From an uncultured Bacteroidales bacterium (GTDB lineage: Bacteria > Bacteroidota > Bacteroidia > Bacteroidales > Bacteroidaceae): a DNA stretch of 38,940 nucleotides. This document shows, in pieces, positions 1 to 38,940 of the stretch; the first letter of the stretch is position 1; every line of letters begins with the position of its first letter. The stretch is from contig CADAJV010000014.1 in the NCBI GenBank assembly GCA_902788275.1, positions 1 through 38,940 on the forward strand. Reading direction: 5' to 3'. The translations under genes were made by a program, and so were the position numbers. The notes under the pieces are model-generated. The model searched no databases and was not told the DNA's origin. It was given only the letters and a program-made list of their open reading frames with translations.

Positions 1-177
1 TTCTAATCAACGCTGCTATGCAATAAACATATAACTAACGCAGTCAGAATTGGCTGCATTATGAGTAATCTGTGCCAACATCTATATCATTACCAAAAAT
101 ATTGTCTTTTTTAGTGACAGCTTTTTCCTCATCCCGTCACACTCCCCTTTAGGGGGCTTGGGGGCTTCCCCTTGTAT

Positions 178-507
178 CTACAGCGTTCCCTCGAGTAGGT
201 CGTAGAATCGTTCGGGGTGCTTCGGGTCAATCAGCCAGTTCAGTTGTGCGGGGCGTGCATAGCCTTTGCGTCGTCCGTTGCAGAAGGGGTTGCTCATCAT
301 CCGCCAGATGCCCTCGCGGATAACGCTGTCGGGATAGTGTTTCATCAGGTAGCGGAAGCCCTTCACCTTGCGGCTGTCCACCACGTCGGTACGCGCTTTG
401 GCCATCATGCTGCGGATGCCCAGATAGCTCTCGCTGATGTCAATGGCCCTGTTGTAGAGATTCAGATAGGTGAGCGTTTGCTCGTCATACTTCAATTGTT
501 TCTTCAT
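178..507 (-). CDS. small phage-type hypothetical protein (109 aa)
   Basis: The protein has 109 residues and no family I can name with certainty. Its last 30 residues (tryptophan-leucine-isoleucine near residue 91, then a helix ending LLEG) resemble the short C-terminal helix seen in many phage replisome-organiser proteins, which is a weak pattern match. It begins inside the stop codon of the upstream BRO gene (ATGA overlap at 504-507), so the two are probably translationally coupled and transferred together. A role in phage or plasmid replication is only a guess. It is much shorter than a full replication initiator and could be a remnant of one. Confidence 0.6.
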   Translation of the reverse strand: MKKQLKYDEQTLTYLNLYNRAIDISESYLGIRSMMAKARTDVVDSRKVKGFRYLMKHYPDSVIREGIWRMMSNPFCNGRRKGYARPAQLNWLIDPKHPERFYDLLEGTL

Positions 508-1019
508 TTTCGGAAAAATTCTATTATTTTATTATTATTATTATTTCTTACTATTTTCTTTTGGTTACTTTTCTTTTTCTTTCTTTGTACCGTTTTATTT
601 CGGGTGTCCGTGCCTTCGATGTCCTCGTAGAATATCACCACGTTACGGCAGATCTCGTCGTATGTATCGCACATCACCGACTGGCGGTACACTTTCATCA
701 TGGCGTTGATAGCCTGCGGCAGCACCTCGCTGGTCACCCACCGCTTGAAAGCCTTCGCCTCCTTCAGCTTCGACGAGAGGATCAGCGCGTAGAGTCCGCT
801 CTCGTTGATGATGGTCATCTTCTGGTTTCCTCCAAGGGTGTAACATTTCGTTACCCCCTTGTCATCTTCATCCACATGGTCGCGCAAAGCCTTTTGTGGG
901 TTTTTGTACCCCAGTGCCTTGGCCACGTCCTTGCCCACGAAGAAGGTCTCGCCCCTCTCGTTGGTCATCGTCCGGACAGTGCCGAACATCTCATGATTGA
1001 AAATCTGTAAGTTTTGCAT
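504..1019 (-). CDS. BRO-N domain antirepressor-like protein
   Basis: Residues 1-110 match the BRO N-terminal DNA-binding domain of phage antirepressors: it opens with MQNLQIFNHEMFGTVRT, then VGKDVAKALGY, a conserved NESGLYALI stretch, and an AKAFKRWVTSEVLP helix. I chose the internal ATG at 1019 because the family starts right at this strand; the upstream ATG at 1031 adds only four residues. After the BRO-N domain the protein has no KilA-C or ANT domain. It ends in a lysine/asparagine-rich tail encoded by an AT-rich run (about 510-600), which looks like erosion or read-through into intergenic sequence. It overlaps the next gene by 4 nt. Antirepressors usually relieve repression of prophage genes; here it probably marks prophage debris. 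Confidence 0.85.
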   Translation of the reverse strand: MQNLQIFNHEMFGTVRTMTNERGETFFVGKDVAKALGYKNPQKALRDHVDEDDKGVTKCYTLGGNQKMTIINESGLYALILSSKLKEAKAFKRWVTSEVLPQAINAMMKVYRQSVMCDTYDEICRNVVIFYEDIEGTDTRNKTVQRKKKKSNQKKIVRNNNNNKIIEFFRK

Positions 1020-1102
1020 ATAAAAAAACAAATAAGGTGTCCTTACCTCTCAGGGAGGGACGTCCTTTCTCCCCTTGAGGTTTCTGATGGCAAAATAGCG
1101 CA

Positions 1103-1251
1103 GCGATTATGCGACTGAAAAGAAAAAATTCAATCGCATCTTCAATCGCAGGCAAAACCGTCCGCAAACCCTTTGTCAGTCGGGCGAAAAATTTTTTTCA
1201 AAAAAAATATGCGATCGAACGCCTAAGCACTCAATCGCATTTTCAATCGCA
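1103..1251. repeat. cluster of TCAATCGCA repeats upstream of the BRO gene
   Basis: The nonamer TCAATCGCA occurs at 1130-1138, 1142-1150, 1231-1239 and 1243-1251, as two pairs with 12-nt period. Inverted relatives lie at about 1103-1118 and 1209-1217. The cluster fills the gap between the BRO gene and the next minus-strand gene, so it could be an operator or iteron array. The function is inferred. Confidence 0.6.
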
Positions 1252-1264
1252 AAACGACTATGTT

Positions 1265-2227
1265 TTACTCTTCTTTTTCGCCTGTCACATATTCTTCTAC
1301 CCACCCCGAAAAGGGTTGTTTCTTCCCTTCGCCCATGTATCTTGCAAAGGTCCGGTCGTTATCTGTGACACCGGCTTGGGCTGCTACGCTTTGGTAACTG
1401 CCTTTTATCACTCCGGCATCCACCAGCAACCCTATAACATGACCCTTTATCTGAGTCTTCTTTTCCCGTTTACCCTTTATCGCCCAGTCCCGCGCGATGT
1501 CATCCTTCCATTCAGAGCCCATCAACGCAGCAATGAAATTGTCAGTCCACTGCTCATCATACTCCGCTTTTGCCCTCAGCTCCTTAAGCCAACCCATCTT
1601 CAGCAACTCTTGCAGATTTTTGGTGGGGGCAAAGTAATTTAATTTTTCCTCCTCCTTCGCCGACGGTTCTCCAGGGATGCCTATCTCCTCGTTAGTGTTT
1701 CCGTGATTAGTGTAATCTTCTTTCTGCTCGTATCGGGAGCCTTGTCCGTTCAAGATGTCAGTAATGATGCTTATCTCGTCGAGCAGCCCGAAAAATCTTT
1801 GAGTATCTTCACCCTTTATCCTGCGCGCAAACCTTCGCCAATTGTCATTATTCTCCTTTATTCCCTCAAAGCCGTTTATTATTCCCAAGGAAGCAAATTT
1901 TTCAATAAGCCCATAGCGCTTTTCCTTCAACTCATCCTCCGGATTGCGGCCGATGGGATTTTTCCAAATCTTCTTGATTGCTTCAAGCGAAGAGCGGAAA
2001 GACAAGATATATTGCAATGCAAAGTCAGCCTCAGGCGAGTCCTGCACAGCACTGCTGAATTCCCCCTCGTCAGCGGCCATGGCCTTGTCTGCCAGAGCCT
2101 GCAGTTCCTTCCACGCCTGCCTGCGCAGCCAGCCGAGGGAAAACATACGGTCAGCATCGCGCTGCATCATCCGTTGGCGGCGCTGCACCGGTTGAGACAT
2201 GGGATTGGTGTCACTCATAGCCATCAT
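1265..2227 (-). CDS. hypothetical protein (320 aa)
   Basis: I do not recognise the family. The protein is soluble and charged, with no signal peptide or membrane segment. The first 150 residues are helical with many arginines and tryptophans, followed by an acidic linker (about 165-200). The last 60 residues contain a glycine/valine-rich region that ends in a KKQPFSGWVEEYV-like segment. The reading frame starts inside the stop codon of the upstream gene (ATGA at 2224-2227), so both belong to one operon. A second ATG three codons in (2218) is an equally possible start. The neighbourhood of phage-like and restriction genes suggests an accessory role. Confidence 0.65.
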   Translation of the reverse strand: MMAMSDTNPMSQPVQRRQRMMQRDADRMFSLGWLRRQAWKELQALADKAMAADEGEFSSAVQDSPEADFALQYILSFRSSLEAIKKIWKNPIGRNPEDELKEKRYGLIEKFASLGIINGFEGIKENNDNWRRFARRIKGEDTQRFFGLLDEISIITDILNGQGSRYEQKEDYTNHGNTNEEIGIPGEPSAKEEEKLNYFAPTKNLQELLKMGWLKELRAKAEYDEQWTDNFIAALMGSEWKDDIARDWAIKGKREKKTQIKGHVIGLLVDAGVIKGSYQSVAAQAGVTDNDRTFARYMGEGKKQPFSGWVEEYVTGEKEE

Positions 2228-2805
2228 TTCTTCTTCAAATCAAAGAAATCCCTCAGCCACACCTCCAGATAACCAAGGCTAAGGCTATACCCGTCGGTGC
2301 TGATATAGACATCATGCTTCTTGGCCAGACTCAAAGTCTCAGCCCTCACACTCTTGAAAAACTTTATGAAAGCCTCCCTGTCCCTGGAGCCCGGGGGCGG
2401 AAGCGTCTTCGTGATAAACGCGCTCAGCTCTCGTGCGCAAGCCACGTAATTATCCAAATAGCCGTGCGGCACGCCGCCGAAAAGAGAATCAATTACCGTC
2501 TGCTCCTGCTCAGAGAGCCCCAGCTCCTTGCCGCGGCGCAGATGTCCGTCCACCGCGCGCAGCGACTCCAGCAGCTTGGCTACATACGAAGCCTCCTCAA
2601 TCTCACCGTCCTCCGTGTGTTTTATGTCGTAGAAGCAGTTTTCGGCAATAAAATCCTGCACGGGCAAGTCATGGCTGCTGCCCCACCCAATAGCCTGGTC
2701 ATGCGCCAGCTTGGCCTCCTCGTAGGTCATCCTCGTCTCAGCCTCCTTGCCATATTTGGCCTCAATCTCCTGCAGCAGCTCCGCCGCACTCTTAGGTTCG
2801 CTCAT
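2224..2805 (-). CDS. hypothetical protein (193 aa)
   Basis: Unknown family. The 193-residue protein is acidic in its first half and predicted to be mostly helical, without signal peptide, membrane segment or metal-binding cysteine cluster. It is the first gene of a two-gene minus-strand unit with the 320-residue protein downstream, overlapping by 4 nt. A Bacteroidetes -7 box (TAACTTTG, read on the minus strand at 2840-2847) lies about 35 nt before the start, although no good -33 TTTG is visible. Confidence 0.65.
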   Translation of the reverse strand: MSEPKSAAELLQEIEAKYGKEAETRMTYEEAKLAHDQAIGWGSSHDLPVQDFIAENCFYDIKHTEDGEIEEASYVAKLLESLRAVDGHLRRGKELGLSEQEQTVIDSLFGGVPHGYLDNYVACARELSAFITKTLPPPGSRDREAFIKFFKSVRAETLSLAKKHDVYISTDGYSLSLGYLEVWLRDFFDLKKK

Positions 2806-2877
2806 ATCATTCGATTTAATTTTGTTTGTTTTCCGCCTACAAAGTTACGAAAAAAAAGAAAAATCCCCCCGCCAAGG

Positions 2878-2978
2878 CGAGAGAAGAAGCGTTATGACGT
2901 TATTAGAGAGAAGAAGCGTTATGACGTTATTACGTTATATCGTCATTCCGTCATCCCGTCATTCCGTCATCCCGTCAT
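2878..2978. repeat. direct repeats and CGTCAT satellite-like tract
   Basis: A 28-nt unit beginning agagagaagaagcgttatga is repeated in tandem at 2878-2905 and 2906-2933, followed by about six copies of a CGTCATTC/CGTCATCC heptamer to 2978. Related words (CGTTATATCGTTATGACGTC) reappear at 3737-3793 on the other side of the four-helix-bundle gene. Confidence 0.75.
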
Positions 2979-3712
2979 GCGGGCCTTGTCCCGTTACACC
3001 TGGGATAATCGCTGCAGCTCCAGAACTCCTTGCCTGAATTGACACCTTTCTTCGCCACGCGCTTAATCATCGGCTTACCGCAGACAGGACAGAGGGGCGC
3101 ATCGGCCTGCACGCTTTGCTGCTTACGGTAGGAAAGGCGTTCTGCCGTCAAACCCTCCGCGAAGCCTCCTTCAACCTTGAACACCTCCAGTTGGCGTTCA
3201 ATCTGGCGACCAATCATCATGGTAAGTCGGTTGCAAAGCACCAACAGGCAGTTAGCCACGACAAGCGAATCTTCGCTCTTGAGCCAGTGGTCAAATTTAT
3301 GCTTTTGGGCAAGGATGTGAATGCTGCTTTTATGTTGCACATCATCACTATAGTCAGGTCTGTCCAGGCGTATGTCACTGACGGCCTTATACTCCGGGGA
3401 ATTGATTGACCATGGTATGCTCTCCTGACGCAACAGCCAGTTAAGGTAGTCGTTGGCCAGTTCCGAAAGCGTTGCACGGGCCACGTCCGTCAGTTTCATC
3501 TCCGTTTCCTTTGAGGTGGAGTGGCGTGAGTTGCCCTCAGCTATATTCGCAGGTGCCGAGCGAGCTGCTTGCGTCATCTGGTCGTACTGCCGTCCGCACG
3601 GATCGTTAGTATGATTCAGGAAACGCCCACAGAAATCCTGCGTCGCCAGCTGTATAACATTGGCAAGAACCCACGTGTCCAGCCAATAATATCCAAAGCG
3701 ATTGATTTCCAT
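2975..3712 (-). CDS. four-helix-bundle suffix protein with topoisomerase-type zinc finger
   Basis: The first 200 residues form a helical region of the four-helix-bundle (23S rRNA intervening-sequence protein-like) type, including the characteristic ARSAPANIAEGNSR segment near residues 50-63. The last 38 residues are a C4 zinc finger like those at the end of topoisomerase I, with cysteines at 208, 211, 233 and 239 and the typical SDYPRC ending. This is the architecture known as 'four helix bundle suffix domain-containing protein' in Bacteroidetes. Its function is unknown; nucleic-acid binding is inferred from the finger. The gene stands alone and is flanked on both sides by related CGTTATGACGT-type short repeats, as if it moves or is copied as a cassette. 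Repeat sequence runs into the last codons. Confidence 0.9.
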   Translation of the reverse strand: MEINRFGYYWLDTWVLANVIQLATQDFCGRFLNHTNDPCGRQYDQMTQAARSAPANIAEGNSRHSTSKETEMKLTDVARATLSELANDYLNWLLRQESIPWSINSPEYKAVSDIRLDRPDYSDDVQHKSSIHILAQKHKFDHWLKSEDSLVVANCLLVLCNRLTMMIGRQIERQLEVFKVEGGFAEGLTAERLSYRKQQSVQADAPLCPVCGKPMIKRVAKKGVNSGKEFWSCSDYPRCNGTRPA

Positions 3713-3736
3713 CGTTTCTTTATTATTTCATTGTGG

Positions 3737-3793
3737 CGTTATATCGTTATGACGTCATTTCGTAATGACATTATATCGTTATGGCGTCATTTC
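3737..3793. repeat. CGTTATATCG/CGTTATGACG repeats upstream of four-helix-bundle gene
   Basis: Alternating words GTTATATCGTTATGACGTCATTTCG and close variants occur twice here. They are related to the tract at 2878-2978 on the other side of the gene. Confidence 0.65.
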
Positions 3794-3897
3794 AGTCTGC
3801 GAAGTTAGGAAAATCCCCTAACTTTTTCTCTCATATCCGTGCATTATTTTCAGTCAAAAAACACACTTTTTTTCATCCCTCTAAGACACAATCAGAT

Positions 3898-3929
3898 ACC
3901 AAAAAAGCCCCCGAATGAGGGGGGGGCTT
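3898..3929 (-). terminator. intrinsic terminator of the small secreted protein gene
   Basis: An 8-bp stem AAGCCCCC (3905-3912) pairs with GGGGGCTT (3922-3929). Read on the minus strand it is followed by a run of six T. It lies about 50 nt after the stop codon at 3982. Confidence 0.8.
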
Positions 3930-3981
3930 AAACAACTAAGTCATAGCTTTGTTTTTTGTCAGTTCAAATTCCTTCGATCAG

Positions 3982-4212
3982 TCAGACATTCTTCTTGCAA
4001 TAGCTGCAGAGGTGACGGCCTTGTTTGACGGCCTCTTTCATTTTGACTTGCTTGATCTCGTCCTTGCAGTTGCCCAGACCTTCGCTGTTGCGGTTGATAT
4101 GATAGGCCTTGGCAGTCTTGCCAGTGCAGATAAATACCTTGGGGTTTTTCTTGGCTGTTGCGCTGCCACATAGCAGTGCCAGCGCCAGCAGGGATATTGT
4201 TAGGTGTTTCAT
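3982..4212 (-). CDS. small secreted cysteine-containing protein (76 aa)
   Basis: I start the gene at the ATG at 4212, which begins a clear signal peptide (MKHLTISLLALALLCGSATA); the longer frame back to 4251 puts 13 extra residues in front of it. The mature part of about 56 residues contains CTGKTAKAYH, then a GLGNC segment, and ends GRHLCSYCKKNV. The spaced cysteines and histidine look like a small treble-clef or Ada-like metal-binding fold seen in conserved Bacteroidetes hypothetical proteins. The role is unknown; it is presumably periplasmic. A strong terminator follows it. Confidence 0.75.
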   Translation of the reverse strand: MKHLTISLLALALLCGSATAKKNPKVFICTGKTAKAYHINRNSEGLGNCKDEIKQVKMKEAVKQGRHLCSYCKKNV

Positions 4213-4281
4213 TATTTTGTTTGTAAAAGTGGCTAATATAAACTCTAGCATTGATTATATATTTGATATTTGAGCCATAAA

Positions 4282-5475
4282 TTATCTTGCTTTATAATTG
4301 AATGATGTATCTTCTGCAGCCATCGAAAGATAAATATCTTCTTGTAAAACGTATTTCTTAACGTTGTTGGTAGAAAATCTTTTCTCGAAAACAACATTCC
4401 TATGATAATCCATATATTCCATGCGTTTAGGATTTATAAAATCACGATGGAGTCTAAATTGAGCCAAATAGTTAACCATATCCTCATTAAGGACTCTTGA
4501 AGGTTTAATAGTGCCTTCATCATCAAAGGTCATGTAACCTAAATCAAATAAAGAGTCTAAACTTTTGCTCAGTAACAAACCGTTATTTACATCAAATTGA
4601 GCGTTTTCGTCATTATTACAATGACTATATGGTTTAATGTGACTAGCGATGAGAACAGGATGGCTCAATCCTTCCAACATACACTTTGGAGTTTCACACT
4701 CAAAATGTATGCAGCTTTCTTCCTCTAATTCTGACTTATATACCCTCTGAAGGTATGGATCACGAACATTTTTCTTGGTTTCTTCATCGCCGAAGAGTCT
4801 ATCTGCATCAGTTTTGAAATATAACACATTATCGTGTAAAGTCAAATCATTAAGTTTGCTTAGCACATTTTTCAAATGTCTAACTTGATTATATTTCCTT
4901 AGAAAGAAATCTTCAACATCAACATTTGCATATTGACGATTTAAGTCTTCTTTGGTTACAAATTCTCCATTAAATCTTTGAATATCGATAGTCATCAATG
5001 TCGCTAATTCCTTTTCACTAAAAGAACCAACTTCCTCCAATGACTTGATGAAGAATGTTAATTGCTTTGTGTGAATATCATTTGTTGTAGAGTTCAAGAA
5101 ATTAGCGTATTTATAAACTATTTTAGACAGTATGCTTTTTCTTTTGCGCGCTGTTGTTGCATTTAAATATTCTCGCGTTTCTATGGGATAGCCTGAAAGA
5201 AATGGTCTGATAAAGCCTAGCTTAACCAACTGATTCCATTTTTTACGTTGAGTAACCCATGCATCCTCTTCTTTCTTTGCCAAAGAAGGGTATCTGCTTT
5301 GGAGAAATTTCCACGATTCTTTGTTTTTCTCAGGCGAATAGTCTTCAGCTCTATGGGCATCAATAAACTCAACACATGCAGCTAAGACACCTCTAAATCG
5401 GCTGCCCTCAAAATCAGTAAAGGCTGCAGTATAGTTCCAATACTCTTCATAAACTTGATTTACTCGATTTCTCAT
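4282..5475 (-). CDS. HNH restriction endonuclease of a type II R-M system
   Basis: The 397-residue protein ends in an HNH nuclease domain (HNH_2 type). A cysteine pair at 255/260 is followed by ASHIKPY (277-283, catalytic-type histidine 279), then VNNGLLLSKSLDSLFDLG (296-313) with the conserved asparagine and aspartates. The first 240 residues are a helical region without a known domain and probably carry target recognition. The gene lies 44 nt downstream of the adenine methylase in the same operon, the usual order for a methylase-first R-M system. The base composition is clearly AT-rich compared with the genes from 13 kb on, which suggests transfer. The recognition sequence cannot be read from the sequence. 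Confidence 0.88.
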   Translation of the reverse strand: MRNRVNQVYEEYWNYTAAFTDFEGSRFRGVLAACVEFIDAHRAEDYSPEKNKESWKFLQSRYPSLAKKEEDAWVTQRKKWNQLVKLGFIRPFLSGYPIETREYLNATTARKRKSILSKIVYKYANFLNSTTNDIHTKQLTFFIKSLEEVGSFSEKELATLMTIDIQRFNGEFVTKEDLNRQYANVDVEDFFLRKYNQVRHLKNVLSKLNDLTLHDNVLYFKTDADRLFGDEETKKNVRDPYLQRVYKSELEEESCIHFECETPKCMLEGLSHPVLIASHIKPYSHCNNDENAQFDVNNGLLLSKSLDSLFDLGYMTFDDEGTIKPSRVLNEDMVNYLAQFRLHRDFINPKRMEYMDYHRNVVFEKRFSTNNVKKYVLQEDIYLSMAAEDTSFNYKAR

Positions 5476-5519
5476 ACCTTTATAGTCTTGATATCTAGTA
5501 TATTATTAAATAGCATAAT

Positions 5520-6524
5520 TTATTTATCGTTCTTGACAACAAATAGATATTCTATATCTTTCTGTTTTTTTTCTTTGCCTGTTACTCTATAGGCGTAAGG
5601 CATTTCGTGTACTTCAATATTGTTGGAGTATTTTTCCAAAAGCACCAAGAGTTCTTCTTTTGAAGGTTTGGAGCGACTGTTATAACTCAACATCCAATAT
5701 TTGTATTTCCCCAGTTTGCTAAATAACTGATCAAATTGCTTGACAATAGTGTTTTTGTCAATAAAATTATTATCGAATGGCTCTACTATTCTACCTTCTA
5801 TATATGCATCTAGCAAGCCGTAGAATCCAAAATAATCATTCATTGTTCCTGCATATGGAGGATCGAGATATATTATATCGGCATCAATCTTTTCTATAGC
5901 TTTATATACGTCAAGGTTGAATGCTCTGTTCTTTTTTCCGTTATCAAAAACTGCATCGTTGTATTCTTTTAGGTTGTCTTCAAAATGGAACTGAAAACTT
6001 TGATTATGATAATGACGTCTTCTACCATATTTTGCATAACTCAATTCTTCGTCTCTAAGTTCAACAACCTTTTCCCATTTGATTGTAAATCGAGAATAAG
6101 GCATTTTCCGAATCATAGACCTGCGAATCAATGTAAAGGCTAAAGCTCTCTTGTACTTATCCTTAATCTTTATGATATTCTCATGAATCATATCAAGTTG
6201 CTTGCACTCATCTGGGAAATAGAATTGATTAGCAAAATTTTGAAACATAAAGCCCTCACAAGGTTCTCCCTTAAATATTCTATCAACATCCGTCGCATCA
6301 ATGATTTTGCCATTGTTCTCAATCAATGCCTGAGCAATATAGTAGTTTATCTTTAGAATATCATTTGCATATACGGTAAGTCCCTTTTCTTTCGCCATAT
6401 AACCGACAGAACATCCTCCACAGAACACGTCTAAAAAGGATGTTGCATCGTCTGGAATTAGTGAAGAAATCCAGTTCACTATTTTCTCTTTATTACCTAT
6501 ATAATTTACTGTTGGATAACTCAT
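5520..6524 (-). CDS. DNA adenine methyltransferase, D12/Dam class
   Basis: This transfers a methyl group from S-adenosylmethionine to the N6 of adenine. Motif X-like YIGNKEKIVNWI is at residues 8-19, motif I FLDVFCGGCSVG at 30-41, and the catalytic DPPY at 221-224. The 334-residue length is usual for the D12 class. Its start codon shares one base with the stop codon of the cytosine methylase upstream (TAATG at 6522-6526), so the two methylases are translated together. Having one m6A and one m5C methylase with one nuclease suggests an asymmetric recognition site, each enzyme protecting one strand. Confidence 0.92.
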   Translation of the reverse strand: MSYPTVNYIGNKEKIVNWISSLIPDDATSFLDVFCGGCSVGYMAKEKGLTVYANDILKINYYIAQALIENNGKIIDATDVDRIFKGEPCEGFMFQNFANQFYFPDECKQLDMIHENIIKIKDKYKRALAFTLIRRSMIRKMPYSRFTIKWEKVVELRDEELSYAKYGRRRHYHNQSFQFHFEDNLKEYNDAVFDNGKKNRAFNLDVYKAIEKIDADIIYLDPPYAGTMNDYFGFYGLLDAYIEGRIVEPFDNNFIDKNTIVKQFDQLFSKLGKYKYWMLSYNSRSKPSKEELLVLLEKYSNNIEVHEMPYAYRVTGKEKKQKDIEYLFVVKNDK

Positions 6525-7513
6525 TATAACATAGATTTTACAGCTTCAGCAATAGCCTTTGCTAAGACTGGAGGGACAGAGTTGCCCACCATTTGTTGTT
6601 GTTTGATTTTATTTCCAAGGAAGACATACGAATCTGGATAGGTTTGAATGGCAGCCAGTTCTCTTACAGTCAGTGCCCTATTTTGTTCATAGTGGAAAAC
6701 CTTACGCATATCTCCAGTTATACAAATAGACGGTTTAGAACTGTCATATCTGATATATTTCCGAATATCTCCTTTTTGAGGACGAATATCCTCTGGAATA
6801 TCATCTCTACCACCACCATCTTTGACATAAGACATTTTTTTGAGCATTTGCGCAGAATGAACCATAGCCTCATGATTAGGGATGTCTGAAGACTCGCCAC
6901 TCTCCAATTTTGGATAGTGACCGATGGCATCCTTAATTGTGGGTGGCTCTCCTTCGACCTTTTCAGGGAAATGTATTTTGTACATGAAATTATCAGTCAA
7001 CTTGCCAATAAACAATACACGATAGCGGTTTTGTGGAACACCATAATCAGATGCACACACAATACGTGCTTCAACGACATATCCCAGACTTTCAAAACAT
7101 TGTTTAATCTCTTCCCTTGTTCGACCATTAAGCCTTGTATAAAGTCTAGCGACATTCTCCATCACAAAGCATTTGGGCTTTACAAGTTTCACGACTCTAA
7201 CAAACTCCTTAAAGAGATGATTCCTTGGATCATCTGCAAATTTACGGCCAATATTTCCTGCCATACTAAATCCTTGACATGGAGGCCCACCGATAACAAC
7301 ATCAATCTCTTGGTCTTTCACAAGACTCAGAATCTTTTCATCTTCTAATTTTGTTATATCACATTCAATGAGATTGTGATTAGGAAAGTTGTGTCGATAT
7401 GTCTCACATATTTCATGGTCATATTCAACAGAAAATACATTCTCAAAACCAGCCCAATCGAAGCCCAAAGAAAATCCTCCAGAACCAGAAAATAAGTCTA
7501 TATATTTTGGCAT
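6524..7513 (-). CDS. DNA C5-cytosine methyltransferase
   Basis: All main C5-methylase motifs are visible: motif I DLFSGSGGFSLG (6-17), motif IV GGPPCQGFS (75-83, catalytic Cys79), motif VI ENV (119-121), a QNRYRV motif VIII, and a C-terminal GNSVPPVLAKAIAEAV motif X. At 329 residues it is a compact type II enzyme with a short target-recognition region (about 185-270). It is the first gene of the R-M operon. A promoter with -7 TAACTTTG and -33 ATTG lies directly upstream (7560-7590). It should protect host DNA from the downstream HNH nuclease. Confidence 0.95.
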   Translation of the reverse strand: MPKYIDLFSGSGGFSLGFDWAGFENVFSVEYDHEICETYRHNFPNHNLIECDITKLEDEKILSLVKDQEIDVVIGGPPCQGFSMAGNIGRKFADDPRNHLFKEFVRVVKLVKPKCFVMENVARLYTRLNGRTREEIKQCFESLGYVVEARIVCASDYGVPQNRYRVLFIGKLTDNFMYKIHFPEKVEGEPPTIKDAIGHYPKLESGESSDIPNHEAMVHSAQMLKKMSYVKDGGGRDDIPEDIRPQKGDIRKYIRYDSSKPSICITGDMRKVFHYEQNRALTVRELAAIQTYPDSYVFLGNKIKQQQMVGNSVPPVLAKAIAEAVKSML

Positions 7514-7559
7514 AATATCTTAATTTTATTTTATGTCTTTAAAGAGGCAGAATCAGCTA

Positions 7560-7590
7560 CAAAGTTAGTGCATTTTCGCGACACCGCAAT
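7560..7590 (-). promoter_or_regulatory. promoter of the R-M operon
   Basis: Read on the minus strand, TAACTTTG (7560-7567) fits the Bacteroidetes -7 box TAnnTTTG, and ATTG (7587-7590) lies 19 nt upstream in the -33 position. The methylase start codon is 46 nt downstream. Confidence 0.6.
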
Positions 7591-7719
7591 ATTTCATCAT
7601 TGAAAAATATTTCCCCCCCTGGAGATAGAGAGCACCACCAACTTCATACAGTCGCTCATCACTCCGAAGGAAGGTAAAGCCGACTGAAAAAACGGCAAGG
7701 TTTTCACAGAGCGAAATAT

Positions 7720-7921
7720 GTCTTTTTAGTCTTTTTAGTCACTAAAATAAAGACATATTTCCCTAAATAGGAATACCTCTCTTATAGAATTATATATTAA
7801 ATATATAATTTGAATTAAAGTTAACCCTCTATCAATCAGTGAAATAACATTTTTAATTGCCGAAAAATCGCCGTTGCAGAAAATATGTACAGTAATAAGT
7901 GACTAAAAAGACTAAAAAGAC
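7720..7921. repeat. MITE-like element with 24-bp terminal inverted repeats
   Basis: Positions 7720-7743 and 7898-7921 are exact reverse complements (24 bp; core word gtctttttagtc). They bound 154 nt of AT-rich non-coding DNA with a near-palindromic centre (tatattaaatatata at about 7791-7805). Each arm itself holds a repeated ctttttagt. The arrangement resembles a small non-autonomous element, but no target-site duplication is obvious. Confidence 0.6.
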
Positions 7922-8131
7922 TAAAAACTCTTAGTGTCCTATGTCACTAAACAAAATGCTGTAAACGCGGAAATTTGTTCTTATTGCGAAAGGGTTGTTT
8001 CTAACTCCGCAAAGGTTTCGTACTTCGGCGCGATCAGATTTGACTTTGGCGCGTTCAGAATAAACTTCGGCGCGATTAGATTTTTTTTTCTTGGGATAAG
8101 AAGCGGAAACGATAACGGAACAGCTTTTTTT

Positions 8132-8183
8132 GCAGAAAAACGTATAACGGATTTTGTCAGGTAAGGGTTGTGTCGTACTATTG
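8132..8183 (+). promoter_or_regulatory. shared CGTATAACGGATTT promoter element, copy 1
   Basis: CGTATAACGGATTTT starts at 8141; TACTATTG, a near-consensus -7 box, starts at 8176, exactly 35 nt later, with a TTTG (8153-8156) in the -33 position. The 31 nt at 8132-8162 match 12990-13020 with one difference. A second possible -7 box, TATATTTG, sits at 8258-8265, closer to the DUF262 start. Confidence 0.65.
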
Positions 8184-8333
8184 CACAAAAATCGTGCAAA
8201 AATTATGCTGTTTTTCTTTTTTTACTCCGTAATACTCGTCATTTCTATATAAAAAGGTATATTTGCACAAATATCGCTATGAGCGACCTGGTTATTAGAG
8301 ATATTCAATGTTTAACTAAAAATAATTATTATT

Positions 8334-10079
8334 ATGATTGCACATGAATCTAAAATTGCAGGAATTTTTGAAGAAGGTGTAGAATTGCGTGTCCCTTTCT
8401 TTCAACGTCGCTATGTGTGGGACGAGGATAATTGGCAGCGCTTTGCTGAAGATATGGAATCTACGCCATTCTTGGATAAAGACTATTTCCTCGGTGCGGT
8501 AATTCTAAAAGACGAAGAGTTGAGGGAGGAAGAAAGAGAGGAAGATAGAAGTCGAGGTGTAACTTCGAGAAGGACAATCATAGATGGGCAACAACGCTTA
8601 ACAACTTTGTGTATTTACATGAAGATTCTGCATATGATGACAGGTCAAGGAGATAGATTTAACTATAGATATATGTTAGATGGAAATGTTTTTCCCATCA
8701 TCAAACACTCCCTAGAAGATGCAGCTGCATTTAATGCTGTAATGCGGTTGGACGTTTTCCATGAAAGACTTGAAGGTCGAAGAGGAGCCCCTTTGAACAA
8801 TATTTATGAAGCATATAATTACTTTAGTGAGCATCTGAGAAAAATGCGTGACGATGGCATGGATATGAGTGACTTGCTATCTTCAATAAACAGCAGAGTT
8901 AGCTTTGTTTTTATCCGCCTCCAGCAGACTGAGGACGAGCAACAAATTTTTGACACGATAAATTCACTTGGCGCTCCGCTTACAACAGGCGACTTGATAA
9001 AGAATTTCTTGTTTAATGACAGGAACATGGAAGAGCAATATAGGGAGACCTGGAGACCTATGTTTGATACAGACGAAGCCAAAGAGTTTTGGCATGCTGA
9101 CTCGGCAAAGCAAAAGCAAGCTAAGAAAAAATACAAATTGGTCGATAGGTTTTTCCATGCTTTCGTTAGGATAAAGATGTGGGACTTTGACGACCTCACC
9201 GACTTCCAAAGAAAACAATATGTAAAAGAGGACAATGTCGTAGAAACATGCAAGGCTTTTGTGACACGTCACGGCATGTCAAGGGATGATCTTATTGCTG
9301 AGATAATGGAATATGCAAAATTGTATAAAAAGTACTTTGGCAAAAATCGACTTGACGAGTCTATAGGTAGCACTCCTGGCATCAAGCGTATTGCATGCAT
9401 AATAAACGCTTTAGATAATACTTCCATTGCCCCATATGTACTATACTTGTTGCGAAATGTGCAAGATACTGCCGAACGTAATAGGATATTCGGTAAGCTG
9501 GAGGCATATGTTATGCGTCGCGTGTTGGCAAAGTCTGACAACAACAGCTACAGTGATTTGTTCACAGAGAACCTGTTACATAACTACACTAATACTGTAG
9601 ACGGATTTGTGGATTATATTAATAGCAAAGGAGAAGATGCAAACCTTGCCATACCATCAGAGGAAGCAATCAGGGACGCGCTATGGAAAGGTTCTATAAA
9701 CGAACGAAGGGCAAGACTGATTTTTTATATGCAAGAAACTAAAAGTGGAAGAATAGATGGGGCATACAATGATTATACTGCTATTCAACTGATGCCCAAG
9801 CCCTCTACAAGGAATGCAATAAACTGGCCTCGCTTAGATCATCCGAATGATGAGGCAGCAAGGAAAGCCTTGATAGAAACACTTGGAAACTTCTTTATCG
9901 TCCAGTCTGCAAGAAATATGACGAAATGGGCAAATAGCTCATTGGCCGAAAAGAAAGCTAAAATGATTGAATTAGGGGCGAACATGGACGCCATCAATGA
10001 GTGGACGCATAGAAAAATAAAAGAACGCGACGAGAATCTTGCTGGTGCATTATGTAGAACTTGGCCGTGGCAACAATAG
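8334..10079 (+). CDS. DUF262/DUF1524 (GmrSD-like) protein
   Basis: The N-terminal DUF262 domain shows QRRYVW (24-29) and DGQQRLTTL (84-92), the ParB/sulfiredoxin-like NTP-binding signature of GmrS-type subunits. A central segment with FDTINSLGAPLTTGDLIKN near residue 210 is typical of the same family. The C-terminal region aligns with DUF1524, the His-Me finger nuclease part of GmrSD type IV restriction enzymes (GN at 518-519, N528). However, the usual EHIxP catalytic histidine position reads IQLMP (484-488), so glutamine replaces histidine and nuclease activity is doubtful. Length (581) is normal. A gene of unknown function follows 13 nt later. Family members restrict modified phage DNA or act as defence modules; the target here is unknown. 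Confidence 0.9.
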   Translation: MIAHESKIAGIFEEGVELRVPFFQRRYVWDEDNWQRFAEDMESTPFLDKDYFLGAVILKDEELREEEREEDRSRGVTSRRTIIDGQQRLTTLCIYMKILHMMTGQGDRFNYRYMLDGNVFPIIKHSLEDAAAFNAVMRLDVFHERLEGRRGAPLNNIYEAYNYFSEHLRKMRDDGMDMSDLLSSINSRVSFVFIRLQQTEDEQQIFDTINSLGAPLTTGDLIKNFLFNDRNMEEQYRETWRPMFDTDEAKEFWHADSAKQKQAKKKYKLVDRFFHAFVRIKMWDFDDLTDFQRKQYVKEDNVVETCKAFVTRHGMSRDDLIAEIMEYAKLYKKYFGKNRLDESIGSTPGIKRIACIINALDNTSIAPYVLYLLRNVQDTAERNRIFGKLEAYVMRRVLAKSDNNSYSDLFTENLLHNYTNTVDGFVDYINSKGEDANLAIPSEEAIRDALWKGSINERRARLIFYMQETKSGRIDGAYNDYTAIQLMPKPSTRNAINWPRLDHPNDEAARKALIETLGNFFIVQSARNMTKWANSSLAEKKAKMIELGANMDAINEWTHRKIKERDENLAGALCRTWPWQQ

Positions 10080-10092
10080 TTTTTGCACTCGT

Positions 10093-10989
10093 ATGAACAT
10101 CTGGGACGCTTATAGTAAACCAAAGTATTACAACGTTTACTTCAATTTGCTGATAGAAAAGGGCATACCACGTAATACGGTAGAAACCTTGAGGTATCAA
10201 TATGGTGTTTACCTTACGAGGATTAAAGGCACCATATATGCAACACGGTTGAAGGCTTGTGCTACGAAGGATGAGTTCCAAAATACTTTGGAGCAAATGT
10301 TTGAAAGCTGGGAAGGTCATATACAGTACAAGGACATTCCAAGCCATTATATGGCATATCTTGCCTTCCTGGATAGTTTACAAGCAATCGAAAATGATTT
10401 TATCAGCCAGGAAGAAAAGCAGAGGATTATCAACCCAAACCTAACACTGCCAATATCTGAACTGACAGTCTACGAAACGGAATATATGAAGGACGGAAAG
10501 CTTGTCGCCCTTATGAATCCGCAACTACTATATAGATTAAGAATACATATCGATCAGGGTTACAATACGAGCTTGATGCCGCTAGAATGTGAAGATTTCT
10601 ATGGCAATCTTTTGCCTGCAATGAGTTCGGCAGATTATTCCAATCTTATTGACAAGATATGGGACGGCCGGAGAAGGAAGTGCGGAATAAAGAAGAGGAC
10701 GTGTTCTGTAATCCTTCCAGAAGATCAGACAAAAGAGTTTTCTAGTCTATTAGACGCATTGCAGTTCGTGATTGATTTTTATGGCCCGGCTGAGGTGCAG
10801 AGAAAGAACCTTAAGGTGCAGGGTTATAATGTGGTCGTTACTCGTGTGGATTATGGCCAAGAGAAAAATTACATAGATATTGGTGGCGGTTTCTATATGT
10901 GTAAACAAGGAAGAACCGAAGACCGCCAGAAAATCCTGAACACCATAAACGCCATGTTTGGAAGAAAGTTGACAATAGTTGTCAATTGA
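10093..10989 (+). CDS. hypothetical partner of the DUF262 protein (298 aa)
   Basis: I do not recognise a domain. I start at the ATG at 10093 (MNIWDAYSKPKYYNVYF), 13 nt after the stop of the DUF262 gene; an in-frame ATG at 10039 would overlap that gene by 41 nt. The protein is soluble, rich in tyrosine and basic residues in its first half, with a possible alpha/beta C-terminal domain (about 200-298) ending in a short glycine-rich strand. Close spacing points to joint function with the DUF262 protein. A bidirectional hairpin follows the stop codon. Confidence 0.75.
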   Translation: MNIWDAYSKPKYYNVYFNLLIEKGIPRNTVETLRYQYGVYLTRIKGTIYATRLKACATKDEFQNTLEQMFESWEGHIQYKDIPSHYMAYLAFLDSLQAIENDFISQEEKQRIINPNLTLPISELTVYETEYMKDGKLVALMNPQLLYRLRIHIDQGYNTSLMPLECEDFYGNLLPAMSSADYSNLIDKIWDGRRRKCGIKKRTCSVILPEDQTKEFSSLLDALQFVIDFYGPAEVQRKNLKVQGYNVVVTRVDYGQEKNYIDIGGGFYMCKQGRTEDRQKILNTINAMFGRKLTIVVN

Positions 10990-11011
10990 CAGGCAGTCTG
11001 TGTGTGACAAA

Positions 11012-11040
11012 ACAAGCCCCCGCAAATTGCGAGGGCTTGT
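11012..11040. terminator. bidirectional terminator hairpin
   Basis: ACAAGCCC (11012-11019) pairs with GGGCTTGT (11033-11040), continued by CGC/GCG inside. It lies between convergent genes ending at 10989 and 11062. T-runs are weak on both sides. Confidence 0.7.
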
Positions 11041-11061
11041 CGTAAAATTATAGTAAGGTCT

Positions 11062-11688
11062 TTAATAGAGTGGCGTCATCAGATGGCCTCCTGAACGGTG
11101 AATGTCGTGCTGTTTCATTATGGCTTCTGCATCGGTTTGTGCTTCATCGAAGACTGCGACATACGGATTGTCGCAGTAAAGACACTCACCGTCATAATAG
11201 TGAGCGTCGATCCCTCGCATGATGGTGTCGTAGAGGTTGCGGTCGTGATGACGGAGTATATTCATAGTGAGAAAGTCATCGACTATGATCCAGGCAAGCA
11301 ACTTGGCGTAGTCATCGTCGCTGAGTTCCACATCCTGTGATAAGGTGTAAACTTTTTTGTCGGCATCTATCTCATAAATCTTAAATTTGTATTTATAATA
11401 GATATGGTCTATATCTATATCGATGATTTTCTCTAAGTCAGAAAGGAGAAATCCCATTTCTTCTTCGTCAAAAATCTTATCAAGAATTTCATCGATATGC
11501 TTGTCAAAGTCTGCACCGTATTTTTCCTTCTGCTCACGAACGTATGCCACATCTTCATCTGTAAGAGTTTCTAAGAAACTTGCTTCTTGAAAGGATGAAT
11601 CCATACTGTTGAAGCTATAATATTTTGTTCGCTCTTTGGTTGCAATGTACTCTTTTGCCCAACTAAGAACATTTTCAAATCTGTCCAT
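11062..11688 (-). CDS. acidic hypothetical protein (208 aa)
   Basis: Unknown family. The protein is strongly acidic, with many DD, DE and EE pairs through residues 40-140 and a short cysteine-containing ECLYCDNPYVAVFDEA stretch near 168-183. There is no signal peptide. It is the last gene of a three-gene minus-strand group that begins with another acidic protein (136 residues) and includes a 60-residue zinc-finger protein. Acidic proteins next to restriction systems can be DNA mimics, but nothing in the sequence proves it. Confidence 0.7.
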   Translation of the reverse strand: MDRFENVLSWAKEYIATKERTKYYSFNSMDSSFQEASFLETLTDEDVAYVREQKEKYGADFDKHIDEILDKIFDEEEMGFLLSDLEKIIDIDIDHIYYKYKFKIYEIDADKKVYTLSQDVELSDDDYAKLLAWIIVDDFLTMNILRHHDRNLYDTIMRGIDAHYYDGECLYCDNPYVAVFDEAQTDAEAIMKQHDIHRSGGHLMTPLY

Positions 11689-11738
11689 TTTGTTATTTTT
11701 TTAGATGTTTTACTTCGATTGCGGGGGTTTGTTGTTTG

Positions 11739-11921
11739 CTATGGGCGTTGCTTGAGTTCCATGAAGCCCATCATACATTGGCTGCATTTGAAGCCGGAGC
11801 CGTAACGGCCCTGGTGCTTGTTCAGACAGAAAGAGCAGACGCGGTAGCCGCAGGTGTTGCAGACATACCAGGTCCAATCTACGGGGTATTCCTTACCACA
11901 GCATTGACAGGGTATAAACAT
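11739..11921 (-). CDS. small zinc-finger protein (60 aa)
   Basis: A 60-residue protein with CQCC at residues 5-8, CNTC at 21-24, CSFC at 29-32 and CSQC at 46-49, so it probably binds two zinc ions in a treble-clef or ribbon arrangement. It lies 22 nt after the 136-residue acidic gene and 50 nt before the 208-residue acidic gene, all on the minus strand. I cannot name a family. The regular cysteine spacing argues that it is a real gene. Confidence 0.7.
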   Translation of the reverse strand: MFIPCQCCGKEYPVDWTWYVCNTCGYRVCSFCLNKHQGRYGSGFKCSQCMMGFMELKQRP

Positions 11922-11943
11922 AGTTGTATTGGTTTTAAGTTTC

Positions 11944-12354
11944 TTATTTCGTCATTCCGTTCAAGGGCTTCTTTGGTGGCATCAACTCATTAGGAATATA
12001 GACAATATATGCATCGTCAAAATCATAATTGTCGCCATATTTATCCATCAGGTACTCTACATCGTCTTCGTCCCAGATCCTGTTTTCGTCATCAGGTTCA
12101 GGCTCGAAGCATGGGTCTCTTTGAAACAACTCGAAGAATACGTGTGGAAAGATGGCGTCATAGAACTTTTTATATAGTTCTTCTGAGCCTTCATATAGAA
12201 TGGGCATTAGGCCACACGACAGGTCGTCTTTGTATTTATTAATGAGTTCCTTGATGGTGGATACTTCACTATCCGAAAGTTCTATTCCTTCCTCCAACTC
12301 CTCGTCCTCTTCATAATAGTTGCCGTCAATCCAGACTTTAAATGTGTACTCCAT
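11944..12354 (-). CDS. acidic hypothetical protein (136 aa)
   Basis: I start at the ATG at 12354 (MEYTFKVWIDGNYYEEDEE) because a complete Bacteroidetes promoter lies just upstream (12383-12413); the longer frame to 12453 would run through that promoter. The protein is very acidic, with EEDEELEEG near residues 15-23 and PEPDDEN/WDEDDVEY in the second half. There is no known domain. It heads the three-gene group ending at 11062. Confidence 0.7.
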   Translation of the reverse strand: MEYTFKVWIDGNYYEEDEELEEGIELSDSEVSTIKELINKYKDDLSCGLMPILYEGSEELYKKFYDAIFPHVFFELFQRDPCFEPEPDDENRIWDEDDVEYLMDKYGDNYDFDDAYIVYIPNELMPPKKPLNGMTK

Positions 12355-12382
12355 ATAAAATGTTTCTATTGGTTTCCGATTG

Positions 12383-12413
12383 CAAAGATAAGAGTGTTGC
12401 CTGGAATAGCAAT
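12383..12413 (-). promoter_or_regulatory. promoter of the acidic-protein group
   Basis: Minus-strand -7 box TATCTTTG (12383-12390) and -33 ATTG (12410-12413) are 19 nt apart. The start codon at 12354 lies about 28 nt downstream. Confidence 0.65.
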
Positions 12414-12484
12414 GATTGTTATACGTAATTTTAACGAAAACTTTTTTGAACACGAATTAGACGAATCTGACGAAAACGACAATT

Positions 12485-12734
12485 CTTTAACCACGGATTA
12501 TTCGGATTGAACGGATAAGTATAACGAAAACGAAAACTTTTTTGAACACGAATCACACGAATAACACGAATTAGACGAATGCCAAAGGCATCACGCAGAT
12601 GATGCAGATGGGAGCAGATAGCGCAGAAAAAAGGGCACACAGATTACACAGATAGCACAGATTTTTTCGCTATCGTTATCCCTAATTCTCTAATTCTAGA
12701 TTCTTTAACCACGGATTATTCGGATTGAACGGAT
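12485..12734. repeat. dispersed intergenic repeat (ACCACGGATTATTCGGAT family)
   Basis: Two near-identical copies of about 31 nt containing ACCACGGATTATTCGGAT lie at 12485-12516 and 12703-12734. A third copy with one change follows the zinc-ribbon gene at 23174-23203. The associated words CACGAATCACACGAAT (12547 on) and TAACGAAAAC recur at 20026-20066. Confidence 0.75.
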
Positions 12735-12842
12735 ATTATCAAGAATGCCAAAGGCATCGCGAAGGCTCTGTCAGTGGTCGGCTAAGTCGGGCTGACAAAA
12801 AAGAGCCTGAGAGTGAAGCGACAATTAGAGAATTCATCCACC

Positions 12843-12989
12843 AGTAAACGGTAAACAGTAAACGGTAAGCAGTAAACAGTAAACAGTAAACGGTAAACGG
12901 TAAACAGTAAACAGTAAACAGTAAACAGTAAACGGTAAACAGTAAACGGTAAACGGTAAACAGTAAACGGTAAACACTAACCGCTAACC
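12843..12989. repeat. 7-bp tandem array (RGTAAAC), about 21 units
   Basis: Nineteen consecutive heptamers AGTAAAC or GGTAAAC (one GGTAAGC) run from 12843 to 12975, followed by two decayed units (ACTAACC, GCTAACC) to 12989. The array ends one base before the shared promoter element of the AddAB-like operon. A short inverted trace (GGTTTACCGTTTACTG) lies upstream of promoter copy 3 at about 24837-24852. Confidence 0.9.
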
Positions 12990-13041
12990 GCAGAAAAACG
13001 TATAACGGATTTGGTCAGGTCAAATGCTGGAGGTAATTTTG
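12990..13041 (+). promoter_or_regulatory. shared CGTATAACGGATTT promoter element, copy 2
   Basis: CGTATAACGGATTTG starts at 12999. Its tail supplies a perfect -33 TTTG (13010-13013), followed after 20 nt by a perfect -7 box TAATTTTG (13034-13041). The AddB-like start codon is 43 nt downstream. The -7 box begins 35 nt after the element, as in copies 1 and 3. Confidence 0.8.
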
Positions 13042-13083
13042 CAGTCGGTTATCTTGCGAACGAATTAATTAACAGAGAACGAT

Positions 13084-15870
13084 ATGAGAGTTTTTTTCAG
13101 TTTTGACTACAAGGCCGGCAAGGCTTTCCTCGGTATGAAGGGGCAGCCGGTGATGATGGACATGATGGTGACGGAGAAAGAGGGGCTGCTGGCTTTCTTT
13201 GAACTGCGCCTGGGTCTGCACGACATTCCCCAATCGGGAACGGACAGGCTGGTGGATTACTACAAGTGTGTGCGCGAATATATGGAGGCGCATAAGGATG
13301 ACGGCGAGAACCAGCTGCTTGCCAGCTACACGGTGTCGCCTCTGGCTACCAGCCGCGAGATGCTGAAATGGCGCGACGCCCTGGCGGAGTGCGGATGGAG
13401 CAAGGATACTCCGGCTACCAGCCGCAGGCTGAAGGTGCTGCAAGGCGTGGAGGAGATCTTCGCAGGGAAGGGCTACGCCGACATCAGGATGCGGCAGGAC
13501 GCCATCATCGAAAGGCTGAAGCAGGGAAAGGGCGTAATGAAGGATGTGACCTTCGTGATGCCTTTCAGCCGTGAGCTGCTGCCATCTGTACTGAAGGAGA
13601 TTTTCTCACTGGCAGAGGCTGACGGCGCACAGATTGAGCAGCTCTGCACTCCCGAGATAACGGGTGACAACAACCTGGCGAAACTGAAAAGGCTGCTGAC
13701 CTCACAGAAGGCTGAGAGCATTGAATTAGACAAGGACGACGACTCCGTGAGGATATGGAAATTCAAGGACAACATGGAGGCCGAGGAGCAGCTGGCCATG
13801 CTGGGCAAGGATGCTTTTGACGTGGCTGTCCAGCCGGATACGAAGCTGACCGACAACTATCTGCACATGATGGGCAAGCCGGTGACGGGCTCGTCGGTGG
13901 CCAACAGTGCGCCGCAGATTATCCAGCTGTTCTTCACCGGCGTGGGCATGATGGCCCGCCCCCTGAACATTGGGGTATTGCTGCAATGGCTGTATGCACC
14001 TATCCATCCGCTGCCGGGCGACCTAAGATACCGCCTGGCCGGGAAACTGGCGAGGAAAGGCGGATGGCTGCCGGAGTCTGCTGATGGAGATAGCGACGAC
14101 TGCTATCACCTGGTGAAAGACTGGAAGGAGGGCAAGGCAGAGGCCGAAAAGGGGCAGCCGCTTGACGAGAAGGAGCTTGAGAAACGGCAGCTAAAGGCAT
14201 CGGTATTCCTGCCTGACTTTGATGGCGGAAGCGAAGACACCCTGACGGTAGGGAAACTGCATCAATTTCTGACCGAGCTGGCAGGGTGGAGCAGGCAACG
14301 CTCTGCCATAATTGCGGAGGAGAACTCTGACGATGAGCGCACGGCGCAACTGTGCACGCTGGCAGACCTTTGCGACACGCTGAAGAGCCTGACCGACAAC
14401 GCAGACCAGACGGCAATGCTGGCATACAGCGAGGTGGAGAAACACATGTCCTGCCTGTATGAGCCCTCTGAGTTTGTGCAGTATAGGGCGCAGGCGACAT
14501 CGAGGTTTACGGTGGCGTTGCCCGGCCAGGTTGCCGCCAAGGCAGACAGGGTGCTGTGGGCCGGATTGCACGATTTTGAGCCGATGCTGCCTGCCACCGA
14601 CTTCCTGACGCCTACGGAGGAGGAAGGACTGAGAGGGAGTCTGAGGCTGTGGGGTAGGGATGACGCACGCCGGCTGCAGCAACAGACGCTGCTGCTGCCG
14701 CTGCTCTTCTGCCAGAGGCAGCTGACCCTGGTGACGGTGGGCACGATGGTGGGCATGGCTAACAATGAAACGGTGAACAAACACCCGATGATGGTGCGCA
14801 TTGAGCAGCAGGTGGAAAACTGCAAGGACCTGGTTAATACGCCGAAGATAGACGACGGGGCGTACAAGGCCGTTGATGCGCTGACCGACAACAGCAGCGG
14901 GCTATACTCTGAAATCAAGAATACCGACCTGATACAGTGGATGCAGAAGGAGAGTCCTACATCGATAGACAAGCTGATGCAGAATACGCTGGACTACACT
15001 ATGGAGTATATCGCGAACATCAAGGACAACGGTCAGAGCGACCTGAGCAACATGGCCACTACCAAGGGTAATGTGGCTCACGGCGTGATTGAGCACCTGT
15101 TCTATGTTGCCGATGACGAAAGGAGCGGCTATGCAGGTGCAATCAAAAAACGGGTGGAAGCCGGCTACGGGGATGTGTTTGACAAGGTGGTGGAAACCAA
15201 GGGCGCCATCCTGCTGCAGCAGGAGAATGTGATTGAGTGCCGCCAGCTGAAGGAGCAGCTGAAGGACTGCATTGACCACCTTATTGATATTATAGAGAAG
15301 AATAAGTTGCACGTGGTGGCATGCGAGAAGCCGCTTGACGGCGATATTTTCGGAGCGCATGATGATGAAACTCCCACTATGCACGGCTATGCCGACATGG
15401 TGCTGGCGCGTGAAGAAGGGCAGCGCATAATCTTCGACTTTAAGTGGACAACCTCGAAGAATTACTATCAAGGGCTGCTGGAGAAGAACCGTTCATCGCA
15501 GCTGGCTATCTATGCGGAGCTGCTGGGTGAGAAGACGGGCGACAGGTCTTTGCCCACGGCCTATTTCCTGATGCCTGTGGGCAGGCTGTACAGCACCGAG
15601 GACTTCAAGAGTAAATGGGCTGAAAAGGTAGAGCTGGCAGAAGATGCCGTTGGAGGTGACATTGTCAAAAGGATAGTGGCTTCATATCGCTACCGCCGCA
15701 ACGAGATAATGGAGGGCAGGATAGAAATGGGCGAAGGGGAGCTCCTGGAGAAGCTGCAATACTTCAACGATACGGAGCAGGAAAACCTCTTCCCCCTGAA
15801 GCCTGAGTATAACGATAAGAGCAGGAAGGAGACAAACGGATTCAGCAACTACAAACTATTCAAAGGATAA
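13084..15870 (+). CDS. AddB-like PD-(D/E)XK nuclease subunit
   Basis: A 928-residue protein whose C-terminal 270 residues form a RecB-type exonuclease domain: histidine in HGVIEHLF (666 on), GYADMV with Asp771, FDFKW with Asp785 and Lys787, then QLAIYAELL. The catalytic residues are intact. The first 650 residues have no Walker motifs but have the size and placement of the inactive helicase half of AddB. The iron-sulfur cysteines of canonical AddB are not apparent. The AddA-like helicase starts 15 nt downstream behind an AGGAGG sequence. The N-terminus (MRVFFSFDYKAGKAFLGMKG) does not look like housekeeping AddB, so I take this as an accessory paralogue. Expected role: processing of double-stranded DNA ends with its partner. 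Confidence 0.85.
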   Translation: MRVFFSFDYKAGKAFLGMKGQPVMMDMMVTEKEGLLAFFELRLGLHDIPQSGTDRLVDYYKCVREYMEAHKDDGENQLLASYTVSPLATSREMLKWRDALAECGWSKDTPATSRRLKVLQGVEEIFAGKGYADIRMRQDAIIERLKQGKGVMKDVTFVMPFSRELLPSVLKEIFSLAEADGAQIEQLCTPEITGDNNLAKLKRLLTSQKAESIELDKDDDSVRIWKFKDNMEAEEQLAMLGKDAFDVAVQPDTKLTDNYLHMMGKPVTGSSVANSAPQIIQLFFTGVGMMARPLNIGVLLQWLYAPIHPLPGDLRYRLAGKLARKGGWLPESADGDSDDCYHLVKDWKEGKAEAEKGQPLDEKELEKRQLKASVFLPDFDGGSEDTLTVGKLHQFLTELAGWSRQRSAIIAEENSDDERTAQLCTLADLCDTLKSLTDNADQTAMLAYSEVEKHMSCLYEPSEFVQYRAQATSRFTVALPGQVAAKADRVLWAGLHDFEPMLPATDFLTPTEEEGLRGSLRLWGRDDARRLQQQTLLLPLLFCQRQLTLVTVGTMVGMANNETVNKHPMMVRIEQQVENCKDLVNTPKIDDGAYKAVDALTDNSSGLYSEIKNTDLIQWMQKESPTSIDKLMQNTLDYTMEYIANIKDNGQSDLSNMATTKGNVAHGVIEHLFYVADDERSGYAGAIKKRVEAGYGDVFDKVVETKGAILLQQENVIECRQLKEQLKDCIDHLIDIIEKNKLHVVACEKPLDGDIFGAHDDETPTMHGYADMVLAREEGQRIIFDFKWTTSKNYYQGLLEKNRSSQLAIYAELLGEKTGDRSLPTAYFLMPVGRLYSTEDFKSKWAEKVELAEDAVGGDIVKRIVASYRYRRNEIMEGRIEMGEGELLEKLQYFNDTEQENLFPLKPEYNDKSRKETNGFSNYKLFKG

Positions 15871-15885
15871 AGGAGGGCATAAATC

Positions 15886-18800
15886 ATGAAGGATATAAAG
15901 AATATAACCTATATCAGCGCGGGAGCCGGCAGCGGCAAGACCTATAGGCTGACCAACATCCTGGCAGACCTTATATCAAAAGACAAGGATGACCCTGAGC
16001 ACATTGAGCCGGAACAGGTGATACTGACCACCTTTACGGTAAAGGCAGCCGGCGAGTTTAGGGAGAAAGCCAAGAGCGAACTGTATAAGCGAGGCAAATA
16101 TGACGAGGCGTCGAGGCTGGACAATGCCCTGATGGGCACCATACATAGCGTGGCGTCTGCCTTGATACGGAAATACTGGTACGCCATAGGCCTGTCGCCA
16201 AAGCAGGGCGTTATGGATGACAACGCCAAGGATGTGTATGTCAACCAAAGTATTGCCAACATTCCGAAGGACGATGACCTGCGGTTGTTTGCCAAATTCC
16301 GCAAGATATTCAATGTGGTGGATAGGGATAGTAAGTCCAAGCCTGATGAGAATTTCTGGAAAGACCACCTCAAGAGTATCATTGAGAAAGGCATCAGTTT
16401 TGATATTGCAGATTATAGTAAAAGCGAGGAAGAGTCGCTGGAGATACTGAAAGGACTGTGTGACGGGTCAGATTTCAGTATGGATTACGAAAGCCGTGAT
16501 AAAGTCCTGAATGATTTGCGCAGCCTGGTGGTGGAGGGATGTAGGGAATCCGGTAGTAAAACCAACACGCTCAAGGCTATTGAGAATCTACGGAAGAACG
16601 GCGACAGCAAGGAAGATATTGAGTGGATTATAGATTTTGGAAAGATTATGAGCGAAGCCCCTGCTATTAGGGGAACCGCAGACAGTGTGGACGAAGCCAA
16701 ACAGAAGGCGATAGACATCTGGCGCAGCCAGGAGGTGTATGACCTCCAGGAGGAGTACATCAAGACCATCTTCAGGCTTGCCAAGGAGTGGAATGAGCAA
16801 TATGCAGAATACAAGCGAAACAAGCACATCATGGACTACTGCGACATGGAGCACTATATGCATAAGCTGCTGCAGGACAATGAGGTGGCTGCCGAGATAG
16901 GGCGTACATATACCCACCTGTTTGTAGATGAATTTCAAGACTGTTCGCCCATCCAGGTAAAGATATTCATGGCATTGGCCAAAGTGGTAAAGAAGAGCTA
17001 CTGGGTGGGTGACAACAAACAGGCAATCTATGGATTTCGCGGCAGCGATACGCAGCTGACCAAGGCCGTGGCAGATGCGATTGGCAGGAAGGAGGGTAAG
17101 GACGGATGCCATACGGAGACCCTGGCAAAAAACTGGCGCAGTGTGCCGGCGCTGGTGGAAGCAAACAACAAGGCTTTCGTAAAGATATTCAGTCCTGTCT
17201 TTGGGGAAGAGACAAAGAAACAGGTTTCCCTGAAGTCGGCGATGGTGACTGATCAGGCGGAGTTTAAGGTGGAGCTGAAGGACAGGGCAAAGAACCCCTT
17301 GCGCTACCTGAACGCAGAAGGAGATAAAGCCAAAGACCTTGCCCAGTATATCAAGAATGTCATCGAGCAGGAGGGTGTCAAGCTGTCGGATATTGCCGTT
17401 CTGGGCTCAACACGCGATCACCTTGACAGAGTGCAGGCGGCATTGAAGGAAATTGGTATAGACTGCGACCGCGAGACCGACCTGAATAAGGACAGTAGGG
17501 CGTGCCAGCTGATGATGGCGCTGACCACGCTGACCGTGAATCCGCAGGATGACCTGGCCAAGGCATCAATTGCCTATCTGACAGAGGACAATATGGATGC
17601 TGGAAAGATCATTGACTCTAAGCTGGAGTATAACGATACGCCCAAAGAGGAGCGCAAGCCTTGGCTCGGCGAGACGGAGATGGTGAAAAGGGTTGACGCC
17701 TTGCGGCCGTTTGTGATGTATCAGGGCATAGGCGCCCTGATGGAGACACTGGCGGTGGAGCTGGATGTGAAGAACATAATGGAGCGTTGGGATATGCCTA
17801 TTGAGCAATGTATGACAGACGTGAAGACTCTGATTGCGTTTGCCAAGCAGTATGAGGAGCGCAGCAGTGAGCTGGCTCAGCCTGCCACTCCGTCAGGCTT
17901 TGCCGCATTTCTCAGTGAGAATGAAGTGAAGCTGCCTATTAGCGGCAACGGTGTGCAGCTGCTGACCTATCATGGCTCGAAAGGCCTGGAATGGAAGTAT
18001 GTGTTTGTGCTGATGGACTGGACAAAGGATGACCAGAAAATTCTCTCTCGCGAATTCTATGGAGTCCATCATTTCCACCCGGAACAGCCATCGGCTGACA
18101 ACCTCTATCCGGAAATGAGCATAAGGCTGCTGCCTTGGATATTTGGTACATTGAGGAATGTGCCTGACAGTATTGGCCAGCTTTTGTTTCCTTCTGACAG
18201 ATATGCCACTCTGGAGAAGCATTGCAAGGAGGAAAAAGCACGACTGCTTTATGTGGGTATGACACGTGCTGCAGAGGTGCTGGTGATTGTGCCTTGGTTT
18301 GCAAAGAAGGAACTGGATTGGTTCAAGCATCTGGGACTGCAGGGCGCCGACAAGACCAATGATAATGGCGATGTGCTGGGAATAGGGGTGAATTTTGAAA
18401 TTGTTGAGGCTCAATATCCACAAGAGGAAGAAGACAACGCTGCCGTTGAGCCCGGGCCGAAGCAGTGCCGAATGCTCGACTATCATTCTGACACTCCATC
18501 AGACGCCGAATGGCTTACTGTTGCTCCCAGCGGAGTGGAGGGCAGGGCTGACAAGGTGGATGTGGTCTATCGCAGTGAAGAGTATATCAAGATAAATTCC
18601 GGCAAGCTGCATGGACATGAGTATTCGGAAGTGGGCGACTGCATACATGATGTGTTTGCTGCCATAGAGCACCTTGAGCAGCAGGAGGTGGAGCAACTGA
18701 TTCGCTCTCACGACATGGGCGAGGTGATACCGAATGCCGGTGAGGTGATCCGCGCATGGAACAACCTCCAGGGATTCCTGAAAAAGAATTACGGGGAGCC

Positions 18801-19101
18801 TACGGCCGTCTATCATGAGCGACCCTTCCGTCAGCTGCAGGAGAATGGCACTATGGTGGTAGGCAGCATTGACTATGTCTATCGCACCCAAAAGGGAAGC
18901 ATACTGATTGACTTCAAGACTTTCCCCCAGGTGCAGGCCGTTACAGATCCTACCTCCAAGCATTACGCGGGTAATTATGCCGGTCAGCTCAACGCCTATG
19001 CCACTGCCCTCGAGGGGGCCGGTGAGAATGTGGTTAAGCGGCTCATATACTATCCGGTAAGCGGCATAGTATGCGAGATAGGTAAGGTGCTGCTTGCTTG
19101 A
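15886..19101 (+). CDS. AddA-like UvrD-family helicase-nuclease
   Basis: A 1071-residue SF1A helicase fused to a nuclease. Walker A SAGAGSGKT is at 11-19, motif Ia LTTFTVKAAGEFREK near 48, Walker B FVDEFQD at 346-352, motif III GDNKQAIYGFRGSD near 380, motif V YHGSKGLEW at 695-703 and motif VI YVGMTRA at 789-795. The C-terminal RecB nuclease keeps GSID (993-996), IDFK (1008-1011) and a downstream QLNAYATAL. Both helicase and nuclease are predicted active. It is co-transcribed with the AddB-like gene, forming a two-nuclease, one-helicase complex like AddAB. The HAD gene starts at its stop codon. Confidence 0.93.
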   Translation: MKDIKNITYISAGAGSGKTYRLTNILADLISKDKDDPEHIEPEQVILTTFTVKAAGEFREKAKSELYKRGKYDEASRLDNALMGTIHSVASALIRKYWYAIGLSPKQGVMDDNAKDVYVNQSIANIPKDDDLRLFAKFRKIFNVVDRDSKSKPDENFWKDHLKSIIEKGISFDIADYSKSEEESLEILKGLCDGSDFSMDYESRDKVLNDLRSLVVEGCRESGSKTNTLKAIENLRKNGDSKEDIEWIIDFGKIMSEAPAIRGTADSVDEAKQKAIDIWRSQEVYDLQEEYIKTIFRLAKEWNEQYAEYKRNKHIMDYCDMEHYMHKLLQDNEVAAEIGRTYTHLFVDEFQDCSPIQVKIFMALAKVVKKSYWVGDNKQAIYGFRGSDTQLTKAVADAIGRKEGKDGCHTETLAKNWRSVPALVEANNKAFVKIFSPVFGEETKKQVSLKSAMVTDQAEFKVELKDRAKNPLRYLNAEGDKAKDLAQYIKNVIEQEGVKLSDIAVLGSTRDHLDRVQAALKEIGIDCDRETDLNKDSRACQLMMALTTLTVNPQDDLAKASIAYLTEDNMDAGKIIDSKLEYNDTPKEERKPWLGETEMVKRVDALRPFVMYQGIGALMETLAVELDVKNIMERWDMPIEQCMTDVKTLIAFAKQYEERSSELAQPATPSGFAAFLSENEVKLPISGNGVQLLTYHGSKGLEWKYVFVLMDWTKDDQKILSREFYGVHHFHPEQPSADNLYPEMSIRLLPWIFGTLRNVPDSIGQLLFPSDRYATLEKHCKEEKARLLYVGMTRAAEVLVIVPWFAKKELDWFKHLGLQGADKTNDNGDVLGIGVNFEIVEAQYPQEEEDNAAVEPGPKQCRMLDYHSDTPSDAEWLTVAPSGVEGRADKVDVVYRSEEYIKINSGKLHGHEYSEVGDCIHDVFAAIEHLEQQEVEQLIRSHDMGEVIPNAGEVIRAWNNLQGFLKKNYGEPTAVYHERPFRQLQENGTMVVGSIDYVYRTQKGSILIDFKTFPQVQAVTDPTSKHYAGNYAGQLNAYATALEGAGENVVKRLIYYPVSGIVCEIGKVLLA

Positions 19102-19118
19102 TGGGACAGGAGGAGCAT

Positions 19119-19985
19119 ATGGAAACAAACAAGCGTATGGCAGACAGGAGAAATATTGATGTGGCGCTGGTGTATGATTTTGACGGGACTCTGGCTCCGG
19201 GAAATATGCAGGAGTTCGGCTTCGTACAGGCGATAGGTAAAGACCCTAAGGGGTTCTGGGAGAAGACGACAGAGCTGGCTGCCAAGAATGATGCCAACGG
19301 TATCCTCTGCTATATGTATCTGATGCTGCAAGAGGCAAAGGCTAACGGCATCTCATTGAGACGGGAGTCATTCCGGAGATTCGGAGCCATGATCCATCTG
19401 TTTGAGGGAGTGGAGCAGTGGTTTGCGCTGATCAACAGGTATGGCAAATCGAAGGGCATCAACATCAAGCATTATATCAACTCCTCGGGCCTGAGGGAGA
19501 TGATAGAAGGCACGACGATAGCAAAGAGGTTTGAGAATATCTATGCATGCTCGTTCCTTTACGATGTGGACGGCATAGCCTACTGGCCTGCCGTGGCGGT
19601 GGACTATACGACCAAGACGCAGTTTCTGTTCAAAATCAACAAGGGCATCAGGGAGATTAGCGACAACAAGAAGATCAACGAGTATGTGGCGGAAGGGGAC
19701 CGTCCCATACCCTTCGAGAGGATGATCTATTTTGGTGACGGCGAGACGGACATCCCCAGCATGAAGGTGGTGAAGGAACATGGCGGTCACTCCATAGCGG
19801 TGTATGGGGACGAGAAGAAGATGGCTACCGCCATGAAGCTCATCAACGAGGACCGCGTGAACTTTGTGTGCAAGGCGGACTATTCGAAGGGGAAGGAGAT
19901 ACACGCCGTGGTGATGCGTATCCTCGACAAGATACGCAGCGACTATGACTTCCAGCAGCTTCTGGTAACGCATCAGAAACGCTGA
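19119..19985 (+). CDS. HAD-superfamily phosphatase
   Basis: HAD hydrolase with motif I YDFDGTL (near residue 20), motif II in YINSSGL, the lysine of motif III in FLFKINKG and motif IV GDGETD. The long cap region between motifs I and II resembles the phosphoserine-phosphatase-like group. I choose the ATG at 19119 because ACAGGAGGAGC, a strong ribosome-binding site, precedes it; an ATG at 19101 that overlaps the helicase stop codon (TGATG) is the alternative. The substrate is unknown. In an operon with nuclease-helicase genes it may act on nucleotide or DNA-end phosphates, which is inference. Confidence 0.88.
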   Translation: METNKRMADRRNIDVALVYDFDGTLAPGNMQEFGFVQAIGKDPKGFWEKTTELAAKNDANGILCYMYLMLQEAKANGISLRRESFRRFGAMIHLFEGVEQWFALINRYGKSKGINIKHYINSSGLREMIEGTTIAKRFENIYACSFLYDVDGIAYWPAVAVDYTTKTQFLFKINKGIREISDNKKINEYVAEGDRPIPFERMIYFGDGETDIPSMKVVKEHGGHSIAVYGDEKKMATAMKLINEDRVNFVCKADYSKGKEIHAVVMRILDKIRSDYDFQQLLVTHQKR

Positions 19986-20025
19986 AAGAAATTATCAGAA
20001 ATTTATCAGAAATTCTGGTGATTCA

Positions 20026-20066
20026 GAACACGAATCACACGAATCATACGAATAATCTTAACGAAA
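20026..20066. repeat. intergenic CACGAATCACACGAAT repeat inside the operon
   Basis: The 93-nt gap between the HAD gene and the AlbA_2-WYL gene contains cacgaatcacacgaatcata and TAACGAAAAC, the same words as at 12540-12580. Confidence 0.6.
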
Positions 20067-20078
20067 ACCGAGAACAAG

Positions 20079-22946
20079 ATGAATACAAACAATAACAAAA
20101 CGCCACTATGGCTGGAGCTGAAGACTCAGTACATTGACGACAACTTTGAGAAGCTGCTGGAGTATCTCAAGGATAACGCGGACAAGAAAAAGGAGGACAC
20201 CTTCTACACGGAGACGATTGAGCTGCTGAAGGAGAGGGTGGAAAATCTGATTGAGTTGCTGACCTCGCAGCAGCTGTTTGACGACGAGATTCCGCGCGAA
20301 CAGAATATCTTTAACGCGAAGATTCTGATGGCGTATATCTTGTCAGACAGGAAGAGCGAACTGGCCAAGCTGGCTCATGTCACGCTGATGTATGTGCTCA
20401 GGGAGCTGACCCCCAAGTACTCGGAGTTGCTCATCAAGACTGCGATGGGCATACTGACACATGAGGAGGTGCTGAGCGTGGGTTTCGGATGGGCCGACGT
20501 GGACAAGGTGAGCACAGAACTGTTCGCGAACAACGTCTGCAACTTCATCAAATATGGTAAGGAGCTCCAGACTCCTCTCATCTACACGGGCAAGGGCACT
20601 GCACTGCTGACGGGCGGAGGCCTGCAGCTGATGGCCGACAAGGGGAAGGACATCCTTAAGAAGGCGAGCGCCGAGGCTGACTCGCTGGACACGGGGATAG
20701 GCATACGCCTGAAGGTGAGCTCGTCCGACAAACTGAAGAAGGCCGAAGAGAACGACCTGGACAAGATAAACAGCCACGTCATTGAGTTTCTGCAGAAATG
20801 CCAGGGTAGCCAGCCTGAGCAGAAAAAGATGGTCCGTAGATACTACGATGACTCGAAGGTTGTAGTGAGAATCACAAATATCAACTACAGGGGCGTGGTG
20901 ACGGTGGAAACAACGGACGAGAATTACGAGAAGATTACAGGCACTCTGCAATATAATTTCAAGAGCTTTCTATACTATTACCCAGAACAGCTCTGCCAAT
21001 ACTTCGAGGTGGGTGACCTGTTGCCTGCCACGGTGGTGAATGCCCTGGATGGTGTGTTTTGCATAGAGGACCAGATAAGGAGTTTCTTTATTGATGAGGC
21101 AAGGGATTACGAACAAGAGGATAATCTTTTCAGGGCTGTGCTGATTGACGATAATCCCAAGTATTATGGATGGATGACGGAGATTGGTGTGCCGATGTTT
21201 ACTGGGAAAATTGGAGGGCTTGTCAAGGGTGACTTTGTGCGCCTGTCTATAACGAGCTATGGCAACGGCAGACAATATGGCAAGATATATGCAGAGTTTG
21301 TTGATTACGAGGACGCCGAGTTTGATGAGAAGGAGGCACGGCGCGAGTGCATGAGGGCTTTTGCCACTATGACTGAGTCGCCTGCTGAGGGCTCTGCCAA
21401 GGCCAACGGGGCTACGACAGCGACGCTGAACCCCGCGGTGTTGATGCTGCTCATCAGGTTTATCTACAGGCACCAGAAGACGGTGCTGAAGCCGTCGGAT
21501 AAGTTCAAACTGCTTGCCAACGCTACCGTGATGGCCACTATCATCGACGAGCCCGTAACGGTGTCATACCTGAGATTTGCCGCCACTTACCTGCGGGCTC
21601 TCGTGAGGTTTGCCTGCGACGAGGACATCAGTGAGATAAGCCTGCAGCCTGACGATGAATATAAGGGTGCCACATCCACGCTGATACGACTGTCGGTGGT
21701 GCAGCTGCTCAAGGAGTTTGGTAAGAAAGAGGACTCTAGCACGCTGGACAACGCCATCAGCTATTTCCAGGAGGAGATACCTCTTTTGGCAAAGATAGCA
21801 CGACTGATTTTGGCCGCCAACATGATGCAGGGCTCGCTGTCTGGCTCGTCGCTCAATGTAATTAAACGTGAGATTGTCAAGACTCTGTCGCTGGAGACAG
21901 AGAACGAGACAGACCTGGAGGCTGACGGAAGGACTTACCTCGGCGTGGAGAGCGGTAGCCAGGAGTTTAAGACGTCGATTGTGTATCCACCCGAACACAA
22001 TATGCAGCCCGACGAGAACACCCAGACACGGAACGTGATGAGGGGGATATGCGCCTTCCTCAACTCGGATATGGGAGGCACCCTGTATCTGGGCGTGAAC
22101 GACATGGGCTATGTGACGGGCGTGGACAACGATATGCGTTACCTTAAGCATGGCAATCTGGACTCATATATGCGTTATGTGCAGGACAGGGCTATCAAAT
22201 GCTTTGGCATTGATGCCATTAAGTATGTCACCATAGAGCCAATGTGTGACGAAAGGGTGGTGGCCATCCGCGTCAAGCCGCATCCCTATAGGATAGTGGA
22301 ACTGGACGGGGAGGCTTACATAAGGATCAATGCGGAGTCGAGGCTGATGCCCGACAATATGAAGGGCGAGATTATTGACCAGAAGATGCTCAGAAATAAG
22401 GATAAGGCTGCCGCAATCTCGTTGTTGCAGCATGCCTGCACCAACAAGAAGAAGGCTGTGTTGCACGGATATGCCTCGTCGCACGGCGGGGTGATTGCCG
22501 ACCGAAATGTGGAGCCGTACGAGATATGTCCGGAGGATGACCTTGCTATCTGTTATGATCTGGACAAGGAGAGGTGTGTGGTGTTCAACCTGAACCGCAT
22601 CAACTACGTGGAGGTGCTGGACGAGGGCTGGAAGAACGCCGCTAAGCACGAGGATATCAAGGTGGACGTGTTCCACATGACGGGGGAGAAGGCTTATCCC
22701 ATCTCGCTGCAGCTGGACTTGTTTGCCAGAAATCTGCTGGTAGAGGAGTTTCCGAGGGCGGAGAAATTTCTGTCTGCGGACAAGAAGGACAACAATGTGT
22801 GGTATTTCAACACCGAGGTGCATGACATGAAGGGCGTCGGGCGCTTCTACATCGGATTGGCGGCGCACATCAAGATCCTGGATGCCCCGGAACTGGAGAA
22901 ATACGTGAAGGACTATTGCACTGAAATCCTAAAACAGACTAATTGA
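20079..22946 (+). CDS. large AlbA_2 (Schlafen-like) and WYL domain protein
   Basis: A 955-residue protein. Residues 1-230 are helical. Residues about 258-420 are beta-rich and may be an OB/S1-like pair. Residues about 628-755 are an AlbA_2 (Schlafen AlbA_2) domain: QEFKTS, then NVMRGICAFLNSDMGGTLYLGVND and an AYIRINAESRLMP ending. Residues about 785-855 fit a WYL domain (YASSHGGVIADRNVEPYEI, then VVFNLNRINYVEVL), and the end fits the WCX extension that follows WYL in regulators. WYL domains sense nucleic acid or nucleotide ligands and are frequent in defence regulators. There is no obvious N-terminal helix-turn-helix, so DNA or RNA binding would come from AlbA_2. It is a candidate regulator of the shared promoter element; it could equally be an effector. 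Confidence 0.85.
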   Translation: MNTNNNKTPLWLELKTQYIDDNFEKLLEYLKDNADKKKEDTFYTETIELLKERVENLIELLTSQQLFDDEIPREQNIFNAKILMAYILSDRKSELAKLAHVTLMYVLRELTPKYSELLIKTAMGILTHEEVLSVGFGWADVDKVSTELFANNVCNFIKYGKELQTPLIYTGKGTALLTGGGLQLMADKGKDILKKASAEADSLDTGIGIRLKVSSSDKLKKAEENDLDKINSHVIEFLQKCQGSQPEQKKMVRRYYDDSKVVVRITNINYRGVVTVETTDENYEKITGTLQYNFKSFLYYYPEQLCQYFEVGDLLPATVVNALDGVFCIEDQIRSFFIDEARDYEQEDNLFRAVLIDDNPKYYGWMTEIGVPMFTGKIGGLVKGDFVRLSITSYGNGRQYGKIYAEFVDYEDAEFDEKEARRECMRAFATMTESPAEGSAKANGATTATLNPAVLMLLIRFIYRHQKTVLKPSDKFKLLANATVMATIIDEPVTVSYLRFAATYLRALVRFACDEDISEISLQPDDEYKGATSTLIRLSVVQLLKEFGKKEDSSTLDNAISYFQEEIPLLAKIARLILAANMMQGSLSGSSLNVIKREIVKTLSLETENETDLEADGRTYLGVESGSQEFKTSIVYPPEHNMQPDENTQTRNVMRGICAFLNSDMGGTLYLGVNDMGYVTGVDNDMRYLKHGNLDSYMRYVQDRAIKCFGIDAIKYVTIEPMCDERVVAIRVKPHPYRIVELDGEAYIRINAESRLMPDNMKGEIIDQKMLRNKDKAAAISLLQHACTNKKKAVLHGYASSHGGVIADRNVEPYEICPEDDLAICYDLDKERCVVFNLNRINYVEVLDEGWKNAAKHEDIKVDVFHMTGEKAYPISLQLDLFARNLLVEEFPRAEKFLSADKKDNNVWYFNTEVHDMKGVGRFYIGLAAHIKILDAPELEKYVKDYCTEILKQTN

Positions 22947-22947
22947 C

Positions 22948-23166
22948 ATGAAGAAGCAAGGGCGGAAAAAGACTGAGCTCTTTGATGAAGAGGAAGAGCT
23001 GCGCGAGCAGAGGGAGGCTGTGATTGAAGAGGCGCTGTATCGCACGCCGTGCTGCACGAACTGCGGGTCTAGCAACACGATGGGCGACGAGGACGGATAC
23101 ATCACATGCTCTGACTGCGGATGGGGGTGGAACCTGCTGGAGGACTATGGACTGCTTGAAAGTTGA
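22948..23166 (+). CDS. small zinc-ribbon protein (72 aa)
   Basis: The start codon lies one base after the AlbA_2-WYL stop codon, so translation is coupled. The first 30 residues form a charged helix (EEEEELREQREAVIEEAL-like), followed by a zinc ribbon with CTNC near residues 36-39 and CSDC near 54-57, ending WGWNLLEDYG. No enzyme activity is expected; it may be an adaptor or nucleic-acid-binding accessory of the operon. It is the last gene before a long spacer. Confidence 0.8.
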   Translation: MKKQGRKKTELFDEEEELREQREAVIEEALYRTPCCTNCGSSNTMGDEDGYITCSDCGWGWNLLEDYGLLES

Positions 23167-23992
23167 CATTTTTAAACCACGGATTATTCGGATAGAACGG
23201 ATTAATATAACGAAAACTTTTATTATTTGAAATTTGAAATATAGCCAAGCCCGGAGGAAGAACCAATAATCGTTATTGTTTGAAATTTGCCGCTTCGCTC
23301 TCGCAGCTCTTTTATGCCAGCCCGCGCCTGGCGCGACCACTGGCGAGCTGCTCGCGATGCCTGTGGCATTGAAATTTAGCCAAGCCAAGTTGTTTCACAA
23401 TTTGACGTTTTAGCCAAGCCCGGAGACTTTCAACTGTCAACCGTCAAAAGATTGAAAGATTGAAAAGTTGAAGAATGGAAAAAGCACTTAAATTCTTCAG
23501 TTCTTAAATTCTTCAATTCTTTGCTTGTGTGAGTTGCTGATAATGAGGTGGTTGCGGTTTGTTTGTCGCATGACTGTCTCGCGCGCGATTATATAAAATA
23601 AGAAAAAAAATGACATGACAAAGGGAAATTAAGAAAAGTTGCACTTTGGCAAGATCTTAACACTTTTTAAGACAGCTGAGCTTGCTTTTTTCGAATTTGC
23701 CGTGTAATTTTGCTCAACGATTTGCGAGTACCGGTCAGCAAAGCGCGGATAATTTTTTCTAGTTTAACACATTTTTGCCCTAAAATTTGCTTATGTCAAG
23801 AATTATTATTAATTTCGCGCCCCATTTTTTCGCAATCAGTGCAACTTTTAAAAACGTAAAAGCCGCAGAGAGTGTAGTTAACTTAAAGAGTATCAAGAGT
23901 TAGCCTTGAGCTACCCCAACCGAGCACATAATCGCCACGGTGGGAAAGAGATACGAATTAACGAGTATTAACCGATTAATTAAAAGAGGATT
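23167..23992. other. 826-nt spacer with repeats and a candidate promoter
   Basis: No gene seen. It contains the third copy of the ACCACGGATTATTCGGAT repeat (23174-23203), a word TAGCCAAGCCCGGAG twice (about 23242 and 23411), an AT-rich tract and a candidate promoter (23681-23712). The stretch 23713-23992 would be a long leader if that promoter drives the 223-residue protein gene. Confidence 0.6.
23681..23712 (+). promoter_or_regulatory. candidate promoter upstream of the 223-aa gene
   Basis: CTTG (23681-23684) and the perfect -7 box TAATTTTG (23705-23712) are 20 nt apart. The start codon is 281 nt downstream, so another promoter nearer the gene is possible. Confidence 0.45.
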
Positions 23993-24664
23993 ATGAAAAA
24001 TCTTTCTATTTTTTCTATTAAGGGTAGTGTGGAGTGCTCGATTGCTCTGACACCGTGTAAAGTAACCCGTAGCCTGGCCAAGAAGGAGCGCAGGGAAGTT
24101 GAGTCTGAAGGCTTCAAGAAGCTTCAGACACCCGTATGGACGGCAGAGCCGTATGTGCGCATTGAGAAGCAGAATATCAGGCGTCACCGTTATCACTACA
24201 ACAGGGCGTGGTGTATTGTGATCTGCGCCGGTGGTGAGGAGACGCCCATATACTTCGGTAGCAGGGCTGCGATATTGGTGTGTGTCGCCACGCTGCTTTG
24301 CCAGAAGGCTGGTAACCGCCTGTACAGGTCGGTCTTCAAGAGGCCTACGGGTAGGGTGGCTGACGAGCAGCTGCCTTGGCACGACGTGGTGTGGCTCAGG
24401 AGGTTGTATGACGTCTTGTTTCCTGACGCTGACGACCGCTTCTCCACATGGTACGGGAAGATGCAGCAGAACAGCTGCCACGAGATTAGTCAGGCCAAGT
24501 CGGTGTGCAACAGGCTGATAAGCGAGGCGCAGGGGCCGGAGGAGTGTGGCATCATGCTGGAAGGTAATGGCAACCAAAGGTATTATTGCACCAACCTGCT
24601 GCCTGAGAACATCGAGGTGTCCAGCGAGCTGCAGGACCTCATTCCCTTCGTGGAGGCGGCTTAA
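23993..24664 (+). CDS. hypothetical protein (223 aa)
   Basis: Unknown family. It starts ATGAAAAATCTTTC after AAAAGAGGA, a reasonable ribosome-binding site. The first 70 residues are basic and strand-rich. The middle has a hydrophobic helix in SRAAILVCVATLLCQKAG (about 90-107), then a WLRRLYDVLF helix. The end (ISQAKSVCNRLISEA, then a YYCTNLLPENI strand) looks like a small helix-plus-wing domain, so a DNA-binding regulator is possible. It stands alone between two large units of the island. Confidence 0.65.
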   Translation: MKNLSIFSIKGSVECSIALTPCKVTRSLAKKERREVESEGFKKLQTPVWTAEPYVRIEKQNIRRHRYHYNRAWCIVICAGGEETPIYFGSRAAILVCVATLLCQKAGNRLYRSVFKRPTGRVADEQLPWHDVVWLRRLYDVLFPDADDRFSTWYGKMQQNSCHEISQAKSVCNRLISEAQGPEECGIMLEGNGNQRYYCTNLLPENIEVSSELQDLIPFVEAA

Positions 24665-24892
24665 TGGCTTATTAGCTGAAAAGAAAACCGAGAAAGCGCT
24701 TGTCTGTGCTGCATGCTCTGCGAGCATTGTCCATAGGTGCAAGTTCAAGACCTGTTTAAGCGAGCTTAACTCAACCATGGGCAGCTTGCAGCTAAGCAGC
24801 ACAGTCAAGAGAAACCGAAATCACAGTTTAGGTTACGGTTTACCGTTTACTGGGCAGAGCGTCTTGAATCATGACTCCCGACTCAAAAAATA

Positions 24893-24935
24893 CGTATAAC
24901 GGATTTTATTATCTCGGATCATCGGCTTACTTTTG
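24893..24935 (+). promoter_or_regulatory. shared CGTATAACGGATTT promoter element, copy 3
   Basis: CGTATAACGGATTTT at 24893-24907 is followed by TACTTTTG (24928-24935), a perfect -7 box, again exactly 35 nt from the start of the element. The -33 position reads TTTT. The AAA+ ATPase start codon is 89 nt after the -7 box. Confidence 0.75.
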
Positions 24936-24948
24936 CCGCTGAAAAGAA

Positions 24949-24980
24949 CGACAGTTCCCTCTCTTACCGAGGGGCTGTCG
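24949..24980 (+). promoter_or_regulatory. leader hairpin before the AAA+ ATPase, possible attenuator
   Basis: CGACAG (24949-24954) pairs with CTGTCG (24975-24980), and CCCTC (24957-24961) pairs with GAGGG (24969-24973). A TTTTTG run follows about 10 nt later (24991-24996). It lies in the predicted leader transcribed from promoter copy 3. Confidence 0.55.
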
Positions 24981-25023
24981 CATGGGACTGTTTTTGTTAG
25001 TATAATCTTTAAATTTATTATTT

Positions 25024-26733
25024 ATGCCAAGAAGAATCAAGAATTTCAAGCCTGCTGAGCTGGAGGAGGAGATTGAGGAGCAGCAGGCTCTGACGAGAGA
25101 GGATATGGAGGGCCTGGATATCCTGCAGCTGATGGAGCAGGTAAACAAGGTGACCTTTGACAGCAAGCTGGACAAGGCACGGCTGAAGAGGCATGAGGCG
25201 CTGCTGACATACGTTGCTGACAAGGTGAACCTTAGTGTGAACGAGGTGATACTGCTTGCTGCCTTGATAGAGGGAGTGGAGGACGTGAAGCTGGAGGATT
25301 TGTCGAGGGCTTACGACTGCTCCATATTGAAGATACTGCAAATGAAGAAGGACATTGACTCTCTGATAGCCAAGAGGTTTATCAAGAAAAATACGCGCTA
25401 CGGCGAGAAGGGGGTGTATAACGTGAACCCCACCGTGCTGAATGCCTTCTCGGAGAACAGGCCGTATAAGGGCGAGGACGCACACTTCAGCAACGACAAG
25501 CAACTGCTGAAGGCAATCGGCAGGTCTATGGAAGAAGCCATCCGTCGTGAGAGGATTGGCGCTGAGGACTTGCTGGCCGACATCCACTTCTATCTGGACC
25601 ATAACGAGGAGCTGCCGCTGGTGGAGAAGCTGCGCAAGCTGAGCCTGGACGACGAGGATCTGGTGGTGCTGCTGATGATGCTGTGCGTCGAAGTGTTCTT
25701 CCGATGGAAGGTTTGGGACTACTCATCAGATATGGACGACATGAGGTATGGCCATCAGTTGTGGGGTGAGATATACGAACGTCTGGCAGCAGGGAATGGC
25801 AGGCTGTTTAAGGAGAAGTTTATTCAGTATCACTGCTCTGACAGGCTGGCAGACAAAGACAAGGTGGAGATGTGCAAGGGCGAGAAGCGCACGGAGCTGA
25901 TTGGCGAGATACTGCCCAAGCAGAGAATGGCGATGGACCAGGACAGGATACGCTACGCCAGCATCAAGCCCAAGCAGTTATACTACAACCCCGAGGAGCG
26001 CAAGCAGGTGGAGCAGCTGCAGGACTTGCTATCACCGAAATCGCTCAGGAAGGTCAGTCAGGCTATGGAGGCGAAGGGGCTGGGCAGAGCGTTCACTTGC
26101 CTGTTTTATGGAGCTCCCGGCACCGGCAAGACGGAGACGGCCAAGCAGCTGGCTTATATGACGAAGCGCGACGTGCTGCAGATAGACATGTCGCAGCTGA
26201 GGGACAAGTTTGTGGGTGAGAGCGAGAAGAACGTGAAGGAGATTTTTGAGAGGTATTACAGGCTTGCCTGCGGCTCGAAGCGTACGCCGATATTGCTGTT
26301 CAACGAGGCTGACGCCCTGATAGGCCGACGAATGACGGGCAACCTGAGGTCGGTGGACAAAATGGAGAATGCCTTGCAGAACATACTGCTGCAGGAAATG
26401 GAGAACTTCGTGGGCATACTGATTGCCACCACTAACATGGTGGACAACTTCGACGGCGCCTTTGAGCGCAGGTTCCTATTCAAGATAAGGTTTAACAACC
26501 CAACGCTGGAGGCCAAGAAAGCTATCTGGAAGTCAAAGCTCTCGGAACTGGACGACCGCGACATAGAGAAGCTGGCAGCAGAGTTTGACATGTCGGGCGG
26601 ACAGATAGACAACGTGGTGCGCAAGTACGTAATGGAGGCGATACTGAGCAAGGAGACTCCCAGCTACGAGGGTATGCGCAGCATGTGCCGGGGTGAGAGC
26701 CTGAAGTCGTCGCGCAGGTCGATAGGGTTCTAA
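25024..26733 (+). CDS. AAA+ ATPase
   Basis: A 569-residue protein. Residues 1-340 are a helical, charged N-terminal part without a named domain. The AAA+ module begins near 350: Walker A GAPGTGKT at 363-370, Walker B ILLFNEADAL at 423-432, sensor 1 region IATTNMVDNFDGAFERRF near 468-485 with a candidate arginine finger, and a helical lid ending near 540. In Walker B the usual aspartate is asparagine (NE instead of DE), a variant I have seen in this ATPase group, so activity is not excluded. The gene opens the second large unit, behind promoter copy 3. AAA+ proteins of this type remodel protein or nucleic-acid complexes. Confidence 0.9.
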   Translation: MPRRIKNFKPAELEEEIEEQQALTREDMEGLDILQLMEQVNKVTFDSKLDKARLKRHEALLTYVADKVNLSVNEVILLAALIEGVEDVKLEDLSRAYDCSILKILQMKKDIDSLIAKRFIKKNTRYGEKGVYNVNPTVLNAFSENRPYKGEDAHFSNDKQLLKAIGRSMEEAIRRERIGAEDLLADIHFYLDHNEELPLVEKLRKLSLDDEDLVVLLMMLCVEVFFRWKVWDYSSDMDDMRYGHQLWGEIYERLAAGNGRLFKEKFIQYHCSDRLADKDKVEMCKGEKRTELIGEILPKQRMAMDQDRIRYASIKPKQLYYNPEERKQVEQLQDLLSPKSLRKVSQAMEAKGLGRAFTCLFYGAPGTGKTETAKQLAYMTKRDVLQIDMSQLRDKFVGESEKNVKEIFERYYRLACGSKRTPILLFNEADALIGRRMTGNLRSVDKMENALQNILLQEMENFVGILIATTNMVDNFDGAFERRFLFKIRFNNPTLEAKKAIWKSKLSELDDRDIEKLAAEFDMSGGQIDNVVRKYVMEAILSKETPSYEGMRSMCRGESLKSSRRSIGF

Positions 26734-26769
26734 CGAAAACGAGAGATTGGTTTAGTCAAGGGTCATGAG

Positions 26770-26902
26770 CCAAGAGTCAAGTGTCGTGAGTCATGACTGA
26801 ATGCGAAGCGCGAAAACGCTAAACAGACTTCCGAGCGAAGCGAAAACTTCTAGCAGCAATGCTGCGATAACTTCAAAAACGCTCTCGACTCTTGACTCTT
26901 GG
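26770..26902. repeat. 12-bp inverted repeat in the gap after the AAA+ gene
   Basis: CCAAGAGTCAAG (26770-26781) and CTTGACTCTTGG (26891-26902) are perfect reverse complements, 109 nt apart, in the spacer between the ATPase and the next gene. Similar words (catgactcccgactc) lie at 24870-24885. Confidence 0.6.
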
Positions 26903-26916
26903 CAAAAATTTCATAT

Positions 26917-27561
26917 ATGGAGAAAGACTTTTTATCATCAGTGCCTGAGGGGGGCTTTCCCGAAGGGAAGATAGTGCTGGTGGACGGCACAGAGCTGACC
27001 TGCCACCCCAAGGCATCAACGCCGGGGGAGATAGAGGGCAACGACCTGAAGCTGGACACGACCGGCACCTACCTGAGATTGAAGAATAGGCCTGCGCTTA
27101 CTCCAAAGGAGCTGGACGCAGCGCGGAAGGCACACATGGAATTGTTTGTGCAGAATGCTTTTCTGTTCTACAAGAACGCAGCGCGGATAATGAACGACAG
27201 CCGTATGTTTCTGGCTCCGGTGGATATGGGCAACAACTTGGCTTATACAGGTGAGAGTGGCTTGAGAAACGCCACCCTGGGAGTCTATTTGGAGTGGTGG
27301 CTCTACAGCCCTGTCGACATAACTCATGACGTGGAGGGAGAGCCTGCCCTGACAGTGTCGTTTGCAGGGAGTCCGCTGAGCGGAATGAACTCTTGCAGTG
27401 CCGTAAGGCCTGACGGCGAGTGGTTCAACTTCAGCTCCAGAAGTTTTAGCCTCTTGTGGAGCAGTTTCCGGAAGATCAACTGCCGCTACACCGAGGCGAA
27501 GCAGATGTACGACGCTTACAGCCTGGAGGAGGTGCGACAGAAACTGGCTTGTTTTCCGTAA
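26917..27561 (+). CDS. hypothetical protein (214 aa)
   Basis: I start at ATG 26917 (MEKDFLSSVPEGG); an in-frame TTG at 26899 lies upstream inside a repeat. The family is unknown. The first 60 residues contain glycine-rich strands with a GKIVLVDGTELTCHP segment, then a helix (LTPKELDAARKAHMELFVQNAFLFYKNAARI) and a C-terminal region with WWLYSPVD and several serines. There is no catalytic signature I can identify. It sits between the AAA+ ATPase and the DUF2130 gene on the same strand, so it is probably part of the same unit. Confidence 0.7.
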   Translation: MEKDFLSSVPEGGFPEGKIVLVDGTELTCHPKASTPGEIEGNDLKLDTTGTYLRLKNRPALTPKELDAARKAHMELFVQNAFLFYKNAARIMNDSRMFLAPVDMGNNLAYTGESGLRNATLGVYLEWWLYSPVDITHDVEGEPALTVSFAGSPLSGMNSCSAVRPDGEWFNFSSRSFSLLWSSFRKINCRYTEAKQMYDAYSLEEVRQKLACFP

Positions 27562-27625
27562 AAACGTGCCTTGACACGACAAGGGAGAATGATTAACTAT
27601 TATATTAACATTAAAATTTACAGAC

Positions 27626-28948
27626 ATGAAGGAGATTAAGTGCCCCAAGTGTGGAAATGTGTTTCAGGTTGACGAAGCGGACTATGCTTCAATAGCCAAC
27701 CAAGTAAGGAATGCCGAGTTTGAAGCAGAGCTGGAGCGTCGTATGAGGGAGGCCGAGCGTCAGCACGAGACGGAGCAGCAACTGGCCGAGGCCAAGGCGG
27801 AGCATACGCTGCAGTCGCAGCTGAGCCGGAAAGACGAAGAAATCGTGCGTCTGCAGAACCAGCTGCAGGTGATAGAGAGCCAGAAAAAGAGCGAGCTGAC
27901 TGAAGCGCTGGCCAGGAAGGATCAGGAGATAGAGAAACTCCACTCCGCTATCGCCAAGAGCAACAGCGAGACGCAACTGGTATTGATGGAGGAGCGCAAC
28001 AAGGCTCACGAGCTGGAGCAGAGCAAGGACAAGGTGATAGACAAACTGCGCTCTGACATGGAGGTGCAGAAGCAGGCGGCTGAGCTGGAGAAGAGCAATA
28101 TGCTGCAACAGCACGAGCAGGAACGCCGCATGATGCAGGAGCAGGTGGACTACTACAAGGACATGAAGACCAGGCTGTCGACGAAGATGGTAGGCGAGAG
28201 CCTGGAGCAGCACTGCAGCGACGAGTATGAGTTGCATCTCCGTCCGCTAATGCCCAATGCTACGTTTGTCAAGGACAACGAAGTGGTGGGAGGCACCAAG
28301 GGTGACTTTATCTTTCGCGACTCGGAGGACGGGGTGGAGTATCTGTCCATCATGTTTGAGATGAAGAACGAGATGGACACCACCAAGACCAAGACGAAGA
28401 ACGACCACTTCCTCGACAGGCTTGACGAGAACCGCAGGAAGAAGGGTTGCGAGTATGCAGTGCTGGTAAGCCTGCTGGAGCCTGAGAGCGAGCTGTATAA
28501 CGTAGGCATCGTCAACAAATCGCACGTGCATGACAAGATGTATGTGATCCGTCCGCAGTTCTTCGTGCCGTTTATCAACATGCTGGTACAGGCCACGAAG
28601 AAGAGCCTGGAGTACAAGAAGGCGCTCGTGGCAGCGCAGAACAGGGATGTGGACGTGACCAACTTCGAGAATCAAGTAGAGAAGATTAAGGAGAAGTTTG
28701 GAAAGAACTACCTACTGGCAAGCAAGAAATTCCAGACTGCTGTCGACGAGATAGACAAGACAATTGATCATCTGCAAAAGGTGAAGGAGAATCTTATTAG
28801 CAGCGAGAACAATCTGCGACTGGCAAGCGATAAGCTTGAGGAACTCTCCGTCCGCAAGCTGACACGCAAGAACCCCACCATGAAGGCCAAGTTTGACGAG
28901 GCTCGCAAGGCCAACGAGGTGGTAGACGCGGAAGAGGTAGAAGATTGA
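27626..28948 (+). CDS. DUF2130 coiled-coil protein with PD-(D/E)XK-like core
   Basis: A 440-residue protein. It opens with a CPKC motif (residues 5-8) typical of the family's zinc-ribbon-like start, followed by a long coiled coil (about 25-190, rich in E, Q, K, R). The DUF2130 core contains GTKGDFIF with Asp227, FEMKNE with Glu245 and Lys247, and a following helix, which fits the D...ExK nuclease pattern. The end is a second helical region (about 330-425). The family is widespread and poorly characterised. It is followed after 13 nt by the macro-domain gene, so both are probably translated from one message. Nuclease activity is inferred from the motif. Confidence 0.9.
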   Translation: MKEIKCPKCGNVFQVDEADYASIANQVRNAEFEAELERRMREAERQHETEQQLAEAKAEHTLQSQLSRKDEEIVRLQNQLQVIESQKKSELTEALARKDQEIEKLHSAIAKSNSETQLVLMEERNKAHELEQSKDKVIDKLRSDMEVQKQAAELEKSNMLQQHEQERRMMQEQVDYYKDMKTRLSTKMVGESLEQHCSDEYELHLRPLMPNATFVKDNEVVGGTKGDFIFRDSEDGVEYLSIMFEMKNEMDTTKTKTKNDHFLDRLDENRRKKGCEYAVLVSLLEPESELYNVGIVNKSHVHDKMYVIRPQFFVPFINMLVQATKKSLEYKKALVAAQNRDVDVTNFENQVEKIKEKFGKNYLLASKKFQTAVDEIDKTIDHLQKVKENLISSENNLRLASDKLEELSVRKLTRKNPTMKAKFDEARKANEVVDAEEVED

Positions 28949-28961
28949 AAGGCAGAAGCAT

Positions 28962-29810
28962 ATGGTAAACTACGGACAACTGAACCGCGAGGTAATGCTT
29001 GACACCCAAAAGCACTACAGGAGCGACGCTGCACTGCAGGAGGCTGTGCGGCAATCAATAGAGCTGCAGTATATGGTTGCTCAGGAGGAGAATATCGACC
29101 AGCCGCATGCCGACGCCAGGGGCAATAAATACCTGGTGTCGGGCAAACGATCGTTTGAGGCTGCCAAGCAGTATGCCGAAAGAGGAATGAAGGTGGCGGT
29201 GCTGAACTTTGCCAACAACCACTCGATAGGTGGAGCCCCTTTCGCTGCCGGTGCACAGGAAGAGTCGCTGTGTCGCTGCTCAACACTGCTGCCTTGCCTG
29301 GTGGCGATGAAGGAGGGGTTCTACGATAGGCACAGAAGGCAGTTCAGCCGAAAAGAGATTGGCAACATGGGTAATGATGATCTTATCTATACTCCGGGCG
29401 TGGTGGTGTTTAAGACCGACGAGCGTAACTTTGTTATCCTTCCACGTTTGATGGAACGGGACGAGTGGTATAAGGTCGATGTAATCACTTGCGCTGCCCC
29501 GGAGATGAACAGGGTGCGCCATTGGCCTGACAACTACGAGGCTGTGATTGCCTCGCGCATCAAGAAGATACTTGACGTGGCAGCCAGGGAGAGGGTGGAG
29601 GCTCTCATTCTGGGTGCGTGGGGTTGCGGTGCCTTCAGGAATGATTCGAGTGTGGTGGCCAGAGTGTTTGCGCAGCAGCTGCAGAACTATAGCTTCCCCA
29701 TTGTGGAGTTCGCCCTAGCATGCAAGGAGCCTGTCAGCAGCTCGTCGCCTTTTGTGAGGGAACTGCTGAATGTAATAACCTGTGAAGCCGGAGTAGATAA
29801 AAACAATTAA
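28962..29810 (+). CDS. PARG-like macro-domain protein (TIGR02452)
   Basis: A 282-residue microbial poly(ADP-ribose) glycohydrolase-like protein. The catalytic signature GGAPFAAGAQEE lies at residues 90-101, with the paired glutamates at 100-101. It is preceded by the ADP-ribose-binding FANNHSIGG region and followed by LILGAWGCGAFRND (about 211-224), the second ligand-binding loop. Known relatives remove ADP-ribose chains or units from targets, so this enzyme should act on ADP-ribosylated protein or nucleic acid. It lies 13 nt after the DUF2130 gene and 320 nt before a NADAR gene, which handles ADP-ribose as well. Confidence 0.92.
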   Translation: MVNYGQLNREVMLDTQKHYRSDAALQEAVRQSIELQYMVAQEENIDQPHADARGNKYLVSGKRSFEAAKQYAERGMKVAVLNFANNHSIGGAPFAAGAQEESLCRCSTLLPCLVAMKEGFYDRHRRQFSRKEIGNMGNDDLIYTPGVVVFKTDERNFVILPRLMERDEWYKVDVITCAAPEMNRVRHWPDNYEAVIASRIKKILDVAARERVEALILGAWGCGAFRNDSSVVARVFAQQLQNYSFPIVEFALACKEPVSSSSPFVRELLNVITCEAGVDKNN

Positions 29811-30129
29811 TTAAATATTAAGTGTTTTAAAAATTGTCCATATCTTTGCAAAAATAATGAACACAATGAATGAACTCCACATCACAACAGCAACGAAAGA
29901 GCAATATTGCTCAGAATGCCTGCTTTATGTTATGGCGGAGAAACGTTTGTTGATGAAATTAAACGAACCTTTTCGCTAAGCCAAATGAGCAGAATGATGC
30001 TTGCATCAAGTCTGCCATGGCGAGAAAAGGTGGTTGCGAAGAAACCAACATAAAACGCAGCCATTTCTGACTGCACGGTAAGCAAATCCCTATATAGTCA
30101 CCTAAATAGTTGCTAAACAATATATTGTT
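29811..30129. other. 319-nt spacer with a small frame and a promoter-like box
   Basis: Between the PARG-like and NADAR genes. A -7-like TATCTTTG lies at 29841-29848 without a good -33. A 40-codon open frame (29857-29979) follows it. The rest, to 30129, shows no repeat or gene. Confidence 0.5.
29857..29979 (+). CDS. possible 40-aa small protein or leader peptide
   Basis: An ATG at 29857 opens 40 codons ending in TAA at 29977, with two cysteines (residues 18 and 21) and a basic C-terminal half. The first residues (MNTMNELHITTATKEQY) resemble the start of some GNAT proteins, so it may be a truncated acetyltransferase. It sits directly behind a TATCTTTG box. Too short to be sure of coding. Confidence 0.3.
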   Translation: MNTMNELHITTATKEQYCSECLLYVMAEKRLLMKLNEPFR

Positions 30130-30870
30130 ATGAAAAACGAATATCTGATTCTAGGGCAGGAGGAAGTGTATAAGGCCTCGCCGAGTGTATGGAGTTTTAA
30201 GAAAGTTGATGATATTGTGCACGGCATCAATCTGAACTTGTCGAATATGGCGGGTGGCTATCCCTTTATTTTTGGAAGCTGCGAGTGGGAGGATAGTGAG
30301 CGACTGTATCTGTGCGGTGAGTTTTCGAATAACACAGAGGAGCACTGCGAGGTGCAGCGTCAATTGAAGAAAGCAAAGAGTGGCTATGCGGCCAAGCGAT
30401 TTGTGAAGGCAAAGTACAAAAGTCTTGTAAGGAAGGATTTCTTGCAATTCCGCTTGCAGTGGATGCTGTATGTGGTGTGGCAGAAATGTAAGGGCAACGA
30501 GGATTTTCGCAAACGGCTCTTGGAGGTGCCGGATGATGTAGTGCTGTTGGAAAACACGACTACTGACAATGGTGGCACTGCAGATATATGGGGATGCCGT
30601 AACCGTGAGTTGGTCAATGCGCGCAAAACACTTGCCGATAAGCTAGCTAATGATAATCCCAATATGAGGAAGAAGGATCTGGAGCGCCTTATTAACGTGG
30701 AAACAAACAAGATAGACAGCATCGGAGAATGGCGTGGTCAGAACAACATCGGCAAGATACTGATGATGTGCCGGAACTGTATTGTCGGTGGAATGGAACC
30801 GACTATCGACCTTGAGTTGCTCCGAAAAGCAGAGATACACATCTTAGGGGAAAAGCTCACGTTTGATTAA
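30130..30870 (+). CDS. NADAR-domain (YbiA/DUF1768-type) ADP-ribose glycosidase-like protein
   Basis: A 246-residue protein. The NADAR pattern is visible in order: GYPFIFGSCEW (43-53), EFSNNTEEHCEVQRQ (64-78), GYAAKRF (85-91), a WMLYVVWQKC helix (111-120), FRKRLLEV and ENTTTDNG (141-148), IWGCRNRE (153-160), then QNNIGKILMMCRN (204-216). An insertion of about 35 residues (161-195) is lysine/asparagine-rich. NADAR proteins have been linked to removing ADP-ribose from guanine bases in DNA, in some cases as antitoxins of DarT1-type toxins. No such toxin gene is visible here. With the PARG-like enzyme upstream it makes two ADP-ribose-removing activities in one island. Confidence 0.85.
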   Translation: MKNEYLILGQEEVYKASPSVWSFKKVDDIVHGINLNLSNMAGGYPFIFGSCEWEDSERLYLCGEFSNNTEEHCEVQRQLKKAKSGYAAKRFVKAKYKSLVRKDFLQFRLQWMLYVVWQKCKGNEDFRKRLLEVPDDVVLLENTTTDNGGTADIWGCRNRELVNARKTLADKLANDNPNMRKKDLERLINVETNKIDSIGEWRGQNNIGKILMMCRNCIVGGMEPTIDLELLRKAEIHILGEKLTFD

Positions 30871-30918
30871 GCTACCTGAACAAAAGAACACATTTTTATA
30901 AAAATAGGAATAGCAGCC

Positions 30919-30949
30919 TTTGTTATGAAAGGTTCTTGGTTTACTTTTA
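30919..30949 (+). promoter_or_regulatory. promoter of the 101-aa gene
   Basis: TTTG at -33 (30919-30922) and TACTTTTA (30942-30949, one change from TAnnTTTG) are 19 nt apart. Transcription would start near 30956, directly before a hairpin at 30960-31014. Confidence 0.5.
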
Positions 30950-30959
30950 CAAAAAATAA

Positions 30960-31014
30960 GCAATGACCAAGAAATATACCCAGTTTTATTTGGGATATTT
31001 TGATTAGTCATTGC
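30960..31014 (+). promoter_or_regulatory. long leader hairpin before the 101-aa gene
   Basis: GCAATGAC (30960-30967) pairs with GTCATTGC (31007-31014). An inner stem AAATATaCCCA pairs with TGGGATATTT around an eight-base loop, with a single bulge. The hairpin ends 18 nt before the start codon at 31033, so it could control translation or stability of the message, or be a protein-binding site. It has no T-run, so it is not a normal terminator. Confidence 0.65.
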
Positions 31015-31032
31015 CAAAATATTAGAGGTATT

Positions 31033-31338
31033 ATGGACTATAGGCTTGTCAATCACTACTTTGAAGTGCGTGGGTGGAAGAAATACCATGTTTTCCAAAT
31101 AGGGACTCGATGGGTTAAGGATAAGCAAGAAGTGGTTTGCTCTATGAATGGGTTTAAGCTGAATGAAAAATATGTTGACGAGAGCGACATGGCAAAGCTA
31201 CTGGGCATCTCGCAGAGAGAGATTGATATGTTTGACTCGCTCAAGAGGACTGGGTATACCTGCAAGATGGCATTGGCATTTCTTGACGGTATCCGCTGGG
31301 CTGACGAGCACCCGCTCAACGCGCCAAAGAAACAATGA
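31033..31338 (+). CDS. hypothetical protein (101 aa)
   Basis: I start at ATG 31033 (MDYRLVNHYFEVRGW), after GAGG-like sequence and the leader hairpin; the frame upstream to 31000 would run through the hairpin. There are two parts: a strand-rich first half (WKKYHVFQIGTRWVKDKQEVVCSMNGFKLNEKY) and a helical second half (DMAKLLGISQREIDMFDSLKR, ALAFLDGIRWADEHP) that may be a small helix-turn-helix-like domain. No family is recognised. It closes the accessory region before the core genes. Confidence 0.65.
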   Translation: MDYRLVNHYFEVRGWKKYHVFQIGTRWVKDKQEVVCSMNGFKLNEKYVDESDMAKLLGISQREIDMFDSLKRTGYTCKMALAFLDGIRWADEHPLNAPKKQ

Positions 31339-31533
31339 ATAGCGATCGGTAAGTACAGGACGGGAGGCACTTGGCGGAAGCAGGGGCGTTGCTGCGATTG
31401 TTTTGTGTATTTTGTTACCGTAGTGCTGATCATGCATATAAAAAAATATGGTTTTTATACCTAATAGGGGTAGTATTGTGTCCGTTTTCAGAAAAAATTA
31501 TTATCTTCGTAACCAGTTAGAACAATAATCACT

Positions 31534-33735
31534 ATGAAAATGCGTAACTTCTTCGCAGCTGTAGCCCTTGTGATAGCTGCTGCTGCTACGGCTCAAACCT
31601 CAAGTTTCAAAGACTACTCCAGTTATGTTAACCCTATGATTGGTACCGACAACCACGGCCATGTGGCAGTTGGTGGCAGTGTGCCTTTCGGTCTTGTGAT
31701 GATGGGCCCTGTGCAGATGGGGCAGGGGTGGGACTACTGCTCTGGCTATTGCTATGGCGACAGCATCCTCATCGGCTTCAGCCCTATCCACCTCAGCGGC
31801 ACCGGGTGCTGCGACCTTGGCGACATCCTGTTCATGCCTACCACGGGCGGGGTGTATAAGTGGAGGGGCCGCGCCAGCGAGCGCAACTCAGGCCACTCCT
31901 CCTTCTTCAGTCATGAGCGCGAGCAGACATGGCCGGGCTACTACAGCGTGATGCTCGACCGATGGGGCATCCAGGCCGAGATGACGGCCACCGAGCGTGT
32001 GGGATGGCAGCGTTACACCTGGCCCGCAGGAACCACCGACCAGCGCATACTCGTTGACCTGCACAACTCCATTGAGGACCGCGCCACCGACTGCGAGATT
32101 GCCTGGGTGGACGACCACACCATCTGCGGTCACCGCACCTCCACCGGCTGGGCAGCCCGCCACACAGTCTATTTCGTGGCTGAGTTCAGCAAACCCATCA
32201 AGGAGTGGCGCTGTTTTGAGGACGACCGCGAGCAGCCGGGCAAGTCGCTGCGCAGCACCAATGCCTATGGCGAGCTGAAGTTTGACTATGCCGGCAACGA
32301 CACCGTGGTTGTGCGCCTGGCTATCTCAGGAGCCAGTGTGGAGGGTGCCATGGCTAACCTCCGTGCCGAGGCCAGGCCCACCGACACCTTCAGCTCGGTG
32401 TGTGCCGCCGCCCGCGACAAGTGGAACAAGTGGATGGGCCTCATTGATGCCGACTTCACCAACGAAGCTGACCGCACCATATTCTATACAGCTCTCTACC
32501 ACATGATGATGACCCCTTGGCTCTACACCGATGCCAACGGCGAGTATGCCGGCTCTGACGGCCGTGTGCACAAGGCTGACGGATTTAAGAACTACACCAC
32601 TTGGAGCACGTGGGACACTTATCGTGCCTTCCATCCGCTGGCTACCCTCTTCCTGCCGCAGATGCAGCGCGACTGGGCTCTATCTATCCTGGCTGTCAAC
32701 CGCGAGCAGGGCTTCATGCCCGTATGGCAGTTCCTGGGCAACGAGACCCATACCATGGTGGGCATCAGCTCAGTGCCGATACTGGCCGACATGGTGCTCA
32801 AGGGCTATGTGCCTGAAGACAAGCAGGAGGAGGCCTTCCAGGCCATGAAGCATACCATGCTTATGGACTTCCGCGAGCTGAAGTGGATGAAGAAGCTGGG
32901 CTATATACCCAACAGCGAACACGAGAGCGTAAGCAAGACTATGGAGTATTGCCTCAACGACTGGAGCGTGGCACAGGTGGCCAGGAAGCTCGGACATACC
33001 GAGGACTACGAATATTTCTACAACCGCAGCCTGGGCTACAAGAAGCTCTACGACCCCAAACTGCGCTTCATGCGTTCCATTGACGAGCAGGGCAATTTCC
33101 TCTCTGCCGAGGGCTTTGCCCCCAACTTCCAGACCCGCGACTATACCGAGGGCAATGCCTGGCAGTACCTCTGGCTGGCACCTCATGATGCCGAGGGTCT
33201 GGTAGAGCTGCTGGGGGGCAGGGAGGCCTTCGTCAGCAAGCTCGACTCCCTTTTCACTGCCGACAGCTACACTGGCGAGGATGCGCAGTCAGACATCGCC
33301 GGCATGGTGGGCCAGTATGCCCACGGCAATGAGCCGAGCCACCACATTGCCTACCTTTATAACTATGCCGGTCGCCAGGACAAGACGGCCAGGATTCTGC
33401 GCGAGATAGTCTATAGTCAGTATGGCACCAACAAGGACGGCCTGGCTGGCAATGAGGACATGGGCCAGATGTCGGCGTGGTACATACTGACCGCCATGGG
33501 CTTCTATCAGGTGGAGCCGTGCGGCGGCCGCTACCAGTTTGGCAGTCCGTTGGTTACCAAGGCCTCATTCAAGACGCAGCAGGGCAAGACTTTCACAATT
33601 GTTGCCCACAACAACTCGAAGGACAATATATATATTAAGAAAGTGAAACTCAACGGCCGCCCCTACAAGAAGACTTATATAGACTATGCCGACATAGTCA
33701 AGGGTGGCACGTTGGAGTTCTTTATGGGCAAGTAG
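31534..33735 (+). CDS. secreted GH92 alpha-mannosidase
   Basis: A 733-residue glycoside hydrolase family 92 enzyme, which removes alpha-linked mannose from host or fungal N-glycans and mannans by an inverting, calcium-dependent mechanism. It begins with a signal peptide (MKMRNFFAAVALVIAAAATAQ) and then the GH92 opening YVNPMIGTDNHGH and GSVPFGLVMMGP. Later family segments include HLSGTGCCDLGDI, WSTWDTYRAFHPL (near 365), GNEPSHHIAYLYNYAG (near 600) and GNEDMGQMSAWYILTAMGFYQVEP (near 640), the last holding the general-base aspartate region. Length is normal. It has no T9SS C-terminal domain, so it is probably periplasmic. A TATCTTCG box at 31502-31509 may be its promoter. Confidence 0.95.
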   Translation: MKMRNFFAAVALVIAAAATAQTSSFKDYSSYVNPMIGTDNHGHVAVGGSVPFGLVMMGPVQMGQGWDYCSGYCYGDSILIGFSPIHLSGTGCCDLGDILFMPTTGGVYKWRGRASERNSGHSSFFSHEREQTWPGYYSVMLDRWGIQAEMTATERVGWQRYTWPAGTTDQRILVDLHNSIEDRATDCEIAWVDDHTICGHRTSTGWAARHTVYFVAEFSKPIKEWRCFEDDREQPGKSLRSTNAYGELKFDYAGNDTVVVRLAISGASVEGAMANLRAEARPTDTFSSVCAAARDKWNKWMGLIDADFTNEADRTIFYTALYHMMMTPWLYTDANGEYAGSDGRVHKADGFKNYTTWSTWDTYRAFHPLATLFLPQMQRDWALSILAVNREQGFMPVWQFLGNETHTMVGISSVPILADMVLKGYVPEDKQEEAFQAMKHTMLMDFRELKWMKKLGYIPNSEHESVSKTMEYCLNDWSVAQVARKLGHTEDYEYFYNRSLGYKKLYDPKLRFMRSIDEQGNFLSAEGFAPNFQTRDYTEGNAWQYLWLAPHDAEGLVELLGGREAFVSKLDSLFTADSYTGEDAQSDIAGMVGQYAHGNEPSHHIAYLYNYAGRQDKTARILREIVYSQYGTNKDGLAGNEDMGQMSAWYILTAMGFYQVEPCGGRYQFGSPLVTKASFKTQQGKTFTIVAHNNSKDNIYIKKVKLNGRPYKKTYIDYADIVKGGTLEFFMGK

Positions 33736-33761
33736 GCAGAATCACACGTTTACTTTCATAA

Positions 33762-33857
33762 GCCCCGGCCCTATGGGCCACCACCTATAAGCGGAGCCCC
33801 TAGGGGGAGAAGAGGAAAGGTAATCCTCGCACAGCGAGGGGCCTGTAGGGCCGGGGC
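33762..33857. repeat. inverted repeat GCCCCGGCCCTA in the GH92 3' region
   Basis: GCCCCGGCCCTA (33762-33773) and its exact reverse complement (33846-33857) bracket a GC-rich, structured 72-nt stretch. The word TTTACTTTCATAAGCCCC just before it (about 33749-33766) is related to three copies at 38664-38737. Confidence 0.65.
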
Positions 33858-33890
33858 GTGCGAAACGAACTTTTAGGAGACAGAAATAAT

Positions 33891-33924
33891 AGAGAAAGAG
33901 GCCCTGAATGAGGACCTCTTTTTC
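33891..33924. terminator. bidirectional terminator between GH92 and the repeat protein
   Basis: AAAGAGG (33895-33901) pairs with CCTCTTT (33915-33921), with additional CCT/AGG pairing inside, followed by a T-run on the plus strand. It lies between the convergent stops at 33735 and 33942. Confidence 0.75.
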
Positions 33925-33941
33925 TGTAGCTGTAGGGCTTG

Positions 33942-34406
33942 TCAGATCATTCCGATGACAGCGAGCAGGATAGGGTGTATCACTCCGTCTATTGTGAACG
34001 CAATGTCTCCGACATAGGTGCTGTTGCCCTTGTATAGCTTTTTGCCTCCGATGGTGTAGAGCATGTTGCCTACATAGGTGGTGTTGCCCTGATAGAGGTG
34101 CTTGCCGTCCCAGGTGTAGATGATGTCGCCTACATAGGAACTGTTGCCTTTGTAGATTTTGCCGCCGTCGTAGGTGTAGAGGACGTTGCCTACGTATGTG
34201 GTGTTGCCATTGTAGAGCTTCTTGCCGTCCCAGGTGTAGAGGATGCTGCCCACATAGGTGGTGTTGCCCTGATAGAGTTTCTTGCCGTCCCAGGTGTAGA
34301 GGATGTCACCGACATAGGAACTGTTTCCCTTGTAGATCTTGGTGACCTGTGCGCTGATTGACACTGCTGCAATGATGGCAGCAAATAATAAAGACAGTCT
34401 TTTCAT
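33942..34406 (-). CDS. secreted protein of six 20-residue repeats
   Basis: A 154-residue protein. A signal peptide (MKRLSLLFAAIIAAVSISAQ) is followed by six consecutive 20-residue repeats of the pattern hYxGNxxYVGxhhYTxDGKK (residues about 24-143), ending in a hydrophobic tail (PILLAVIGMI). The first four copies are almost identical, and the DNA copies are close as well, so the array is recent. The pattern of alternating strands with GN and DG turns suggests a beta-solenoid or beta-propeller-like fold. Function is unknown; probably periplasmic or on the cell surface. It is the last gene of the minus-strand porX-tsaE group. Confidence 0.85.
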   Translation of the reverse strand: MKRLSLLFAAIIAAVSISAQVTKIYKGNSSYVGDILYTWDGKKLYQGNTTYVGSILYTWDGKKLYNGNTTYVGNVLYTYDGGKIYKGNSSYVGDIIYTWDGKHLYQGNTTYVGNMLYTIGGKKLYKGNSTYVGDIAFTIDGVIHPILLAVIGMI

Positions 34407-34425
34407 AAAGCTGAGGTTTTAGGGG

Positions 34426-34875
34426 TTAGTTATTTATTTTAAGTGTACGTGACTGGTCGTCGTTGACGGTGATGTGCACTGCCACGGTCTGCTCGGGCAG
34501 CAGGGGCTCTATCAGCTCCGGCCACTCTATGAAGCAGGGGCTGCCGCTGTAGAAGTAGTCCTCTATGCCGATGTCGTAGGCCTCGGCCAGCGACTTGATG
34601 CGATAGAAGTCGAAGTGGTAAACCACGCTGTTGGACCATTTGACGGTTGGACCATTTGACGATTGCGGAACATGGTATTCATTGACTATCGCGAAGGTGG
34701 GCGATGCTATGTCGTCGGTCACTCCCATCCTGCGGCAGAGGGCCGAGATAAACGTAGTCTTGCCTGAGCCCATGCCGCCGTAGAAGGCAAAGATGCGGTG
34801 CTCCGCCAGCAGGGGCAGAAACTCCTCAGCAGCGCGGTCGAGGTCGGCAATATCTTTTATTATAATTTGCTGCAT
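34426..34875 (-). CDS. tsaE: tRNA threonylcarbamoyladenosine biosynthesis ATPase TsaE
   Basis: Essential ATPase of the t6A modification pathway, which works with TsaB, TsaC and TsaD on tRNAs that read ANN codons. Walker A is in GGMGSGKTT (about 33-41), the switch region TDDIASPTFAIVNEY at 53-67, and the conserved HFDFYRI near 90, then FIEWPE. A 12-residue stretch (about 70-82, SSNGPTVKWSNS) between these last two is encoded by a 15-bp direct repeat with 16-nt period (34631-34645 and 34647-34661) and looks like an in-frame insertion in a surface loop. It lies 38 nt downstream of porX. Confidence 0.95.
   Translation of the reverse strand: MQQIIIKDIADLDRAAEEFLPLLAEHRIFAFYGGMGSGKTTFISALCRRMGVTDDIASPTFAIVNEYHVPQSSNGPTVKWSNSVVYHFDFYRIKSLAEAYDIGIEDYFYSGSPCFIEWPELIEPLLPEQTVAVHITVNDDQSRTLKINN
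34631..34661. repeat. 15-bp direct repeat inside tsaE
   Basis: TTGGACCATTTGACG occurs at 34631-34645 and 34647-34661 (period 16). Confidence 0.85.
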
Positions 34876-34913
34876 TATGTAGTTATCTTCCCCTCCTTTG
34901 GGGGATAGGGGGG

Positions 34914-36506
34914 CTACTTCCCCTCCAGGGTAATGAGTGGTATAATCATTTCCTCCATCGACACGCCGCCGTGCTGGAATGTGTCGCGGTAGTGCGAGGC
35001 ATAGTAGTTGTAGTTGTTGGGGTAGGCAAAGAAGTGGTCGCCGTAGCAGAATACGTAGGTGGAGCTGAGGTTGGGCTGCGGCAGCTTCACGCGGCGGGGG
35101 TCCTTGATTTCAAACACCTCCTTGGCCTTGTAGGCGAGGTTCTTGCCCACCTTGAAGCGCAGGTTGGTATTGACGTCCTTGTCGCCGAGTATCTTGACGG
35201 GGTTCTCCACCAGTATGGAGCCGTGGTCGGTGGTCACCACCACCTTGTAGCCGCTCTGGGCTATGCGCTCAAAGAGGTCCTTGATCTTGGAGTGGCGAAA
35301 CCAGCTGAGCGTGATGCTGCGGTAGGCGGCCTCGTTGCCCACCAGTTCGTGGACCATCTGGTGCTCGCTGCGCGAGTGGGAGAGGATGTCTATGAAGTTG
35401 ATGATCACCACGTTGAGCTCGTTGGTCATCAGGTTGCTAAACTGCTGCATCAGGCGGTCGGCGCCCTGCGAGTCGTTGATTTTGTTGTAGCTGAAGCGCT
35501 CCTTGCGGCGGTAGCGTTGCAGCAGGGTCTGGATGAGCTGCTCCTCGTTGAGGTTCTTGCCCTCGTCCTCATCCTCGTCCACCCACAGGTCGGGGTACAT
35601 CTCCTTGATGTCGGAGGGCATGAGGCCCGAACAGATGGCGTTGCGTGCGTACTGGGTCACAGTGGGCAGTATGCTGAAGTAGAGCTCCTCGTCGATATTG
35701 AACAGGCTGCTGAGCTCGGTGGAGAGCGTGCGCCACTGGTCGTAGCGCATATTGTCAAAGATGACGAAGAACACCTTCTCCTTCTTGTCCAGCAGGGGGA
35801 ACACCTTCTGCTTTATTACGTCGGGGCTCATCAGCGGGGGGAGACTCTCAGCCTTCTCTTTCGAACTTTCGAATTCTCGAACTTTCGAACTCTGTTCTAT
35901 CCAGCGCTCGTAGTTTTGGCGGATAAACTTGGCGAAGCCGCCGTTGGCCTCCTGCTTCTGCATCTTCAGCATCTCGCTCATGTCGCTTTGCGCCTCTTGC
36001 AGCTGCAGCTCCCAATAGACCAGCTGGCGGTAGGTGCTTATCCAGTCCTGCGCCGTGCGGGCGTTCTCTATCATCATGGCCAGGTCGGCAAAGGCCTTGC
36101 GGTAGCCGGTCTGCGTCACCTCGCTCACAATCTCCTGCTTGTGGATGTTCTTCTTCAGCGTCAGCAGTATCTGGTTGGGGTTGACGGGCTTAATCAGGTA
36201 GTCGGCTATCTGCGAGCCGATGGCCTGCTCCATGATGTCCTCCTCCTCACTCTTGGTGACCATCACTATGGGCATGGCCGGCGACACGCTGCGCTCCTTG
36301 ATGCGCGTCAGCGTCTCCAGGCCGCTCAGGCCCGGCATGTGCTCGTCAAGCAGCACCAGGTCGAAGGCCTGCTGGCGGCAGAGGTCGATGGCGTCGGCTC
36401 CGTTGGTAGCCTTCACCACCTCGTAGCCTTTCTTCTCCAGAAACAGGATGTGGGCGCGCAGCAGCTCAATCTCGTCGTCAACCCACAGCAGTCGTCCATT
36501 GCTCAT
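34914..36506 (-). CDS. porX: PorX-type response regulator with PglZ domain
   Basis: A 530-residue protein starting at ATG 36506 (MSNGRLLWVDDEIELLRA); the longer frame to 36764 runs through its promoter. Residues 1-120 are a CheY-like receiver with phospho-acceptor Asp54 in LVLLDEHMPG and KPVN near 110. The rest is a PglZ alkaline-phosphatase-like domain with FVIFDNMRYDQW (metal ligand region) and TTDHGS. This architecture is that of PorX, the T9SS regulator, and the family also cleaves cyclic or linear oligonucleotides and phosphodiesters. A short repeat-derived stretch (TCGAACTTTCGAA at 35861-35873 and 35877-35889) encodes a serine/glutamate-rich linker segment. It is transcribed with tsaE. 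Confidence 0.92.
   Translation of the reverse strand: MSNGRLLWVDDEIELLRAHILFLEKKGYEVVKATNGADAIDLCRQQAFDLVLLDEHMPGLSGLETLTRIKERSVSPAMPIVMVTKSEEEDIMEQAIGSQIADYLIKPVNPNQILLTLKKNIHKQEIVSEVTQTGYRKAFADLAMMIENARTAQDWISTYRQLVYWELQLQEAQSDMSEMLKMQKQEANGGFAKFIRQNYERWIEQSSKVREFESSKEKAESLPPLMSPDVIKQKVFPLLDKKEKVFFVIFDNMRYDQWRTLSTELSSLFNIDEELYFSILPTVTQYARNAICSGLMPSDIKEMYPDLWVDEDEDEGKNLNEEQLIQTLLQRYRRKERFSYNKINDSQGADRLMQQFSNLMTNELNVVIINFIDILSHSRSEHQMVHELVGNEAAYRSITLSWFRHSKIKDLFERIAQSGYKVVVTTDHGSILVENPVKILGDKDVNTNLRFKVGKNLAYKAKEVFEIKDPRRVKLPQPNLSSTYVFCYGDHFFAYPNNYNYYASHYRDTFQHGGVSMEEMIIPLITLEGK
35861..35889. repeat. 13-bp direct repeat inside porX
   Basis: TCGAACTTTCGAA occurs at 35861-35873 and 35877-35889 (period 16). 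It encodes part of a low-complexity linker between the receiver and PglZ domains. Confidence 0.85.
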
Positions 36507-36530
36507 AGTCTCATAGGTCTTTAGTCTCTG

Positions 36531-36562
36531 CAAAGATATTACTTTTCTTCGTGCCCCCCAAA
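36531..36562 (-). promoter_or_regulatory. porX promoter
   Basis: Minus-strand -7 box TATCTTTG (36531-36538) and perfect -33 TTTG (36559-36562), 20 nt apart. The start codon at 36506 is 24 nt downstream. Confidence 0.85.
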
Positions 36563-36680
36563 TTATGTAATGACATTTTCGCTCAGCGCCACCCAAATGG
36601 CCAAATAAAACGCAATCGGCAAACCAAGAAACGGCAAATTGGGAATTTTTCTGCCAATTGTTAATAAATGCTACCATTTT

Positions 36681-36712
36681 TTTGTGCGAACGGAAAGAAA
36701 ACACTACTTTTG
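36681..36712 (+). promoter_or_regulatory. promoter of the glsA-glsB-like operon
   Basis: Perfect -33 TTTG (36681-36684) and -7 box TACTTTTG (36705-36712), 20 nt apart, divergent from the porX promoter. The start codon at 36732 is 19 nt downstream. Confidence 0.85.
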
Positions 36713-36731
36713 TATCATAATTTGGTATAGT

Positions 36732-37643
36732 ATGGCGCTCGACAACGATAGCAACAAGCCGCAAACCTCAGAACAGCAACCCCAGCACCCTAATCCCAAC
36801 CCTAAAAGCGTGGAGATTGACATTGAGAAGGTGCTCCGCGACAAGATGGGCTCCAAGGCCCGCTGGGTGCCGCGCTTTGTGGTGAGGTGGCTCAAGAAAA
36901 TTATCCATCAGGACGACATGAACTCCTTCTTTCGCGCTCACGCCGACGAGGAGGGCGTTCAGTGGCTCAAGAGCGTAGTGGACTATGCCGATATGCGCAT
37001 CACCGTCAAGGGGCTGGACAATCTGCCAGCCGACCCCGGGGCGCGCTTCACTTTTGCCAGCAACCATCCGCTGGGAGGCATCGACGGCGTGGCCCTCGGC
37101 GCCATACTTGGCGAGCACTACGACGGCAACATACGCTACCTGCTCAACGACATACTGATGAACCTGCCGGGCCTGCGCCCGCTGGGCGTGGCGGTCAATG
37201 TCACCGGCTCGCAGGGCCGCGAGGCCATGCTTAAGGTGGAGGAGGTCTTCGCCTCCAACCACCAGCTCATCATGTTTCCTGCCCAGCTATGCTCGCGCAA
37301 GATCAAGGGTCGAGTGCAGGACCTCCCATGGAAGAAGGCCGTCGTGCAAAAGAGCGTGCAGCACCACCGCGACGTGGTGCCAGTACATTTCAGCGGCCAG
37401 AACTCCAACCGTTTCTACCGTATAGCCAACCTCAGCAAGGCCCTCGGCCTCAAGGTCAACGTGGCCATGCTCTTCCTCGTTGATGAGCTATACCGCAATA
37501 TGCACAAGCCCTTCACCGTGACCATCGGCAAGCCCATCCCCTGGCAGACATTCACCGCCGAGTGCTCACATGCCGAATGGGCCCAGTGGCTCCGCAGCCA
37601 GGTCTATCAGCTGGCAGAACAGAAAGAAACAAAGCTGCAATAA
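36732..37643 (+). CDS. glsA: lysophospholipid acyltransferase family protein, GlsA-like
   Basis: A 303-residue acyltransferase of the PlsC fold. I start at 36732 (MALDNDSNKPQTSE), 19 nt after the promoter box. The acceptor motif NHPLGGIDG (about 113-121) is the NHx4-5D block, followed by a GSQGREAM block and a FPAQLCSRK block. Together with the GNAT-type gene downstream it matches the two-gene pair for glycine (or ornithine-like) aminolipids in Bacteroides: this subunit adds the second, ester-linked fatty acid. Membrane-associated. The gene symbol rests on this pairing. Confidence 0.8.
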   Translation: MALDNDSNKPQTSEQQPQHPNPNPKSVEIDIEKVLRDKMGSKARWVPRFVVRWLKKIIHQDDMNSFFRAHADEEGVQWLKSVVDYADMRITVKGLDNLPADPGARFTFASNHPLGGIDGVALGAILGEHYDGNIRYLLNDILMNLPGLRPLGVAVNVTGSQGREAMLKVEEVFASNHQLIMFPAQLCSRKIKGRVQDLPWKKAVVQKSVQHHRDVVPVHFSGQNSNRFYRIANLSKALGLKVNVAMLFLVDELYRNMHKPFTVTIGKPIPWQTFTAECSHAEWAQWLRSQVYQLAEQKETKLQ

Positions 37644-37673
37644 AACGATACCGAGAGAAATGAGATAAACCCT

Positions 37674-38660
37674 ATGGAACAAATCATCCAGCCCATTGAC
37701 AAGCAGGTGCTCAAGGCAGAGCTCACTCCCGAGCGCAAGCTGCGTCAGACCAACAAGAGTAACAACGAGATATACATCGTTACCTGGCAAGACTCGCCCA
37801 ACGTGCTCCGCGAGATTGGCCGACTCAGGGAGATAGCCTTTCGCGCCGCAGGCGGCGGCACGGGCAAGGCCCTCGACCTTGACGAGTTTGACACCTGCCC
37901 CAATCCCTACAAGCAACTCATCGTCTGGAATCCCGAGGATGAAGAGATTATTGGCGGCTACCGCTATTTCCCCGGCAACGAGATAACCCTCAATGCCGAC
38001 GGCCAGCCCCAGCTTGCCACGGGCCATATGTTCCATTTCTCCGAGCGCTTTATCCGCGACTATATGCCTCAGACCATCGAGTTGGGGCGCTCCTTCGTAA
38101 CCCTCGAGTATCAGAACACCGGCCGCTCGCTGGCCAAGAGCCTCTTTGCCCTCGACAACTTGTGGGACGGACTCGGAGCCCTTACCGTCGTGATGCCTAA
38201 CGTGCGCTATTTCTTCGGCAAGATGACCATGTACCCCAGTTTCAGCCATGTGGGGCGCGACCTTATTCTTTATTTCCTCCACAAGCATTTCGGCGATAAG
38301 GACCACCTTGTCACCGCTGTCAAGCCGCTGCTCATCGACACAGCCCCCGAATACCTTGCCTCCATCCTTACCGAGGACGACTTCAAGGCCGACTATCGTC
38401 TGCTCAACGGCGAGGTCAGGAAGCTCGGTTTCAACATCCCGCCGCTGGTCAATGCCTACATGAGCCTCTCGCCCACCATGAAGGTCTTTGGCACAGCCAT
38501 CAATCATGAGTTCGGCAACGTAGAGGAAACAGGCATCCTTATTGCCGTCGATGAGATATTGGCCGAGAAGCGCGTACGCCACATCGATTCTTACGTGCGC
38601 GAACACCCCGAGGCCGCCGACCTCCTCGGCTCAGTCCTCAATCCCCCGTTCAAGAAGTAG
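37674..38660 (+). CDS. glsB: N-acyltransferase of the 'hemolysin' GNAT family, GlsB-like
   Basis: A 328-residue protein of the COG3176 type, long misnamed putative hemolysin. Family segments include REIAFRAAGGGTGKALDLDEFD (52-73), IIGGYRYFPG (near 92-101), ELGRSFVTLEYQ (near 137-148), then NVRYFFGKMTMYPSF. GlsB enzymes transfer a 3-hydroxy fatty acid from acyl carrier protein to the amino group of glycine, the first step of glycine-lipid synthesis. It lies 30 nt downstream of the GlsA-like gene and is probably in one operon with it. Confidence 0.85.
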   Translation: MEQIIQPIDKQVLKAELTPERKLRQTNKSNNEIYIVTWQDSPNVLREIGRLREIAFRAAGGGTGKALDLDEFDTCPNPYKQLIVWNPEDEEIIGGYRYFPGNEITLNADGQPQLATGHMFHFSERFIRDYMPQTIELGRSFVTLEYQNTGRSLAKSLFALDNLWDGLGALTVVMPNVRYFFGKMTMYPSFSHVGRDLILYFLHKHFGDKDHLVTAVKPLLIDTAPEYLASILTEDDFKADYRLLNGEVRKLGFNIPPLVNAYMSLSPTMKVFGTAINHEFGNVEETGILIAVDEILAEKRVRHIDSYVREHPEAADLLGSVLNPPFKK

Positions 38661-38663
38661 AGT

Positions 38664-38737
38664 TTACTCTCATACGCCCCCTAATTAAATTTACTCTCAT
38701 ACGCCCCCGTCGGTCATAGTTACTTTCATACGCCCCT
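38664..38737. repeat. three copies of TTACTcTCATACGCCCC
   Basis: The word TTACTCTCATACGCCCC (third copy TTACTTTCATACGCCCC) occurs three times after the glsB-like stop codon, at about 27-30-nt intervals. A relative lies after the GH92 gene near 33749. Confidence 0.75.
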
Positions 38738-38752
38738 GGCAGCAAGCTGCCA

Positions 38753-38773
38753 CCCCCTCTATCTTAGAGGGGG
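38753..38773. terminator. hairpin after the glsA-glsB operon
   Basis: CCCCCTCT (38753-38760) pairs with AGAGGGGG (38766-38773) around a five-base loop. There is no T-run, so it may be a structural end or a repeat rather than an efficient terminator. Confidence 0.4.
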
Positions 38774-38847
38774 AATCGTATCCTTGCCATCAAAAGCAGA
38801 ACGGCTTGCGGTAGAACGGCTTGCAAGCTCCCCCTCTAAGATTGAAG

Positions 38848-38940
38848 TGAACCCCTAAAGTTGGACGTTAAACATATTGTTCTTCTTTATGAACTTTATC
38901 CGTGATTGTACGGGGCTCATACCATTTAACTTTATTTTTA
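38848..38940 (-). mobile_element. end of an IS3-family insertion sequence
   Basis: TGAACCCCTAAAGTTGGAC at 38848-38866 fits the terminal inverted repeat of Bacteroidetes IS3-family elements, and the transposase frame ends directly inside it. The element runs off the window. Confidence 0.75.
38855..38938 (-). CDS. IS3-family transposase, C-terminal end (partial)
   Basis: On the minus strand the last 27 codons read KIKLNGMSPVQSRIKFI... and stop at TAG (38855-38857). The word KLNGMSPVQ(Y/S)R is the typical C-terminus of IS3-type OrfB transposases (RIKLKGMSPVQYR). The rest of the gene lies beyond position 38940, so whether it is intact cannot be told. Confidence 0.8.
   Translation of the reverse strand, partial: KIKLNGMSPVQSRIKFIKKNNMFNVQL

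Follow-up and report, generated by a model that had tools for sequence, protein, structure and literature searches.

The twelve-gene run described here reads as a mosaic drawn from a pool of recurring Bacteroidales cassettes with a part of it placed under a SAM-type switch, rather than as a random accumulation or a single fixed system. On balance we favor the reading that it is an accessory island, probably serving conflict or defence, in which the 3' half, or at least the gene U223, is controlled by a translational SAM-OFF riboswitch. The window, i.e., the whole analyzed stretch of 38,940 nucleotides, stems from an uncultured Bacteroidales bacterium. All twelve plus-strand open reading frames of a preliminary description were found at the positions given below; its gene list was complete, while a SAM-I/IV riboswitch that divides the genes into two blocks had been overlooked. 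The nucleotide-sensing control postulated there has an unexpected counterpart in this SAM-type element. The features are as follows:

8132..8162, + strand: 31-nt intergenic repeat D5, copy 1, upstream of GmrSD
12990-13020 and 24884-24914: further D5 copies, upstream of AddB and of AAA+, respectively (the search pattern was derived from D5 itself)
13084..15870, + strand: AddB-like PD-(D/E)XK protein, 928 aa (Pfam PDDEXK_1, 1.9e-10)
15886..19101, + strand: AddA-like UvrD helicase-nuclease, 1071 aa (Pfam UvrD-helicase, 1.7e-43; PDDEXK_1, 1.1e-4)
19098..19985, + strand: HAD phosphatase (Pfam HAD, 1.1e-9; PADLOC PDC-S34, a defence candidate, E 2.9e-123, no cut-off shown)
20079..22946, + strand: AlbA_2-WYL protein, 955 aa (Pfam SLFN_AlbA_2, 7e-12; WYL, 6.5e-4; also matched in PADLOC)
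22948..23166, + strand: small zinc-ribbon-like protein, 72 aa (weak Pfam matches, below cut-off)
23885-23993, + strand: SAM-I/IV riboswitch aptamer directly before U223 (Rfam RF01725, 55.2 bits, gathering score 41.1, E 1.5e-6)
23890-23894 with 23950-23954, + strand: aptamer helix P1, from the RF01725 match
23927..23933, + strand: P3 loop strand CATAATC of a predicted pseudoknot, perfect 7-bp complement of 23989-23995
23989..23995, + strand: GATTATG, the pseudoknot partner, containing the U223 start codon (ATG 23993-23995)
23993..24664, + strand: U223, 223 aa, first gene after the switch, probably a divergent X240-family member (weak to moderate support)
25024..26733, + strand: AAA+ ATPase, 569 aa (Pfam AAA, 5e-25)
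26899..27561, + strand: U220, 220 aa, unnamed family recurring behind the switch (17-row alignment A3; 13/38 switch sites)
27626..28948, + strand: DUF2130 protein, 440 aa (Pfam, 8.6e-80)
28962..29810, + strand: microbial PARG-like hydrolase (Pfam PARG_cat_microb, 1.1e-24; TIGR02452, 144 bits, cut-off 50)
30130..30870, + strand: NADAR-family protein, 246 aa (Pfam NADAR, 5.2e-8, 33.8 bits, cut-off 35.1)
31000..31338, + strand: U112, small protein, 112 aa (a single Pfam match at 0.085, below cut-off)

The run opens with an AddAB-like pair, defined as adjacent genes for a PD-(D/E)XK AddB and a UvrD AddA. The order of an AddB-like nuclease followed by an AddA-like helicase-nuclease is that of AddAB/RecBCD, but such pairs are distributed patchily and have relatives on plasmids, in some cases next to WYL genes, and the window AddA scores 191 bits against NCBIfam addA_Gpos (cut-off 708), thus not reaching the score of the housekeeping equivalog. 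An NCBIfam search with the window AddB gave no match; the protein shares 32% identity with the AddB of locus L161 and 21 and 23% with two plasmid AddB-like proteins. Motifs look intact in AddA (GAGSGKT, FVDEFQD, LIDFK), AddB (GNVAH, IFDFKW, QLAIY), HAD (DFDGT, GDGETD), and PARG (GAPFAAGAQEE), their positions being read from the sequence. The HAD gene shares 4 nt with the 3' end of AddA and differs from PDC-S34, the S of which stands for a single-gene candidate, by sitting inside the AddAB operon. The WYL part of the AlbA_2-WYL protein scores 20.1 bits (Pfam cut-off 21.8) and aligns to ~300-aa ORFs at 25-36% identity. The AAA+ domain resembles IetA (96 bits, PADLOC), but reaches only 90.7 bits against the equivalog cut-off of 510, and while IetAS has a protease partner, the twelve genes gave no protease Pfam match. 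The NADAR protein shares its superfamily with the NADAR family anti-phage protein DS32_2 (NCBIfam NF053876), scoring 52.3 bits against a cut-off of 240. U223 and U220 matched no Pfam family at E 0.1, and the model of a U220 relative (mean pLDDT 83) no structure at E<=0.001 in the PDB or in BFVD (viral folds).

The aptamer shares with SAM-I/IV riboswitches a score above gathering, the P1-P3 fold, and the pairing of the P3 loop with the 3' side. It represents a subclass differing by GGTGGGAA after P3, by a loop partner usually overlapping an ATG, and by preceding NADAR/U220/X240/AAA cassettes, not sulfur genes, at most sites read. The subclass model R1 gives 92.2 bits on the window aptamer, itself one of its training rows, and has no second match in the window. 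Scanning GTDB species genomes with the subclass pattern yielded 44 sites in 43 stretches, 41 of them titled as Bacteroidales members and two (one MAG) only as 'Bacteroidetes bacterium'. Within the family the distribution is patchy (40/399 genomes); of the 47 places found in this search, 31 were read first and 12 more later, the other four (the window, G016, G034, and G048) having been covered as loci. Weaker SAM-I/IV elements (<50 bits) mostly precede a small protein of 85-113 aa (grouped by eye), with one of the recurring genes treated below (suite genes) within 4 kb at 1/14 and then 1/9 further sites having at least 2 kb downstream, and were treated as a separate group. A looser pattern gave 38 matches in viral contigs, all of which lack the AAGAG box (0/38) and thus look like chance.

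Double-sided changes occur in 9/17 base pairs over 39 distinct rows with 99.1% of cells paired, a level reached in 0/500 shuffles. They are distributed over P1 (4/5), P2 (4/4), and P3 (1/8), eight of the nine hence lying in P1 and P2, at positions that the search pattern did not fix; five P3 pairs never vary, largely since the pattern fixed them. The pattern demanded AAGAG, CCAACCGAG, and CACGGTGGGAA, which accounts in part for the invariance of P3 and of most letters of the pocket; among the free positions, T8 and A66 are invariant and A7 and C9 conserved to at least 90%. The numbering of SAM-I contacts was mapped onto the aptamer via a SAM-I sequence, by our own matching. At the contact positions (nucleotides 6-8, 11-12, 44-47, 57-59, and 87 in PMC6890682), the window aptamer equals the Rfam consensus and most columns are invariant in alignment A2.

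Pairing of at least 7 nt between the P3 loop and downstream sequence, both of which the pattern left free, was found at 42/55 sites compared with at most 30 in 300 permutations (L184 was not parsed; four sites present twice were counted once). It overlaps an ATG at 42/55 sites and none at the other 13. With near-identical sites collapsed, 36/47 sites show the pairing (at most 26 permuted) and 35/47 the ATG overlap. As the P3 loop pairs with the start codon and beats permutation, the element looks, on sequence grounds, like a translational OFF switch. The favored reading is also supported by SAM synthetase genes located downstream of RF01725-type elements in L079 (by eye) and L160.

The genes following the switch recur. 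A homologue of U220, NADAR, or AAA+ lies within 1.5 kb downstream at 24/38 sites and upstream at 5/34 (Fisher p 3.3e-5; single window proteins only as queries); since part of the rows are Salinivirgaceae sites that are nearly identical, these counts do not represent independent events. The figure rises to 34/38 when families built from those very sites are used, which is circular. The 38 sites are the 44 minus six with <700 nt downstream (L135, L139, L145, L156, L164, and L166), four of which contain suite genes; the window and the duplicate loci L023, L076, and L077 were also left out. NADAR homologues occur at 10/38 sites and X240 at seven, the U223/X240 family recurring in other Bacteroidales more weakly than NADAR, U220, and AAA+. 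Relatives of the window AAA+ ATPase stand next to WYL genes or behind the switch. Single-sequence searches with U223, PARG, DUF2130, and U112 gave matches at 0/38 sites; in L140 a PARG relative precedes a switch by 2.6 kb. Locus L010 keeps the order U223-AAA-U220-...-U112, including a U112 homologue (4e-26), in a cassette with no R1 match. The gene set of the preliminary description is therefore more than a chance assembly, as NADAR, U220, AAA+, and more weakly U223/X240 recur, often behind the switch, but it is not one fixed system.

AddB and AddA are adjacent in 13/13 fetched relatives (the AddB of L226 being placed by a separate search) and in 5/5 plasmids read. Comparison of AddB neighbourhoods, as proposed earlier, gave a divided picture: AddAB recurs with suite genes in 6/13 regions (L226, L227, L228, L229, L230, and L232), while 7/13 are devoid of them, some contigs being short (4-12 kb), and the closest AddB relatives (L220-L222) have none nearby. 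The order in a Porphyromonas MAG is switch-U220-SprT-AddB-AddA. R1 matches only L232 among the 13 regions, and a switch driving AddAB was rejected for the window, where the AddAB operon lies upstream of the only R1 copy.

ADP-ribose genes appear in 3/13 AddB regions, as the runs ART-NADAR-AddB-AddA (L228) and ART-NADAR-ARH-PfkB-AddB-AddA (L230) and as ART, NADAR, and ARH-AddB-AddA (L227). The ART-like protein adjoining NADAR near AddAB, called by weak Pfam matches, is a candidate for the missing ADP-ribose writer. In the window, no ORF of at least 60 aa matches the three ART-like proteins of the relatives, and the 20 window proteins scanned gave no ART Pfam match. For the ADP-ribose marking suggested at the outset, a candidate enzyme hence occurs in relatives, with no ART found in the window itself. 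DarT-NADAR and YarT-YbiA toxin-antitoxin pairs, a type described in passages of PMC11125620, likewise combine a NADAR-family eraser with an adjoining ART-like gene, but the relatives put the ART-NADAR pair beside AddAB. A phage-borne suite was rejected as well: no relatives were found of AddB in viral contigs, of U220 in viral contigs, phages, or plasmids, or of ART in plasmids, and the viral switch matches lack AAGAG.

Other parts, namely HAD, DUF2130, and AlbA_2-WYL, travel apart from the rest. Of 120 relatives, 13 others carry the HAD protein (one marginal, at 7e-4 and containing stops). A single-sequence search gave no AddB match in any of these 13, and the neighbours of HAD there include MmeI, SecA, Lon, and Mur ligase genes; a strict one-system reading was rejected for this reason. 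In L230, a HAD gene adjoins AddAB but is unrelated to that of the window by phmmer. Comparison of AlbA_2-WYL neighbourhoods revealed mosaic relatives with other neighbours. Homologues of the window HAD, PARG, and NADAR were absent from 5/5 plasmid AddAB loci read.

According to the favored reading, plentiful SAM would let the aptamer fold around it, the P3 loop pairing with the U223 start-codon region and hiding the AUG. A drop in SAM, whether caused by lack of methionine, by heavy methylation, or by a phage enzyme that degrades SAM, would free the start codon and allow the cassette to be made. Since the gaps after U223, AAA, and PARG (about 360, 165, and 320 nt) allow separate transcripts, the switch may govern U223 only; control beyond it would extend to the 3' half. 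AddAB could act on nucleic acid ends, PARG and NADAR on ADP-ribose adducts, and in some relatives the ADP-ribosyltransferase-like protein could supply the mark.

A rather less probable explanation is an ordinary defence island, in which GmrSD, restriction-modification, AddAB-WYL, HAD, AAA+, and ADP-ribose genes gathered by chance and the switch regulates one captured gene with no coupling. The other neighbours of HAD, PARG, NADAR, and AlbA_2-WYL homologues in relatives fit such gathering, as do the plasmid AddAB loci and the seven AddB regions devoid of suite genes, but the recurrence of U220, NADAR, and AAA+ downstream of a single RNA subclass, much more often than in the upstream control, X240 at seven sites, and AddAB with suite genes in six regions speak against it. 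We regard as unlikely a metabolic or repair regulon of SAM-responsive cassettes serving SAM supply and clearing ADP-ribose damage of RNA or protein under methionine stress. In its favor, PMC6890682 describes SAM riboswitches as regulating sulfur metabolism, and switch-led loci hold genes for a second SAM synthetase, an N-formylglutamate-amidohydrolase-like protein, an ADP-ribosylglycohydrolase, and a metallophosphoesterase. The patchy distribution, a serine resolvase gene adjoining the L132 cassette, and HNH, AAA+, and AddAB neighbours argue against this regulon.

Still more doubtful is the originally proposed model of AddAB degrading DNA ends while ADP-ribosylation marks or guards nucleic acid and the erasers act as antitoxins. 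ART, NADAR, and AddAB do meet in L228, L230, and L227, but with ART calls of weak Pfam support, no ART found in the window, and ADP-ribose genes in so few AddB regions (none at L220-L222), a fixed system that couples the degradation of DNA ends with ADP-ribose marking is not supported. Given the AddB, plasmid, HAD, and ART results, any such coupling is one that we infer. AddAB-like pairs and ADP-ribose writer-like or eraser genes nevertheless meet more than once.

Riboswitches are known as metabolic controls. Their presence before ADP-ribose, AAA+, and unnamed genes across Bacteroidales, in some cases accompanied by nuclease genes, would tie SAM status to a pool of conflict genes. None of the papers searched mentions 'SAM riboswitch' together with 'phage defense'. 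Phage SAM-degrading enzymes raise methionine-pathway expression by degrading SAM, as reported in PMC7877911, which makes a fall in SAM plausible as a trigger. Speculatively, and at low probability, the islands could form a mobile regulon of the Bacteroidales that confers immunity by sensing a metabolite. The start codons of its conflict genes (NADAR, U220, X240, AAA+, and an extra SAM synthetase, accompanied by AddAB) would be masked by SAM-I/IV riboswitches, and declining SAM, e.g., owing to a phage enzyme that degrades it, would be the infection signal that turns the island on, SAM then being refilled. The occurrence of the switch before related gene sets in dozens of other bacteria of the order hints at low SAM as a cue that may activate such islands. 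It would offer a testable trigger for the unnamed families U220 and X240/U223.

The twelve genes that the preliminary description had placed between 13084 and 31338 were all located there by ORF calling and Pfam searches; the window is an entire contig of 38,940 nt, and its source genome comprises 2.48 Mb and is 87% complete. The island divides into blocks. AddB, AddA, HAD, AlbA_2-WYL and zinc ribbon genes are packed tightly and are followed, after a gap of about 720 nt, by an RNA element and U223, a window ORF named (as are U220 and U112) by its length in amino acids. The gaps preceding the remaining genes measure about 360 nt (AAA+), 165 nt (U220), 65 nt (DUF2130), 13 nt (PARG), 320 nt (NADAR), and 130 nt (U112). 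Upstream of the island lie a GmrSD gene and ORFs resembling, by eye, DNA methyltransferase and HNH genes.

Blocks, RNA element and repeats of the island (window coordinates)
13084-23166: AddB-AddA-HAD-AlbA_2/WYL-zinc ribbon block
23885-23993: SAM-I/IV riboswitch
23993-24664: U223
8132-8162, 12990-13020, 24884-24914: D5, a 31-nt intergenic repeat, 64-172 nt upstream of GmrSD, AddB, and AAA+, respectively
12482-12749, 20019-20068, 23168-23217: 50-nt intergenic repeats (ACCACGGATTATTCGGAT...) flanking the AddB-to-zinc-ribbon block
about 12842-12995: array of short-unit repeats
34914-36764, minus strand: response regulator-PglZ protein (Pfam), at the island edge

The D5 copies hint at a cassette-wise assembly of the island, and the repeat may represent a shared promoter or a cassette border. 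Its 14-nt core occurred in 5 of the 232 loci searched, all five from the window's own contig.

The SAM-I/IV riboswitch (RF01725) is the sole RNA in the window reaching its Rfam gathering score. Within 120 related genomes, RF01725 was detected at 14 places in 12 genomes, the window counted and one place lying under the cut-off. One element stands just before a NADAR homologue (genome G016), and another lies upstream of an AAA+ homologue in G034; these two homologues had already come to light independently of this search. The elements of the window, G016, G034, and G048 have GGTGGGAA in common; most others carry GGTGGTCAA or similar. A pattern scan for the switch subclass across the GTDB species collection yielded 44 sites in 43 stretches, 41 of them titled Bacteroidales or a member family or genus (Prevotella, Prevotellaceae, Muribaculaceae, Salinivirgaceae, Paludibacteraceae, Porphyromonas, Bacteroides) and two titled “Bacteroidetes bacterium” only. 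Placement in the order was checked for two families; the remaining titled families and genera we take to be members. Scanning 399 genomes of the family with the covariance model, using filters able to lose weak matches, gave 47 places in 40 genomes. A looser switch pattern matched 38 stretches of viral contigs, none of which had the AAGAG box in the preceding 32 nt.

Judged by its pattern of sequence change, the subclass behaves as a real structured RNA. Across 39 distinct aligned rows, 99.1% of cells are paired and 9 of 17 pairs show double-sided change, with such values reached in none of 500 shuffles. Eight of these nine pairs sit in the aptamer helices P1 and P2; P3 says little, because letters of the search pattern fix most of it. 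The window element matches the Rfam consensus at the SAM-contact nucleotides, as listed in PMC6890682, and the invariance of most of these columns in the alignment is partly imposed, since the pattern fixed letters there too.

The P3 loop of the window element, CATAATC at 23927-23933, is perfectly complementary to GATTATG at 23989-23995, which includes the U223 start codon. At 42 of 55 sites the best pairing between loop and downstream sequence reaches at least 7 nt (300 permutations: mean 22.6, maximum 30), and the paired downstream strand overlaps an ATG likewise at 42 of 55. With near-identical sites collapsed, the values are 36 of 47 for the pairing (permutations: mean 19.3, maximum 26) and 35 of 47 for the ATG overlap. 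Examples of loop and partner are CATATTC/GAATATG, CCATAAT/ATTATGG, TCATAAAC/GTTTATGA, and CATAGAGATAA/TTATCTTTATG. Not every paired ATG begins a recognised gene; where X240, a protein family from relatives, lies behind the switch, the ATG opens a short ORF ahead of X240, or no ORF is listed. The natural reading is that the element would act as a translational OFF switch. A SAM-I riboswitch acting mainly on translation has been described (PMC7270179). In a Muribaculaceae MAG (L127, 6858-7499), a U220-type gene lies behind the switch with a 10-nt loop/start-codon pairing.

The genes behind the switch recur. Of the 38 sites followed by 700 nt or more of sequence, 24 have a same-strand homologue of U220 (13), NADAR (10) or AAA+ (4) that begins no more than 1.5 kb downstream, as searched with single window proteins; the upstream control gave 5 of 34 (Fisher p 3.3e-5). 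U223, PARG, DUF2130, and U112 as single queries found no match downstream at any of the 38 sites. Family profiles restricted to window-gene families raised the count to 28 of 38, and all recurrent families together cover 34 of 38, these families being defined from those very sites. Among the further families, X240 accounts for 7 sites; the others are an HNH family, one of 222 aa, and SprT-like, SAM-synthetase and N-formylglutamate-amidohydrolase-like proteins. Proteins met at one site each include a metallophosphoesterase in L130 and an ADP-ribosylglycohydrolase in L155. Among the covariance-model sites read that had at least 2 kb downstream, the share with one of these recurrent “suite” genes no more than 4 kb behind the switch was 8 of 12 above 60 bits (4 of the 12 belonging to the pattern set as well) and 2 of 3 between 50 and 60 bits; it was 1 of 14 for elements scoring under 50 bits, and 1 of 9 in a further group of these. 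A group-A site about 300 nt upstream of a normal-length metK (L160) and an ordinary RF01725 element ahead of a metK-like ORF, called by eye (L079), fit SAM sensing.

Several side observations accompany these loci. Weaker SAM-I/IV elements precede a small protein of 85-113 aa (up to about 127 aa as called), alike by eye, in several genera (L185, L186, L187, L189, L190, L191, L194, L196, L197, L198, L203, L205, L206, L207). A second, divergent SAM synthetase gene occurs in the switch-led cassettes of L165 (Pfam), L162, L150, L138, and L168. Short NADAR-like ORFs directly behind the switch resemble decayed copies (first ORF in L152, L172, and L178/L179; L157, 5464-5670), in some loci beside intact ones. 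Resolvase-like recombinase ORFs near the cassettes of L132 (serine resolvase, Pfam) and L177 (by eye) suggest a mobile element.

U223 itself is probably a divergent X240 member. Small profile searches link the two at 3e-4 to 1e-6, with an hhalign probability of 64%, and a 462-aa protein of L010 (genome G060) bridges them, matching U223 at 1.6e-18 and a 465-aa protein of L230 at 1.6e-6, the latter matching X240 proteins down to 4e-47. Single-sequence searches of the 120 relatives showed these genes to be rare (U223 in 2, U220 in 3, NADAR in 4, window included). L010 carries U223-like, AAA+, U220, and U112 genes in the window's order, with no AddAB within the 20 kb read and no match to R1, the covariance model built for the subclass. 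In L140, a switch separates PARG and SprT from X240 and AAA+.

A single-sequence AddB search of the 120 relatives returned the window and one 18-bit match with stops. AddB-like proteins occur in 20 plasmid records; in the five regions read, AddA always follows AddB, a divergent WYL gene lies upstream in two, and no homologues of the window HAD, PARG or NADAR were found. A more sensitive four-row profile detected AddB in 16 of 52 switch-bearing genomes, two marginally. The preliminary description had suggested DNA-end degradation coupled to ADP-ribose marking. In the 13 regions examined (a G456 fragment and the two marginal matches left out), AddA adjoins AddB throughout. Suite genes lie close by in 6 of the 13 regions, and 3 of the 13 have ADP-ribose genes. 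The genomes were picked for bearing the switch and several contigs are short, so neither proportion should be read as a general frequency. The six regions with suite genes are L226 (AAA), L227 (NADAR), L228 (AAA, U220, NADAR), L229 (SprT), L230 (AAA, X240, NADAR), and L232 (U220, SprT). L228, from a Prevotella pectinovora genome, reads ART-like (ADP-ribosyltransferase), NADAR, AddB, AddA. In L230, from a genome of the window's family, an ART-like gene is followed on the same strand by NADAR and a gene for a 785-aa protein whose C-terminal part is an ADP-ribosylglycohydrolase domain, then by PfkB, AddB, and AddA, and finally by a short ORF, a HAD gene unrelated to that of the window, and AAA+. 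In L227, a Prevotellaceae MAG, four reverse-strand ORFs separate the ART-like and NADAR genes from a homologue of the 785-aa protein, behind which come AddB and AddA. The ART-like assignments are weak Pfam matches (DUF3990, ART-PolyVal, PARP; best 7e-6), all below cut-off. Counting against a link, suite genes are absent around the three closest AddB relatives (L220-L222), two of which have a WYL gene just upstream.

WYL genes also adjoin AAA+ relatives in five Pfam-tested loci (L014, L015, L016, L022, L027). The AlbA_2-WYL protein is mosaic in its relationships; the WYL portion resembles proteins of about 300 aa and the middle portion AlbA_2 proteins of about 1,240-1,340 aa, two of which sit about 1.1 kb (L011) and 1.5 kb (L009) upstream of AAA+. 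Elsewhere in the window's genome (G000:C6, L018), an AAA+ paralogue lies beside two GmrSD-type genes.

In the open-access journal literature searched, none of the titles listed describes a riboswitch tied to NADAR or phage defence, and no paper joins “SAM riboswitch” with “phage defense”. An inducible riboswitch is employed as a tool in PMC11481870, and PMC9503650 discusses NADAR in viruses and mentions neither AddAB nor a riboswitch. NADAR enzymes strip ADP-ribose from guanosine bases and PARG enzymes from RNA 2'-OH (PMC11833690), ART-NADAR pairs work as toxin-antitoxin (PMC11125620), and NADAR and HAD domains are named among the defence proteins of PMC13092281.

The island is best read as a mosaic drawn from a pool of cassettes that recurs in Bacteroidales. 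One of its cassettes, comprising at least U223, is probably controlled by a start-codon switch of the SAM-OFF type and would be turned on when SAM is low. Phage-encoded SAM-degrading proteins are reported to raise methionine biosynthesis through SAM degradation (PMC7877911), which makes infection one possible trigger; methionine starvation would be an alternative. We infer that the island may defend its host against phage.
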